Assembly (NCBI GenBank): GCA_943736015.1
Contig: OX031063.1
Location: 39,882,672 to 39,946,671, forward strand
Direction: 5' to 3'
Origin: Tridacna crocea
Taxonomy: Eukaryota > Mollusca > Bivalvia > Cardiida > Cardiidae
Length of the DNA: 64,000 bases
In this document: positions 1-64,000 of the stretch, piece by piece
How positions within the stretch are numbered: position 1 is the stretch's first letter
Layout of the letters: each line of letters opens with the position of its first letter
The notes under the pieces: model-generated
Databases searched by the model: none
Seen by the model: only the letters and a program-made list of their open reading frames with translations
What the model was told of the DNA's origin: nothing
Program-made: the position numbers and the translations under genes

Positions 1-1415
1 CTTCAAATTAGGACCAGTTCAAAAATTGGTCGTTTGGTAAAGAAGTAAAAGCCAAACTCCTCTTGAATCACCAGCACCAAATATTGTTCCCCATGGATAT
101 CATAGGAAGATGATTCAATGACTGTTCAGAAACATGGTAAAATTTCATGTTTTTCAAATCTTTTGGCTTCCATGAAAGCTGGGCCATATCTGGGTAAAGG
201 TCTTGCTCATTGGGTAACATTTGTTGGAAACCTTTAAAGAACTGCAGTGTATGGTTATCATCCAATCTTCAAGAAGCTTTGTGAAAATGTTGTATTTTTT
301 TTATATCTAAATCTTCAGTTTTAAAACTGGATCATGTATGAACAAAATTAGATAAGTAAATGGGTTCAAAATCGCTCATAGCATTCACCGAATCTTTACA
401 AGAGAATATTTTGTTGGAGATTGTTATAAGGTATGGGGGGGGGGGGGGGGTTGTTGAATTTTCCTCATGGTAGTGTTCTTTATTGTTTGCTTTTGAAAGG
501 CTTTTGTAGGCAGATATTTTTCTTATGCTTACATCTTTCTGCTAGAGTTCAAAAGTGTTTAGCTTTTAACAAATCCAATTGATGTGCTTGATTGGAGTTC
601 CTCTGACCATTTTGTTATGTAGAAATTATAAAGAAAATACTTTAAGGATTTCAAGGATTGATAAATTTGAAGATGGCTTAGATGTAGATCATGCTGCAAA
701 TAATGGCATTTTGATCTTCAAATTACAATGTGGGATACACATTATTTCATAACTTTTGTATTAAACTGTATTTCATTAGCAACTTTTTCCCTTTGTATCA
801 TGATATTTCATTAAATTTGATTTGAGCACTAGTTTTACAGTAGTAATAGGTTGCAATGTTTGGCATGAATCATCATTTTTGGTTTTCAAAGGTGAATATG
901 ATAGATATTGGTAAGTTTTTTCAATTATTGTACCATTCCACATTATGTAATTCAACCATATTATAATTGTGATTTATCTGTGTATTTCCAATCCGAAAGA
1001 GAATTGTTTCTAAAGATCGGAAACAGACTTGTCATGTAGGAGCAGTTCTAATTTCTAATTTAGAGCTCTCAGATTTTATCCTATGTTGATTTTTTAGGAA
1101 AAGAAAAATAACTTGAACTATACTTTTTTTTTTTAAAAAAAAAGTGACCTTAGGCCAAAAAAAAAAGAAATGAAACACAGCATCAGTGAGGAAAAAGACC
1201 TACAACGCCAATTTCGAGGTTATAATGACCAGAATAACTAACAAACTATTGGGTGGTCTAGACCAGCATTTGCACGCGGCTTTATCTCCTTTTACCATTT
1301 GTTCTCCAAACTACTGGAGACAAATCATATCATTCTAGTTGCAATTACCGGTAAAGTGTTGTCAGCATATGTGTTTAGTATGGGCAACTCTAGAACATAG
1401 TAATCAGTGAAGAGT
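1..1415. other. GRAF intron sequence, no gene recognised
   Basis: AT-rich intron. Holds a 16-base G run at 435-450 and A/T homopolymers near 1120-1170. No BAR-domain exon could be recognised on either strand. Confidence 0.6.
435..450. repeat. Poly-G run
   Basis: Sixteen consecutive G residues; the exact length is likely to be unreliable in sequencing. Confidence 0.95.
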
Positions 1416-1643
1416 TTAACTCGTTACCAAACGAAAAAATTTTAGACTAGTCCAAATCAAAAGCATTTGCAGGCAAAAAAATAAATGAGGCTTAAAAGTT
1501 GAAATTTGTTATGGGAAGGTAGAAAACATTGTGGGAAAAGGAGAAAATGCTGATTACCAGCATTTTCTCCTTTTCCCACTATGTTTTAAAAAATCTTCTC
1601 TTCCAGGGTCATTAAAACACGGAATTGTGTGGTAAGGAGTTAA
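1416..1643 (-). mobile_element. Hairpin MITE A, complete
   Basis: Flanked by TTAA on both sides, 228 bp. R arm first, apex GATTACC, L arm last. The hairpin right arm has CCCACTATG for CCCACAATG, one of few mismatches. Confidence 0.92.
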
Positions 1644-2140
1644 TTCTTCTATGAATTGTTACCTTTTGAGCTTTTATTTCTATTCAGTTTCCTATATGGA
1701 AACAAAATGCTGAGATGATCTTGACTATAGCATTGCATTTTCCAATAATTTTGATACCAGCTTTGCATTTCCTGTGCATTCTGAATCTTGTTTTCAGCCT
1801 TTATTTTTGACCTAGTTGCAATAGTGCTGTTCTTTTTTTTTCCATGACATTTTCCCGTTCCGCCAACGAACTATCTCTCTTTACTTTAAGCTCAGATTAT
1901 TACATAACTTTATTTTAAGATATTCAATACTTTTTTATTTACCCTCGATTTAAGCGTTTGAAAGATGATCATTCATGTACTATTGTATCTTTCTTTGTCA
2001 TAATACAGCATTTGTGTATGGTGAGACTTGAAAAAAGCCTAAATTTTGTTGTCTAGCATAGAGTTGCTATCTGTGCCAAATGACAAACTTTGAGACACAT
2101 CCATTTTGAAAGCATTGCAACAAACAAATCAAATGCTGCT

Positions 2141-2374
2141 TTAACCCTTAACCACACAATCCCTACTTTTGAGGTCCCTGAGATAGAAGCCTTCAGAAAA
2201 CATTGCGAGAAAAGGAGAAAATGCGGGTAACCAGCAATTTCTCCTTTTCCCACAATGTCTTCTACTCTCCACAAATCAAATTTCAAAATTTCAGTCACTT
2301 TTATTTTGTCGTCTGCAAATGCTTTCGATTTGGACGAGCCTAAAAATTAATATTGTCGTTTGGTAATGAGTTAA
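2141..2374 (+). mobile_element. Hairpin MITE A, complete
   Basis: TTAA at both ends. Loop region is altered to GCGGGTAACCAGCAATT; R arm ends TCGTTTGGTAATGAG-TTAA. Its right TTAA is followed directly by another partial copy. Confidence 0.9.
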
Positions 2375-2525
2375 GGAATGGATTTTAAAAAGAGCAAAAG
2401 CATTGTGGGAAAAGGAGAAGCTGATAGTTACAAGCATTTTCTCCTTTTCCACAGGGCTTTCATGCCTTCACAAGTCTTCTTCATCTAAATTGTTTAAACT
2501 AAAGGATTGTGTAGGAATATTTGAC
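2371..2525 (-). mobile_element. Hairpin MITE A, partial
   Basis: Core at 2401-2455 (GTGGGAAAAGGAGAAG...CTCCTTTTCCAC). The R arm is largely missing; the copy abuts the right TTAA of its neighbour. Confidence 0.65.
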
Positions 2526-2706
2526 TCTTTACCAAACAATTTTGTGATTTTGAAACAAATGGAAAGAGTAAAAAGCACAGTTAACTCCAGCAGGGTAGAA
2601 AACATGGTGGGAAAAGGAGAAAGTGGTGGTTACCTGCATTTTCTCCTTTTCCCACAGTGTTTTCAAAAGGCTTCTAAAAACCAGGGATTGGTTGGTAAAG
2701 AGTTAA
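2524..2706 (-). mobile_element. Hairpin MITE A, shortened R arm
   Basis: Starts CTCTTTACCAAACAA, ends GGTTGGTAAAGAG-TTAA. Core apex changed to GTGGTTACCTGC. L arm has AAAACCAGGGATTGG, a variant shared with family C. Confidence 0.8.
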
Positions 2707-2761
2707 AGATGAAAGATCAGATTTGATATAGAATGATTAGTATGTATCAGTAACGTAGAAG

Positions 2762-2990
2762 TTAACCCATTACCACACAATCCCTACTTTTGACGCCCCT
2801 GAGAAAGAAGCCTTTTGAAAACACTGTGGGAAAAGGAGAAAATGCTGGTAACCAGCATTTTCTCCTTTTCCCACAGTGTTTTCTACCCTTTTCAGAACAA
2901 ATTTCTATTTTTCAGTCACCTTTATTTTTTCGTCTGCAAATGCTTTCAATTTGGACAAGTCTAAACCTTCCTCGTGTGGTAATGGGTTAA
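2762..2990 (+). mobile_element. Hairpin MITE A, complete, well preserved
   Basis: TTAACCCATTACC to GTAATGGGTTAA, 229 bp. Hairpin perfect over about 33 bp per arm. Both arms carry the matched change CACTG/CAGTG instead of CATTG/CAATG. Confidence 0.96.
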
Positions 2991-3154
2991 GAATGGTAAT
3001 TTTAATGTAAGATTGGTTGTTATAAGATTTCATCTTTTCATATAGATATTGTTTCTTGACTCTGTACCAGACAAAAAGAATTGAAACTTTTTCAAATTGA
3101 AGGTGTCTTCAGAAGAAAAATTCAGTGTGGCTCAATTGATAGGCTCTGTAGTTA

Positions 3155-3378
3155 TTTACAAAACAATCCCATGTTTTAACGACACAAGGAAAAATTGCTT
3201 TAGAAAACATTGTGAGAAAAAGAGAAAATGCTGGTAACCAGCATTTTCTCTTTTTCCCACAATGTTTTCTATCCTTTCAAACATGAATTTCACAAATCCA
3301 GTCATTTTCAATGTGTCAACTTGGCAAGTGCTTTCCACATGGAATTGTCTAACAGTTTCTTGTCAAGTAAAGGGTTGA
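3155..3378 (+). mobile_element. Hairpin MITE A, diverged termini
   Basis: Hairpin at 3206-3273 with both arms altered together (AAAAAGAG and CTCTTTTT). Ends are decayed (GTAAAGGGTTGA). Lies upstream of the first PH exon. Confidence 0.85.
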
Positions 3379-3449
3379 GACATTGCCTTCTAAAACAGAC
3401 AACTTTTAAATCTTCTTTGTAAACAGGAATAATATGAGTGGATTGCTGG

Positions 3450-3600
3450 TAAAGGTTAAAGGAGAAATACATGTATGTGAGAAAACATTGTGGCAGTGGG
3501 AGTAATTGCTCCCATGACCACAGTGTTTCTATGCAGGTCTTCTGCAAGTACAGAAAGGAGGCAATCAGTTCTCTCTCCCATTCTTTTTTCACACCAAAGA
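3450..3600. mobile_element. Hairpin MITE, very diverged
   Basis: Core 3479-3531 reads AACATTGTGGCAGTGGGAG and CTCCCATGACCACAGTG, still foldable but unlike the A, B or C cores. Flanking arms not recognisable. Confidence 0.45.
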
Positions 3601-3644
3601 GATTACAAATTTAGATGATTACATCTATTTCTGTATATTTTCAG

Positions 3645-3714
3645 AAACCAGTAGATAATACAGGTACCATGAAAGGCATGGTGAGACAGGGCTACCTATA
3701 TCTAATGGAGAAAA
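3645..3714 (+). CDS. GRAF exon: start of PH domain
   Basis: Acceptor TTTTCAG, donor GTAGGT, ends in phase 1. Encodes [23 protein letters not shown], of which [10 protein letters not shown] is the first PH strand. A donor 4 bp downstream would break the frame with the next exon. Confidence 0.93.
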
Positions 3715-6700
3715 GTAGGTATCTTTTTTCTTAACCACAGAGCACAAAGTAAACCCAACAGACCTTTTAACCCTTTGGCTACTAAGCACAGCTCACTGAC
3801 CTTTTGCAGACAATGAAGATCAAGATCAGGCTGCACAGAATGTGCAGTATGATCTTTGATCTACAATGTCCAATATAGACATATTACCTAATCAAAAAAA
3901 TACCCATGAAATAGCGAAATTCAGGTTTTTAATATCAGTTTAAAATTTTCATTTCATTTATCTAGCAGAATAAGGGGGGTCAAATATACAATTAAGACCC
4001 ACTTTGTTACCCTTACTGTACAATCCAAGGTTTTAATGACCCTGAGATAGAAGGCTTTTGAAAACATTGTTTTTTCTACCCTTTCATAGAGAATTTCAGT
4101 TATTTAACCCGTTACCAAATGACAATATTTTAGGCTTGTCCAAATCGAAAGCATTTGCAGGCGATAAAATAAAAGTGACTAAAAATTTGAAATTTGTTTT
4201 GTGAAGGGTAGAAAAAAATTGTGAGAAAAGGAGAAAATGCTGGTTACCAGCATTTTCTCCTTTTCCCACAATGTTTTCTGAAGGCTTCTTTCTCAGGGTC
4301 ATCAAAGGAGGGATTGTACAGTAAAATGCAAAATGCCAACTTTTACCAACCCTGGGAAAGAGTAAAATTTTGTTGTTTGGTTATGAGTTAATAATTCTTC
4401 GACCAACATTACATGTATTTGAGAACTCATTCCCTTAGAACATTGTCCCAATTTTACTGTATTTCAGAGGCTCTGGCTACCACTTGGAACAAGCACTGGT
4501 GTTGGTACAAAAAAGACGGGAAACAGTTTTATATGGTACCCTACAGTCAAGTCACTGGTAAACTAGTAAGTGACACATTCCTTGCATTTTGAAATCTTTT
4601 CCTGCCTGCATCATTCTCTTGTCAAGGTTTCAGAAGTGGAAATTTAAGGTACTTTTGTGGTGAAAATTTTACTTGAAGAAGTTGACATACCAATTTTAAT
4701 CCTTAACCGAACAGTCCCATCCTTAACAACCCCTATTAATCCTTTACCAAACAATCCCTGCTTTTCATGACTCCGAGATAGAAGCCTTTTGACAACATTG
4801 TGGGAAAAGGAGAAAATGCTGGTAATGAGCATTTTTTCCTTCTCCCACAATTTTTTCTACTCTTCACAAAACAAAGCTCAAATTTTCAGTCACTTTTATT
4901 TTGTCGTCTGCAAATGCTTTCGCTTTGGTCAAACCTAAACATTTTGTCGTTTGGTATTTAGTTAAAGTACCAGACAATATGGATTCAATATCAGACTGCA
5001 CATTTTAGTAGTCCTTTGTATATGTTGACTGTAAAAGCAATAAATGTTAACTCTGTACCAACAAACAAAATTTTTAGACTTGTTTAGAGTGAAAGCATTC
5101 TCAGACAACAGAATATCTGTGACTCAGAACTGACATTTATCTTAGAATGGGTATAAGATTTGGGAAATGATGATTACTTGCATTTTTGCTACTGTGGATA
5201 TAGCATATAACTCCACTTTCTGCATTCTTATTTTGATCCACACTTTGAAAGCAACTGATACTGCATCTTGAAATAGAAAGGGATAACTCTTTAACATGCA
5301 AACGTAAGTTTTAGCAACCCCAACAGAAGAAAATCCTTGGTAACAGTGTGGAAAAAGGAGAAAATGATATTTACCAGCATTTTTCCCTTTTCCCATATTG
5401 CTTCCACTCTTTTAATGCAAATTTCAGTTTTTGACTTAACTTTTTACCAAAAAAGAAAGTTCTTGACTTGCCCAAATTGAAAGCAGTTACACACGACAAG
5501 TGGGGCTCAAGTAATGAATTTTCTTTGAAAAGGTAGAAAACATTGTTTGAAAAAGAGAAAAGGCTGCAGTGTCTTCAAAAGTCTCTTTCTCAGGTTAGGT
5601 AGATGCCATTTCTCAGGTTAGGTAGATGCCGTGAATGTGTAAGAACCGGTTGAAATCATACATTTTTAAATTTTTTATGTACATGTTTATGTTGTTTATT
5701 TCCAGAACAATTCAGGTGAAACCCTGAAATTAAAGTCATGTACAAGAAGAGCAACAGATTCAATAGAAAGGCGATTTTGTCTTGATATAAATGTAGAAGA
5801 AAAGTAAGATGGATTTTTCTTTTATTGTTAAGCCTTTGTTTTGTCAGCTAATCATTGTACAAGATATTTTTAGATATTCTAAAAACTGTTATGAAGGACA
5901 AAAAGGGGAAAAAATTGAACAAAATTAAAGCATTGTTTGTAAATACATGGTTTAGAAAGACTTGTCAGAAATGCATCAGATTTTCTATTATAAGGCAAGG
6001 CTCTTTTCCCACATTGTTTTCAAAAGATAGGCTGTGGTGAGCGATTAAAAATGTTGGTAAAATAATGTAAGATGTGATTTTGGAAGAATGCATCTTTTAT
6101 ATCTGATCTTAATCTTACTGGGCCTATATATACATAGTTGCAATCAATATGATAAGATTGCAGTACCTTGCAATAAAGAAGTATCGGTACATGTTTTTTG
6201 AAAAATTGTGGGAAAAGGAGAAAATGTGGGTAAGTAGCATTTTTAGCTTTTCTCGAAATGTTTTCTATGCTATGAAAGAAAGAAATTGGTATTCCAACAA
6301 AATTTCATTTTGTCGTTTTGGAAATGCTTTCTTTCTGGCTCATTCCAAAAAGTTTGGTGTTTTGTGGAGACTAAGAAAGCTGGAATAGCATGTATAGGCA
6401 AGCTTGCAAGCGCCAGTACAAGAACTAAGGTTTATAAAAAATGATATACATAACTGGTATTTTTGTTCTATATTTAATAGGCCTAATACAGTGTTAACAT
6501 TCCAAGCTTTGTCTGAAGATGACAGAAAGTTGTGGATGGATGTCATGGATGGAAAAGAACCTGTAAGTTTATTATTATTATTAGGAATTTAGCTCTATTT
6601 TTAGCTGGGCTGTTTTCACAGGAAACATCAAGGCATTACCATAGCCCTGTTTTTGTTGGTGTTGTAGTCATCTGTGTCTGATAAAAACTATTACATTTTA

Positions 6701-9700
6701 TAATATTTCTGTCATTACGGAAGATATTTACCAAAACTGGGACTAACTGTAAACAATCAAATGGGGGAATTCATACAAAAAAGGCAAATGCCCATAAAAA
6801 TATTTTGACATGGTTATGTCCCTTTGTTTAATTAAAAGTTTTACTGGAAATCTCTCTATTCCTACCATAGCAAGCCAAGTGAAGGCACCCTTATGCAGTG
6901 CTTTTGGTTATTAATTATTGCTCACCTGAGAACGTAGTCCATATTTGTTATAGCATCATAAAGAATTAAGGTGATAATGAAACATGTTTGTTTGAATTTT
7001 CCCCATGTACAAAAGTAAAAAGTAATTGAGTTTTGCTCTGTGAAAATGAGTGTTTAACTCTTTACCATTCGAGAAAATTTTAGACTGGTTCAAATTGAAA
7101 GGATTTGCAGACGACAAAATAAAGGTGAATGAAAATTTGAAATTTGTTCTGGGAAGGGTAGAAAACACTGTGGGAAAAGGAGAAAATGCTGGTTACCAGC
7201 ATTTTCTCCTTTTCCTACAGTGTTTTCATAAGGCTTCTTTCTCAGGGGCGTCAAAAGTAGGGATTGTGTGGTAATGGGTTAATGATTGAACAAACATGAT
7301 CAACTTGTCTAAGCCTAAATGCAGACTTTCATGAGTCCATCAATTTTTTGCATATCAAAGGACTACTACCTCTGGATTCAGTCAATTGCTGGATGAAATA
7401 GGTTTTAGGGATCTAGACTTCTTATTTCATGCTTTCTGGTAGGATACCAAGAAATAGCAGTGAAAATATTTTTTGATATTCCACGGGAATGACCAGTAAA
7501 AATGCCGATTTTTATATTCTAGCTACCTATGTAAAATATGTCTGACTTAAAACCGAGATGGAAATATGATGTCATTTACCTCACATTTCTCACGCTTGAT
7601 GTAATATTGCAAAGGGTTGCTATGTGGAGGGGGTACACCATGGGGAATAACTGAAAAGACTGTACTTGATTTTGATAAGGCTCTTCCCAGAAAGGGCTAA
7701 AAGCATGAAATAAATAGAACATCGTTTTTTTTGGTGAAAGAGCGAAATTTATTTTATCTCATGAACACCATCGGTAATATTTTCACTAGTGGCTGTGCAA
7801 ATGGTGAAAATAATACAGATAGTGTTCACTTGAAATAAATTTTGATCTTTCTCCGAAAAAAACAAATATCCTTTATACGTTAATTCAGGTAATGGACCAT
7901 TATGAACTTCTTTTTTTTTTCATACAGTTTATAGTAAATTTCTTTTACTTGTTCTGATAAAGCTTGTTTTTAATTTTCAGATTTATAATAAACCAAAGAC
8001 ATCAACAGATGAATGTAAGTGTGTTTTCTTGTGTCATTTCATCTGGATCATGCCAGAATTAAAGGGCCCTCCCAGATAAGGTCTGTCCTTGTAAGGGTAG
8101 AAAACATTGCAGGAAAAGAAAAAAATGCTGGTCACCAGCATTTTCTCTTTTTTCCAATATGCTTACAGGCAGCCTTTTTCTCAGGGTTTGTATAACTCAG
8201 GACTGTATGCTAAAGGCCTAATTGACCCCAGCTGATAGCAGTGGTCATTGGGCAAGGGATTGGAAAGCCCCAGTCAAGGACTGGTAGAACATAATAAAGA
8301 CATAAATGAATAAGATGTTGCTATAATATGGCTTGAATACTGTTGCAAGCATCATAAGCCCTTATTCAGTTATATTATAAAAGTATGTTACTTGCTGTAG
8401 TAGTTCTAAAACTGGTGACTGATCTCCACACATGCCAATTCAGGAAAAAACTTTTGTGTGACTGCGACTTTTTTTCAGTATGTATGTTATTCTGCAAAGC
8501 TTTTGTTTTGTAAGGAGTTACTCTCTTAATGATAAAGCTATGAAAGCCATTTACAAAGAATATGAGCAAGACTGATACTTATCTTTTTATGAACTGACAC
8601 ATATCATTTTATGAACTATTTTTCAAGTATTCAGTCATCTATTTGTGTAAAATAAGTTTGGAAAGAGGAGCATGGCAGGCAGTGTCTGATTTCTTCCTTT
8701 TTTATTTACAGCTTCATTAGATGATGTTGGTTTCAATTTTATTAACAGATGTTTAAGTGCAATAGAAAATAGAGGTAAGATTTCTTTCATATTAAAAATC
8801 TAGACTGTTTTATTACCTTCTGCAAGTGAAGCATTTTATTTTCTTGCAAACTGCATTTTGTGAAAGCATTCTTATATAATAGCATGCCTGCAACTGGTGC
8901 TGCACTGTTTTCATTTTTATTAATCCTTTACCATAATTACTTTCAATTTGGACAAATCTCCATATCTGTTGTGCAGTAAAGAGTTAAATCTAAACTATGT
9001 TGTTTATATATCAAAATTTCAAAAGGATGATTTAAAAGTTGTCTGCTTCAAATCTGCTTGAGGAGATTTTGAGTCACATTTATTTGCTTTTTTGTAATTT
9101 TTTCATGACGTTTCTTGTTATTATACTGATTGCCTGTGATATGGTTATGAAGGCAGTTCTTTGTCATTTTCATGACCAGATATTAACTGTGACTGATTAA
9201 TTACTTAAAAAATTGCTGTTTTTAACTCTTTTTCCAAAAGACAGAATGTTAGATTTGTCCAAATCATAAGCAATTGCAGATGACAAAGAGTTTTGTCTTT
9301 ATTTTTGTGTAAAGCAGGCAGTGGCTTAGAAATAGTAGTTTGGGATGAACCAGTTAACCCATTACCACACAGTCCCTACTTTTGACGACTGTGAGAAAGA
9401 AGCCTTTAGAAAGCATTGTGGGAAAAGGAGAAAATGCTGGTAACCAGCATTTTCTCCTTTTCCCACAATGTTTTCTACTCTTCACAAAACAAATTCAAAT
9501 TTTTCAGTCACTTTTATTGTGTCGTCTACAAATACTTTCAATTTGGACGTACCTAAAATTTTGTCGTTTGGTATTGAGTCAAAGGAACAGCAGGAATGCA
9601 TTTGCATGTAGACTGACCAATGTAGCAGAATTGAAGTACCTTCAGAATCAGTCTAAAGACTGAACAAAAGTACAAACTATGGCTTATTTCAAATTCATTA

Positions 9701-12700
9701 TGTTGAAATCTTTGATAAAACTTTCATATTTATAGTATTTATCTTATATATGATTATATTATCTGCAGGTTGTTTTTTATGAAGAAGTAGAAAAATAACG
9801 GATAAGCTCCAAATAAAATAAAAAGCCGAATGCATTATTTTGTCTCCTTGCAGGGTTGGATGATCAGGGCTTATATCGTGTGGTAGGGGTTAATTCTAAA
9901 GTAAATAAATTAATTGCCATGGGTCTAGATAAAAAGAAAGCTGACAAACTAGACTTGAATGATCCGGGGCAGTATGAAACAAAAACTATCACAAGTGCTG
10001 TAAAAAACTATCTCCGGTAAGTTCATGTTAATTTTTTTTTCCAACGCTGTCATTGTCAATATTAGGGGACCTTGTGAAGAGGGCTTTTGAAAATGTTTTT
10101 GGGAAAAGAAAAATGCCAATAAAAGAATGTTTCCATAATGATTTTTACTTTTTAAAGACAAGTCCCATCATCTGAATTATATTTTTTTTCATTTTCTTGT
10201 CAGCAAATGCTGTAAAATTTTTTCATGTTGTGAGGAGTTGACAGACTCAATAAAACCTAAGTGAAAAGTTAGCTTTATACCAAGCAACAAAATTTTAGAT
10301 TTGTCTGAATTGGAAGTTTTTTCAGGCAACAAATAAAATGTGGTTCAATTTTGTTTTTTTTTTTGTTTGTTACGAAACATTTGAAAACATTGTCAGAAAA
10401 GGAGAAAGTGCTGGGTAACAGCATTTTCTTGTTCAGCCACAATGTTTTCATAAGTTGCTTCTTATGGATGTTATAAACACAGGATTATTTGGTAGAGGTA
10501 TTATGTAGAATAATTTTAAAACTTTTCTTTGTGTTTAATCCATTTATGCACAAGTTTTTTGAGTCCTTTCAAAACAAATTAAAAATTTCAGAGTGGAAAT
10601 AAGTTTAAGGGTAAGGGTTTTTAGAAATATTATGAACAGGCTAAATTGTGTAACAATCCATTCTCCATCATGTGTGCATACCAAGCCAGCCTGTGAAAGG
10701 TCATGTTTTGAAAGTGATAGAGCTTTTTTTTTTTTGAAGATAGTACTAAATCAAAAACTAGTTAAATTGAAATATTGATGAAGTATGACATATACATGTA
10801 ATTCTTTTATGTCTTCTTTTTAAGATCCCTTCCAGAGCCTTTAATGACCTTTGAACTCCATCCTGACTTCATTGCTGCTGCTAGTAAGTCCAGTTTACGC
10901 TTTTTCCACGGCAAATTCTCGAATTCACAACTTAAAGACTGTATTACAACAGAGATAAAAATGAATTATAGTTGTTAAGATTACAAATAAATTAGGATCA
11001 AAGAAAAACTCAGAGCTATGAACCACCCACCTGCATTCTTCAATCAAAAGCAGAAATGTTAGATGAATAGAGACATAAACCATTGGGCTTGGACAGGGTA
11101 TAGTTTAGTAAGTAAACCAGTGGTGTGTCCTTTCGAATATTCAAAGTCTATTTAACCCTTTTCTCCATAGATACTCAATGCTTGTGGGAGCCTTTGGAAA
11201 ACATTGTGGCAAAAGGTGAAATTGCGCGTAACGAGCAATTTCACCTTTTGTTACAATGTTTTCAATGCTATCACAAGGTGTCATATACACATAAGAAAAG
11301 GCATCATCCTTGCTGTTATTTAGGGTCAATTAGAGATACCATAGAAATACCTTATGGGGTAAAGGCTTAACGCTTTACCATACAGCAAAACTTTAAATGT
11401 GACTGACTAATTAAACTTGGGTTTGTAGACAAATTTGGCTCAAATGATGAAGCTTGTCCTTGGTGTCGTAGAAAACATTGTAGGAAAAGGAGAAAATGCT
11501 GGTTACCAGCATTTTCTCCTTTTCCTACAATGTTTTCAGAAGGCTTCTTTCTCAGGACTATTAAAAGTTGGGATTGTTTGGTAAAGGGTTGAATTGAGTC
11601 TGGATGACAACTGCTGACTGATAACCCTTCACGAGATGGAAAAAAAATTCAGACTTCAAAATGGAAAAGATCGGCATACAAGAAAATAAATACAACTGAA
11701 AAGTTGAAATTTGTTTGGCGAAGGGTTGAAAACATTATAGAAAAAGGACAAAATTCTGGTTGCTGCCGTTTCCTTTTTTTCCAAGAAAGTTTTAACCCTT
11801 TACCACACAATTCCGACTTTTGACGACCCTGAAACTTTTTTAAAACATTGCAGGAGAAGGAGAAAATGCTGGTTACAAGCCTCCTTTTCTATCCTTTCCA
11901 ATACAATTTTCAATTTTTCAGTAATATTTATTTTTTGGGTCGGCAACTGCTTTCAAAATGAATTAGTCTTAAACTTTGTCATCTGGTCAAGGATTAAAGC
12001 TTCTCTGTCTGGATGGTTGAATGTCTGGAGAATGTAGTAAAGGGTTAACTCTACCACACAGTCCGGACTATTAACAACCCTGAGAAAGAAGCCTTTCGAA
12101 AACATTGTGGGAAAAGGAGAAAATGCTGGTAACCAGCATTTTCTCCTTTTCCCACAATATTTTCTATCCTTTTTACAAAACAAATTTCAACTTTTTGGTC
12201 ACTTTTATCTTATTGTCTGCAAATGCTTTCAACTTGGACCAGTCTAAAATTTTGTCGTTTGGTAAAGAGTTAACTTAGGTGAAAGCAGGGAGCTTTTTCA
12301 AATGATGGTTTAGGCTCTGCTGTCTTATTTTGATCTACACTGTCTGCTTATATGGTCATGGCTATGATGTAAAATATCTGAGTTGCAGTGAATTGTATTT
12401 TGAGCCATTGAAAGAGGTGGAGTCGATTTATCAAGTGCTTAACCCTTTCCCAAACAACAAATTTTGGACCCTTCCAATCCGAAAGAATTTGCAGATGACC
12501 CTTCTAAACCGAAAGAATTTGCAGATGACAATTTTAGATTTGGAGAAAATTGCAGAAAGTTCTCTAAAAGAGTAGAAAACACTGTGGGAAAAGGAGAAAT
12601 TGCTCGTTACGAGCAATTTCTCCTTTTCCCACAGTGTTTTCAAAGACTTTTACTGCAGACACGTAAAAACCAGGGCTTGTTTGGGAAAGGATTAATAAAA

Positions 12701-15700
12701 GTCATTTATCAAATTGTGTAGTCTTCAGGCACACCTACACTTTTCCAGACAACAATATTTTGATCTGGTCCAAATTGAAAGCATTCCGTATGACAAATTA
12801 GGATGACTCATATGATGAAAGGGGTTCTCAATAGGGTAGAAAACATTGTTGGAAAAGGAGAAAATGCTGATTTCCAGCATTTTCTCCTTTTCCAACAATG
12901 TTTTAAAAAGCTTCATCCTCAAACTGGTGATAGTTTGGAAAGGGATTAGTTACAATCTTCTCCTTCAGAGAGTACAGCAGCAGCTCTGATTCTTCATATA
13001 AGCCCATTGAATTATCATTATTTTTTTTTCAGAGAGAGAAGCAAAAACATTGCGGTTACATGACATTCACACACTAGTACATAAACTTCCAGAATCTAAT
13101 TTTGAGATGTTAGATCTTATAATTGCTCATTTAAGAAGGTGAGTACATGACATTTTATTATATTGCAAAGACATTTCTCGTTATCCGATTGGTTAACATG
13201 CCAGGAACATATATATCATGTTCCCTGGCAAAAAACACATACAACCAGTTTCCCTTTTGAGTGCCATGTAAACATCACAATATGTGCAACAAAACATCCA
13301 AAATGGCGGAGTCGATCTATCACCAGATCTATGCACCAAACTGCACGTTTTAGTGACGTCAGTTTCCAGTGATGTCAGTTTTCATTGAATTTGGGCACTC
13401 AGAAGGGAATTTCTATTTTGTCAGCATACTTGATTCCTGAGTTTATAATACAGGAAAATTGCGCTTAACACGCTTTGAAAGGGTAGAAAACATTGTGGGA
13501 AAAGGAGAAAATGCTGGTTTCCAGCATTTTCTCCTTTTCCCACAACATTTTCTGAAGGCTCCTTTCTCAGGGTCGTCAAAAGTAGGGATTGTGTGGTAAT
13601 GGGTTAAGGTGAAGTTGAGTCTTTACCAAACAAAATTTTTGACTGGTTCAAATTGAGAGCATTTGCAGACAATTACAGTGTGGCTCAAATATAGAATTTT
13701 GTTGATGATAGGATAGAAAACATCATTGTAAAGGAGAAAATGCTGGTTTTCTATTTTTCTAAAGTCAAGTTTCAATTTTTGAGTCATGTTTATTTTCTCG
13801 TATGCAAATGCTTTCAATTTGGACAAGTCTAAACTTAAGTTCTTTGGTAATGATTTAAAGACTCTGCTTGTGTCTCAAACTGAAAGGGGACAAAATGACT
13901 TTTTGAATTTTTTTTTTTTGCAGGGTATCTCGGAATTCTGAAAAAAATTTAATGACAGTTGCAAATTTAGGGGTGTGTTTTGGTCCAACGCTAATGAGAC
14001 CAGAAGAAGAAACAGTTGCGGCCATTATGGACATAAAATTTTGTAATATTGTGATAGAAATTCTAGTGGAAAACTATGATATGGTAAGTGATTTATTACA
14101 ATTATTTTGTGTCTTATTCCTTCACCCTTTACCACACAATTACGACTTTTAACAACAAGAAGATAGCTTTTGAAAATATTGTTGGAAATGGAGAAAATAC
14201 CAGCATTTTCTCCTTTACCTACAATGTTTTCTACCTTATCAAAGATCCAAAACGGCATTTTACATACATTCATATTGTTGTTCTGCAAATGCTTTCATAT
14301 TTGTTGAGTCCAAAATATTGTGGTATAGGGCTAATCCACTATCATTAGATTGCATTGCTTTCCTGCAGAAGAGGAACTGTGGAAAAAACGTAAAATATGC
14401 TTTTTGTTTCTTAAATGCATTACTTTTATTCAGAGTAAACAAGTTGGAATATGAAATTATATCAGTACATAGGAGCTAACTGTGGATTTTCAGAGAATTT
14501 CTTGTGGACTGACAGAACTTAATGAAACAAAGACGGGGGTGGGGAGTGTTTTGATTGTAAAATGGCAGCAGTTAGGATGGCAGATTTTTAAGAGGCTGGA
14601 TTGCTTTGGCTCAGTCTGGTATAAATTTGAGTCACTGATTTTTCAGATCATCTTGGGCAAGGAGCTACAGAGTGCCAGTTTAGTATTGATGAAACTTTTG
14701 AACCACATGAAGAAATGAGCTGTCTGAAGAAGTGTACTGTTAAATATGGCATAAACCCTTTACCACAAAATGATGACTTTAACGCCCCCTGAGAAAAAGG
14801 CCTTTGAAAACTTGGTGGAAAAAGGAGAAAATGCTGGTAACCAGCATTTTCTCCTTTTCCCACAAAGTTTTCTTCTCTGTCAAAGAAAAAATTGTATCAT
14901 TTGAGCCACTATGAAATCATCGTTTTAAAAATGCTTTCGATTTGGATTTGTCTAAAATTCTGCTGTGTGTTAAATATGGCATTAACCATTTGCCACACAA
15001 TTCTGTTTTAATGACTCTAAGGATAAAGGATTTTTGAATACATTGTGGGAAATAGGGAAAATGCTGATAATTAGTATTTTCTCCTTTTCCAACAATGTTT
15101 TCTACTGTTTCAAAGATGAATTTCATAGTTTGTTGTCTGCAATTGCTTTGAAGTTGGACCTGTCTGAAATTTTGTTATTTGGTTAAGTCTTTACCATCCA
15201 GAATTTTAACCACCCTGAGAAAGAAGCCTTTTGAAAACATTGGGGGAAATCAGGGAATGCTGGTAACCAGCATTTTCTCATTTGCCCCCAATGCTTTCTA
15301 CCTTTTTGAAAACAAATTTTTGATTTTTTAGCCACATTTATTTTATAGTCTTCAAATACTGTCTGTTGGATTTCCGAAATTTTGCAGTGTGGTAAAGAGC
15401 TAAACACTCCATAGTAGCATAAAAAAGTCTTTCTGGTATGCTTTACTTGTAACATGTGAAAATAATTTTCTTTTCTCTCTCAGATATTCAAACAAGCTCC
15501 AGAGGATAAAGATTTACGGACAAATCTTACATCAAATATGCAACAACAGACCAAAGGACACAAATCTCAGGCCCCAGGGCCCCCTGTAAATCACATGACC
15601 AAACCCCAGGTCACAGCAACAGCGATGAGTGTTCCGTCAGGCCAATCACCGAGGCAGTATGCAAATATAGGTCTTCCATACTCTCAACAACAGAACAGAA

Positions 15701-18700
15701 CAAAATTTCGTCCTATAGAGACGTTTAACCCATCTACTGGCAGTAAGTCAACAAATCAGTGTGTTCATATGATAAATCATACCCTTCCAAGTAACTGCTT
15801 TTGAAAATGTTAGCGAAAAGTTATGAAGTGTTGGAAGTGAGAGTTAATAATATGTGTAATCCTTTATAACTTGGAGAAAGAAGGCTTTTGAAAAACATTA
15901 TCAAAGAAGAAAATGATGGTTAGTGCTAAAAGCAGCTTCAACTGTGTATTGGCATCCGCAAAAGAAACTGCATTTGTTCATTTGCACCTGCATGTGGTGC
16001 TTTAATTTTGTATAAGATTGAACCTTATGATAGAATAAGATGATGGCTTTGTCGCAGTCACTTACTTTGATGGTCAATTGACCGGAAGACCTAGGTCAGC
16101 AGTGTTTTGGAACTAGTTTGTGCCAAAAAGAACTTTGAACTAGTGACATAATTTGCAATATATCAAATTTGTTTAAGATAAGAAAATTTGTCATGTGCAT
16201 ATTAGATTGAAATCAAGCTAGTTTTTTGATTTAAGTAAATCTTAATTGGTAAAACGCATTTTGACTATTTACAAGACAACAAAATTTTAGCCTTGCCTGA
16301 TTCGAAAGCAATGACAGACCACAAATTAAATATGACTTGAATGATGGGACTTATTTTCGAAAGATTTGAAAACATGATGGGGAAAAGGAGGAAATACCAG
16401 TTACAGTATTTTCTCCATTCCCTCCAGTGTTTCCAAAAGCTTATTCTTCAAGGTCATTGAAACGTGGAATAAGTAAAGTTTTAACTTTCATCATATGTTT
16501 CAGGCTTTGAAACACAAACAATCAATAGTGCCAGTGATAGCACAGATTCCTTGAACTCCACCCAATCAAATCATGTCACTACATATGGCGAGCCAACACG
16601 GCGGGCATTTGGTGGAACACCAGGGCGAGGCCCGGGTACCGGTCCAATATACAGTAATATTAACATCAGCGAACTAGGTAAGCATGACTCATTTTACGCT
16701 ACTATTGAGCTATGCTCTGTGAACAGGGGCTTTAATACATCTGCAACAAGTGTAGGTTCAGGTCAGCCAGTGCTAAATTTTCTGTATGCTCAAGGACCAT
16801 TCTACGTTACGATGCAGTTACTTGTTACACAAAGTGTGTGGAGGGATCCATGGGGATGTGATGACTTGTGTTGTGTGATGCATCCTGGAGATGTATTTAA
16901 CCCATTACCAAACGACAATATTTTAGACTGGTCCAAATTGGAAGCATTTGCAGACGACAAAATAAAAGTGACTGAAAATTTGAAATTTGTTTTGTGAAGG
17001 GTAGAAATCATTGTGGGAAAAGGAGAAAATGCTGGTTACCAGCATTTTCTCATTTTCTCCTTTTCCCACAATGTTTTCTAAAGGCTTCTTTCTCAGGGGC
17101 GTCAAAAGTAGAGATTGTGTGGTAAAGGGTTAAGCCCATTTCCCAGAGCATGGCTCATTTACTTCAGATACCTTTATGACAAAACACTGTGTATTGCTTT
17201 ACTCTACTCTAGAAAAAGTAAATTCAGACATAGCCCTTTACCACACAGTACGGACTTTTAACAACCTTGGGAAAGAATGCTTTTGAAAATAATGTTGGAA
17301 AAGGAGAAAATGCTGGTAACCAGCATTTTCTCCTTTTCCTACAGTGTTTGCTACTCTATCAAAATCAACCTCCAGATTTGATTTGTAGTCTGCAAAGGCT
17401 TTTGCATTGGTTAAGTCTAAAATTTTGTCGTGTGGTAAAGAGTTAAGTGGAAGTATTTGCAAGCCACAATTTAAGTGTGGCTCATGTAATGTAATCAGTT
17501 TTTGAAGGATGATAAAATATTGTTGAAAAAGGAGAAGAAGCTGGTAACCATAATTTTCTTTTTTTTCCCACAATCTTTTAACCCATTACCACACGATCCC
17601 TACTTTTGATGCCCCTGAGAAAGAAGCCTTTAGAAAACATTGTGGGAAAAGGAGAAAATGCTGGTAACCAGCATTTTCTCCTTTTCCAACAATGTTTTCT
17701 ACCCTTCACAAAACAAATTTCAAATTTTCAGTCACTTTTATTTTGTCATCTGCAAATGCTTTCAATTTGGACCAGTCTAAAATTTTGTCCTTTGGTAAAA
17801 GGTTAAAACCTTTCAGTTTCTACCATGAGTTGATTAAATCATTGGATAGTTTGGAAAAGAGTCACATGGTTTGAGAATATTTTACTTACCCAGCAGTAGA
17901 CTATTTTTCATGGACTAACTAGCAATTTCTCCTTTTGCAACAATATTTTTCACATGTTGAATCATGATTCATATGCATTCATATTTTACAAATGATCACT
18001 GCTATAAACTTGCTTCAGGCAGTGATGATAATATCAATATCAGGCTTTTCTGTTTTATGTAGCAGTTTTATATTTACATATAGCTTTATAGGCACTTCTC
18101 TAGTATTTCTCCTTTCTGAACCTTTTATCAAACAGTCCCTGGTCTTTAATGAATCTGAAATAGAAGCCTTTTGAAAACATTGTGGAAACAGGAGAAAATG
18201 CTGGTAACCAGCATTTTCTCCTTTTCCCACAATATTTTCTAGCCTGCTGGAAATAAATTTCAATTTTTGAGTTAAGTTTTTTTTTGTCATCTGCAGTTGT
18301 TTAATTTGTACCGGTCTCGATTTTGTTGTCCGGTAAAGTGTTAAATAATCAACACAACCAGATAAGAAATTTGAGAAATATCTTTTTGAAAAATAAGTTT
18401 TTCAAAATCATGAAATAAGTTTTTCGTAGGGTTGAAAACATGGATGGAAACTGAGAAAATGCTCTTTAAAAGAGTATCACAGTTTAAGCCTTTACCAGAT
18501 GACAAAGTGTTAGCTTTGTCTAAATTGAAAGCATTTGCAGATTACAATTTTTTTGCAGCTCAAATGGTGCATTATTTCTTTGATAGGGTAGAAAAAATTG
18601 TGAGAAAAGGAGAAAATGCTGATACAGCATTTTCTCCTTCTCCCACATTGTTTTCAAAAAGCTTCTTTCCCAGGGTTGTTAAAAGACAGCATTGCATGCT

Positions 18701-21700
18701 AAAAGGTTAAACACGATTTATATATCACTGTGTTTATTCATTAGGCTATCAGATCCCAGTTGAAAAAATAGAGTTTGAAAATCCAAAGTCACCTGGTGAG
18801 TGTGGCATGCATTTTTTTGTAATCAATTTTTAAACTCCTGCCTGACTACATGCATTGTTAACTATAGAACACTGAAACAGAGATTTACAGTTCTCATCAT
18901 GTAGATTAGATACTCTTCCATAAGGACTATTTGGTTGAAATGGTAATATAACCCTTTACCCCATAAGGCATTTCTATGGTATCTCTAATTGACCCTAAAT
19001 AACAGCAAGGATGAGGCCGTTTCATATGTGCATATGACACCTTTTGATAGTGTAGAAAACATTGTGGCAAAAGGTGAAATTGCTCGTTACGAGCAATTTC
19101 ACCTTTTGCCACAATGTTTTCCAAAGGCTCCTACAAGCAATGCGTAGAAATGAGTATCTATGGAGTAAAGGGTTAAAGGTTTCAATTGTGAAGGAGGATG
19201 TGCAACTTTACAGATGTTGACAACTTTTTTTTGAAACCCTAAGTAAAAACTGTTCCATAATGTAGATAGTTTGACATTTTTACAGTCTGATGATAGGATT
19301 TTGAACCCAGAACCTTTAAAGAGAGAGGCTGATACTGTACTTCTGCATAAGGGTTGGTTGTGTGTTTGATACTAAATGCTGTTTTCACATGAGAGGCTAA
19401 TCCACTACTTTGCAGAAAAAATGATATTCTAACATGACATGTGAATTTGGCTCCATAAACACAGTAAAATGAAAGTGTGGTAAAATCTATGTTATTCTAT
19501 TTAGAGTGACATCATTCTATATAGAGTGACGTCATAAGTAAGTAGGTTATTCAATGGAATATAAGCTGCATCCAAATTTTCACCCTAGATATGAACTTGT
19601 TTTCCATTGATTAAGAGTTGGTTATGTTAGAATCAAAATAATCTTCTTTGTGTCGTGGATTATCATTCAGTAAACCTCATGAGTCATGAGGTGCAATAAA
19701 TAATTAAAAACCACCCAGGCTATTGCCCTCATGGATTATCTTTTGTGCCTCATAACTCACAACTGTGGTTTATTGAATGATAAACCGTGATACAAAGAAG
19801 ATTATTTCTTATGTAGTTTCATATTCAATGCTGTTTTTGGTATGAGAGGCTTATGTTTCATCTCTACATAAAGATTGTTGTCTATTTGTTAACCCATTAC
19901 CACACAAGCCCTACTTTTGACACCCTTGAGAAAGAAGCCTTTTGAAAACACTGTAGGAAAAGGAGAAAATGCTGGTAACCAGCATTTTCTCCTTTTCCCA
20001 CAGTGTTTTCTACCCTTCCCTGAACAAATTTCAATTTTTCAGTCACCTTTATTTTGTTGTCTGCAAATAATGCTTTCAATTTTGCAAATGCTTTCAATTT
20101 GAACCAGTCAAAAATTTTTTTGTGTGGTAATGCGTTAATGCTTTTTTGACATGAAAAGCTAATGCTTCATCTCTACATGAGGGTCACTGTCTGTTTGTAT
20201 AATGCTGTTTTGATATGAGAAGCCAAAGCTCCAGCTACTCAAAGGCTGTGTGGTTGTTTGGTGTGAACACTGTTTTCAACATTATATCAGTTGTATTGGA
20301 ATACCCAGGGTACCTATCCATACTCTCCTGGACTTTCTTTAACCCATAACCACACAGTCCCTACTTTTGACGACCCTGAGAAAGAAGCCTTTAGAAAACA
20401 TTCTGATAAAAGGAGAAAATGCTGGTAACCAGCATTTTCTCCTTTTATCAGAATGTTTTCTATCCTTCCCAGACCAAATTTCAACTTTTGAGTCACATTA
20501 ATTTTGTTGTCTGCAAATGCTTCCAATTTGGACCAGTGTAAAATTATGTCGCTTGGTAGAGAGTTAAGCAGTACTTTAAAAAATATTTTTCAAATCTACT
20601 TTCTGCATTCCTACAGAAAAATAGATGTTTAGTAGTGTGAGACAAATGACAGCATTTGCAAAGACCATCGTCAGTCCTCTGAAAGAAATAAGCCAAACTA
20701 GAAAACAGAAATCACTGGCAAAGCCTTGCATGTTACTGACTGGGCTAACAGACTTGGAATGGAGGGTGGGGTGGGTCCTGCATGGCTGATTAAACATTAT
20801 CATGTTGAGCAGATGTTTGAAAATATTGTGGAAAAAGGAAAAAGTGGTGATAGCCAGTATTTTTACCTCTTCCCAAAATGTTTTCTACCTTTTGAAAGAC
20901 AATGGCAACATTTATTCACATCTAACTTTTGACCAGCGAGTGCTTTCAGTTGATATGTTTTTAAAAGTTTTTGGTTTGGTAAAGGGTTAGTGAAAGTCTA
21001 GGACTTGTAATCCAGCACCCCTGGTAAAATGCAAGACATTCTACACCAGTGCCACTCACAATTTAATGGTTTATTTGATGGAATTGTAAATGTAGCCTCT
21101 GTGCATGTGTTATTGCATCATGACCTGTGTTTGCTTTGAACATCAGAGAGTTTATTTCCCCCTCAAATAAGAAGTAAACATTTTTTGTCCACCAAAAAAC
21201 CCTTGATTTTTAACTCCAATGGTCGAAGGTCAGCAAGCTTATACCATGGCCCTGTATCTGTTGTATGTGCCACTTACCTCTATGCATTTGACTGTGCATG
21301 TGTGTGTTAACATTGATTTCAAACATCTTTTTCTTTGGAATTACCTAGCCAATTTTAATGAAACTTCAAAGAAATAATCCTGCAATTGCTCTCTTTAGAT
21401 TTTCTTTGAAGAAATTGATTTCATGGAAAACTGGTTGCTATGGCAGCAAAACTAAAAAATATTGAAAAAACTTTAAAATCCTATCTGAAACCTGTAGGCC
21501 TAGGATTACCAAATTTGCATGCACTTGGCCTGTAGCAAGATTTACTATAGCACCGAGGTAAGCCCATGGGATAACAAATTTACATAGCTTATATAATGAA
21601 AACTTTAATTGAATTAATAGGACTTAAACCTGCAAAATAATGATTAAAGGAAATAACTTCTGAAAACACCTATCAGATTGTGTTCCCATTTATTCCCCTT

Positions 21701-24700
21701 GATAAACAAAAATGCACTATTACATGATTGGTGTTGGATATTCAAGTTTTTTGGATAGAAATTGTTCGGCTTTCTAGGAGCATGATTCATTTTGATGTTA
21801 ATTTTTATGCTCAGATGAGTTGAGTGTGCCATGAAGTGATTTTTGTACGATTCAGGTTTTTGTTCCAGAACTTTGGAGAAAAAAAATCAGGGGACAGGGG
21901 ATAGGACTGGCTGTTTTCTCCATGAAAGTTCAGTACCATACAGACATCTGATGATTTATGTCTTTGTCAATGCCAGTTAATCCTTTACCAAACAATCCCT
22001 GGTTTTTACGGGTCTGGAAACATTGTGGGAAAGGAGAAAATGCTGGTAACCAGCATTTTCTCCTTTTCCCACAATGTTTTTTACCGTATCATAGACAGAA
22101 ATCATCTTTTCAGCAAGAGTTGAATTTTCGTCTGCGAATGCTTTCAATTTAGTCTAGTCCAAAAGTTTGTCATATGGGAAAGGGTCAATCCTTTACCACA
22201 TGGCAACATTTTAAACCTATCCAAATTGAAAGCATTTGCTGATGACAATTTCAAAGTGGCTCAAATGGTGCTATTTTTCTATAGTTGGGTAGAGAACATT
22301 GTGGGAAAAAGGAGAAAATGCTGTTTTCAAAAGGCTACTTCCTCAAGGTGGTTTAAAGTCATCATTGGTTTACCCTTTACAAAACAATCCTTGTTTTTTA
22401 CAACCCTGAGATAGGAGCCTTTTTTAAAACTTTGTGGGAAAAGGAGAGGAAAAGGAGAAAATGGTGGTAAACAGCATTTTCTCCTTTTCCCACAATGTTT
22501 TCTACCCTGCTGGAAACAAATTTCAGTTTTTGTATTTTGTTTATTTTGACGTCAACAAATGCTTTTAATTGGGACCATCCTAAATTCTTGTCATTTGGTA
22601 AAGAGCTAAGCATATGATACAGTGGAATAATACATGGTCATCATAGCCTTCTTACCCTATTTTTTTGCAGGCATATCTAACAAACTATGTTGTATCTTAC
22701 AGGGTAGATCTCGGATCAAATTTCAGATTCTGTAAAGTCTGATCGTGATCTGTTGTCAGTTGCTGTAAAAGCAATATAAGTTGTGCTAGCACCCTGGGGC
22801 TAGCTTTCAACATCACTTTGTGTCCAAACTTTACCAGACAACAGACATATTTAGTTTAACCCTTTCCCAAACGACAAATTTTAGACTCTTCCAAACTGAA
22901 AAGGTTTGCAGACGACAATTTTAACTTTCATAACAATGGCAGAAAATTATCCAAAGGGGCAGAAAACACTGTGGGAAAAGGAGAAATTGCTCATTACGAG
23001 CAATTTCTCCTTTTCCCACAGTGTTTTTCTAAAGACTTGTACTGCAGACACGTAAAAACCAGGACTTGGTTGGGAAAGAGTTAAAAGTATTTGAGCCATG
23101 CTCTGGCCAAAGGGGGCTTAATGCATCACTGTTGTGCATGCCACCAAGCAAGGTATCACATGGTCATAGGAACATAAAGGCCATTTTGTCAAAACATGGA
23201 CTGAATTACAAGGTGCACTGGTCTTTTGGACTTGAAATAAGATTGATCAGTTGCAAAAGTTTTGGCCCATGTCAGCCTATGTGGACTGTGCAGGCTGACA
23301 TGGGGCAATACATTCTGCAGATACATTAACCCTTTCCCAAACAAGAAATTTTAGACTCTTCCAATTCCAAAGACTTTGCAGACGACAATTTTAGACTTGA
23401 AGAAAATGGCATAAAGTTTCATAAAGAGTAGAAAACACTGTGGGAAAAGGAGAAATTGCTTGTTACGAGCAATTTCTCCTTTTCCCACATTGTTTTCAAA
23501 AGACTTTCACTGCAGACACGTAAAACCAGCGCTTGTTTGGGAAAGGGTTAAGCCCCCTTTTGATAGAATATGGCTCACTTACAGATGACAAAAGTAGTTT
23601 AGAGCAGGGGTTTGTCTTTGGAAGAGTCAAAAAATTAGTTGGAAAAGGCAAAAATGCTTGTAATTTGCATTTTCTCATTTTGCCACAATATTTTCCAAAG
23701 CTTTGTGACTTGTTGTTATTAAAATGTTGGATCGTTCGGTGAAGGGTTTGTGAGGGAAATGATACAAGGTGCAGCAGAAATTTAGGAAGCATAAACATCC
23801 TCGTACCACATCAAAATCAACTAGATGAATGGTCTTGCAGAAAGGTTTTTTAAAACTCTTTTGCCTCAATGTTTTACATGCTTTCTATTCTTTGAAAGAT
23901 GGATCCCATCTTTTTAGCCACATTGAATCTATTGTCTGCAAAGGATTTCGATTATGGTCAAGTCTAAAAATGCATCATCTGGAGAAGGGTTAAAGGGATA
24001 AGTTCATTTGATTGTCCTTATCTGTCAAAAATGACATAATAGTTGAAGTTTTATGTTTATAGTATGATTCAGTGCAACTTTATGAACTTTGATATTTTCA
24101 GCCAACAGACTCACTCTTTCAACATCAGATGTCCCTACATTGTAAGTATGAATTTTAACTATCTTTTGTATTTCATATAATGTCTCACGGTGCTTAGTGT
24201 AATATCACATGATTTTAATTCACTTATCCTGCAGATGATTTTTTTGCTTTGCAGCAGACAACCCCTTAAAACTCTGGTTAAAGGAGAAAAAGCTCATTAC
24301 AAATAATTTCTCCTTTTGCCACAATGTTTTTAATAGTTTTCTTGTTACAGGGATATTTTCAAAGTTGTTTGCTGCATATTTTGTGTCTGTAGGTATTAAG
24401 TTAACTTTTTACTTCACAATCCCCAGCTTTCACCATGCTAAAGAAGAATAGGTTTTGAAAACATTTTTGAAAATGAGAAAAGGCTGGTAACCTGCAGTTT
24501 CTCATTTTCTCTTAATATTTTCTTATTGATTGAGGGCAAGTTCTATCATTTAAGCAGCCTTTATTTCATGTACTAATTCTTTGAATTTTGGATAAGTTTA
24601 TTTTATTTGTGTTGGAAACTAACAAAAGTGACAACTGAATTCAGAGAGTTGGTGTTACTGAATAGCTTTACAATGATTGCTTAGTATTGCAGAATTAACA

Positions 24701-27700
24701 AGCACTTGATCATTGTTGCTTCCCGCTTTTGAAGGCTTTTAGGCAAGGCAAACCATTATCTCTACAGTGCCACAAGATTGCCTGTTTATTCAGACAGGAG
24801 TTGTGGCAAATTTGTATGAAAAAGTTAGGATTTGTTTGAAATGGTTTTCCTTGGACTAAAACTCTTCTTAACAAGATCATTTTTCCTGCTTGATATAAAA
24901 AAAAAAAAACCATTAAATACATATGTTTCTGTTGAAATGATGCCTTCAACTAACCGACACTTGCCTGTAGAAATGATGTCTAACTTACTGTTTCAGCTTT
25001 AAATAGCCCTTTACCAATCAATCTAATTTTTCACAACCCTGAGGCAGATTTTTAAACCTGTTGCAGAAAAAGAGGAAAATATTGGTAACCAGTATTTTCT
25101 CCTATTTGCGACAATGTTTTCTATCCTTCCAAAGATGATTCCTATCTATTGAGCAACACATATTTTGTTATCTCTGAAAACCGCAGATTTGGATAAGTCC
25201 AAAATTTTGTTGTCTTGTGAAGTGTTTGTGTATGAAATGTGAATTGTGTATAACTTTTTGGTTGAAATCTTGCTATTGACATTTACTATTGATATTCAGA
25301 TCCAACTCACTTCTTGTTTCAGCTTTAACTCTTAACCACATGATAAAATTTTAGACTTGTCCAAATCAATGAACATTTGAAGGAGGCAAATATGGCTCCA
25401 ATAATGAGTTTTGCTTTTGAAAAGTGAGAAAATGTTGTGGAAAAGGGAGAAAATGCTGGTTAGGAGCATTTTCTCCTTTTCCCACTGTATTATTAACCCT
25501 TTACCCCATAAGGCATTTCTATGGTATCTGTAATTGTGTATATGACACCTTTTGATAGTGTAGAAAACATTGTGGCAAAAGGTGAAATTGCTCGTCATGA
25601 GCAATTTCACCATTTGCCACAATGTTTTCCAAAGGCTCCTACAAGCAATGCGTAGAAATGAGTATCTATGGAGTTAAAGGGTACTTTTCTCAGGATCAAC
25701 AAATCTCAGGATCGAGTGGTAAAGAGTTTAATCTTGTACCTCATAGTGCATATGTTGAATACTCAATGTTCAAGTCTTGACTCTTTACCACATAATCCCA
25801 GGTTTTCACCATTCTGTAAAAGAAGCCTTTTGAAAACATTGTTTGAAAAGGAGAAAATGCTGGTAACCAGCATTTTCTGCTTTTCCCACAATGTTTTCAA
25901 CCCTTTGCAAAACAATTTCCAATTCTGGTCACTTTAGATTTTTTGTCTGCTAATGCTTTCAATTTGAAAACGGTCTAAAATTTTGTTGTCTTTTAACTAT
26001 TTAAGCATAAAGAAGCCAAAGACTTACATTTCAAACTTTTCTGTACTCCAATTTTGTATTTTCTGAGACAAGCGTAGTAAGGCAGAGACATTCTTATCAA
26101 GTTAGGTGGTTTGTCTTAAATTTAGCGCTGGAATTTATTTTTGATGTTTATTAGATATATGTACTGATACAGAGTAGTACATATAAAACTAGGATTTATA
26201 GCCAGCCTTACGAAAATTAACTGCAGTTCGAAAATAATACCAGAATACATTTTTTATTTCTTCTTTCTTAATAACCTTTTATGGCTACCTAATGATTTTC
26301 TCTACACAGGTGTCTAAAGATAGGTGCATGCTTTTTGAGCTCACCTGAGCACAACGTGCTCAGGGGGAGCTATTGTGACCGGTCATCGTCCGGCGTCCGT
26401 CCGTCCGTCCTTCCATCTGTCTGTCCGTTAACAATTTCTTTAAAAATCTTCTCCTCCAAAACCAGAAGGCCAATCTTGATAAAACTTGGCAGGAATGTTC
26501 CTTGGGTGAAGCTCTACAAAAATTGTTAAAAGAATTTAATTCCAACAAAAACTCTGGTTGCCATGGCAACAAAATGGCTGAAAATGGAAAAAATCTTTAA
26601 AAATCTTCTTGTCACAAACCATAAGGCCGGGAGCATTCATATTTTGTATGAAGCATCATTGGGTGACCCTTTACCAAAATTGTTAAAATTATTCCCCTGG
26701 GGTCATATTTGGGCTTTGCCCGGGCGCACCCTATTTTACATAGAAACAAAGAAGGAAAGCTTTAAAAAATCTTCTGATGACAAACCATAATGGCTAGAGC
26801 ATTCATATTTAGTATGTAGCATTATCTGATGATCCTCTACCAAAATTGTTAAAATTATTCCTCTGCTGTCATATTTGGGCTCTGCCCGGGCGCACCCTAT
26901 TTTAAAATCTTTAAAAATCTTCTTGTGACAAAACATAAGGTTGGGAGCATTCATATTTTGTTTGAAACATCATTGGGTAACCCCTTACCAAAATTGTTAA
27001 AATCATTCCCATGGGGTCATATTTGGGCTTTGCCTGGGCGCACTCTTATTTTACATAGAAATTTAGAAGGAAATCTTTAAAACTTCTTCTGGTGACAAAT
27101 CATAATGGCTAGAACATTCCTATTTAGTGTGTAGCATTAACTGATGATCTTCTACCAAAATTGTTGAAATTATCCTTCTGCGGTCATATTTGGGCTCTGC
27201 CTGGGCGCACCCTTTTTTACAATCTTTAAAAATCTTCTTGTGACGAACCATAAGGCAGAGGGCGTTCATATTTTGTTTGAAGCATTATCGGGTGACCCCT
27301 TACCAAAATTGTTAAAATTATTCCCCTTGGGTCATATTTGGGCTTTGCCCCGGGCACACCCTGTTTTACATAGAAACAAAGAAGGAAACCTTTAATAAAT
27401 CTTTTTCTGACAAACCGTAATGGCTAGAGCATTCATATTTGCTATGTAGCAAAATCTGATAATCTTCTACCAAAATTGCTAGAATTATCCCTCTGCGGTC
27501 ATATTTGGGCTCTGCCCGGGCGCACCCTATTTTACATAGAAACAAAGAAGGAAATCTTTTAAAAATCTACTGGTGACAAACCATAAAGGCTAGAGCATTC
27601 ATATTTTGCATGTAGCATCATCTAGTGACCCTTTATAAAAATAATTAAAATTATCCCCTTCGGGTCATATTTTGGCTCTGTGCCCTGGTGCTCACTATTT

Positions 27701-30700
27701 CACATGGACTTATAGAAGGAAGTTTTTAAAATCAATTCCATCTAAAAAGGAGAAATTGTTTGTAACAAGCAATTTCTCCTTTCTCACAATCTTTTCTACC
27801 ACATAGATCACTTATTTTTCATTTTAGATACATTTTAAAATGTCGTCTGCAATTTGTTTCAATTTGGAACGGTCTAAAATTTTGTCGTCTGGTAATGGCT
27901 AAACTACAAGTCAAAAAGGGAACAAGACACTGTGATGAGAAAAATTGATGATAAGCAGCAGCTTTTAGCTCCACTGGCCAAAGACAAAGAAGAAAATCTG
28001 TAAACATATTTTTGTGACAAACACCAGGGTATGCCTTATTTGAAAAGAATTAATAGCCTGCCCTTGATAAACCATATAAGTTACAAATATACTCAGGTGA
28101 GCGATATAGGACCATCATGGTCCTCTTGTTTCAATCACTTTTTAATTTTTTCAAACATTAAAACACCGAGAATCAATTACTGGTACCCTTATAATGGCCT
28201 GCAACACATAAAAAGGGGCATTCGGATATTTGCCCAAAGTGTTGTCTCGGATCAGCCTGAGCAGTATGCACACTCTAATGCGAAACAACTTTCCGTTATT
28301 TTGGGAATTTTCTCTTTTGCACAAGTCTACTGTAGCACAAAATTTTATGTAGTCTTAAAGTGCTGTGTCAGATTAGCCTGCGCAGACTGTGCAGGTTCAT
28401 CCAAGACAATGCTCTACGCAAATGTCTGAATGCCTTTTTTTAGTGTGTTGCAAGCCATAAAATAAGTAAGGCTAAGAATGGCTTCATATTGTGAGAAGAA
28501 GTGTATAAAATATGCCTTTAACCCATTACCACACAATCCCTACTTTTGACGACCCTGAGAATGAAGCCTTTTGAAAACATAGTGGGAAAAGGAGAAAATG
28601 CTGGCTAGCCAGAAAATGCTGGTAACCAGCATTTTCTCCTTTTCCCACAATGTTTTCTACCCTTCACAAAATAAATCTCAAAGTTTCAATCACTTTAATT
28701 TTGTCATCTGTGATTGCTTTGGATTTGGACAAGCCTAAAATATTGTCGTTTGGTAAAGAGTTAACCCATTACCATACAATCCCGACTTTTGACACCCCTG
28801 AGAAAGAAGCCTTTAGAAAACACTGTGGGAAAAGGAGAAAATGCTGGTAACCAGCATTTTCTCCTTTTCCTACAATGTTTTCTACCCTTCACAAAACAAA
28901 TTTTAAATTTTCAGTCACTTCTATTTTGTCGTCTGCAAATGCTTTTTAATCTGGACAAGTCTATAATATTGTTGTTTGGTAATGTGTTAATAAGCACAGT
29001 TATACACAGCTTTTAATAAGATCAAGAACAAATTATTTATAAATCCCCATTTTTTGGGGCCAGATTAAAATAGTTATTATATCATTTTTTTGTTTTCCAT
29101 AATGGTTCATACGAAATAGATTGGCAATATAAAACTTACAAATAAAGAATTTGTAAGTCTCAACCAAAATATGGAAAAAATACTAATCTTGTTTTGATCT
29201 ATATGGCACAGAAACTCTAAAGGAAGGTAAAATAACTGCAAAATAATGTCAAAAGTTGTTTTAGTTTAAATTGGGCACAGGCTTGTTTTAAAAAATGTAG
29301 CCAGTTTAACCTTTTACCTCTCATTCTCAAGTTAAAATGAGCCTGAGGAAAACATCTTTTGAGAACAATGTTTGAAAAGGAGAAAATGCTAGTAACCAGC
29401 ATAATTATTTACTGATACAGAGTAGTTCATGCTAGTAACAAGCATATTCTTCTGTTAAGTATGTTGGCTGCAAATGCTTCCCATTCGGTTGAGTCCAAAA
29501 GTTTATGGTTTGGTAAAGAATTAAACTGGCCACAGGCTTTTATTGAGAAATGTAACCAGCTTAAATATACTTTTCTAGTGTAGTGTAACCTTTTTTTCCC
29601 CCTCCCACCCATTTAGTTTTATTGTGGTGGTGTCATACCTGGTTAAAAGAAAAAGTAAAACCAACCAAAATTATTTTTTTGACCTCATTCAGTTACAAGT
29701 TGTATTAGAAGATTAAAGATATTTTTTGATATTTTTTTTCCAGCAATACTATTAATTCTGTTGTGCATAATTATTTATTCACATATAAAAACATGAAAAA
29801 ATCTCTTTGGCAAAAAGAGTTGCTTGTCTTCAACACAATCTTTTTTTAAGATGTTTTGAAAAGTGGTCTGCTTTAAATAAAAAATGTGATTATTTTTTAA
29901 GTTGATGAGAAAGCAAGTTTGTCCAAGAAAACAAAAAAAAGATTAAAGCTTTTCATGCAATGTTATATTCTGTGTATATAGCAGCTTATTCAGAAGACTT
30001 TGCATGTAAGTTTGGTTTGCACATGTAACTTTTACAAGTTATGATTTTTTTTTTTTTCAAATTTTGTTGGATTCAAAATTTGGTTTTAGAAAGAAATAGA
30101 AAATGAGGCCAGTTTAGTTTTCATTTTGCCCAATTATTTAGACCTTAAACCAAAAGCCTTTTCATTTCCTGTTAAAGTGGTTTGAAAATGCCCATTGCCC
30201 AAAGCCCATTCAGCATTTTGTCATGGTTTGTATCCATTTAAGCCGGCGAGAAACCATCAGTTGGTTAGCTGTTTCATGAGTTATCTTCTTTGATCAAAAT
30301 AATGAAAGTGACTAAATCAATTTTCCTATTTCAAAGTGATGCAATAGTCAAAGAGATAAGTTTTAAAAGAAAATCAATTTTGTAAGCCAGTAGGGCAGTT
30401 AGGGGCTATAATGGCCCTCTTTGAATTATTTTCTGAGTTCTCCATCTTACATAATTGCAATTTTTTTTTTAAATTTACATGTTAACTTTTGAGATTAATT
30501 GGCAGTTATGTAATTTACATGAATTAAAATGAACATCTTTAAGAGTCACTTCTTTAGTTTTCATAATCTTTTAACAATAAATTTGATATTTTACATAGGT
30601 TCAAAATGGGTTGTTAAATATTTTTACATAATCATGTCGCAGTGGACTTTTCTTAGATTAACATATTGTTTGAATGGAAAGATTTTCCGTCTTTTACAAT

Positions 30701-33700
30701 TGATTATTGTTCAACAAATAAGACTAACTATATTCATGAATTTGAATCTGCCTGTTAGATAATTATCTAAGCAAAGAAAACTGATTTTAATCACTGTGTT
30801 TAGAGCTTGATAAAGAATAACCCTGTAATATGATGCTGTGCTGATCTTTGACACCTTCACCATTTGTAGCTTTTTCAACCATGTACGTGTATACATTAAA
30901 ATCTTTTTGATTAGCCAACTCAATTGAGCAAGCAATGTATTCAAACCAAGCACACTTTGATAAAAAAAAAGAAACAGGCAAATCTGTTGAAATTATATGC
31001 ATTAAGCTACCACCTGTTTTAAAAACATACCAAAAGACAAATTTTTTGTAGACTGCTAAAAATTGGAAATATTTGCATAGGACAGATTGAATGGGGCTCA
31101 AATGATGAAATTTAAGCTTGAAAAAGAGTCGGAAGCATTGTGGAAAAATGAGAAATGCTGGTTACCAGAACTTTCTCCTTTTCCTACAACATTTTCAAAA
31201 GTTTAATTCATCAGGGTTGTTAGTTCTCATGGCTTTGATAAATTTAGGTAAAGCTTACAAATGTCTGCTTGCTTGATAGTAATTTGACTGTACTTGCAGA
31301 TACATGATACTGTCATGGCTATAGATAAAAGAAGGCAAGCAGAAAAAAGGAGAAACATTACAGAAACTATTAAAAATAGACATTACATGTTCATAAAATA
31401 GAGAAGTTGCTCATGTTGAGCTTGTTCTCGTTCTTTCATATTGTTTCTGAAAAGTCATGCTACAAGTTTGCAAGGATTGTAGAAATCTTTTGTTCACCTG
31501 TAATTAACAAAAGGCAACAGCTTTTCATTAGGCATGACCTTCACATCTAACTGACTTTCAACTTCTGAACTAATCATGTATTTGTAATATTGTGTGTATG
31601 ATTTCAATAGTGGCAGCATCAAGAAAAGGACATCATGTGATCACTCCTCAACTTCTATGTAAGATTGATATGCATGACCTTTCACCTTTGTTGTAATTAT
31701 GACCTTGAAATCTAACATACTTTTTTTTTTGTGTATTATAGTTTTACACAATTTGGTTATACTATTTATTTTTTTCTGCCAAAAATATTGAATTTGATCT
31801 TCAGTTTTGTTCAGTATATGCTTTATGGCTGTTTAAAGGCTCACCTTTCTTATATCCGTCATGTAAATATGACTTTGTTGAAATTTTGCATGCTTGATTT
31901 GAAAAAATGTTCAAGATCTATAAGCATTGACAGGCTGAGTAAGTGAAATGGCAAAGTTTCCTCTTATCTTTTAATTTCACACCCAACGCATGTTTGAAGG
32001 AAACTGCCATGAAAACAGCGGTGTGAACATTAATTAAAATTTAATTTATGCATACATGTGAAAAAAGTTACTAAAGGAAAAATAACAAGTCGGAACAATT
32101 TATCCCTTGCTTCAAAGTTTTCAGAAGTAGTCTGCCTCCTATGTTATGTTGAAAATGTGAATGTAATGCGTTACAGAAATCTAAATTTCCTTCAGAAGCT
32201 GTATTCATTCTTTTCCAAGTTAGTGATGATAAAATAGAATGTAAATTATTAATGACAATGATTTTGTGGGAGATGTATTCAAGCAGGTAGGTTCTTAATG
32301 GCTTGAAGTTTCACTGTATGTCACATTGTTTTTAAAAGCTTTCTTTTATTCATCTATCACAATAAATAAAGCTCTACATAAGTAACAGAGGGGAACAAAA
32401 ATTAGGGATAGATACCTTTTTTTAACTGACATAAAAATGAGCTTTTCTGACCATGCTGTGTCTGTCATACATAGTTCAGGCATCTACAGTTACCTTGTTT
32501 GCACTCTAGCTTAGTTGCACATTTTCAGTCCAATACTCATGAAATATGGTCAAAAATTTTTTTTGATACTATCTCAGACATTTATAAATATGGTCTCTTT
32601 GGGTGAAGAAACAGGCCACTGGAATTAGTCTAAGAAAAATATTAGTGTGCCCTTAAGAGTGCACATTTTCAGCCAAATACTCGTGAAACTTGGTCAGAAT
32701 GTTAGTTTTGTAGCATGATATCGCTGACAAGTTCAAACCTGGTCACATTTTGTAAGAAAGTAGGTTACATGGACTTACCTTTGAAAAATGAGTGTGTTGT
32801 AGAGGCCACATTTTCAGTCTTTTGCTGATGAAACTTAATGTAAATATTTGCCTTGAGTATATCTAGTACAAGTTCAAAATTGGATCTTACCAGGTCAACA
32901 AATATGTTAATGGGACAAATCTTCCCACGAAAATTGGCAAGAATGTTTGTCCTATTGATATATCAGATAAGTTGAAAATTGAGTCTTTAAGTACATGAAG
33001 GCCACTGAGACCAATCGAACAAAAACCTTATGTACACTTTAGAGGGCATGTTTTCCGTCTGAGACACATGAATTTTTATCAGAATCTTTGTCTTGACAAT
33101 ATCTTAACCAAGTTTTAGGCAGGATATGATAGGTCAGTTTTAGCCAGGATATGATAGGTCACTTAAACATATTTTTTACATTATCACAACCAGGATGTCT
33201 TTAACTGAACCAGTTTGAGATGTCTTTTCTCAGGTGGGGTTGTTAGGGCCAATGACCTTGTTCAAGGAAAATAAGATATGTATTGATATACAAAAACTAG
33301 TTGATTTCAAGGCCAATCTTTGACTATAACTTCTATATCTTTGTATGAACATTTACTCACTGTTGGTAATTCAGAGACAAAGTAAGGGAGAAGAATTAAA
33401 CTTGTTGATAAGTTTCATTACATACAATAAGGATGTTTTGGGTTTAAACCCTTTACCAAACAATGCCTTGTTCTTACGACCCAGAAGAAGAAGCCTTCTG
33501 AAAACATTGGGGCAAAAGGGGAAAATGCTGGTAACCAGCATTTTGTCCTTCTCCCACAATGTTTTCTACTCTTCTAAAGTCAAGTTTCTACTTTTGAGCC
33601 ACGTTTTGTCATCTGCAATTTTTTTCCATTTGGAAGGGCCTGAAATTTTGTCATTTGGTAAAAAGTTAAAAACAATTTTACTTTGAAAAGTTTATCATTT

Positions 33701-36700
33701 TGGTTTATTATTAGAATCATCATAACTTTTTTTAGCAGACAACAAAATTTTTAGGCTAGTCCAAATTGAAAGAGTGAGAAGCCAAACTGAATGTGGACCA
33801 AACGATAAGAATAAGGGTGGGAACATTGTGAACTGGAGAAAATGATGGTGACCAGCATTTTCTCCCTTACACTGTTTCCATTAGTTATCTCCCCTTCCTT
33901 TGATCTTAGATAGCATTTAACCCATGTTGTACACATGTTCACCATACTGTTTAGTACTATTCACTCTACCAAACTATAAACTGTTTCACATCTAATCTCC
34001 CTTTACATCTTAGTTCCAGCTTTAACACTACCACACAATTGTGACTTATAATGACCCTGAGGAAGAAACGTTTCGAAAACATTGTGGGAAAAGGAGAAAA
34101 TGCTGGTAACCAGCGTTTTCTCTTTTTCACACAATGATTTCTACCCTTCCCAAACCAAGTTTCAACTTTTCAGTCACATATATTTTGTCGCCTGAAATGA
34201 TATACAGAAGGATAGCGCCTTTCATATGTGATACCCGGCTGGGTGGCTCAGTGGTTAGCATATCTGAATGTGACCTGGTGGTCGTTAGTTCGATACCTGA
34301 TTGTGGCAAACTTTCTTTCCAGTGATTTTTCGCCTCTCACCTCTGATGCATTTGAAAAAAGTAGTCAATGGCTCTGGAAAGAAAGTTGTATTAATACTGG
34401 TGTGGGGAAGCCAGGAAACACATGGCTGCGTCACTGACCGCCATGATATGACCTAAGCTACTAAAATGGCAATACAAACCTAACCAAACAATTCATTTAT
34501 TATGTTGCTTCTGCAGCCATTATAGATTAAGATTAGACTGCAAAGAACAGAAAGCATGATTTAAAAACAATATCATCTTGAGCTTTCATTTCTTTCTTGT
34601 CCCCTGCCTCCCTACTGCAAATGTCCAGCGCACTAGAAGCTGTGCTTTCTGGATCTGTTCTTAGTATCTTACAGCCAAAATTTCTGGGAATGCTGTTCTA
34701 TTTATCAGTCATTACTTGTTCTGTCCCCCTTCTTTTTTAACTCTGTACTTAATGACACTACCGGTATTTTAGACTGTTCCAATTCAAAACATTTGCAGAT
34801 GACAAATAAGGCTAAAGTGATTGGATGGATTTGTTTTTGAAAGGTAGGAAAAAATTGTGGGAAATGGAGAAAATGCTGATTACCAGCATTTTCTCCTTTT
34901 CCCACAGTCTTTTCTACTCTTACAATGGCAGTTTCAATTTTTGAGACATATTTATTTTGTCGTCTACAAATGCTTTCAATGTGGACAAGTCTAAAATTTT
35001 GTCTTTTGGTAAAACATATTGGGATTGCATGGTAAAATGGTAATAAAATCATGGTATACCTAGATGGGGTGTACAATATACCAAGTAGTTTTTGGCATGC
35101 CTTACTGATTTTTTTTTTTGAACTTATGGAAAGAAACTTTAAAATACAGTTGGAAGGTTTCTTCACGACTGTCACACATAATTATATTCTCCATTAGAAA
35201 TTTCATTCACGGTTCGCTCAAAATGAATCTGGAAGGAATTTGCATTTGGTACTGGGTGTTTTCAAGGTTTTTTCAAGTACTTCAAGTTATTAAATTTGGT
35301 TGTGATGGTAGTTTTGTTTATGTTTGGAGGTTCATTGCTCAGTGGGTAAGGTGTTGGACACTTAAGTCTTGATTTGTTGATTTGATCCCCACTGGTAATG
35401 AAACGTGAATGGGAGTGCCAATACGCAAGGTACAACAGAGCACTGCAATAGCACTGGCAACAATTGGAAACCATGTGAGTAGTAAGCTGTTAGGGGAAAA
35501 AAAGAGGATCTGCTCACTTCAAGCATTTCCTCCTATTTCAAGCAGTTTTCAAAAGCCACATGTTTGGAATTATAGAAAAACTACAAGATCTTGTAGTTTA
35601 AGTATGAAATATTATTTTGTATTTGCACAAGTTGTAGACTCCTTTAACCCTTTACCACACAATCCCTGGTTTTTACAATCATGAGATAGAAGCCTTTTGA
35701 AAATATTGTGGAAAAAGGAGCATTTTCTCCTTTTCCCACAATGTTTTCTACTTTGCTGGAAACAAATTTTTGAGTTTCTTTCCCTTATTGTCTGCAAATG
35801 CTTTCAGTTTGGACCAGTCTTTAATTTTGTTGTTTGGTAAAGAGTTAACCCGAACCCCACATGTAGATGTATTACAAAGCATAGATAGCCATATATGGGA
35901 AACATTCAAATAAAGGTCTGTTATTAAAAAACAGTAAGAATCACTCATCAGTTATTGTACTGCCTTGTCCCATCATCATTACTGTCTTTCAATAATATAT
36001 ATATATATGAGCCACTCTGGCAAAAGTGGGCTTACTGCATCTCATTGATGCACTATACCAAGCAAGCTATTACATAGTTATGGATCTGTAATTACATGTA
36101 CCACTTTCTTAATAACGACAAACTTAACCCATTACCACACAATCCCTACTTTTTACGCCCCTGAGAAAGAAGCCTTTTTGAAAACACTGTGGGAAAAGGA
36201 GAAAATGCTGGTAACCAGCATTTTCTCCTTTTCTCACAGTGTTTTTTACCCTTCCCAGAACAAATTTCAATTTTTCAGTCACCTTTATTTTGTCGTCTGC
36301 AAATGCTTTCAATTTGGACTAGTCTATATTTTTCTCATGTGATAAAGAGTTAATCATATGATAAACTAGTCCTTTGACATACAGAAAACTGACCAATAGC
36401 GAAAATGTTTGCCCAGGTCAGCCTGTGTGAACTGTGCGGACTGACCTGGGTCATTACATTTTTGCAGATGTATTTAACATGCCCTTTTCAAAGAGCATGG
36501 CTCATAATTATGTTCAACATTTTGCCAAATAATTCTGATTTTAGGACCCTGCTTTTGAAAGCATTGTGAGAAAAGGAGATAAGCTGACTTTCTTCTTTTC
36601 CTAATGATTTTTAAATGCCCATGCCTAAAGATTACTAAAATTTGTAATTGTTTAGTGAACGGTTAAATGTAATGGATTTTTCGATGCCTTGGATATCATG

Positions 36701-39700
36701 AATAGTAAAACTTTTATAGCATTATTAAAGGTCAAAAATAGGCTGAAATTTAAAGAGGATAAATTACAGCTTGTGTGCCATTGTTGTGTTTGTCACAATA
36801 TACAAGCTACCATCTCTGTCAGAGTGACCCTAAAACAAGGGGTTGTTAAGTAAAGATTTAAGTGTTTGCAAAAATAGGCTTATGCCAATTAGAATAGAAC
36901 TTTGCTCTATTTCTATGATCATTATTTTTCAAATACTGCCTTGTGAAATATTTGCAGTACTGCTGATTTATATGCAAGCATTTGGTTACATATAGAAGAT
37001 GTTAAAAGGTAACTGATTGACATCTTGGGTTTTGTTTTATCATCTTTGTGTAACTGTACAGACTTTGATGGTTTGGTATCATTTGAAATTTGATGGTTAA
37101 ATACTTTCTAAGAATTGGTGGTTAGTTTCTCTAAAATTTTCTGGTTTATTTAACGTCTGAAGTTTGGTGGTTTGAAACCTGATGAACTTTGGTGCTTACT
37201 TATGTTTCTCTTTGATTGACATCCATTATCAAGATGTTACCTGTTGTAAGTACCCAGTAGATGACAAGCAACAAACACTCAGCTCATGAATGTACAGTGA
37301 ATCTAATGTTCTCGAATCGAAAGACTTGTAACAGAGCGCCACAAAGTCATGTGTAAAATTGCTGTTGAATTCAATCCTATCCCATAATTTTGATGAAGGG
37401 CAAGGATTATCCTGTCCAAGATCATTAAATTGAATGAGAATAATATCTTGAACAAGGATCAGGTAGGATAAAATAATGGGTCTTTAACACCTTCTATGTC
37501 TTTTATAATCAGCACAACCAGAATGACTACAACTTAACCTTTTACTCCATAGATACTCATTTCTACGCATTGCTTGTAGGAGCCTTTGGAAAACATTGTG
37601 GCAAAAGGTGAAATTGCTCATGACGAGCAATTTCACCTTTTGTCACAATATTTTCTATGCTATCAAAAGGTGTCATATACACATAAGAAACGGCTTCATC
37701 CTTGTTGTTATTTAGGGTCAATCAGAGATACCATAGAAATGCCTTATGGGGTAAAGGGTTAATGGTTATACTCAGATGAATGCTGCTGGGTCTATGTCCC
37801 TCTTGTTTCATCAATCTTTTTTATGATGTAACAAATGCACTGTACCAATGGAACAATGATCTTTGAAGAATTGTTTGAAAAATTAGATAAATGCAACCCA
37901 CAAGTTGATGGTGAATTATAAGACAATTGTTAGAAATTATTATTAATGTAGAAATTGTTAAGTAGTATCACTTATCCATGTGTCAAGAATTTTACAGTAG
38001 GCAAATGTTACATACATATAAACATGATATGAATTTGTCTTTCTGTCGGGTTTGGTTCTTTTACATTATAAAGACATTATAATATTGTATCTCTACACTT
38101 GTGTTACTGTATCTTGATTATCTGGCTGGGTTGCTAGAAATATTGCTTGTGTTTGTGAAGGGAATGGGATAGTTACTGTACTGGTTATAGCAAAGCTGTA
38201 CCAGTGTCATTTTTCACTTTGATATGTATTTATGAAAGGGTATGTGCTGGGTTCAGGGTCTGCATTCACCAACCATTCTAACGAACGTTCTTGGTCTTAT
38301 TCTTCAAGATGACCTGACTGTGAAAGTAACAGACCTTCCGATTGGCTAAACCAAATGGTTTAGCCAATTGGAAGATCTGTTACTTTCACATTGACAAAAT
38401 TCTGAAGAATAAGCCTAAGAATATTCTTAAGAATGGTTGGTGAATACAGGCCCAGGTGTCCTTTGAAAGTGGGCCATATTCATCAACCTTTTGAATGTAA
38501 ATTTTGCTGTGTCTTTCTACTCATCTGGCTGGCTTAACTCTTTACCACACAATCCCGATTTTTAACGACCCCAGCATTTTCCCCTTTTCCCTCAATGTTT
38601 TCTTACCTATCAAAGACAAGTACCGTTACCGGAGACACGTTTGAATTGTCATATGCAAATGCTTTCAATTTGGACAAGTTTTCATTTTCATCGTGTGGTA
38701 AAGAGTTAAAGGCCCAGTAGAGGCCTAAATATCAAAGCAGGTGTCATAATGCATTTAAATTTAAATCCTACCATGTAAAATTATGAAATATATTGTGGAG
38801 ATGACAGTGAGATGACAATCTGTTGTTGTGTGGTTGGGCCATGTGTTAATTGCTAGCAGAAAAGGCAAAAAAGGAAACAAAAGACACAGCTTCCTGGCAG
38901 GTTTTAACCAAGATTTGAAATTAATTTCTCTGGCAGCAGCTAATACTTGTACTGACAATACAATGACAGATTGTCAGCTTCACAATAATTTCCATACTTG
39001 TAAATTGTATGAGATAAATTCAAAAGTATTCAAACACCCGCTTTGATTACTTTTGGGCTTTTTCATTACTTTAATGTGTCTTTGCACATATTTTGTGAGA
39101 GATGGTCATTCTGTCTTTGCCCAGGCAGTACCATAAAGGTACAAGAAAAAGAATTTAAGCAAGAAGCTATTAAGTTTTCACCAATGTGACCTGCCATTGC
39201 AAAGATACTCTGACAGGCTCTGAACTGGGTCAAAGTATTCTTTAAAACTAATCAATTTAACCAACCATTTTAATCAATTTTAGTTCCACAAAATGTATAA
39301 CTTTTGCCATTTCCACCATGTTACAAAGGAATGTATTGCATATAACCTTTAGATATGTCAGATTCTACATGTGCGAGATATCCAATACCAGTGTTAATTG
39401 ATTAACAACAACAACAAAAAATTATGTGTCTGTACCCAGTCAGAAAGACCTGAATAGATTTTGCAATTTCAGGCTGTTTTGTCCAAACATCTCGCAAAAA
39501 AGTGGACACTGTCCATCTAAAATCAGATAACACAGTCCATGTAGTCTGATCTTGATCTACACACCCCACATAAACAATTTAACGCTTTACCAAACGACAA
39601 AATTTTAGACTGGTCCAAGTTGAAAGTACTTGCAGAGGGCAAAATAAATATAACTCAAAAACTGAAATTTGTTTCCAGCAGGGTACAAAACATTGTGGAA

Positions 39701-41598
39701 AAAGGAGAAAATGCTGGTTACCAGCATTTTCTCCTTTTCCCACAATGTTTCAAAAGGCATCTATCTCAGGATCGTAATGATCCAGGATTGTTTGGTAAAG
39801 GTCGAAGTTCTGAATTGCATTCTTTAAGTTGGGACTTCTTTATTTCTTTTTCAGGACCTCCTCTATGCATGGAACCCCAACACCAGGTAGATCCAACTCC
39901 AATATGACCACTAGTATCACTGGTAACCTACCAGGATCTCAGCAAAAGAAACGGTCAGTGTCAAAAGTAAAAGCTTTTCATTTCGACTGTTCAATCACAT
40001 TTTTATCAATTTTTTTTTTTTGAGGTTAAATGCCAGCAAAATTGTCTCGTTTCAAAGGAAATGAAATAATATTATATGAATGTTAGTGTATTTAATGTTT
40101 TACTCTAGGATATCGAAAAATTATTATGGGTTTTAGTGTGATATTTCATGGCTACAATCAGTGAAAAAATACAAATTTCATACTATTTAAGTCATCAATT
40201 GATGGAGGAAACAGTTGTTGCCATGATTTAGTTACCAAGGTAAATAGTGTGTGCCATTCAACCAGACATAATTTCTGCACTTTTACCCTATGTTTCTTGA
40301 GCTCTCTTGTCCAAATTGAAACCATTTGCAGACAACATAATAAATTTGAATTAAAAATTGAATTTTGATTTTGGAAGGGTTGAAAACATTGGAGCAAAGA
40401 ATAATTGGGGCAAAAGAATAAAATAATGAGTACCAGCATTTTCTCTTTTTCTCACAATGTTTTACAAAGCTTTCCTTCTCAGGGTGGTTAAAAGTTGGGA
40501 TTGTGTAATAATGAGTTAATATTGTAATGCAATGTGTTCCTATGGTGAGGGGTATGTCACTGGGAATTCCTTAAAGCAATTGATTTTGATGAAAGTCCCA
40601 ACAAGGTGCTAGAAGGTAAAAAAAAAAGATATTTGTAATTATTTCATTTTGTTTACACCAGTAAAGCGTTACTCCTGTAAATGTTATGATTCTTGTTTGA
40701 AATAAATTTTGATCTTTCACCAAAAGAACAACAACAACAAATTTTCTCACAGCATGCAGTTGGCTTTAGCTTGTTTTTATACCGTTATTTAAATCTTGCC
40801 TAGTAGTGGAACATTAAATAAAACTTCAAAGAGCAAATTGCTTTTCAAATAGCTTGTCCTTATTTTAATAAATTTTCATGAATACTGAATGTCAGGAAAT
40901 GCCAAAAACCTAAAAAAGTAAAAGCTAAGAAAGCAAATGCTAAAAAGTTTAAACATGCTTTAGGGGTACAAAAACCATGGCCTATTACCTCTTAATTTTA
41001 ACTGTTTACCGGTATATATTTTACTCTAGTTATCATTTTGTCATTCCAGCACTGTACGAGCATTATATCGATGTGAAGCTGAAAATGAAAGTGAATTGTC
41101 TTTTGAACCAAATATGATTATTACTAATGGTAAGTTCATTCCTTTAACACATAGGTTTGTAACAAATGCAGTGTCCTATTTTTAACTCATTACCAAACAA
41201 CAATATTTTAGGCTTGTCCAAATTGAAAGCATTTTCAGACGACAAAATAAAATTGACTGAAAATTTGAAACTTACCTCGTGAAGGTTAGAAAACCTTGCG
41301 GGAAAAGGAGAAAATGCTGGTTACCAGCATTTTCTCATTTTCCCACAAAGTTTTCTAAAGGCTTCTTTCTCAGGGTTGTCCAAAGTAGGGATTGTATGGT
41401 AAAGGGTTAAGCAAGTGTGATGTTGTAAACAGCAAGTAAAGTCTTTTGAACACAAATTTTGTTATTTAAAAGTGCTAAAAGATGTTATTGTTTTACTTTT
41501 TTACAGTGCGACAGTCAAAAGAACCTGGCTGGTTGGAAGGAACAATAAACGGAAAGACTGGGTTGATACCAGAAAACTATGTGGAATATGTAGACTGA
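3645..41598 (+). CDS. ARHGAP26-like: GRAF-family Rho GTPase-activating protein (PH-RhoGAP-SH3 part), 5'-partial, 17 exons
   Basis: GRAF proteins (ARHGAP26/10/42) bind curved membrane with BAR-PH modules, switch off RhoA and Cdc42, and bind partners through SH3; they act in clathrin-independent endocytosis and adhesion. Exons: 3645-3714, 4468-4565, 5706-5803, 6481-6562, 7981-8014, 8712-8774, 9854-10016, 10825-10883, 13033-13138, 13924-14083, 15484-15742, 16504-16677, 18745-18795, 24102-24141, 39855-39953, 41050-41129, 41507-41598. Total 1728 nt, 575 codons plus TGA; every junction keeps frame and is GT-AG. Residues (window numbering): PH about 10-118, with [13 protein letters not shown] and [16 protein letters not shown]; RhoGAP about 130-310, with arginine finger in [12 protein letters not shown] (Arg157), [12 protein letters not shown] and [20 protein letters not shown]; Ser/Pro/Gln linker 311-518; SH3 520-575, with [22 protein letters not shown] and [11 protein letters not shown]. 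The BAR domain, about 250 residues in relatives, lies upstream. All key residues I could check are present. Which vertebrate paralogue is closest cannot be decided by eye. Confidence 0.97.
4012..4104 (+). mobile_element. Hairpin MITE A fragment, palindrome lost
   Basis: L arm (TTACCCTTACTGTACAATCC...GAAAACATTG) joins directly to TTTTTTCTACCCTTTC. The hairpin from the first CATTG onward is deleted cleanly. Confidence 0.75.
4104..4325 (-). mobile_element. Hairpin MITE A, near complete
   Basis: Starts TTAACCCGTTACCAAAT; ends GGATTGTACAGTAAAA without TTAA. Hairpin 4217-4275 intact. Confidence 0.92.
4468..4565 (+). CDS. GRAF exon: PH strands 2-3
   Basis: Opens with AG, which completes a Lys codon with the previous exon, then [18 protein letters not shown]. 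TWxKHW with the following aromatic and basic residues fits GRAF PH domains. Donor GTAAGT, phase 0. Confidence 0.95.
4736..4965 (+). mobile_element. Hairpin MITE A, complete
   Basis: ATTAATCCTTTACC to GGTATTTAG-TTAA. The hairpin right arm reads GAGCATTTTTTCCTTCTCCC, one of the less matched hairpins. Sits in the intron after the second PH exon. Confidence 0.9.
5047..5170 (-). mobile_element. Hairpin MITE A fragment (R arm)
   Basis: GTTAACTCTGTACCAACAAAC and GTGAAAGCATTCTCAGACAAC identify an R arm. The hairpin and L arm are missing or unrecognisable. Confidence 0.6.
5288..5440 (+). mobile_element. Hairpin MITE A, R arm mostly lost
   Basis: L arm diverged (CTCTTTAACATGCAAACG). Hairpin 5340-5401 imperfect. 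Only the inner R arm remains before the next copy starts. Confidence 0.7.
5437..5601 (-). mobile_element. Hairpin MITE A, diverged, one hairpin arm lost
   Basis: CTTAACTTTTTACC starts an R arm; GAAAACATTGTTTGAAAAAG runs to CTGCAGTGTCTTC, so most of the second hairpin arm is missing. Adjoins the previous copy. Confidence 0.7.
5706..5803 (+). CDS. GRAF exon: PH middle, TRRxTDSIExRFC motif
   Basis: Encodes [12 protein letters not shown], then [20 protein letters not shown], the most family-specific stretch of the PH domain. Acceptor TTTCCAG, donor GTAAGA, phase 2. Confidence 0.97.
6199..6364 (+). mobile_element. Hairpin MITE A, L arm missing
   Basis: Hairpin 6202-6263 diverged at the apex (GTGGGTAAGTAGC). 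R arm traceable to AAAAAGTTTGGTGTTTTG. Ends about 115 bp before the last PH exon. Confidence 0.7.
6481..6562 (+). CDS. GRAF exon: PH C-terminal helix
   Basis: [20 protein letters not shown], then VMDGKEP. The Trp of the C-terminal PH helix is present. Acceptor TTTAATAG, donor GTAAGT, ends phase 0. Confidence 0.97.
7054..7282 (-). mobile_element. Hairpin MITE A, complete, well preserved
   Basis: TTAACTCTTTACC to GTAATGGGTTAA, 229 bp. Both hairpin arms have the CACTG/CAGTG variant; one mismatch (GTGGG against CCTAC). Confidence 0.96.
7283..7980. other. Intron, nothing recognised
   Basis: AT-rich, no repeat family identified apart from short T and A runs. Confidence 0.5.
7981..8014 (+). CDS. 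GRAF micro-exon between PH and RhoGAP
   Basis: Only 34 bp: [11 protein letters not shown] plus one base. Matches the 'EPVYN' spacer that follows the PH domain in relatives. Acceptor TTTTCAG, donor GTAAGT; too short to appear as an open reading frame on its own. Confidence 0.93.
8085..8220 (-). mobile_element. Hairpin MITE A, R arm truncated
   Basis: Core GCAGGAAAAGAAAAAAATGC with apex GGTCACC, and an L arm ending GTATGCTAAAGGCCTAA. The apex still fits GTNAC. Confidence 0.75.
8712..8774 (+). CDS. GRAF exon: RhoGAP helix A
   Basis: [20 protein letters not shown] corresponds to the first RhoGAP helix (relatives: LDSIGFxIIRKCIxAVExR). Acceptor TTTACAG, donor GTAAGA, phase 1. Confidence 0.95.
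8920..8987 (+). mobile_element. Hairpin MITE A, 68-bp internal-deletion derivative
   Basis: TTAATCCTTTACCATAATT joins to ACTTTCAATTTGGACAAAT and ends GCAGTAAAGAG-TTAA. Both TTAA sites and outer arm tips remain; the whole centre with the hairpin is gone. Confidence 0.8.
9222..9300 (-). mobile_element. Hairpin MITE A fragment (R arm tip)
   Basis: TTAACTCTTTTTCCAAAAGAC, TTAGATTTGTCCAAATC and GCAGATGACAAA are seen; nothing beyond. Confidence 0.65.
9354..9581 (+). mobile_element. Hairpin MITE A, complete
   Basis: Left TTAACCCATTACC; right GGTATTGAGTCAA (TTAA decayed). Hairpin 9410-9476 perfect with apex GGTAACC. Confidence 0.95.
9854..10016 (+). CDS. GRAF exon: RhoGAP arginine finger
   Basis: [20 protein letters not shown] carries the catalytic arginine in GLYR. 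Then a Lys/Asp-rich insert and [11 protein letters not shown]. The Arg supplied in trans to the GTPase is intact, so the protein should be an active GAP. Confidence 0.97.
10053..10200 (+). mobile_element. Hairpin MITE A, heavily decayed
   Basis: GGGGACCTTGTGAAGAGGGC and GAAAATGTTTTTGGGAAAAG resemble an L arm and core; the second hairpin arm is not paired. Confidence 0.4.
10270..10501 (-). mobile_element. Hairpin MITE A, diverged
   Basis: R arm ACCAAGCAACAAAATTTTAG, core 10384-10448 with apex GGGTAAC, L arm ending GGATTATTTGGTAGAGG. No flanking TTAA. Confidence 0.8.
10825..10883 (+). CDS. GRAF exon: RhoGAP LPEPL segment
   Basis: [26 protein letters not shown] is the RhoGAP hallmark after the YLR helix. 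Acceptor TTTTTAAG, donor GTAAGT, phase 1. Confidence 0.96.
11152..11370 (-). mobile_element. Hairpin MITE B, complete
   Basis: TTAA at both ends, 219 bp. Short arm CTCCATAGATACTCAATGC first, hairpin GTGGCAAAAGGTGAAATTGC with apex GCGTAACG, long arm ending CCTTATGGGGTAAAGGC-TTAA. Shares its right TTAA with the next copy. Confidence 0.94.
11367..11593 (-). mobile_element. Hairpin MITE A, complete, in tandem with B
   Basis: Starts in the TTAA that ends the preceding B copy. Hairpin 11473-11537 has the matched private change GTAGG/CCTAC in both arms. Right end GGTAAAGGGTTGAA. Confidence 0.93.
11619..11793 (-). mobile_element. Hairpin MITE A, decayed
   Basis: ATAACCCTTCACGAGATGG, then GAAGGGTTGAAAACATTATAG and an unpaired core GACAAAATTCTGGTTGC. 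The L arm is cut off by the next element. Confidence 0.55.
11792..11997 (+). mobile_element. Hairpin MITE A, part of hairpin deleted
   Basis: TTAACCCTTTACCACACAAT to ATCTGGTCAAGGA-TTAA. Core left arm GCAGGAGAAGGAG, apex GGTTAC, then right arm reduced to CCTCCTTTTC. Confidence 0.85.
12045..12273 (+). mobile_element. Hairpin MITE A, complete
   Basis: TTAA at both ends, 229 bp. L arm CTCTACCACACAGTCCGG. Hairpin 12099-12165 near perfect. Preceded by GTAGTAAAGGG, a second terminus-like motif. Confidence 0.94.
12439..12695 (-). mobile_element. Hairpin MITE C, complete, arm duplication
   Basis: TTAACCCTTTCCCAAACAAC to TTGGGAAAGGA-TTAA. Hairpin CACTGTGGGAAAAGGAG with apex CTCGTTACGAG. R arm has a tandem duplication of a roughly 30-bp unit containing AAAGAATTTGCAGATGAC. 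Confidence 0.93.
12726..12949 (-). mobile_element. Hairpin MITE A, complete but end-decayed
   Basis: CACTTTTCCAGACAAC to TTTGGAAAGGGATTAG. Hairpin 12840-12904 has the matched private change GTTGG/CCAAC. Confidence 0.88.
13033..13138 (+). CDS. GRAF exon: RhoGAP central helices
   Basis: [20 protein letters not shown], then [15 protein letters not shown]. HxLVHKLPExNxxMLxLLxxHL is typical of the family. Acceptor is a long T tract plus CAG, donor GTGAGT, phase 2. Confidence 0.96.
13470..13607 (-). mobile_element. Hairpin MITE A, R arm missing
   Basis: Begins at AAGGGTAGAAAACATTG just before the hairpin; L arm complete to GTAATGGGTTAA. Hairpin apex GGTTTCC breaks the GTNAC rule. Confidence 0.88.
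13617..13857. mobile_element. Hairpin MITE A with two R arms
   Basis: Both ends are R-type: left CTTTACCAAACAAAATTTTTG with GCATTTGCAGACAA, right GTATGCAAATGCTTTCAATT with AAGTCTAAAC and TTTGGTAATGA. Core is reduced to one arm. Ends 66 bp before the RhoGAP exon at 13924. Confidence 0.82.
13924..14083 (+). CDS. GRAF exon: RhoGAP C-terminal half
   Basis: [20 protein letters not shown], then [20 protein letters not shown]. Contains the conserved Asn and FGPTL of the GTPase-binding face; the most conserved exon of the gene. A hairpin MITE ends 66 bp upstream and another starts about 35 bp downstream. Confidence 0.98.
14117..14335 (+). mobile_element. Hairpin MITE A, shortened hairpin
   Basis: CACCCTTTACCACACAATTACG, then core TTGTTGGAAATGGAGAAAAT, apex shortened to ACCAGC, R arm ending GTGGTATAGGGCTAA. 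Starts about 35 bp after a RhoGAP exon. Confidence 0.86.
14752..14973 (+). mobile_element. Hairpin MITE A, first of a row of three
   Basis: TAAACCCTTTACCACAAAAT, hairpin 14805-14872, R arm ending CTGTGTG-TTAA. Preceded by TGTTAAATATGGCAT, which recurs at 14968 after this copy. Confidence 0.9.
14982..15186 (+). mobile_element. Hairpin MITE A, second of three
   Basis: TTAACCATTTGCCACACAAT to TTATTTGG-TTAA. Hairpin apex has drifted (GCTGATAATTAGTATT). Its right TTAA is also the left TTAA of the next copy. Confidence 0.9.
15183..15404 (+). mobile_element. Hairpin MITE A, third of three
   Basis: TTAAGTCTTTACCATCC to GTGGTAAAGAGCTAA. Hairpin carries matched GGGGG/CCCCC in the two arms. Ends about 80 bp before the coding exon at 15484. 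Confidence 0.9.
15484..15742 (+). CDS. GRAF exon: end of RhoGAP and Gln/Pro linker
   Basis: [20 protein letters not shown] finishes the GAP domain, then a polar Gln/Pro/Ser linker with [11 protein letters not shown] and [17 protein letters not shown]. Largest coding exon, 259 bp, phase 1 at the end. Likely disordered. Confidence 0.93.
15855..15925 (+). mobile_element. Hairpin MITE A fragment (L arm)
   Basis: GTAATCCTTTATAAC, then GAGAAAGAAGGCTTTTG and AACATTATC; no second hairpin arm. Confidence 0.55.
16262..16484 (-). mobile_element. Hairpin MITE A, diverged
   Basis: R arm ACAAGACAACAAAATTTTAGC; core GGGGAAAAGGAGGAAATACC with apex AGTTACAG; L arm TCTTCAAGGTCATTG. Ends 20 bp before the exon at 16504. 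Confidence 0.78.
16504..16677 (+). CDS. GRAF exon: Ser/Gly/Pro linker
   Basis: [20 protein letters not shown], then an Arg/Gly/Pro part [16 protein letters not shown] and [11 protein letters not shown]. Frame continues into a GTAAGC donor; the reading frame stays open past the exon, but the splice consensus and phase support ending at 16677. Confidence 0.9.
16897..17133 (-). mobile_element. Hairpin MITE A, complete, 10-bp arm insertion
   Basis: TTAACCCATTACCAAACG to GTAAAGGGTTAA, 237 bp. The right hairpin arm has an extra CTCATTTT before CTCCTTTTCC, a short duplication that unbalances the stem. Confidence 0.95.
17230..17446 (+). mobile_element. Hairpin MITE A, complete
   Basis: AGCCCTTTACCACACAGTAC to GTGGTAAAGAG-TTAA. 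Hairpin GTTGGAAAAGG against CCTTTTCCTACAG. Shares the right TTAA with a following fragment. Confidence 0.92.
17443..17577 (-). mobile_element. Hairpin MITE A fragment, L arm removed
   Basis: R-like arm GAAGTATTTGCAAGCCAC, core ATTGTTGAAAAAGGAGAAG...TTTCCCACAAT; stops where the next complete copy begins. Confidence 0.7.
17578..17806 (+). mobile_element. Hairpin MITE A, complete, close to consensus
   Basis: TTAACCCATTACCACACG to TTTGGTAAAAGG-TTAA, 229 bp. One hairpin mismatch (GTGGG against CCAAC). Useful as a reference copy. Confidence 0.96.
18119..18344 (+). mobile_element. Hairpin MITE A, complete
   Basis: ACCTTTTATCAAACAGTCCC to CGGTAAAGTG-TTAA. Hairpin GTGGAAACAGGAG against CCTTTTCCCAC. 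Confidence 0.9.
18484..18710 (-). mobile_element. Hairpin MITE A, complete
   Basis: TTAAGCCTTTACCAGATGAC to GCTAAAAGG-TTAA. Apex shortened to GCTGATACAGC. Ends 34 bp before the coding exon at 18745. Confidence 0.92.
18745..18795 (+). CDS. GRAF small linker exon
   Basis: 51 bp, divisible by three (phase 1 in and out): [16 protein letters not shown]. Acceptor TTCATTAG, donor GTGAGT. Skipping would keep frame, so it may be optional. Confidence 0.82.
18949..19176 (+). mobile_element. Hairpin MITE B, complete
   Basis: CCCTTTACCCCATAAGG to TATGGAGTAAAGGG-TTAA, 228 bp. Perfect hairpin GTGGCAAAAGGTGAAATTGC with apex TCGTTACGA. Arms bear no likeness to L or R of family A. Confidence 0.96.
19637..19807. 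repeat. Inverted-repeat element of another family (about 170 bp)
   Basis: Arms AATAATCTTCTTTGTGTCG and GATACAAAGAAGATTATT, with inner GATTATCATTCAGTAAACC / GGTTTATTGAATGATAAACC and CCTCATGAGTCATGAGG. One copy only in this window, so a MITE identity is inferred. Confidence 0.75.
19889..20138 (+). mobile_element. Hairpin MITE A, complete, arm duplication
   Basis: TTAACCCATTACCACACAAG to GGTAATGCG-TTAA, 250 bp. R arm repeats GCTTTCAATTT twice in tandem (20 bp extra). Hairpin has CACTG/CAGTG. Confidence 0.94.
20339..20567 (+). mobile_element. Hairpin MITE A, complete, private hairpin variant
   Basis: TTAACCCATAACC to GGTAGAGAG-TTAA, 229 bp. Both hairpin arms carry the same novel block, CTGATAAAAGG and CCTTTTATCAG, where all others have GTGGG/CCCAC. 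Confidence 0.95.
20803..20989 (+). mobile_element. Hairpin MITE A, L arm missing
   Basis: Core TGTGGAAAAAGGAAAAAGTG with apex GATAGCC; R arm diverged, end TTTGGTAAAGGGTTAG. Confidence 0.72.
21120..21835. mobile_element. Old AGCTCACC-type (pearl/Helitron-like) element, decayed
   Basis: CTAGCCAATTTTAATGAAACTTC and GGTTGCTATGGCAGCAAAA match the core wording of the elements at 26334 and 49718 ('GGTTGCCATGGCAACAAAA'). Termini not clear; bounds are approximate. Confidence 0.45.
21977..22188 (+). mobile_element. Hairpin MITE A, first of three in a row
   Basis: TTAATCCTTTACC to ATGGGAAAGGGTCAA. L arm shortened (GGGTCTGGAAACATTG); hairpin perfect. The next copy starts in its terminal CAA. Confidence 0.9.
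22185..22366 (-). mobile_element. Hairpin MITE A, second of three, one hairpin arm lost
   Basis: TCAATCCTTTACCACATGGC with R arm; GTGGGAAAAAGGAG...ATGCT joins directly to GTTTTCAAAAGGC. Apex and second arm deleted. L arm ends ATTGGTTTACCC. Confidence 0.88.
22367..22609 (+). mobile_element. Hairpin MITE A, third of three
   Basis: TTTACCCTTTACAAAACAAT to TTTGGTAAAGAGCTAA. Hairpin left arm has a tandem repeat (AAAAGGAG twice). Confidence 0.9.
22856..23084 (-). mobile_element. Hairpin MITE C, complete
   Basis: TTAACCCTTTCCCAAACG to GGTTGGGAAAGAG-TTAA, 229 bp. Hairpin CACTGTGGGAAAAGGAG with apex CTCATTACGAG. L arm ACTGCAGACACGTAAAAACC is diagnostic of C. Confidence 0.95.
23093..23577. mobile_element. 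GAGCC...GGCTC MITE (family D) interrupted by a C element
   Basis: Outer arms GAGCCATGCTCTGGCCAAAG (left) and CTTTTGATAGAATATGGCTC (right). Inside: GGGGCTTAATGCATC, a GTGCAGGCTGACATG segment, and the C copy at 23326-23551 occupying an internal TTAA. Confidence 0.78.
23326..23551 (-). mobile_element. Hairpin MITE C nested in family D
   Basis: TTAACCCTTTCCCAAACAAG to GGGAAAGGGTTAA. The flanks rejoin as a continuous family D element across a single TTAA, which fixes the target-site duplication as TTAA. Confidence 0.95.
23590..23748 (-). mobile_element. Hairpin MITE A, R arm reduced
   Basis: AGTTGGAAAAGGCAAAAATG core with apex TGTAATTTGC; L arm ends GATCGTTCGGTGAAGGGTTTG. Confidence 0.68.
23843..23995 (+). 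mobile_element. Hairpin MITE A, left part lost
   Basis: Right hairpin arm GCCTCAATGTTTTAC and R arm with ATTGTCTGCAAAGGATTTCG and ATCTGGAGAAGGG-TTAA. Confidence 0.65.
24102..24141 (+). CDS. GRAF small linker exon
   Basis: 40 bp: [14 protein letters not shown]. Acceptor ATTTTCAG, donor GTAAGT. Phase 1 in, phase 2 out, matching the exons on both sides. Precedes the 15.7-kb intron. Confidence 0.82.
24250..24350. mobile_element. Hairpin MITE core, decayed (B/C-like apex)
   Basis: AAAGGAGAAAAAGCTCATTAC and AATTTCTCCTTTTGCCACAAT; the AGCTCATTAC apex resembles families B and C. Confidence 0.5.
24401..24613 (+). mobile_element. Hairpin MITE A, diverged
   Basis: TTAACTTTTTACTTCACAATCC; core TTTTGAAAATGAGAAAAGGC with apex GGTAACC; R arm TTCTTTGAATTTTGGATAAG. 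Confidence 0.78.
25003..25227 (+). mobile_element. Hairpin MITE A, diverged
   Basis: ATAGCCCTTTACCAATCAATC to TTGTCTTGTGAAGTG. Core GCAGAAAAAGAGGAAAATATTGGTAACC is still paired around the apex. Confidence 0.82.
25325..25731 (-). mobile_element. Hairpin MITE A split by a B element
   Basis: R arm and most of the hairpin at 25325-25492 (TTAACTCTTAACCACATG...CCCACTGTAT), L arm remnant at 25683-25731 (TTTTCTCAGGATCAAC...GAGTGGTAAAGAG-TTTAA). Confidence 0.88.
25493..25682 (+). mobile_element. Hairpin MITE B nested in an A copy
   Basis: TTAACCCTTTACCCCATAAG to GGAGTTAAAGGGT. About 40 bp of the long arm is missing compared with 18949-19176. Hairpin apex is TCGTCATGA. Confidence 0.92.
25778..25995 (+). 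mobile_element. Hairpin MITE A, near complete
   Basis: GACTCTTTACCACATAATCCC; hairpin GTTTGAAAAGG against CTTTTCCCAC; R arm ends TTTTGTTGTCTTTTAAC. Confidence 0.87.
26570..27740 (+). repeat. Dimeric tandem core, monomers about 150 and 166 bp
   Basis: The motif CGGGCGCACC (or variants) recurs at 26721, 26887, 27034, 27201, 27351, 27517 and 27685: steps 166, 147, 167, 150, 166, 168. Alternate units differ consistently (GGGCTTTGCC against GGGCTCTGCC; 'CATAAGGC..GGGAGC' against 'CATAATGGCTAGAGC'). Confidence 0.88.
27742..27903 (+). mobile_element. Hairpin MITE A, hairpin plus R arm, nested in the pearl-like element
   Basis: AAAAGGAGAAATTGTTTGTAAC with AAGCAATTTCTCCTTTC, then R arm TGTCGTCTGCAATTTG and GTCGTCTGGTAATGG. 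The apex is B/C-like on an A-type R arm. Confidence 0.8.
28196..28456. mobile_element. GGCCTGCAACAC MITE (family E), copy 1
   Basis: 261 bp between GGCCTGCAACACATAAAAAG and TAGTGTGTTGCAAGCC. Subterminal GTCTCGGATCAGCCTGAGCAG and CGCAGACTGTGCAGG segments. Same length and layout as 53220-53481. Confidence 0.85.
28518..28764 (+). mobile_element. Hairpin MITE A, complete, loop duplication
   Basis: TTAACCCATTACC to GGTAAAGAG-TTAA, 247 bp. The apex segment AGAAAATGCTGG occurs twice around CTAGCC, so two nested hairpins are possible. Shares its right TTAA with the next copy. Confidence 0.94.
28761..28990 (+). mobile_element. Hairpin MITE A, complete, in tandem
   Basis: TTAACCCATTACCATACAAT to TTTGGTAATGTG-TTAA. 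Left hairpin arm CACTGTGGG, right arm CCTACAATG: here the CACTG change is not matched. Confidence 0.95.
29304..29524 (+). mobile_element. Hairpin MITE A with disrupted core
   Basis: TTTAACCTTTTACCTCTC; apex GCTAGTAACCAGC, then an insert with TACTGATACAGAGTAGTTCA (also at 26162) and a second GCTAGTAACAAGC; R arm ends GGTTTGGTAAAGAATTAA. Confidence 0.78.
29525..31011. other. Intron, nothing recognised
   Basis: Very AT-rich, T and A homopolymers (29750, 30045, 30460). No repeat family or exon recognised on either strand. Confidence 0.5.
31012..31256 (-). mobile_element. Hairpin MITE A, decayed
   Basis: CATACCAAAAGACAAATTTTT, core GTGGAAAAATGAGAAATGC with apex GGTTACC, L arm TTCATCAGGGTTGTTAG. 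Confidence 0.65.
31611..31658 (+). CDS. Candidate cassette exon inside the 15.7-kb GRAF intron
   Basis: 48 bp between TTTCAATAG and GTAAGA. It is a multiple of three and open in the phase needed (phase 2 in and out), giving [15 protein letters not shown]. Polar, Ser/Thr-rich composition fits the linker. No homology is recognised, and a stretch this short could meet these conditions by chance. Confidence 0.28.
32500..33265 (+). mobile_element. Old AGCTCACC-type element with about 145-bp core repeats, decayed
   Basis: TTTTCAGTC/CC...CTCATGAAA-type units at 32522, 32666, 32811 and 33051 (steps 144, 145, 240). 3' end TTTCTCAGGTGGGGTTG with GGGCCAATGACCTTGTT parallels CTCAGGTGAGCG...CTTGTT of the intact elements. 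The 5' end is unclear. Confidence 0.6.
33444..33669 (+). mobile_element. Hairpin MITE A, complete
   Basis: TTAAACCCTTTACCAAACAAT to TTTGGTAAAAAG-TTAA. Core GGGGCAAAAGGGGAAAATGC against TTGTCCTTCTCCCAC. L arm has the AAACAATGCCTTG variant. Confidence 0.9.
33735..33885 (-). mobile_element. Hairpin MITE A, truncated
   Basis: R arm CAGACAACAAAATTTTTAGG; core reduced to ACTGGAGAAAATGATGGTGACC and GCATTTTCTCCC; L arm absent. Confidence 0.68.
34021..34195 (+). mobile_element. Hairpin MITE A, R arm truncated near a SINE
   Basis: TTTAACACTACCACACAATTG; good hairpin 34075-34138; R arm stops after TTTTGTCGCCTGAAATG, about 37 bp before a SINE. Confidence 0.85.
34232..34490 (+). mobile_element. tRNA-derived SINE, full length
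   Basis: Pol III A box TGGCTCAGTGGTTAGC and B box AGTTCGATACC spaced as in a tRNA, then a body and tail CTGACCGCCATGATATGACC ending ACAAACCTAACCAAAC. Body and tail match 63843-63990. Confidence 0.88.
34736..35042. mobile_element. Hairpin MITE A with two R arms
   Basis: Left R arm (TTTTAGACTGTTCCAATTC, GCAGATGAC), hairpin 34854-34918, then a second R arm (TCGTCTACAAATGCTTTC, AAGTCTAAAATTTTGTC), with an L-type tail GGGATTGCATGGTAAAATGG after it. Confidence 0.82.
35325..35480 (+). mobile_element. tRNA-like SINE, different family
   Basis: A box TTGCTCAGTGGGTAAGG and B box TTGATTTGATCCCC in tRNA spacing, followed by about 90 bp of unrecognised body. Related to tRNA genes but without an acceptor stem. 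Confidence 0.6.
35644..35848 (+). mobile_element. Hairpin MITE A, apex deleted symmetrically
   Basis: TTAACCCTTTACCACACAAT to TTTGGTAAAGAG-TTAA. Hairpin reads GTGGAAAAAGGAGCATTTTCTCCTTTTCC in outline: the apex and inner left arm are gone but the stem still closes. Confidence 0.92.
35996..36008. repeat. (TA)n microsatellite
   Basis: Short TA run directly before the family D element. Confidence 0.9.
36009..36510. mobile_element. GAGCC MITE (family D) interrupted by an A copy
   Basis: Left end GAGCCACTCTGGCAAAAGTG, right end CTTTTCAAAGAGCATGGCTC. Inner hairpin AGGTCAGCCTGTGTGAACTG / CGGACTGACCTG at 36416-36450. The A copy at 36124-36353 sits in an internal TTAA. Confidence 0.82.
36124..36353 (+). 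mobile_element. Hairpin MITE A nested in family D
   Basis: TTAACCCATTACC to TGATAAAGAG-TTAA, 230 bp. CACTG/CAGTG in both hairpin arms. Confidence 0.95.
36516..36666 (+). mobile_element. Hairpin MITE A, decayed
   Basis: CATTTTGCCAAATAATTC; core GTGAGAAAAGGAGATAAGC with only a short partner; end GTTTAGTGAACGG-TTAA. Confidence 0.55.
36667..37533. other. Intron, nothing recognised
   Basis: Contains TTTGATGGTTTGGT-like short repeats at 37065-37200 (TTTGGTGGTTTG, TTTGATGGTT) but no clear unit. Confidence 0.45.
37534..37762 (-). mobile_element. Hairpin MITE B, complete
   Basis: TTAACCTTTTACTCCATAG to GGGGTAAAGGGTTAA, 229 bp. Hairpin apex TCATGACGA; right arm TTGTCACAATA, left GTGGC, one mismatch. 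Confidence 0.95.
38256..38453. mobile_element. GGGTCTGCATTCACC MITE (family F), copy 1
   Basis: 198 bp with long inverted arms: GGGTCTGCATTCACCAACC and GGTTGGTGAATACAGGCCC; centre GCTAAACCAAATGGTTTAGC. A related copy is at 60887-61077. Confidence 0.88.
38534..38708 (+). mobile_element. Hairpin MITE A, left hairpin arm lost
   Basis: TTAACTCTTTACCACACAATC, then GACCC joins at CAGCATTTTCCCC: inner L arm, left stem and apex deleted. Ends GTGGTAAAGAG-TTAA. Confidence 0.9.
38709..39578. other. Intron, nothing recognised
   Basis: No recognised repeat or exon; a CAACAACAACAA tract near 39410. Confidence 0.45.
39579..39803 (-). mobile_element. Hairpin MITE A next to an exon
   Basis: TTAACGCTTTACCAAACG to TTTGGTAAAGGTCG. 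Perfect hairpin 39689-39749. Only about 50 bp separate it from the exon acceptor at 39854. Confidence 0.94.
39855..39953 (+). CDS. GRAF linker exon before SH3
   Basis: [20 protein letters not shown], then [13 protein letters not shown]. Donor is GTCAGT, weaker than the others; the alternative GTAAAA 13 bp later gives the wrong phase for the SH3 exon, so 39953 is preferred. A hairpin MITE ends about 50 bp upstream of the acceptor. Confidence 0.9.
40286..40519 (-). mobile_element. Hairpin MITE A, diverged core
   Basis: R arm CTTGTCCAAATTGAAACC, core with an insert (GGAGCAAAGAATAATTGGGGC), L arm GGGATTGTGTAATAATGAG-TTAA. Confidence 0.8.
41050..41129 (+). CDS. GRAF exon: first half of SH3
   Basis: [20 protein letters not shown], then NMIITN. 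ALYxC and the acidic RT-loop (ENESELSF) are typical SH3 features. Acceptor ATTCCAG, donor GTAAGT, phase 1. Confidence 0.97.
41182..41410 (-). mobile_element. Hairpin MITE A, complete, in the SH3 intron
   Basis: TTAACTCATTACCAAACAAC to GTAAAGGGTTAA, 229 bp. Lies about 50 bp after one SH3 exon and 97 bp before the last one. Confidence 0.95.
41507..41598 (+). CDS. GRAF terminal coding exon: second half of SH3 and stop
   Basis: [20 protein letters not shown], then [10 protein letters not shown] and TGA. The SH3 Trp and the PENYV motif are intact. The protein ends one residue after SH3, as in GRAF1. Confidence 0.98.
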
Positions 41599-41710
41599 AA
41601 GTGCTGCCTTCATATTGTGTTCTCTGCTTCTTTATGGTCTTGTGATATTCTCCAAACCATTCCTATGAATAACAGACACATTGTTCAAAGCTGCTGGAAG
41701 CATCTTTAGA

Positions 41711-41941
41711 TCTAAACCACATAGTCCTGAGTTAAAACAACTAGGAGGAAAAAAGCCTTTTGAAAACATTGTAGAAAAAAAGGAGAAAATGGTGGTAACC
41801 AGCATTTTCTCCTTTAACAACAATGTTTTTTACCCTTTGAAAGAGAAAGCTTAATCACTTTAGACATATTTTATTTATTGTAGACCTGCAAATACTTAAA
41901 GTTTAGACAAGTCTAAGATTTTGTCACTCTGGTTAAGAGTA
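41711..41941 (+). mobile_element. Hairpin MITE A in the GRAF 3' flank or UTR
   Basis: AAACCACATAGTCCTGAG...hairpin 41763-41827 (GTAGAAAAAAAGGAG, CTCCTTTAACAAC)...GTCACTCTGGTTAAGAG. Starts 112 bp after the stop codon. Confidence 0.85.
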
Positions 41942-42073
41942 ACTTACTAGTTGATCTAATTTTATATTCGTTCAAAGTTAAAAGAAACTGCAGGTAGTAA
42001 TTCAATTACAAGTCAACTGATGAATTTGTCCTAGCAGCCTAGAAAACCTTGTGAGGAAAGGAGTAAATGCTTG

Positions 42074-42262
42074 TTAACTCTTTATAAAACCACAGAATTT
42101 TAGACTTGTCAAAATTGAAAGCATTCGGAGAAGACAAATTAAATGTGACTCAAAAATCGGAACTTGACTTTGGAAGAGTAGAAAATTTGGGAAAAGGGGA
42201 AAATGCTGGTTAACAGCATTTCTCTTTTTTCCCCACAGTGTTTCCATAAGGCCTTGTCCTGT
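42074..42262 (-). mobile_element. Hairpin MITE A, L arm cut off
   Basis: TTAACTCTTTATAAAACCAC; core GGGAAAAGGGGAAAATGC with TTAACAGC; the L arm stops at CATAAGGCC where the minisatellite starts. Confidence 0.82.
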
Positions 42263-43090
42263 GATTGCTTTAGCCCTAATGGGGATTGTCCTCTGTGATT
42301 ACCTGAGATTCTTTTTGGGTTTGATTTTTTTGTTTCTGGAACTTTCTAGGACTTGTTCCCTAATTATCTGAGGCTTTCTGGGGCCTGTTCTGTGATTGCC
42401 TGAGGCCTGGCCCTTCTGGGACCTGTCAACTGATTGCCTAGGCTTTCTTTGACCTATTCCCTAATTTCCCCAGGCCTTCTGGGACCTGTTCTCTGATTGT
42501 CTGAGGCCTTCTGGGACCTGTCAACTGATTGTCTAGGCTTTCTTGGATCTGTCCTCTAATTGGCTGAGGCTTTGTGGAACCTGCCCTCTGATTATCTAAG
42601 GCTTTTCTGGGACCTGTTCTCTGATTGCCTGAAGCCTTCTGGGACCTGTTAACTGATTGCCAAGGCTTTCTTGGATCTGTCCCCTGATTGGCTGAGGCTT
42701 TCTGGAACATGTCTGGGGCTTGCCTCATTCTGTCCTTTACTAGTCTTTTGTTTTCCTTAGGCTGTCTGAGACTTTTCTTGTGACTGTCTTCAGAACTCTG
42801 TCAAGAACTTGGCTCTTTCAGAACTCTGTCAAGAACTTGGCTCTAGATTGCCAGAGGCTTTCTTAGACTAGTTCTTTGATTGCCCTTTGCTTTCAAGACT
42901 TGATGTTTGATTGCCCTAAGCTACCTTAGATTTGTCAGCTGATGTCTGTGGCTATCTTCTGTCTGTCTTCATAATGGTCTTCAGATGTATGAAGTCTAAC
43001 ATTTTTAAGACTTGCCCTCTGATTGCCTGAACTTGTTTAAGATTGTACTCGGTTGCCTGTAACTTCCTTTGACTTGTCCTCTGATTGTCC
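42245..43090. repeat. Minisatellite, unit about 31-33 bp
   Basis: Some 20 or more diverged units around TTCTGGGACCTGTC, CTGATTGCCT and GAGGC. Unit steps near 42420-42540 are 31, 32, 32 and 31 bp. Related wording resumes at 44450-44530, on the far side of the pearl-like element. Confidence 0.88.
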
Positions 43091-43092
43091 TA

Positions 43093-44342
43093 TATTTTTA
43101 CACCCCCCAAAACTCTGTTTGGGGGGTATATAGGAGTCAGCTTGTCGGTCGGTCGGTCAGTCTGTAGCTTTTTGTCCGCTCTATTTCTCATAAACTACTG
43201 GACGAATTTTATTCAAACTTCACAGGTAAACTCAGTATCAAGCAGAGATGTGCATATGAAATGTTGGTTATGGTTCATTGATTTTTCACTGAGTTATGGC
43301 CCTTTCATGAAATTTCTTGTCCGCTATTTTTCTCATCAACTATTGGACAGATTTGGTTCAAACTACACAAATAGACTCAATATAAAGCAGGGATATGCAT
43401 ATCCTATTTTGGTTATGGTTTATGTAGGTTCCATGGAGTTATGGCCCTTTGATGATTCTGGACAAATTTCTTTTTCATACGTGAATTTTGTCCAGAGCAT
43501 ATCTCCAAAACTGTACTAGCTAGGGTTATGAAATTTCATGGGTGGATAGATCTCATCGAGGGGGAGTGCAGTGCAAAGGAATCATAACTCTTGCATGCTT
43601 AATTTTTTAGTTATTGCCCTTTGTTGTTTTTTTACACTTGAATTTTGTCCTGAGCATATCTCCAAAACTATACTAGCTAGGGTTATGAAATTTCATGGGT
43701 GGATAGATCTTATCAGGGGGGAGTGCAGTGCACAGGAATTATAACTCTTGCTTGCTTAATTTTTGAGTTATTGCCCTTTGTTGTTTTTAATACTTGAATT
43801 TTGTCCAGAGCATATCTCCAAAACTATACTAGCTAGGGTTATGAAATTTCATGGCTGGATAGATCTCACCAAGGGGGAGTGCAGTGCACAGGAATCATAA
43901 CTCTTGCTTGCTTAATTTTTGAGTTATTGCCCTTTGTCGTTTTTAATACTTGAATTTGGTCCGGTGAATATCTCCAAAACTATACTAGCTAGGGTTATGA
44001 AATTTCATGGGTGGATAGATCTCATCAAGAGGGAGTGCAATGCACAGGAATCATAACTCTTGCTCTCTTAATTTTTGAGTTATTGCCGTTTGTTGTTTTT
44101 CATACTTGAATTTTGTCCGGAGCGTATCTCCAAAACTATACTAGCTAGGGTTATGAAATTTCATGGATGGATAGATCTCATCAAGGGGGAGTGCAGTGCA
44201 CAGGAATCATAACTCTTGCTCTCTTAATTTTTTAGTTATTGCCCTTTGTTGTTTTTCATACTTGAATTTGGTCCAGTGCATGCCCCAGCTTAACAACTTG
44301 GGGTAAGACGGGCGTATCTTGCGACAATTTGCGGCTCTTGTT
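43093..44342 (+). mobile_element. CCCCCCAAAAC-type pearl/Helitron-like element
   Basis: 5' hairpin CCCCCCAAAACTCTGTTTGG..., GTATATAGGAGTCAGC, (GTCG)n at 43143-43158, tandem core, and 3' end with hairpin CCCCAGCTTAACAACTTGGGG followed by GCGGCTCTTGTT. No coding capacity. Same plan as the AGCTCACC elements though unrelated in sequence. Confidence 0.82.
43475..44280 (+). repeat. Tandem 156-bp core of the pearl-like element
   Basis: ATCTCCAAAACT(G/A)TACTAGC recurs at 43501, 43658, 43814, 43970 and 44126: steps 157, 156, 156, 156. An older pair of about 145-bp units (TTGTCCGCT at 43172 and 43317) precedes it. Confidence 0.93.
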
Positions 44343-44730
44343 CAACTCTTACTTTTGTACTCAACCATTCTGCATTCTGTGACAAAGACCTGTTTGGTGG
44401 CAAGGAGCTGGTGGGGGGTATGATCACGTTGAGTGATAGCTCTAGTTTCTAACTGCTTAGGCTTTTCAGAACCTATCCCCTGGTTACATGAGGCTGTCTG
44501 AGACCAGTGTTCTGTATGTCTGGAGTTTTAATACTACCTTGTTTGGATCAACTTTGATTTTTTGCTGATGAAATCATTCTGTTGAAATACTCATTTGTTA
44601 ATGTTATCTGATGTTTTACTTGTATGGATTTCAGCTTAAACATATGGAAACATTTTTGCGAAAGGAGGATTTCCTATTGAAAGCAATTTTCCCTTTGCAA
44701 GTATGTTTTCATCAGTTCTATGCTGCAAGG

Positions 44731-44959
44731 TTAATGCTATACCAAACGATAAATCTTTCGACTGGACCAAATTCAAAGCATTTTCAGACATAAAAGTAAA
44801 TCTTACTAACATGATGATTTCTGACTTTTATAGGGTAGAAAATATTGTGGGAAAAGGAGAAAATGCTGGTTACCAGCATTTTCTTCTTTTCCCACAATGT
44901 TTTCTATAAGCATCTTTCTTAGGGTCCATAAAAGTTGAGATTGTGTGGTAAAGAGTTAA
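44731..44959 (-). mobile_element. Hairpin MITE A, complete
   Basis: TTAATGCTATACCAAACG to GTGGTAAAGAG-TTAA, 229 bp. Hairpin 44839-44902 almost perfect with apex GGTTACC. Confidence 0.94.
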
Positions 44960-45037
44960 AAGAAAATGCTGCTGCAGGTAATATGAACAATGTAGTGCCA
45001 GTTTTGAGTCTAGAGAGAGCAAACAGACAATTTAGAT

Positions 45038-45140
45038 ATATGCTGGTTACCAGCATTTTCCCCTTTTTCCAAAATGCTTTCAAAAGTCTATTTTAAAAGG
45101 ATCGATTAAACCTTTGGACTGTTTTTGTAAAGGTTTAATG
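45038..45140 (-). mobile_element. Hairpin MITE A, right half
   Basis: GCTGGTTACCAGCATTTTCCCC and L arm with AAACCTTTGGACTG and GTAAAGGTTTAA. Confidence 0.72.
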
Positions 45141-45307
45141 AATGTTGTTAAATTTTGTATGTTTTATCTTGCATGTTGTTTTACTGTTAAATATATTTAA
45201 AATTTTGGAAGTTAAAACTATTAATTTTACTTTTTCATTTTTGGTGTATTCTACCTCAGTTAAGTTCTTTGCCATAATGTTTTAACAGTTTTTGTGGACG
45301 ACATCCT

Positions 45308-45540
45308 GTGTTACCTTATACTGCACAACCCCAAGTTTTAACAACCCTTGGAAACTTTTGAAAACATTGTTGGAAAGGAGAAAATGCTGGTAACTAGCAT
45401 TTTCTCCTTTTCCAACAATGTGTTTTAAACTTTCAGAAAGACTGTCAATCATTTGAACCACGTGTTATTAGCAATGTTTTTTCAGTCAAATGCTTGTGAT
45501 TTGGGCCATTCTAAATCAATGTTGTGTAAAAAAGAATTTA
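45308..45540 (+). mobile_element. Hairpin MITE A, decayed ends
   Basis: ACCTTATACTGCACAACCCC; hairpin 45364-45424 with matched GTTGG/CCAAC; R arm weak, ends GTGTAAAAAAGAATT. Confidence 0.85.
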
Positions 45541-45715
45541 CCCTCTTACAAACAGTCCTGATTTTGAAGAAGGCTTTTGAAAACATGGTAGGAAAAGGAT
45601 AAGATTTCTGATGATTAGCCTTTCTCCTCTTCCCATTATGTTGTCCATCATTTCCTAGAAAGAAATCATTTTTCAGCTGAATTTCAGTTGTTATCTGTGT
45701 GTGCTTTTGAAATTT
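45540..45715 (+). mobile_element. Hairpin MITE A, decayed, in tandem
   Basis: ACCCTCTTACAAACAGTCC; core GTAGGAAAAGGATAAG against CTTTCTCCTCTTCCC; R arm inner part only. Confidence 0.68.
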
Positions 45716-45799
45716 TGTAACCTTTTTGGCATCTAGTATACAGTTAACATCTATACTAGAAGTCAGATTTCTTTGGCTTGTCCATGCAGACAATAACAA

Positions 45800-46582
45800 T
45801 ATCTACTCCTAAATATTTTCAAAAGGGCTCTTCATTGCTCTCACAGAAACTCTCCATTGTTTGTTATAGGACCAACTAAGTTCTTTGCCATGGTATTGTT
45901 TCTGTTTACTCAAGATGTAGTTGAGTTTTTGGGACTCAGTGTAACTTCATTTTGCTGACATGAAACGAACCATTTTGGTTCTTGGTTTATCCATTCTGCA
46001 GACATTGACAAATGTGGCAGGATCAATTGTGTTAGGTGCTCACTGTTTTTTTAATCAAAGGTGAACTTGATAGTTACACAAAACGTGAAAATAGAAACTG
46101 TCGTGAATGTCGTTAATTGTATCATTGTATGCATGCAGGTTGAGATATATTTGACAGTTTGCAATTCCGATAGTCAGTAATTCTGTTCAGTAAGATTTAA
46201 AAACGTTTTTTTCATTGTTTTTGTCACTATAGCTTGATTACTGTCAAAGTGGACAGTTTTGTCTTGTGGATTTATTTGGCCAATTCTCTGATTTGATAAA
46301 CTTGCAAACTTTTCTGTTCGTTTATTTCGCCACAAGTTTGACAACAAATAGTGAGTGTCTTGAATTCACAAACATTTCTGTACACAAAATATCCATGGTT
46401 GATAATATGCAAACTTTTCAACACGTCTATATCCACGCATACTGCAACTTGTCTTGACTTATTTTATGGATTTATGTTATTGGTATCCAAGAGATGCATT
46501 GAGCTTTTTGCATTTTGTGGCAGATCAGGTTTTTATGTGTATATAGCTACTTTCATGAAATAAATGGAAACCCTAGTCATTT
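45800..46582. other. Intergenic, nothing recognised
   Basis: No repeat family or gene seen. AAATAAA at 46558-46564 is a possible polyadenylation signal, unsupported. Confidence 0.4.
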
Positions 46583-46820
46583 TTTAACACCTTATCAGAC
46601 AATATCACTTTCAGTGTCTCCATTTTGAAAGCATTTGCAGACAAACAAATGAAATGTAAATAAAATGATAAGTTTTTCTCTAAAAGGGTAGAAAACACGA
46701 TGGAGAAAAAAAAAAGTAGAAAATACTGGTTTCCAATATTTTGTCCTTTTCCCACAATGTTTTCAAAGGCCTTCTCTGTCAAGGTCATTAAAACTTGTGG
46801 TTGTGTGGTAAAGACTTTAA
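46583..46820 (-). mobile_element. Hairpin MITE A, near complete
   Basis: TTTTTTAACACCTTATCAGAC; core CGATGGAGAAAAAAAAAAG against TTTTGTCCTTTTCCC; L arm GGTTGTGTGGTAAAGAC. Confidence 0.85.
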
Positions 46821-46843
46821 GCTTTGAAACACTTGGTAAAAGA

Positions 46844-47039
46844 TTAACCTATTACTACACAGTGCTAAATTTAAATGACCTTGAGAGATCAGACTTTCTA
46901 AAACATAATGGAAAAAGGAGGCAATAATGGTAACCGTCATTTTATCCATTTCTCACAATGTTTGCCAACCTTTGAGAGAAAAAAATCATGAGAACAATGT
47001 TTGATTTTTTGTCTGCAAATGCTTTTAATTTTGGTCGGT
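46844..47039 (+). mobile_element. Hairpin MITE A, first of a pair
   Basis: TTAACCTATTACTACACAGTG; core AATGGAAAAAGGAGGCAATAATGGTAACC; R arm runs to TTTTGGTCGG, where the next copy starts. Confidence 0.85.
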
Positions 47040-47269
47040 TTAACTCTTTACCAATCGACAATATTTTAGGCTGGTTCACATTGAAAGCATTTGCAGATGA
47101 CAAAATAAAAGTGACTGAAAATTTGAAATTTGTTTTGTGAAGGGTAGAAAACATCGTGGGAAAAGGAGAAAAAGCTGGTTACCAGCATTTTCTCCTTTTC
47201 CAACAATGTTTTCTAAAGGCTTTTTTCTTAGGGGCGTCACAAGTAGGGGTTGTATGGTAATGGGTTTAA
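47040..47269 (-). mobile_element. Hairpin MITE A, second of a pair, complete
   Basis: TTAACTCTTTACCAATCG to GTAATGGGTTTAA, 230 bp. Hairpin GTGGG against CCAAC, one mismatch block. Confidence 0.94.
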
Positions 47270-47743
47270 CATTGTCCTTTTGTAAAGAATTAAACTGAAG
47301 AAAAATATATAAGAAATTAAATAAAAAATATCTCTCAAAAACAGGTGAATACATGTTATAAAAGTGCTAAAAGGGAAACAACACAAGGATTCACTAGTGT
47401 ATCTTTTTCTTATTCAGTTTTCCGTGAAATTTTCAGAAGTTTCTTGTTTGCGGCAGGGGGAATTCAGCTTGCTTTGGTCTTAAGAGACAAAGGGGTTTTT
47501 GTTGGGCGGGTCTTTTTGCTGATGGCTTTTTGTGAAATTATAATTTTGTTGTGTGTCATTTTTTTTTATTTTATTTTTAGAGCAGCCAGTGTAGAAGCTT
47601 GTGTTTTTAGCACTTTTTTTTAAAAATTTGACTCGGCTATTTTCAAAGAAAACAATGAGGTATTAATAAAGCCCTGTCTATATTTGCCCAGTTGTTATTG
47701 CACAAAAAATCTGTTGACATTTTCCTGATATCTGTGCCATTGC

Positions 47744-47972
47744 TTAACCCTTTCCCAAACAATCCTGAGTTTCACAACCCTGAGAAAGAAGCCTTCTGAA
47801 AACATTGTGGGAAAAGGAGAAAATGCTTGTAAACAGCATTTTCTCCTTTTCCCGCAATGTTTTCTTACCTTTCCAAAACAAGTTTCATTTTATACTTTAA
47901 CATGTATTTTGTCATCTGCAAATACTTTCAATTTGGACTAGTCTAAAATTGTGTTGTTTGATAAAGAATTAA
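47744..47972 (+). mobile_element. Hairpin MITE A, first of a row
   Basis: TTAACCCTTTCCCAAACAAT to TTTGATAAAGAATTAA, 229 bp. Apex TGTAAACAGC. Left terminus has the CCC variant (TTTCCC) seen in C. Confidence 0.93.
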
Positions 47973-48039
47973 CCTACTACCATATAGTAAAAAATTGTAG
48001 ACTGGACCAAATTAAAAGCCTTTTTGGATGGCAAATTAA
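47969..48039 (-). mobile_element. Hairpin MITE A fragment (R arm)
   Basis: Uses the previous right TTAA; CCTACTACCATATAG, GTAGACTGGACCAAATTAAA, then stops at AAATTAA. Confidence 0.7.
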
Positions 48040-48043
48040 TCCT

Positions 48044-48247
48044 TTAATTCTTTTCCAAACAACAAAATCTTAGACAGGTCCAAATTGAAAGCTTTTGCAC
48101 ACAATAAAATAAACATGACTGAGTTGAAAACATTGTGGGAAAAGGAGAAAATGCTGGTTGACTGCATTTTCTCCTATTCCCACAATGTTTTGAAAAGGCT
48201 TTTTCCATGGGATTGTTAAAACCAGGGATTGTTTGGTAAAGGATTAA
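48044..48247 (-). mobile_element. Hairpin MITE A, near complete
   Basis: TTAATTCTTTTCCAAACAAC to TTTGGTAAAGGA-TTAA. Apex GGTTGACTGC partly unpaired. L arm has AAACCAGGGATTG. Confidence 0.92.
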
Positions 48248-48360
48248 ATGGTGAACTCTGTGCTAAATAGGGCAGAAAACACATAGGAAAAATGAGAAGT
48301 ACTGATCACTAACATTTTCTCCTTTTCTCACCAAGTTTTGAAAGGCATTGTACTGAAAAA
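48247..48360 (-). mobile_element. Hairpin MITE A fragment
   Basis: GGGCAGAAAACACATAGGAAAAATGAG and CATTTTCTCCTTTTCTCACC; both outer arms missing. Confidence 0.55.
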
Positions 48361-49619
48361 GTGTTTGATTATTTCACCAGACACATTTGTGTCTTTGGAC
48401 AGACAGGTGGACAGACAGACAGCCATGGCTTTTACGGTATACCCACCATCTTCTTCATTGTGAGGGTATAAAAAGAACAACAAAATCTTGGTGATTATAT
48501 CTCTTTCCAGTACTGAATATTTATAAGTATTACAGGTTGCTTAAGTTTTTTGTTTATTTTGTCTAAGTTATTATGCAAGGAATGAAATGAACTTTGATTA
48601 CAAAGTTTCTATTTTTACTTTGTAAATAAATGTAGTTGAAAAATTATATGTTAAGCTTTGTATTTTTTTGGTATGATAATTCTGATAATTATGAAGAATT
48701 AAAGTCACTTGCAAAAAAGAATATGAGATTAAAAAAAAAAAAATGCCTTTGTCTTTGTTTGAATACCCTAATCTGATTTTTTGGGCTGAAAAAATTTTCT
48801 CTCTCTCTCTCACTCTCTCTGTCTCCTCCCTACACAGTCACAACGTGGGAAAAAGCTGACATGGTTCTCTTACAGCTTAAAAAATCTCAGCAAAATACAT
48901 ACACTATTTTGGCGCCCCCCACCCCCCCCCCAAAAAAAAATACCCAAACTTTTCTCACCCGCTCAACCGTCCCCTGTCTCTTTCGAGAAAACAACCCCAT
49001 GTCTTTATTTAAAAAAAAAAACTCACCAGAATACATGTCCTAATAATAAAAAAAAAAATGACCTTCTCTTGCTCTCACTCTCTCAAAGAATCACACAGAG
49101 TAAAACAAACAACCGATTCGAAGGAAAGGAATTGGTTTTCGTGTTGTTTTTCAAATGACAAGTGGTCAAATATCTATTGATGTACATTTACGTTGCCATG
49201 GCGCTCTTGTAATATACTGACAATAAGAATATTGGATAATACATATTAGGTTACTTTTATCAAGCTTTAAGGTGCGTGATTTTATTTTAACACGTGTGTG
49301 TGTGTGTGGGGGGGGGGTGGACATTCAATATATATATATATATATATATTATTATGGAAGTTTGCTCCAAAAGAACGGTGGTGTAGTGATATGCTCAGGT
49401 CATTTGAATAGTGTATGTAAGGTTCGTGTCATTTTTTCCCTTTTCTTAAAAAAAATCGTCCATTCATGCAACAGAAAAGCGCTTTTTCTGCTTCTAAAGT
49501 TTTCAGAATCCACTCGTTAAAGCTTGATTTGTCGGATTTCATTCATATAAATGATAATTGAAAAGACTGCTTGTATTCACTGACCTAAGAATCTTGATAC
49601 GAAAAGAATATGGCTTTTC
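48361..49619. other. Intergenic, microsatellite-rich, no gene recognised
   Basis: GACAGACAGACAG near 48404-48420, (CT)n at 48797-48832, C and A runs at 48915-48950, (GT)n then G9 at 49293-49318, (TA)n at 49329-49352. Confidence 0.7.
49293..49352. repeat. (GT)n, poly-G and (TA)n microsatellite cluster
   Basis: GTGTGTGTGTGTG, nine G, then a 24-bp TA tract 10 bp further on. Confidence 0.95.
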
Positions 49620-49717
49620 CAGGGAGCCAACATAATTTCCCCTAGGGAAAGACGGCTTTTGAAAGCTCTGTTGGAATAGGAGAATATGCTAGTAACCAGC
49701 ATTTTCTCCTGTTTTAG
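49620..49717 (+). mobile_element. Hairpin MITE A, left half of a split copy
   Basis: CTAGGGAAAGACGGCTTTTG, GTTGGAATAGGAGAATATGC, apex AGTAACC, GCATTTTCTCCTG, then the pearl-like element begins. Its other half is at 50761-50886. Confidence 0.85.
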
Positions 49718-50760
49718 CTCACCTGAGCACGAAATGCTCATGGTGAGCTTTTGTGATCGCCCAATGTCCGTCGTGCGTCGTCCACAATTTCTTTAAACAT
49801 CCTCTCCTCCTAAACCACTGGGCCGATCTTGATGAAACTTGGCAGGGATGTTTCTTGTGTGAAGCTCTACCAAAATTGTTCAAGAGATTGAATTCCAGCC
49901 ATAACTGTGGTTGCCATGGCAACCAAAAGAAAAAAAAAAAGCAAATTCTTTGAAAATCTTCTTCTCTGAAACTAGAAGGCGTAGAGCTTTAATATATTTG
50001 GTATGTAACATCTGCTAGTGGACCTCTACCAAGATTGTTCATATGATGCCCCTGGGGTCGAAACTGGACCCGTCCCGGGGGTCACAAGTTCGAAACGGCA
50101 ACAAAGAAAACTTTAAGAATCTTCTTCTCTGAAACTAGAAGGTGCAGAGCTTTGATGTAGCATCTCCAAGTGGACCTCTACCAAGATTGTTCATATGATG
50201 CCCCTTGGGTCAAAACTGGCCCAGCCCCGGGGGTCACAAGTTTGAAACATAGGAACAAAGAAGGAAAACTTTAAAAATCTTCTTTGAAACTAGAAGGTGC
50301 AGAGCTTTGATACTTGGTATGTAGCATCTCCTATTGGACCTCTACCAAGATTGTTCATATGATGCCCCTGGGGTCAAAACTTGCCCCGTCCCGGTGGTCA
50401 CAAGTTTGAAACAGGAACAAGGCAGGAAAACTTTAAAATTCTTCTTCTCTGAAACTAGAAGATTCAGAGTTTTGATTTTTTGGTATGTAGCATCTCTTAG
50501 TGGATCTCTTCCAAGAATGTTCATATGATGCCACTGGGGTCAAAGCTGGCCCGGCACTGGGGTTCACAAGTTTGAAACATAGGAACAAAGAAGGAAAACT
50601 TTAAAAATCTTCTTCTCTAAAAGTAGAAGATGCATTTTACACAGTTACCCTGTCAGAATTATTTGGCCTTGAACTTTGATATTTGGTATTTATCTTCATT
50701 GTATACCTTTACTGCTTAGTTCTCAGGTGAGCGATATAGGACCATCATAGTCCTTTTGTT
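49718..50760 (+). mobile_element. AGCTCACC-type pearl/Helitron-like element inside a hairpin MITE
   Basis: 5' AGCTCACCTGAGCACGAAATG with hairpin TGAGCACGAAATGCTCA, GTCCGTCGTGCGTCGTCC, core of about four units (GATGCC at 50045, 50197, 50361, 50527; steps 152, 164, 166), 3' AGGTGAGCGATATAGG with hairpin AGGACCATCATAGTCCT then TTTGTTT. Confidence 0.88.
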
Positions 50761-50886
50761 TCACAAAGCTCTCTGTTCCATGAATGGCAGAAATCATCAT
50801 TTGAATTACACTTTTTTTGTCGTCTGCATATGCTTTCAATTTGGTCGAGCGCAAAATTTCACCTTTTCGTAAAGGTGTCTCAATGC
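50761..50886 (+). mobile_element. Hairpin MITE A, right half of a split copy
   Basis: CACAAAGCTCTCTG (decayed stem), CATTTGAATTACACT, TTTGTCGTCTGCATATG, GCTTTCAATTTGGTCGAG. Continues the arm interrupted at 49717. Confidence 0.82.
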
Positions 50887-51277
50887 CATTTATTCTACAT
50901 TTATTTATAAGGCAGCGGAGCGATACGTAGCCGTTGTGACACTCTTGTTTTATACGGCATGTTAGCCTCTCGCACAGTCACTGCTGAATGAGACAAATGT
51001 CGTGGGAAATAAACTCGATAAATAAACTTATTTACATAACATTTGGAGTGGATTTAAACGTCATATGTTTTATAGAAGGCAAAATATTGACTTGATTGCT
51101 GTATTACACCAGATTACCATATTTCGTTGTAGATATGAAATAATGTAGTTCTTTAATTCTACTTTGGGTTCAGCATAGTGAGGGAAACTCGCTTCATATT
51201 GACATTAAATTGAAACTGGATATATTTGGACCTAGTTTGTGTGACTTACGAGATTTACTCATGGTAAGTAAAATAAA
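50887..51277. other. Intergenic, nothing recognised
   Basis: No gene seen. GCGGAGCGATACGTAGCCG...ACTCTTGTTTT at 50915-50952 could be a lone pearl-like 3' end; not supported further. Confidence 0.35.
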
Positions 51278-51375
51278 TTCAACTCTCAACCAGACGACAA
51301 AATTTCAGACTTGTCCAAACTGAAAGCATGATTTACAGACGACATATCAAAAGTGGCTCATATGATGGAACTAAA
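51278..51375 (-). mobile_element. Hairpin MITE A fragment (R arm)
   Basis: TCAACTCTCAACCAGACGAC, TTTCAGACTTGTCCAAAC, ACAGACGACATATC. No hairpin follows. Confidence 0.75.
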
Positions 51376-51475
51376 CTTCACACACACTCGCTTTTATAAT
51401 CATATATCGATAGTTTATCAGGCACCGCCTAAATCTTTACATAAAAAAATGAGAAACATCTAGGTTTAAAAGGCC

Positions 51476-51640
51476 AAAACCAACCGACAAAATTTTGGCT
51501 TGGCCTCAGGCTAATCAAAAGATGCACAATTAAAATCTTACATGAGCTTTGACGACGGAAATTGTCTTTAAAAGGATAGAAAGTGTTGTAGGAAAAGGAG
51601 ATATTGTTGGTTACCAGTATTTATCTCTTTTTCGAAGGTA
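51476..51640 (-). mobile_element. Hairpin MITE A, L arm missing
   Basis: AAACCAACCGACAAAATTTTG; core GTAGGAAAAGGAGATATTG, apex GGTTACC, partner ATTTATCTCTTTTTC. Confidence 0.75.
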
Positions 51641-52367
51641 CATGTCATCGACAAATCATGATCAACTGAATGAAACATAGTGCATGCGCATTCAGTTTAT
51701 TTAATGTGTTACGAAGTAAACATGAAGAAATTTATGTAGAGGCCACTCAAATCTAACGTCCTTCAAACCTTCTCTTCCACTCATCCCATCTTGAAGCCAA
51801 CCCTAACCCATTATTTGAAGAATGGCTTCTGTCACATTTTTTGCACGGCCTGCACTATCAAAAATTATAGCCAATTGGTAAGAGTGCGTATATTTGAAGC
51901 GTTTCGCAGATTCAGGGCCCGAAGTTCCAATATCGATCATAAATTAAAGCTCCTCCAGGGAGATATTCAAATTTTCGTAATTTCACCAAGTAAAGCGATA
52001 ACTAAAAATCTGTAAAGAAGAGAACCAAACTTAGCAAAAAGTGGTATATCATCAATGGGCTAAGTAGCATCTTACGGTATTTAGCAAACTTTCGCAAAGG
52101 TTTATAAGAATGTCTCGAGTCGACTATGTGGGACCATCTCAAAATTTATTTTCAATGACGTCATAGTTGATCTCATATCTAAATAGACGGTGATGCAAAG
52201 AGGACAATTCATTATTTCAACACCAGCAGATTTGAACCTTTTTATGCCGCATGTAACCAGCAAGTTTCTATATGTTTGCAGGGAAAAGTGCCTTTTGAGG
52301 ATTCACCCGTGTTCAACAGAATTTTTAGTTCGTACCGACCAAATTCTAAGTAGGCCCTTTAAAGTTT
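51641..52367. other. Intergenic, possible degraded tRNA-like SINE near 51870
   Basis: AGCCAATTGGTAAGAGTGCG followed by GGCCCGAAGTTCCAATATCG resembles A and B boxes in tRNA spacing, but neither is good. The rest is unrecognised. Confidence 0.3.
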
Positions 52368-52588
52368 TGCAACACACGATCTTGAGTTTTACTGAGAGAA
52401 GACTTTTTGAAAACGTTGTTGGTAAGGAGAAAATGCTGGTAACCAGCATTTTCTCCTTTTCCCTCCATGTTTTGTAACCGTTTGAAGACAACATTGTGTG
52501 AAACATACCGGTACTCAATTATTTAACTGAAACTGCTTTCATTATGGACTGGCTTAGAAAAAATTGTCGAGTGGTATTAAGTGTTAAG
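52368..52588 (+). mobile_element. Hairpin MITE A, diverged
   Basis: AACACACGATCTTGAG; hairpin 52418-52472 GTTGGTAAGGAGAAAATGC; R arm CTTTCATTATGGACTGG, GTCGAGTGGTATTAAGTG-TTAA. Confidence 0.85.
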
Positions 52589-52826
52589 ACAAAGGGTCGG
52601 TTTGATAAAGGGTTTAAAGAAGAAGGACGTTTAATGTTGCAAACTATCTTACACCGATGAATAAAGCATCTATTTGGCATGGTAACACAAGCATGGACAA
52701 GTTAAAGATAAACGGAAAAGCGGACAAGAAAAAAATACATGTAAATAAATGAGCAAATTTGCAATTCTTGTAACATCGAGGCAATGTGCTATTGTTTGCA
52801 TAATCCCCCGTAGCACTGAATAAATG

Positions 52827-53091
52827 TGACCCATCACGCAAAAAGGGACCATCTGGGAATTCTTTACATCAGTTAGATGAAAACAGATCAACGATAGTGC
52901 TGGTGAGTTTAAGCTTATAGATTCAATTCAAAAATGATTGTATAATAAGGTACAATGACCATTTTTTTCATACAGAAAATATCATTCAAGCGAAAAGTGT
53001 CAACCCTGGTCAGCCTACGCAATTCGCGCAATCTGACCAAGACTGACACTTTTCACAGTTCCCAGAAGGTCCTTTTTTGCGTGATGGGCCA
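52827..53091. mobile_element. Inverted-repeat MITE (family G), 265 bp
   Basis: Ends TGACCCATCACGCAAAAAGG and CCTTTTTTGCGTGATGGGCCA pair over about 35 bp. Inside, GGTCAGCCTACGCAATTCGC / GCGCAATCTGACC at 53008-53040 forms a second hairpin. Confidence 0.8.
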
Positions 53092-53105
53092 CAGGTCAAA
53101 AGAGA

Positions 53106-53219
53106 GTGAGCCGTGCTCTGCCAAAAAAGGGGCTTAATGCATCTCTGCTATGTACTATACCAAGCAATTCATCACATAAAATTTTATGAATCCATAGCAT
53201 CCGTTTGGTTCAAATAATT
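53106..53219. mobile_element. GAGCC MITE (family D), left part
   Basis: GTGAGCCGTGCTCTGCC, GGGGCTTAATGCATC, TACTATACCAAGCAATTC match the left part of D at 36009. The right part is not found; a family E element follows. Confidence 0.65.
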
Positions 53220-53481
53220 GGTCCGCAACACGCGAAAAGGGGCAATCGGACATTTGCGTAAAGTGTCGTCTCGGATTAGCCTGCGCAGTCCGCGCAGGCT
53301 AATCTGAGACGGCACTTTACGACCACATTAGATTTTGTGCATCTCTACCCTTGTGCAAAAACAGAAAATTGCATAAAAACGGAAAGAGTCGTCTCGGATT
53401 AGTCTGCGCGGAATGCGCAGGTTGATCCGAGACGACACTTTACGCAAATGTCCGTGTGTCCCTTTTTTTGTGTTGCAGGCC
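53220..53481. mobile_element. GGCCTGCAACAC MITE (family E), copy 2
   Basis: 262 bp. Ends GGTCCGCAACACGCGAAAAG and TTTTTGTGTTGCAGGCC. Two internal hairpins: TTAGCCTGCGCAGTCC / GCGCAGGCTAA at 53277-53305, and CTGCGCGGAATGCGCAG at 53404. GTCGTCTCGGAT occurs in both arms. Confidence 0.9.
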
Positions 53482-53489
53482 ATATTGAG

Positions 53490-54186
53490 TTAATTTGGAG
53501 GAAGAGTGGTCCACTTGTTATACATAAAATTTACAGTTAGTGAAAAAATCCCACCCATGGTAGCCTGAGTGTACTGCACAGCATTATCTCCCGCTAGATG
53601 GCATTCCACTTTCCTACGCGACAACCGTTACTTTGAATTTCAAACTAAAATAAACGTTTACTCGATAAAACGCTACCTCTTGCAATTCACTCAGCTATGA
53701 TCAGCAGTTTAGAGAAATTTGGAGCTAAAGCAGGTCTCATTTCTCATCAAACTCATTAATAAAAGCCATTTTCTACATTGCTACTTTATAAAGCGTAATA
53801 TTACAGTCTGCCCGCTTTCGGGGCTGGTGATACGTTCATAGACAGTCGAATCTTCGAAGAATATGACATGCGCAGACAACGTACTGCGCAGGCTGACATG
53901 AGTCGATACTCTCTGCGGATGCAATAACACCCTTTTCACTTAGAGCTAAGTTTAAACCAGGGATCTTTTAATACGATCCCTGTTTCAACGGAATTAATAA
54001 TTTCTGTCGCTGGAAGAGAGGATCTTACGAGTGGAGAAGGAGGCAGAGAGAGACAACAATATTGTATTTTCAATACTATTCTTGTCCGGATCTTCCTTAA
54101 ACGTTATTAAAATTTTGACAGTGTGTGAATGTTTGTCAAAGATCAGAATGTACATTTTTCAAGTCCTATCTTGACCTTTTTTGTCT
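53490..54186. other. Intergenic, fragments of GCGCAG-type repeats only
   Basis: A D-like piece at 53860-53960 (CATGCGCAGACAACGTACTGCGCAGGCTGACATG). No gene recognised. Confidence 0.4.
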
Positions 54187-54427
54187 TTAACCTTTTGAAG
54201 GACAACAAAAAAGGACTTGTCCAAATTGAGAGCATTATCCGACAGAAAATTAAAACTCTTTGAAATGTCAAGATTTGTCTCTAAAAGGTAAGGAAAAAAA
54301 AAAAAAAAAAACATTATGGGAAAAGGAGAAAATGCTGGTTACCAGCATTTTCTCCTTTTCCCACAATGTTTTTGAAAGCCCTGTTTATCAAAGTCCTCAA
54401 AACTCGGGATTGTGTGGTAAAGGGTTG
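54187..54427 (-). mobile_element. Hairpin MITE A, complete, poly-A expansion
   Basis: TTAACCTTTTGAAGGACAAC to GTGGTAAAGGGTTGA. A run of about 18 A at 54294-54311 replaces the start of the left stem; the rest of the hairpin is perfect. Confidence 0.92.
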
Positions 54428-55372
54428 AAAGGATCGATCATTGTGCTAAGATGTGTGAAGGGCTTAATTATTTTCTACTCGAGGTCATGTTTACATTAAC
54501 GCATTGACTTAACATATCCACTGGTTCGATTTTATAATTAAGCAGTACTTTGGGAATAGGAGGATTTAAGGTCCTAGGACCCTAGTGGAAAACAGTTTTT
54601 TCCTCTATAATATTATCTTACAAAATTTGCTATGATTAAAAATGAGCATTATTGTACTACCTTACCGAGTCACTTTTTCCTTTTTTCCCTCTTAATATTA
54701 CCACATAATAAAAAGGGGAGATAATAATTACCTTCCTTTCAGGAAACTAACAAAAGTATCAACGAATAATTTCAAGATAGACATCAAAAGATTTCCGGGT
54801 CGGTTAAAAATGTGCAAAAGTATTATATAAGTACAACTCCTTATTCATCAACTAACAAGAAATTTTATTCTATGTTGCACTAGAAGTATTAGGGGTCTCA
54901 TACCGTAATGCAACTTCGTAATGAATAAAACCAGGCAGATCATTACATAAGATGGACCCATTTTTCTCTGAAAACCGAATGAATCATGAAATAGCGTGAA
55001 GTCCTTCAAAAGACAGAAACTTTACCAACAGCAAACAGTTTCCAACAAGGTCAGTCTGCGCGGACTACGCAAATTGACCCGAGTTGTAGGTGCAGCCTGT
55101 TGAAAGCGTTGTAGAGCCATCTCGAAGATGGTTCTGTCAGACACTCTATGACAGGTGCATGAAGTTCCCCTTTTGAAAGCATCGTAGAGCCATCTCCCAA
55201 AATTTTGCCTTCAGGTAAAGAGTTTAAGCCCCAGTAGCGACCAAAAGTATATAATGTTGGTTTAAATGCAATAGAAATCATACCTTTTGAGAAAGTATGA
55301 CAATTTTTGTGAAGATGACAATCTGTTACCGTACGGTCGGTCCGCGTGCAGGTACTGGCAGAAAAATGAATT
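54428..55372. other. Intergenic, nothing but repeat scraps
   Basis: An R-arm tip (CCCAAAATTTTGCCTTCAGG, TAAAGAG-TTTAA) at 55195-55230 and a GGTCAGTCTGCGCGGAC segment at 55049. A repeated GTAGAGCCATCTC (55108, 55183). Confidence 0.45.
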
Positions 55373-55601
55373 TTAACCTATCACCACACAATCCCGACTT
55401 TTGACGAATATGAAAAAGAAAGCATTTGAAAACATTGCAGGAAAAGGAGAAAATGCTGGTAACCAGCATTTTTTGCTTTTTCCACAATGTTTTCAATCCT
55501 GTCTAAGTCAAATTTCAATTTCTGTTTCACATTTTTATTGTCGTCTGCAAATGCTTTCAATTTGGACTAGTCCAAAATTTTATCGTGTGAGAAAGAGTTA
55601 A
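55373..55601 (+). mobile_element. Hairpin MITE A, complete
   Basis: TTAACCTATCACCACACAATC to GTGAGAAAGAG-TTAA, 229 bp. Lies about 300 bp upstream of the first sulfotransferase exon seen. Confidence 0.94.
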
Positions 55602-55897
55602 ACCAAGTAAACAATAAGCAAAATATGGAGTGACCTGGCAACTTTCGACCTATTTTTAAAATTCATTTTCTGCCAGCGAATATAAATTGGACAATGATTA
55701 CAATCACAGATTGTTATCGTCACAATAATTTCAATACTTTCAAATGATACGATTCAAATTTCAATGCACAGTAAAACCAACATTGTTTACTAACGATTGC
55801 CATTGGGGCTTTAATCAGCATATTCCTAGTCAGTCTGATTGATCGATTGGACTTAAAGTCGATTACGAATTTTATTTGCTTCAATTCCCATGTTCAG

Positions 55898-56042
55898 GCT
55901 ATTCAACGAAAGATCCAGGCTATACGGGGGTGCTACAGATATTTGCTGTGTTTGACTATATTTGCACTGGTATGTGTGATGTTGCTTCAGTATGACAGTC
56001 ACTTCCATGTCCATGTAGTTGCCAGTTCGAAGCGTTTACAAG
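55898..56042 (+). CDS. Sulfotransferase exon with membrane anchor
   Basis: Acceptor CATGTTCAG. Encodes AIQRKIQAIRGCYRYLLCLT, then a hydrophobic run and a His-rich stem. Ends CAA G with donor GTATTA, phase 1, matching the next exon. The only ATG in frame lies inside the hydrophobic segment and would destroy the anchor. Confidence 0.8.
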
Positions 56043-59000
56043 GTATTATAGAAATTAGAGTGTTTTTTCTTTTTAAATTTTCTTTATAACTCTAAAAACA
56101 TAAACCTTGGCGACCCAGTTTGGAAAGCATTCGTAGACCGAACTTTATAGGTGACTCCAATAATGTAATTTGCCAGTGATAGGATAGAAAACATCGTGGG
56201 AAAAGGAGAAAATGCTGGTTACCAGCATTTTCACCCCTTTTCAGAACGTTTTCTCTTTCGGGTCGTTAAAGTCGGAATTATGTGGTAAAAGGCCAACTTA
56301 TAACAAATTTTAGACTCATCAGAACTGAAAGCATTTTCAGTTGACAAATTAAATACATCAAATGCTTCAGTGTTTAGTTAACCATTATTTTTTTTCTATC
56401 CCGAAATGTTTTTTTTTTTATCTTTTTCAACGACATTTGACCCACGGTACTTTCTCATATGCTTCGAATTTGGGCTGGTCTGCAATTTTGTCGTCTGAAA
56501 ACAAATAATAAGAAATCAGAAGACGAAAGCAAGCAATCACGGGAACAGTCGAGTTAATAAGTATTTAGCATTCACATTGATTTCCATCGCTTGGTAATTG
56601 AAACTAATTCAGGAGTATTTCCAGAAACCCAGACTGAAACACCTTCCAGGACATTCAAGGACGGGGCTAAAAGCCCACTCTTAATTATCATAGCGGCCTA
56701 CATGCATACAGGGTCTACTTATACCGGAAGTATCTTTCAACAACATCCGGGGACTTTCTATGATTACGAAGCTCTGCGAAGCGCCGTGGGATCAAGCCGA
56801 AGGCATCTGCCTGTTCTGTTCTTGAATGGGTCATACAGGTAATAAAAACATCTTTCTAATTAATCTCATCAAACTTTAAAACAACTCAAAACTAACAAAA
56901 CGAAACAAAAAAAATCTCAGAATTAGGTAAGGCGATAGCTTCACACATCATTGAAAGATGAAAGTAAATAAAAACGTTAAATGATTTATCGGATATGGAC
57001 TTCATAGTCTCTTACTAAATACTGTATGTACTTAGATTAATCACAAGAGTTTACTCAAGAGTTGAGAATGTCACATAATCAAAATCACAATTCAGCAGAC
57101 GATTCCGCAACCGACATGTACTGTGCTAGTCATTATCCTCCGCTAGGTGGCATTTTTCAAATGAATCGGAACCGGGCTACTTTTCAAAACGACAATCCTT
57201 ACATGGGATTCCAAAATAAGATAAATGTTTGATCAATAAAACGCAACCCATTACAGTATGATTCACAAATCCAACTTTGGTCAGCTGGCATGTAACCTAT
57301 GCACCAGTCATTTATAAAAAACACCCCCTACAGGCTTGGAAAATAGCTTCGGTATAAGCCCAGAAATTGTTGTGTATACACAAATTTTGTTGCAAGAGCA
57401 TTCAACAAAATCTATGTTGAAGATGATCGTTTATTTAACCCATTACCAAACGACAATATTTTAGACTGGTCCAAACTGAAAGCATTTGCAGACGACAAAA
57501 TTAAAGTGACTGAAAATTTGAAATTTGTTTTGTGAAGGGTAGAAAACATTGTGGGAAAAGGAGAAAATGCTGGTTACCAGCATTTTCTCCTTTTCCCACA
57601 GTGTTTTCAAAAGGCTTCTTTCTCAGGGGCGTCAAAAGTAGGGATTGTGGGGTAATGGGTTAAAGAGAAGAATCAAATGTCAGAGCCACAAATAGAAGAA
57701 AGTTGATGCTAACCGGAAATGATACCCAATTTTGCACGGCAACACTAATGTAGGCATGAATCATTACTTCCGTCCATTCTGATCTTTGTGTTCTTTCACA
57801 GCTTCTTTGTGATCTTTCTGTTCATGTTGTTTGAGAGGGCTGCAAATTCTCTTTAATTAAAAATGCTGATTTGTGAAAATCGGACTCAAATATGAAGGCT
57901 GTAAGTTCTCCAGTTTAACTCTTTACCACATGAGAAAATTTCAGACTAGTCCAGATTGAAAGCATTTGCAGACGACAAAATAAAGGTGACTAAAAAATAG
58001 AAATTTGTTCTGGGAAGAGTAGAAAACACTGTGGGAAAAGGAGAAAATGCTGGTTTCCAGCATTTTCTCCTTTTCCCATAGTGTTTTCAAAAGGCCTCTT
58101 TCTCAGGGGCGTCAAAAGTAGGGATTGTGTGGTAATGGCCCAAGCGTCTGTATCGATTCATTAACCGAGAAAGACAGCCTTTGCAAGGTCGGTATTACAG
58201 GCTTTAGTGAACGGCCGAGATCAGGGTCATACTGGTGCAAAAGCGGGATCAGATGCTTGACCCACAACTTTCTGTCCTCTGAACACATTCATGTCTTTAT
58301 TTCTGCCTGTAAATGAAGATTTACATACACAAGTATACACACATTTTACTACATTTAGATACTGCTGGATACTGCCTCTTGCAAAATAATTTTGGCCTAA
58401 AGTTTGCACACAGCAGTTTTGTGCATATTAAACCTTTACCACGAAACAACGATTTGTAACAACTGTGAAAAAGAACAGCTTTTGAAGAAATACATTTTTG
58501 GAAATGAAAAAAAAAAGGCGTTTTCTCTCTTTTCCAAAATGTTTTGTTCTCTTCTCGGAGCTATTTCAATCTTTGAATCACTTTTATTTTTGTCGTCTGC
58601 AAATGCTTTCAGCTTAGACTGGTACAGAATCTTTTCGTTCGGGTAAGAGTTAACCCATTACCACACAATCCCTACTTTTGACCCCCCTAACAATAAAGCC
58701 TTTAGAAAACATTGTGGGAAAAGGAGAAAATGCTGGTAACCAGCATTTTCTCCTTTTCCCACAATGTTTTCTACCCTTCACAAAACAAATTTCAAATTTT
58801 CGGTCACTTTCATTTTGTCGTCTGCAAATGCTTTCAATTTGGACCAGTCTAAAATTTTGTCGTTTGGTAATGGGTTAAAGAACCAGTCCTGCTGAAAACT
58901 CCCTTCAGTTGCATAAACACTGGCCGTGCTCTATGAAGAGGAGGCTGCTTTATGCAATAAGTTTAGTTCAAACACATTTTATTTATCTTACATCGATTGA

Positions 59001-60653
59001 GACACAAGTTCTTACCACTTATACTAATCTCTCTCGATTCTCTTTATGCATTTGATAAAAGTATCAATTCATGTCAGCATGCGCAGTCCGAGTGGGCTGA
59101 CATGGGTCAAAACCTTTTACTATTGGTAAATTTTTCCGCATGTCAAAGGACAATTCTACCTTCAGATCAAGTCGATTGTTAGGAAAAAATGAATTTTATG
59201 GATCCATAATCATGTTATGACTTACTTGGTGTAATGTATCACTGAGATATATTAGGCCCCATTTTGCCAGAGCATTGACCATGTACACTGAAAACTCAAG
59301 ATTCTTTTTTGAAAGTGTATCTCTACTGCTACTGGACAGAACGGAACAGAACAGACAATTTATTCAAGTACTTAGGCCTCCGGCCCATCATACTACACAG
59401 TATTACATTATCATCATAATGTACAAAGTGAAAATCCATACACATATATGTTAAATATACCAAACGACAAAATGTAGACTTGACCAAATTAAAAGCACTT
59501 GCAGACGACAATATAGTTATTTACAATTGCATTGAATTGATTGAACTTGTCAAAATAAAACGATTGTGGGAAAAGGAAAAACAATGGTTTCCCATTGACA
59601 GTTTAGAACAAAGATCAGACCATATTTTGCGCAGTCTGATTTTGATATACAATGTTTACCAAAGCACTTTGAATAAGTCAATCTATGTGCGTATACTATG
59701 AAAAATAACATTCTAATGTTCAATATTTCGGCTATTGCCGAACTATTGAACATTCGAATGTTATTTTTCATAGTGTTTTAATCATTCCATAAGGAATTCA
59801 AAATGTCATTGTATATGTTCGTTTATTCAACGATTAAACAACTTGCAGGCAGTTTAATGGTGACTGGGTAGAAGAAGACGGGGTGGCAAGGGAACTCGTA
59901 CAAAATTTGCTGGACTGCAGATATCAATCAATGGATCTGGGAACAATGGACTCTTACTTCTATAACCCTACCAGACCTGTATACAAACATCGAAAACCAT
60001 TTCTTGATTGTCTACAGGAACATAAAAAGGTTGTGGGAACTACGAGAATACAGAGAATACTCGATTGTTTGCCATATTTGGTAACACCCTGTATCAAAGC
60101 GCACATCCGGGTATTTAAATTCATTCGTTTTCCGTTGTCAGCTGTTGGAGAGTTGCTGCGGGATAATGAAAATCTAAAAATAATTCACCTTGTACGCGAT
60201 CCTCGTGCCATGATGGATTCGCAAGTCCGCAAAAACGACAATGAATCAAAACGTCTGTCGAACTTCACCGTCAACACGAAAAGAATCTGTAACAGAATGA
60301 TGGCGGATTTGAGTTTTTTCAAGACGTCAGCAAATGACATTCAGAGAAATATTAAACTTGTTCGTTACGAAGACTTAACGGATTTTCCACAAGATGTGAT
60401 GAGAAAACTGTTTGAATTTGTAAATCTTAATTTTACAAAGAAAGACGTGGATTATGTACAGTCACACACTAGGAATGATTCCGATTTGACAAAGAAGAAG
60501 CTTCCAACATGGCGGAAGCATATGAAGCAACCTTTCTTGGATGTAGTGAACAAACATTGTAAACCCTTGTATAAAGAACTTGGTTACATCGAACATGCAG
60601 ATATAGCCGATATACAAGACATTGAACAACACACTTACATCACCACGAAATGA
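55898..60653 (+). CDS. Carbohydrate sulfotransferase, 5'-incomplete, 3 exons seen
   Basis: Golgi type II membrane enzyme expected to move sulfate from PAPS to a sugar of a glycoprotein or proteoglycan. Exons 55898-56042, 56613-56838 and 59849-60653 join in frame to 391 codons plus TGA. The first carries the anchor YLLCLTIFALVCVMLL, with basic residues before it. The second holds the 5' PAPS loop AYMHTGSTYTGSIFQQHPGT, then FYDYEAL. The third holds the 3' PAPS motif IIHLVRDPRAMMDSQ and the C-terminal WRKHM...C..LYKELGY. Overall pattern is CHST1/3/7-like (Sulfotransfer_1 fold). Potential N-glycosylation sites: NFT and NDS. No in-frame ATG precedes the anchor in the first exon, so the initiator must be in an exon farther 5' that I did not find. 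Substrate cannot be told from sequence. Confidence 0.93.
56103..56294 (-). mobile_element. Hairpin MITE A, outer R arm missing, in sulfotransferase intron
   Basis: GAAAGCATTCGTAGACCG, core CGTGGGAAAAGGAG with apex GGTTACC, partner TTCACCCCTTTTCAG; L arm GGAATTATGTGGTAAAAGG. Confidence 0.85.
56291..56500. mobile_element. Hairpin MITE A with two R arms, decayed
   Basis: Left AAATTTTAGACTCATCAGAAC and GCATTTTCAGTTGAC; right ATATGCTTCGAATTTGGGC, TGCAATTTTGTCGTCTG. The centre keeps only TCCCGAAATG. Third two-R copy in the window. Confidence 0.65.
56613..56838 (+). CDS. Sulfotransferase exon with 5' PAPS-binding loop
   Basis: Acceptor CTAATTCAG, donor GTAATA, phase 2. Stem FPETQTETPSRTFKDG, strand SPLLIIIAAYM, loop HTGSTYTGSIF. 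The HTGST loop is the counterpart of RTGSS in CHST enzymes. Confidence 0.93.
57435..57663 (-). mobile_element. Hairpin MITE A, complete, near consensus
   Basis: TTAACCCATTACCAAACG to GGGTAATGGGTTAA, 229 bp. One hairpin mismatch (CATTG against CAGTG). Confidence 0.97.
57914..58141 (-). mobile_element. Hairpin MITE A, right TTAA lost
   Basis: TTAACTCTTTACCACATG to GTGGTAATGGCCC. CACTG in the left stem, ATAGTG in the right. Apex GGTTTCC. Confidence 0.94.
58428..58653 (+). mobile_element. Hairpin MITE A, first of a pair, decayed hairpin
   Basis: TTAAACCTTTACCACG to GGGTAAGAG-TTAA. Core TTTTTGGAAATGAAAAAAAAAAGG with a short partner. Shares the right TTAA with a much fresher copy. Confidence 0.9.
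58650..58878 (+). mobile_element. Hairpin MITE A, second of a pair, near consensus
   Basis: TTAACCCATTACCACACAAT to TTTGGTAATGGGTTAA, 229 bp, perfect hairpin. Good type copy for the A consensus. Confidence 0.97.
58915..59185. mobile_element. GAGCC MITE (family D), decayed
   Basis: GGCCGTGCTCTATGAAGAGG at the left; hairpin ATGTCAGCATGCGCAGTCC / GTGGGCTGACATG at 59070-59104; right end unclear. Confidence 0.5.
59455..59605 (-). mobile_element. Hairpin MITE A, L arm and stem missing
   Basis: ATACCAAACGACAAAATG, TAGACTTGACCAAATT, GCACTTGCAGACGAC; core GTGGGAAAAGGAAAAAC has no partner. Confidence 0.75.
59696..59775. repeat. Long hairpin in the last sulfotransferase intron
   Basis: ACTATGAAAAATAACATTC...TTTCGGC and GCCGAAC...GAATGTTATTTTTCATAGT form an arm of about 37 bp with two mismatches and a 4-base loop TATT. 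Unrelated to the other hairpin families. Ends 73 bp before the last exon. Confidence 0.93.
59849..60653 (+). CDS. Sulfotransferase last exon: catalytic domain
   Basis: Starts RQFNGDWVEEDG after acceptor ACTTGCAG and runs 805 bp to TGA. Contains HIRVFKFIRFPLSAVGELL, LKIIHLVRDPRAM, KLVRYEDLTDFPQDVM and the terminal CKPLYKELGYIEH. The single long catalytic exon is usual for this family. Confidence 0.96.
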
Positions 60654-60681
60654 TGAATTATAATTTTAAATGTACTTACCC

Positions 60682-60856
60682 TTAACTCGTTACCAGACGA
60701 TGAAGTTTGGACATGTCCAAATTCAAAGCATTTGCAGACGACAAATTAAAGGTAGCTCAAAAATGGCTACCAGCATTTTGTCCTTTTCCCGCAATGTCTT
60801 TAAAAGGCTTCTTTCTCAGGGTCGTTAAAAGTCGGCTTTGTGTGGTAAAGGCTTAA
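60682..60856 (-). mobile_element. Hairpin MITE A, left hairpin arm lost
   Basis: TTAACTCGTTACCAGACG; R arm passes from AGCTCAAAAATGG straight to the apex GCTACCAGC, then right stem and L arm; ends GTGGTAAAGGC-TTAA. Confidence 0.92.
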
Positions 60857-61215
60857 CTCATTACCAGAAGATAAAGTTTGAGACATGGGTCTGTATTCAC
60901 CAACCAACCTTAAGAATTTTTTTATGCTGAAGAATTTTCAAATTCGAAAGTAAAACAACCTCTGGTTGGTTAAACCATTTGGTTTAGCCAGCCAGAAGTT
61001 CTGTTGTTTTAAAGTCCAGAAAATTTCTTGAGAATAACACAAATAATACTCTTAGGAATGATTGGTGAAAACTGACCTTGATCATTGTTTAAAGCATAAT
61101 GCAGACGAATTAAATGTGACTCAAGAAGTGGGATTTGTCCTAGAGATGATAAAGAATTGAAAAGGAAAGACCTTGTTTACCAGCATTTCCTCCTTTCCTC
61201 ACAATATTTTCAGAT
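60853..61215 (-). mobile_element. Hairpin MITE A split by family F
   Basis: Left remnant 60853-60886 (TTAACTCATTACCAGAAG), right remnant 61078-61215 (GCATAATGCAGACGAATTAA, CCAGCATTTCCTCCTTTCC). Shares its first TTAA with the preceding copy. Confidence 0.8.
60887..61077. mobile_element. GGGTCTGTATTCACC MITE (family F), copy 2, nested
   Basis: 191 bp. GGGTCTGTATTCACCAACC at the left, ATTGGTGAAAACTGACC at the right, centre GGTTAAACCATTTGGTTTAGCC. Less symmetric than copy 1. Confidence 0.85.
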
Positions 61216-61247
61216 GAAACATTTAAAAGTATGGAGAAAATGATGCA

Positions 61248-61531
61248 TATGAACCATGCTCTGACAAAAGGAGGCTTATTGCATTTTCATGATGCATCTG
61301 ATGCCAAGTGTATCACCATTTTGTAATTCTGGATCTATGAAATCTATTTTGTCAAGTAACCGACCGAGTCTTGAGGTACTCCGATCCTTTGACATTCAGA
61401 ACATTGAACAATGGCAAAAAGTTTCGTCCAAGGTCAGTCTGTGCGGATAGCTATCCGCGCAGACTGACCTTGACGAAACTTTTTGAAGATACCTTCAGTC
61501 CTCTTTTCACAGAGCACGGTTCACGTATATA
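61248..61531. mobile_element. GAGCC MITE (family D), uninterrupted copy
   Basis: Left GAACCATGCTCTGACAAAAG, right CTTTTCACAGAGCACGGTTC. Strong inner hairpin at 61421-61484: AAAGTTTCGTCCAAGGTCAG with CTGACCTTGACGAAACTTT around GCGGATAGCTATCCGC. Confidence 0.85.
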
Positions 61532-61874
61532 GATCAAGTTTTTCCCATTTATCACGATATTTTCCGATAAAAACACACCAGATTGTGTCTTTACTTTACC
61601 CTGGAAAAAGAGTCTGTTGGTAAGAATCGATTTTTCCCAGTGTGTCATGAAATAATAATGACCAGCTTCTATATCTAAATATTGGAATTGTGTTCAATAG
61701 AACTTAAACATCAACCGTGCGTGCCTTCCTGTGTTTTTAACGCCTATTTCAGTGGTTCAAAATATATTTAAGGTATGATTTTCATGTGTTTGTCTGACAT
61801 TAAATTTCTTTAATAACTGTGTGCTTTTTCCCACTTATCCTCACTATTCTGCTTTATTCGGTAACTCTCAGAAC

Positions 61875-62077
61875 ATGGATTGGTGCAAAATGAAAATATT
61901 TACAGTCGGCTTATCAAATCTGGTTAAAATAATGGGATTTGCCTCTGGGGCGGTATAAAAATCGCGGAAAAGGGCAAAATAATGCTAGTTGTCATCATTT
62001 TCTCATTCTACCACAATGTTTTCAAAAGTCATCGTTCTTTGGGTTGTTAAGTCAACAAGATTGTTTGGTAAAGATTT
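61875..62077 (-). mobile_element. Hairpin MITE A, decayed
   Basis: TGAAAATATTTACAGTCGGC; core TCGCGGAAAAGGGCAAAATAATGC with apex AGTTGTC; L arm AACAAGATTGTTTGGTAAAG. Confidence 0.65.
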
Positions 62078-62659
62078 TTCAAATTTGTACACTTAACGGC
62101 TACATTAGAGAACGCTGAAGTGTTTTTTGTCGAGGAAGCCATTGTGCGGAATTAAGAAAGAAAAAGAGAAATAATATTCAGATATTGGCTTGAAGGTCAA
62201 CCTACTAAGCACACGAATACCTTATGACAAAGTTTGGTTTACTTCTGTACTGGTTGTAGCCCTTTGTTCATAAGGAGGAATATGGAGTAATGTCCCTTGA
62301 CGTTAGGATGCAGGATGGGTAGAGAGAGAATAAACATGTTAAAATAGAGATCGATCGAATAAAATTAAGTTCTCACTTGAAAACTATGTTTTTGAAATAT
62401 CTTATTTGGCCTTTAATACTAAATTCCCAACAGTACAATCAATTATTTCGATTTATAGATATTCATGCCTAATCAAATGGAGTAGCGCGCAATCATGGGA
62501 TGAACAAGCCGTGGGACGAAGTGGTTTTTGAACGAAAAAGCTCAGGACCAAGCAATTCATAGACAAATTTTGTGTCATTGCGCCAACAGAAGGTTTGAAA
62601 AAGTGAAGCTATTTTCAATCACCAACTGGTATTTCTACTATCGATCGCCTCAGCCAGTG
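62078..62659. other. Intergenic, nothing recognised
   Basis: No gene or repeat family recognised. Confidence 0.45.
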
Positions 62660-62885
62660 TACCATTACCACACAATCCCTACTTTTGGCGCCCCTGGAAA
62701 AGAAGCCTTTTGAAAACATTGCGGAAAAAGGAGAAAATGCTGGTAACCAGCATTTTCTCCTTTTTCCACAATGTTTTCTACCCTTCACAAAACTAATTTC
62801 AAATTTTCAGTCACTTTCATTTTGTCGTCTGCAAATGCTTTAGATTTGGACAAGCCTAAAATATTGTCGTTTGGTAATGAGTTAA
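62660..62885 (+). mobile_element. Hairpin MITE A, complete
   Basis: ACCATTACCACACAATCCC to GGTAATGAG-TTAA. An extra A is present in both stems (GGAAAAAGG and CCTTTTTCC), a matched length change. Confidence 0.95.
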
Positions 62886-63159
62886 AATGCCATTTCAATA
62901 ATATATCTGTGTGCTACCGAAAAATTAACTTGGTTTATTTCCTTCGGCTTTGCGCAAAATGCGACACATGGTCTTCAGAATTTAATATTGAACTCATAGT
63001 GGCATCATCTTCGACTAATACCACAAAAACTGTGGTATACTGGATTCTCTATCAGTATGTCTGTCCGCTTTCCCGTCATCTGTTTGTTGACCCGTGGACG
63101 AACTTTCAAACTGAAACCATTCGACATACGTAGAATAAGGAGACGTCATTTTTTTGTAC

Positions 63160-63400
63160 CGGAGGGGTACTGCATGGCTTAGTTGTAAAGCGTATATAAC
63201 TCGTAACCTTGAGGCCCCAAGTTCGAGCCACACTGGATCTTTCGCGAGAGTGTCCTCGGAAAAAAAAAAAAACACTTCAGAACCCTTGTCTTTAAACTGG
63301 TGCAACTAAAGACATTTGAATGTGTGAGCGATGCCGATATATAGCTGAAATATTGTTGAAAATGGTGTTAAATACCATTCAACCAGGCCAGTGGGTATCA
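63160..63400 (+). mobile_element. tRNA-derived SINE, second type
   Basis: A box ATGGCTTAGTTGTAAAGCG and B box AAGTTCGAGCC; poly-A of 13 at 63260; tail GATATATAGCTGAAATATTG, AATGGTGTTAAATACCATTC. The tail has the layout seen at 34450 and 63935 but the head differs. Confidence 0.8.
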
Positions 63401-63422
63401 TTTTGACTATTTTGAAAACGGC

Positions 63423-63525
63423 GTTAACCTTTTACCACATAATCCCGAGTTTCAACGAGAAAACGTTTGAAAACATTTTCGGAAAAGGAGAAAAAGTCGT
63501 ATAATTTTTGTTTTGTAAAGAGTGA
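63423..63525 (+). mobile_element. Hairpin MITE A fragment (L arm and left stem)
   Basis: GTTAACCTTTTACCACATAATCC; AACATTTTCGGAAAAGGAG; ends TTTTGTAAAGAGTGAAGGG without the second stem. Confidence 0.78.
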
Positions 63526-63533
63526 AGGGTAAC

Positions 63534-63642
63534 ATCCCATTTGGTCTACTCCCATTTGGTCTACTCCCGTTTCGTCTACAAATATGTGCAACAGTCCCAT
63601 TTCGTCTACATCTGTTTTGCCCAGTAGTCCCATTTCGTCTAC
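63534..63642. repeat. Short tandem repeat, 14-bp motif
   Basis: CCCATTT(G/C)GTCTAC repeated: three units in a row at 63537-63578, then two more spaced by 20-30 bp (63596, 63628). Confidence 0.9.
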
Positions 63643-63842
63643 ATTTCATTTTTTCCATGAAGTTTTTAACTAATAATTTATTTATTCTAAATTTTACCTC
63701 CCAAAAATATTATCTTATTTTGATTTTAATTTGCACTGCATGTTTGTTGATACTTTCTATTGATATATTAACACCTGTGTGTGCAGACCTATGCAGATTA
63801 TGACACCTAATTTGCAAGTTAACACCCATGTAAACTTTGTCA

Positions 63843-64000
63843 ATGAGAAAAAGCAGTCAGTGGCTTGTAAGGAAAGTTGATTATGGTACTGGTGAAGAAA
63901 TACGAGGAACAAATGGATAGGTGCACTGACCGCCGTGATATGACTGAAATGCTGTTGAAAAGAGTGTAAAACCCCGAAACCAAACCAAACTAGACAACAA
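63843..64000 (+). mobile_element. SINE, 5'-truncated
   Basis: AAGCAGTCAGTGGCTTGTAAGG to CTGACCGCCGTGATATGACTG and AAAACCCCGAAACCAAACC. Matches the body and tail of 34232-34490; A and B boxes absent. May continue past the window end. Confidence 0.85.

Follow-up and report, generated by a model that had tools for sequence, protein, structure and literature searches.

The window analysed here, a stretch of 64,000 bp, is occupied over 20,822 bp (32.5%) by a single MITE family, as detected by an iterated nhmmer model at E<1e-3. The same model delimits 120 non-overlapping loci, copies or fragments, of which 61 lie on the forward and 59 on the reverse strand, bearing out a preliminary description that counted about 100 copies and fragments over roughly a third of the window. 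Near-full copies number 49 and range from 204 to 250 bp, with 229 bp the commonest length. The 228-230 bp given earlier for intact copies thus fits the better preserved copies and not all of the near-full ones. The four copies named in that description were recovered exactly where it placed them, each 229 bp long with TTAA at both ends. The central hairpin, put at about 66 bp, is real and measures 67 nt (33 pairs and one centre base). Neither an Rfam search at the gathering threshold nor a tRNA scan gave a match in the window. The features referred to below are as follows.

1..63494, no strand: extent of the family, with 120 loci of which 49 are near full length (nhmmer)
1-44 and 1277-1415: the first two loci, weak fragments (nhmmer)
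2762..2990, forward: intact copy of family A flanked by TTAA on either side, with pair 61/113 a matched C-G; relatives elsewhere at 97-98%
11152..11370, forward: family B copy, left arm shortened
17578..17806, forward: intact copy of family A flanked by TTAA on either side
18948..19176, reverse: family B copy with other arms, left tip CCCTTTACTCCATAG..., four paired hairpin changes relative to A; the right TTAA reads TTAT
20339..20567, forward: family A copy with three clustered paired changes (pairs 63, 66 and 67) and zero unpaired
22856..23084, reverse: family C copy, left tip CTCTTTCCCAACCAAG, three paired hairpin changes relative to A
23326..23551, reverse: family C copy, left tip CCCTTTCCCAAACAAG, two diagnostic hairpin pairs mismatched
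25494..25682, reverse: family B copy, right arm with an internal deletion
37534..37762, forward: family B copy, TTAA at both ends
47970-48353: older copy (model positions 159-226 and 41-150) hosting the insertion on the next line
48036..48247, reverse: copy nested at a TTAA in the right arm of the older copy
57435..57663, reverse: intact copy of family A flanked by TTAA on either side, with a single hairpin mismatch, at pair 61/113
58650..58878, forward: intact family A copy, 33 of 33 hairpin pairs as in the consensus (ssDNA fold z = -9.95)
58676..58685, forward: left subterminal stretch TTTTGACCCC of the preceding copy (family consensus TTTTGACG)
58705..58771, forward: 67-nt central hairpin of the same copy, 33 pairs and a 1-nt centre

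At least four families (A-D) with differing arms share the hairpin core. Besides family A, at least two others, B and C, are represented in the window; family D is known from two copies, and its left tip is shared with B. Site divergence among 148 family A copies is 0.065 in the hairpin versus 0.13-0.23 in arm segments, and the internal region common to families A-D is more conserved than the terminal parts, an organization of the CMITE type. Because the palindrome is internal (positions 54-120 of 227), the elements do not belong to the Foldback or hairpin-only class; in the centroid fold the arms pair at the tips only.

Under a strict rule, TTAA stands at both ends of 25 of the 49 near-full window copies. 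With 2 bp of slack, 135 copies reaching both model ends, from 354 loci of the window plus the genome sample described below, carry TTAA on the left in 106 cases, on the right in 108 and on both sides in 88. TTAA has an overall frequency of 8.4 per kb, so a five-position window would be expected to hold one by chance in about 4% of cases. The nested copy at 48036..48247 is flanked by TTAA on both sides, in keeping with a TTAA duplicated on insertion, and when it is removed and the flanks are joined at one TTAA, the older copy reads through. The terminal inverted repeats start with CCC (CC[C/T]): the young consensus reads CCCATTACC...GGTAATGAG, and some copies have CCC...GGG. The 229-bp element contains no transposase gene. 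A 73-codon frame of the overall consensus was considered as a gene and rejected, being, as read by eye, interrupted by a stop in the young consensus and missing from family B. Its peptide gave at least 7,788 matches, among the 8,000 database proteins scored; since the frame is broken in this way, we read these as gene predictions over MITE copies, and they show that the family occurs in other deposited contigs. By these sequence hallmarks, the family is a piggyBac MITE.

The family is not confined to this locus. In a genome sample of 20 stretches of 10 kb, spread over the 18 large contigs into which most sampling of this 1.05-Gb assembly fell, it makes up 39,989 of 200,000 bp (20.0%; bootstrap 15.4-24.5%) and is present in all 20 stretches, while two controls, the reversed and the Markov-resampled genome sample, gave 0 bp matched. 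Coverage per stretch is 4-38% in the sample and 22-49% in six 10-kb blocks of the window. By sampling, the family is therefore about a fifth of the genome, and scaling gives about 1.2 million loci genome-wide. Of the two explanations offered earlier for the density, that of a locus strongly preferred for insertion is not supported, since 20 of 20 other stretches contain the family. Among consecutive pairs of copies, 43 of 333 abut. Many TTAA sites are element ends, so as a rough estimate the abutting pairs seem to fit the supply of such ends, and an insertion preference is not obviously needed. The dense copies and abutting neighbours might also suggest that the locus was amplified in tandem or segmentally, or was misassembled, but we give this almost no credence: the window copies lie in both orientations (61/59), differ from each other and in many cases have their own TTAA, and the presence of the family in every stretch on 18 large contigs refutes it.

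The other explanation, a recent or continuing burst, holds for part of the family. A young cluster of 28 of the 158 near-full copies lies 2.2-10.1% from its own consensus, and the copy at 2762..2990 has 39 other copies at 97-98% on many contigs (40 scored among 1,807 candidates, including itself). It does not hold for the many copies that are older; arm divergence runs from 5 to 42% (210 copies).

The same genome carries a 7.2-kb piggyBac element, F2, in five near-identical copies. Those on C5, C10, C9, C15 and C3 have a rounded identity of 100% over a 4,098-bp query and a sixth, on C18, has 98%; the end comparison covers the first five. In each of these, a stretch of 492 codons over the transposase domain is open. 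The transposase exon matches PF13843 over positions 1-349 of 349 (E=2.6e-88) and, among PDB entries, aligns with piggyBat (E=9e-40) and piggyBac (E=4e-36). The aligned region includes DE, DN and GVD..D stretches, which we take to be the sites of the catalytic aspartates, and the piggyBat alignment reaches through the C-terminal cysteine-rich end, placing F2, on residue roles as we understand them, among DDE_Tnp_1_7 piggyBac transposases. An upstream coding stretch suggests that F2 has an intron. Its left end holds four repeats of the subterminal motif, and MITE copies lie inside the element.

The left end TTAACCCATTACC... occurs in four of the five F2 copies, with differing flanks, and the right end GGTAATGAGTTAA also in four; two of the five have no TTAA at one end (C10 on the left, C9 on the right). 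The MITE young consensus agrees with F2 at 32 of 39 bases on the left and 14 of 14 on the right, and TGACGC lies at equal distance from the tip in both left ends. At this position, the stretch TTTTGACCCC of copy 58650..58878 is without the G of the consensus TTTTGACG. In families A-D as well as in F2, positions 28-30 of the left end, counted from the tip, read ACG; the left end of insect piggyBac has a CRD site, TGACGCATG, at bp 27-35 (PMC7351741). F2 has only its ends in common with the MITE: an alignment of the outermost 200 bp on the left and 250 bp on the right yields the 39- and 14-base matches and nothing like the hairpin. F2 is a probable autonomous partner of the MITE and the likely source of its transposase, judging from the shared ends. 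The piggyBac assignment, which the preliminary description had inferred, finds support in a same-genome autonomous piggyBac element with matching ends and TTAA flanks; F2, the probable partner, does not belong to another superfamily, so that the assignment passes the check set by that description.

It is also conceivable, although we think it unlikely, that mainly another transposase, or several, moves the family and that F2 is a relative sharing its ends by common descent. Between the tip and the motif, families B, C and D depart from the F2 left end at many bases, and the genome holds 118 PF13843 matches in several lineages. However, the tips of four further lineages (CCCTTTATATAC, CCCTAGTCATGC, CCCATTTATGCCT and CCCTTTCAGYGC) are unlike the MITE past the first bases, a comparison that spans four non-F2 lineages among about seven sampled, with L033/L036, L044 and the F2 relative L034 left out, and F2 matches family A at both ends. 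Families B-D might be mobilised by other transposases. MITE copies lying beside transposases were rejected as a sign of partnership, and element ends alone were used for it, because of the background density of about 1.2 loci per kb. At L029, a different piggyBac (tips CCCTTTATATAC) sits within a MITE copy.

We turn to the hairpin, the unusual feature of these elements. Folded as single-stranded DNA, copy 58650..58878 has z = -9.95 against shuffles. Across 221 copies, paired complementary changes number 157 versus 39.7 ± 5.8 in column shuffles (maximum 57), which keep relatedness in; the paired changes are partly inherited by subfamilies. Co-change is 2.90% at the true pairing versus 0.88-1.23% at 12 shifted pairings. 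Genome-wide, pair 61/113 is T-A in 15,130 copies, C-G in 6,590, C/A in 947 and T/G in 813 (odds ratio 130), and is thus matched in 21,720 of 23,480. Could these paired changes reflect subfamily inheritance only, from a few founders with different perfect hairpins and with no process that equalises the arms? Five diagnostic pairs do give many of the paired cells, several of them travelling together in families B and C, and whole-element column pairs also give a strong subfamily signal: in an unbiased scan, 3 hairpin pairs fall in the top 100 of 24,976, with mutual information dominated by subfamily structure. We nevertheless regard such an origin as improbable. Without the 24 copies of the 79T-95A type, 80 paired changes remain versus 28.3 ± 4.9 expected, and outside these lineages there are 38 distinct types at 24 of the 33 pairs. 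At the control pair 58/116, 18 genome copies carry both changes versus about 4 expected on the assumption that each single change has the frequency of the one counted (233). Moreover, founders whose perfect hairpins differed would call for an explanation of their own.

The centre base offers a separate observation. It is changed from A to T in 23 of 188 copies, versus 1.9% at other hairpin A sites; 18 of these 23 copies are old, with arms diverged by at least 0.2. This excess inversion of a 1-nt centre points to template switching between the arms. Three of the T-centre copies lie in L027 and may represent a single lineage that was duplicated.

By itself, template switching would not lower hairpin variability below that of the arms. 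Among the 28 young copies, private changes affect 26 of 1,764 hairpin positions versus 145 of 3,789 arm positions (p=7e-7). In the 59 copy pairs with the most alike arms, divergence is 5.6% in the hairpin and 7.9% in the arms; because the gap is smaller there, hidden arm subfamilies may explain part of the lower hairpin variability, which leaves room for functional constraint. Selection on source copies could thus keep the hairpin, as a DNA or RNA fold needed for transposition or for escape from silencing, with the paired changes being ordinary compensatory mutations. We hold this to be a serious possibility, though short of an even chance. The core is common to families with different arms and less variable than those arms, and 32 of 80 near-perfect hairpins have one to four paired changes. 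Yet, once the 79T-95A lineages are set aside, 24 of the 80 paired changes are of the transversion type, for which no G-T wobble can serve as an intermediate, and an A/C mismatch at pair 65/109 has multiplied and is shared by 6 of the 28 young copies. Unpaired intermediates therefore occur and multiply, so a perfect hairpin is not strictly required. Nor does selection on pairing predict the excess of centre-base inversion.

Viral or bacterial carriers of the hairpin were considered and rejected: hairpin words had 0 matches in viral contigs and one match in prokaryote genomes, in unrelated surroundings. A text search of one collection of papers with hairpin words and peptide pieces gave no match.

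We consider it probable that the window samples, at high density, a non-coding piggyBac MITE superfamily that extends throughout the genome and was produced by F2-type mobilisation together with template switching between hairpin arms. The F2 transposase or a close relative would bind both the tip of the MITE and, 26-31 bases further inward, its TGACGC-like motif, excise the element and insert it at new TTAA sites, and copy number would have climbed through many such rounds. During replication or repair, one hairpin arm would be copied from the other by template switching within the hairpin, so that a substitution in one arm is soon matched in the other; occasionally the switch would invert the 1-nt centre. 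The hairpin may also serve transposition or amplification, a use suggested by its lower variability and its sharing between families. More tentatively still, the hairpin could be a self-repairing portable module that recopies its own arm, passes between piggyBac MITE families with different ends and confers on its holder an amplification advantage sufficient to occupy a fifth of a gigabase genome.

The near-identical F2 copies with open frames make a MITE outgrowing its likely master directly testable. An estimated hundreds of thousands of hairpins of graded ages also constitute a natural experiment on palindrome mutation, one that allows genome-wide counts of paired changes, of centre inversions and of their intermediates.

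Several described systems resemble parts of this one. The commonest transposable element family of the weevil Sitophilus oryzae is likewise a MITE, at 1.3% of the genome in the portion of the account used here (PMC8576890), versus about 20% of the sample here. About a fifth of a 1-Gb animal genome in one gene-less family lies far above that one published figure for a leading MITE. F2 resembles insect piggyBac and bat piggyBat (PDB 6x67, 9c0f) in a transposase that aligns over most of its length, in the TTAA target and CCC tips, and in a TGACGC-type subterminal motif at nearly the same distance; it differs in its 7.2-kb size, apparent intron, four left motif repeats and internal MITE copies, and the MITE differs from them in having no gene. 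In yeast, template switching homogenises the arms of inverted repeats and inverts their spacers, as proposed here for the MITE hairpin, but that case, in the sections of PMC8604942 consulted, concerns short repeats in genes and not upkeep of the palindromic core of a mobile element.

The closest described analogue is the CMITEs of Acropora corals, for which we draw on part of the published account (PMC2872659). They share TTAA sites, CC[C/T]T-type tips and tandem copies; there, too, the internal region is the more conserved part and is bordered by different terminal repeats in several families, and a piggyBac element has the tips of one CMITE family. A CMITE is about 100 bp long, 75 bases of it core, and A. 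millepora is estimated to hold 1,600 copies; that part of the account mentions neither a long, perfect hairpin showing paired changes nor a genome share of 20%, as in the present family. The hairpin shared between families here reopens the coral question of why cores are kept while ends change. The published 60-base CMITE core folds only weakly, and its best matches are E=0.74 to our consensus and E=0.36 to the window; without a significant match, the family described here is analogous to the CMITEs rather than a member of them.

A full copy of the MITE, a gene-less element of 229 bp, reads from left to right TTAA, left arm, hairpin, right arm and TTAA. The left arm starts with the tip CCC[A/T]TTACC, the hairpin comprises 67 nt (33 pairs and one central base) and the right arm, of about 100 bp, ends in GGTAA[A/T]G[A/G]G. 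Using iterated nhmmer, we found 120 non-overlapping MITE loci in the window, 49 of them near full length, which together cover 20,822 bp. The four copies that the preliminary description had named as intact TTAA-flanked elements with a central hairpin are exactly as it described them. Other features were also observed in the window:

Other features of the window
59838-60653, plus strand: 271-codon open frame matching sulfotransferase families PF13469 (E=2.5e-9) and PF00685 (E=5.7e-9), judged by these matches to be the clearest candidate host gene piece seen
49714-50751: 1,038-bp insert that interrupts a MITE copy, with a small hairpin (GCTCACCTGAGCACGAAATGCTCATGGTGAGC) at its start and 164-166-bp tandem units inside
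26591-27731: array related to the tandem units of that insert, 67% alike
43471-44281: tandem repeat, unit 156 bp, 5.2 copies, 92% matches
42342-42712: tandem repeat, unit 32 bp, 11.5 copies, 72% matches, making a repetitive minus-strand open frame for which Pfam gives no match

The family is present throughout the genome. The assembly, in which the window occupies 39.88-39.95 Mb of contig C8, holds 1,048,827,098 bp in 31 contigs, nearly all of it in 18 large contigs (C1-C18) of 40-77 Mb each, from which we sampled twenty 10-kb stretches, their round coordinates fixed before any was viewed. All 20 stretches contained the MITE family (397 to 3,803 bp per stretch), and it covered 39,989 of the 200,000 bp, or 20.0% (bootstrap 15.4-24.5%), a count in which the arms of families B-D, variants with different arms, are incompletely represented because the search model was built from near-full window copies, mostly of family A. 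Reversed and Markov-resampled controls of the sample gave 0 bp of MITE matches. Scaled to the genome, the 234 loci of the sample correspond to about 1.2 million, and the 109 near-full ones among them to 0.57 million. One 72-base form of the hairpin is present without any change 15,130 times in the genome. Beyond this genome, the family was traced through protein predictions only.

Copies differ widely in age. Among 158 near-full copies from the window and the sample, the difference to the nearest neighbour ranged from 3.5 to 31% (median 13%), and 28 of them form a young cluster lying 2.2-10.1% from its own consensus. All 39 others scored against the intact copy at 2762-2990 are at 97-98% (40 of 1,807 candidates scored). 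Since the arms of 210 copies diverge from the overall consensus by anything from 5 to 42%, there were many rounds of activity, the youngest fairly recent.

A source of transposase was sought among the piggyBac elements of the same genome, where a whole-genome search with PF13843 (116 of 196 candidates scored) gave at least 118 matches, some 30 being close to full length. The 16 transposase loci fetched fall into about seven lineages; four have clear ends, all unlike those of the MITE, and two, together with a relative of the element F2, lack clear ends. F2 itself is present as five copies on five contigs with a rounded identity of 100% over 4.1 kb, plus one at 98% on contig C18. Comparison of outer stretches between the copies on contigs C5 and C10 showed 0 differences in 1,500 bases and 2 in 358. 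Its ends, set by comparing copies and their flanks, are TTAACCCATTACCGTTCAATAACGCCTTTTGACGCCCCT on the left and CTGAGTGGTAATGAGTTAA on the right, which makes the C5 copy 7,203 bp long. Its exon aligns with the whole of PF13843 and also matches the solved piggyBat and piggyBac transposases. Aligned with the F2 ends, the young MITE consensus is alike at 32 of 39 bases on the left, among them 13 at the tip and those of CTTTTGACGCCCCT, and over 14 bases on the right. Stretches resembling TTTTGACGCC occur, by eye, as four repeats at the F2 left end. With the first C as position 1, ACG occupies positions 28-30 of the left end in F2 and in MITE families A, B, C and D, while the bases between the tip and this motif differ among them, B and D being the same; in insect piggyBac, the CRD-binding TGACGCATG lies at bp 27-35 of the left end (PMC7351741). 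Because the element ends match, we infer that F2 or a close relative moves the MITE. Both TTAA are present in only three of the five near-identical F2 copies, the C10 copy having an altered left tip and the C9 copy an altered right TTAA (AATC); this would not be expected after clean piggyBac insertion.

At one fetched locus (L030), an upstream stretch at 135-309, 83% alike in a second locus (L039), looks by eye like a protein-coding exon (MSDSDSD...), which suggests an intron in the F2 transposase gene; this putative intron contains a MITE fragment. Elsewhere, a MITE copy holds a different piggyBac element at a TTAA (L029, 868-3633). This element has 2,766 bp, tips CCCTTTATATAC and an ATG-initiated frame of 602 aa, and the same protein recurs over 472 aa on contig C12 (L037).

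At least four families have different arms around a common hairpin core:

Families sharing the hairpin core
Family A: left tip CCC[A/T]TTACCACACAATCCC
Family B: left tip CCCTTTACTCCATAGATACTCATTTCTACG
Family C: left tip CCCTTTCCCAAACAAGCCCTGG
Family D: starts as B, then TTTTGACGTATC; another right arm; two sample copies

In each of families A, B and C the hairpin is nearly perfect, in a version particular to that family. With A as the reference, the B version carries paired changes at pairs 67, 74, 79 and 84 and the C version at 61, 79 and 84; both D copies show pairing at 79 and 84 along with some mismatches. A distant piggyBac frame (L044) adjoins, in its 3-prime flank on the transposase-frame strand, a hairpin of the same layout by eye (GAAAACAT...ATGTTTTC) with an inner sequence unlike that of the MITE; this may be another family of the core.

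Paired changes were also counted among individual copies. Of 354 loci, 221 have 30 or more readable pairs; in these, two-sided complementary changes filled 157 cells, compared with 39.7 +/- 5.8 and never more than 57 when columns were shuffled, and in the genome sample alone 107 compared with 25.1 +/- 4.5. With the true pairing, 2.90% of cells were off consensus on both sides; with 12 shifted pairings the figure was 0.88-1.23%. Excluding the 24 copies of the 79T-95A type left 80 paired changes, where shuffles gave 28.3 +/- 4.9 and at most 44. These 80 comprise 38 types and involve 24 of the 33 pairs; 56 are of transition and 24 of transversion type. With the remainder of the 72 bases fixed, pair 61/113 reads genome-wide T-A 15,130, C-G 6,590, C/A 947 and T/G 813 times; 92.5% are thus matched, and the 1,760 unmatched compare with 10,187 expected under independence. 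At control pair 58/116 the double change occurs 18 times and one single change 233 times, where 3.6 doubles are expected assuming that the other single change, whose count was not obtained, is equally common. Subfamily signal, however, dominates when all column pairs are scanned, hairpin pairs making up 3 of the top 100, which weighs against the co-change evidence.

Two explanations compete for how this pairing arose, of which template switching between the arms is more likely than selection. Template switching would place any new base in both arms and would invert the spacer, two effects that have been reported from yeast inverted repeats (PMC8604942). Of 188 family-A copies, 23 have T in place of A as the centre base. 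The frequency of this A-to-T change is 1.9% at the remaining A sites of the hairpin, none of which has more than 9, and 6.5% at A sites of the arms; the T:G ratio is 23:8 for the centre base and 71:113 for the rest of the hairpin. In one copy (20339-20567) three paired changes lie clustered and every change is paired. Of the T-centre copies, 18 of 23 are old, and three may be one lineage. That selection acts on the hairpin is suggested by its lower variability, 0.065 per site compared with 0.13-0.23 in arm segments (148 family-A copies), and by the young copies, in which, with CpG and marker sites removed, 26 of 1,764 hairpin positions and 145 of 3,789 arm positions vary. This gap narrows to 5.6 versus 7.9% between the 59 copy pairs with the most alike arms, so part of the difference may reflect undivided subfamilies, and a common mismatch shared by 6 of 28 young copies argues against a strict need for a perfect hairpin. 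In addition to template switching, the hairpin may have a use.

The MITE family shows every piggyBac MITE feature examined. The system it works most like is that of the coral CMITEs, which likewise conserve their core more than their ends (PMC2872659), although the CMITE core sequence is unrelated to the hairpin core described here, and a perfect hairpin is not described in the CMITE text covered (PMC2872659). Words from the MITE hairpin had no occurrence in the literature searched. The second unusual point is the share of the genome: the commonest family of the weevil S. oryzae, also a MITE, makes up 1.3% (PMC8576890), whereas this family occupies about a fifth of our sample.
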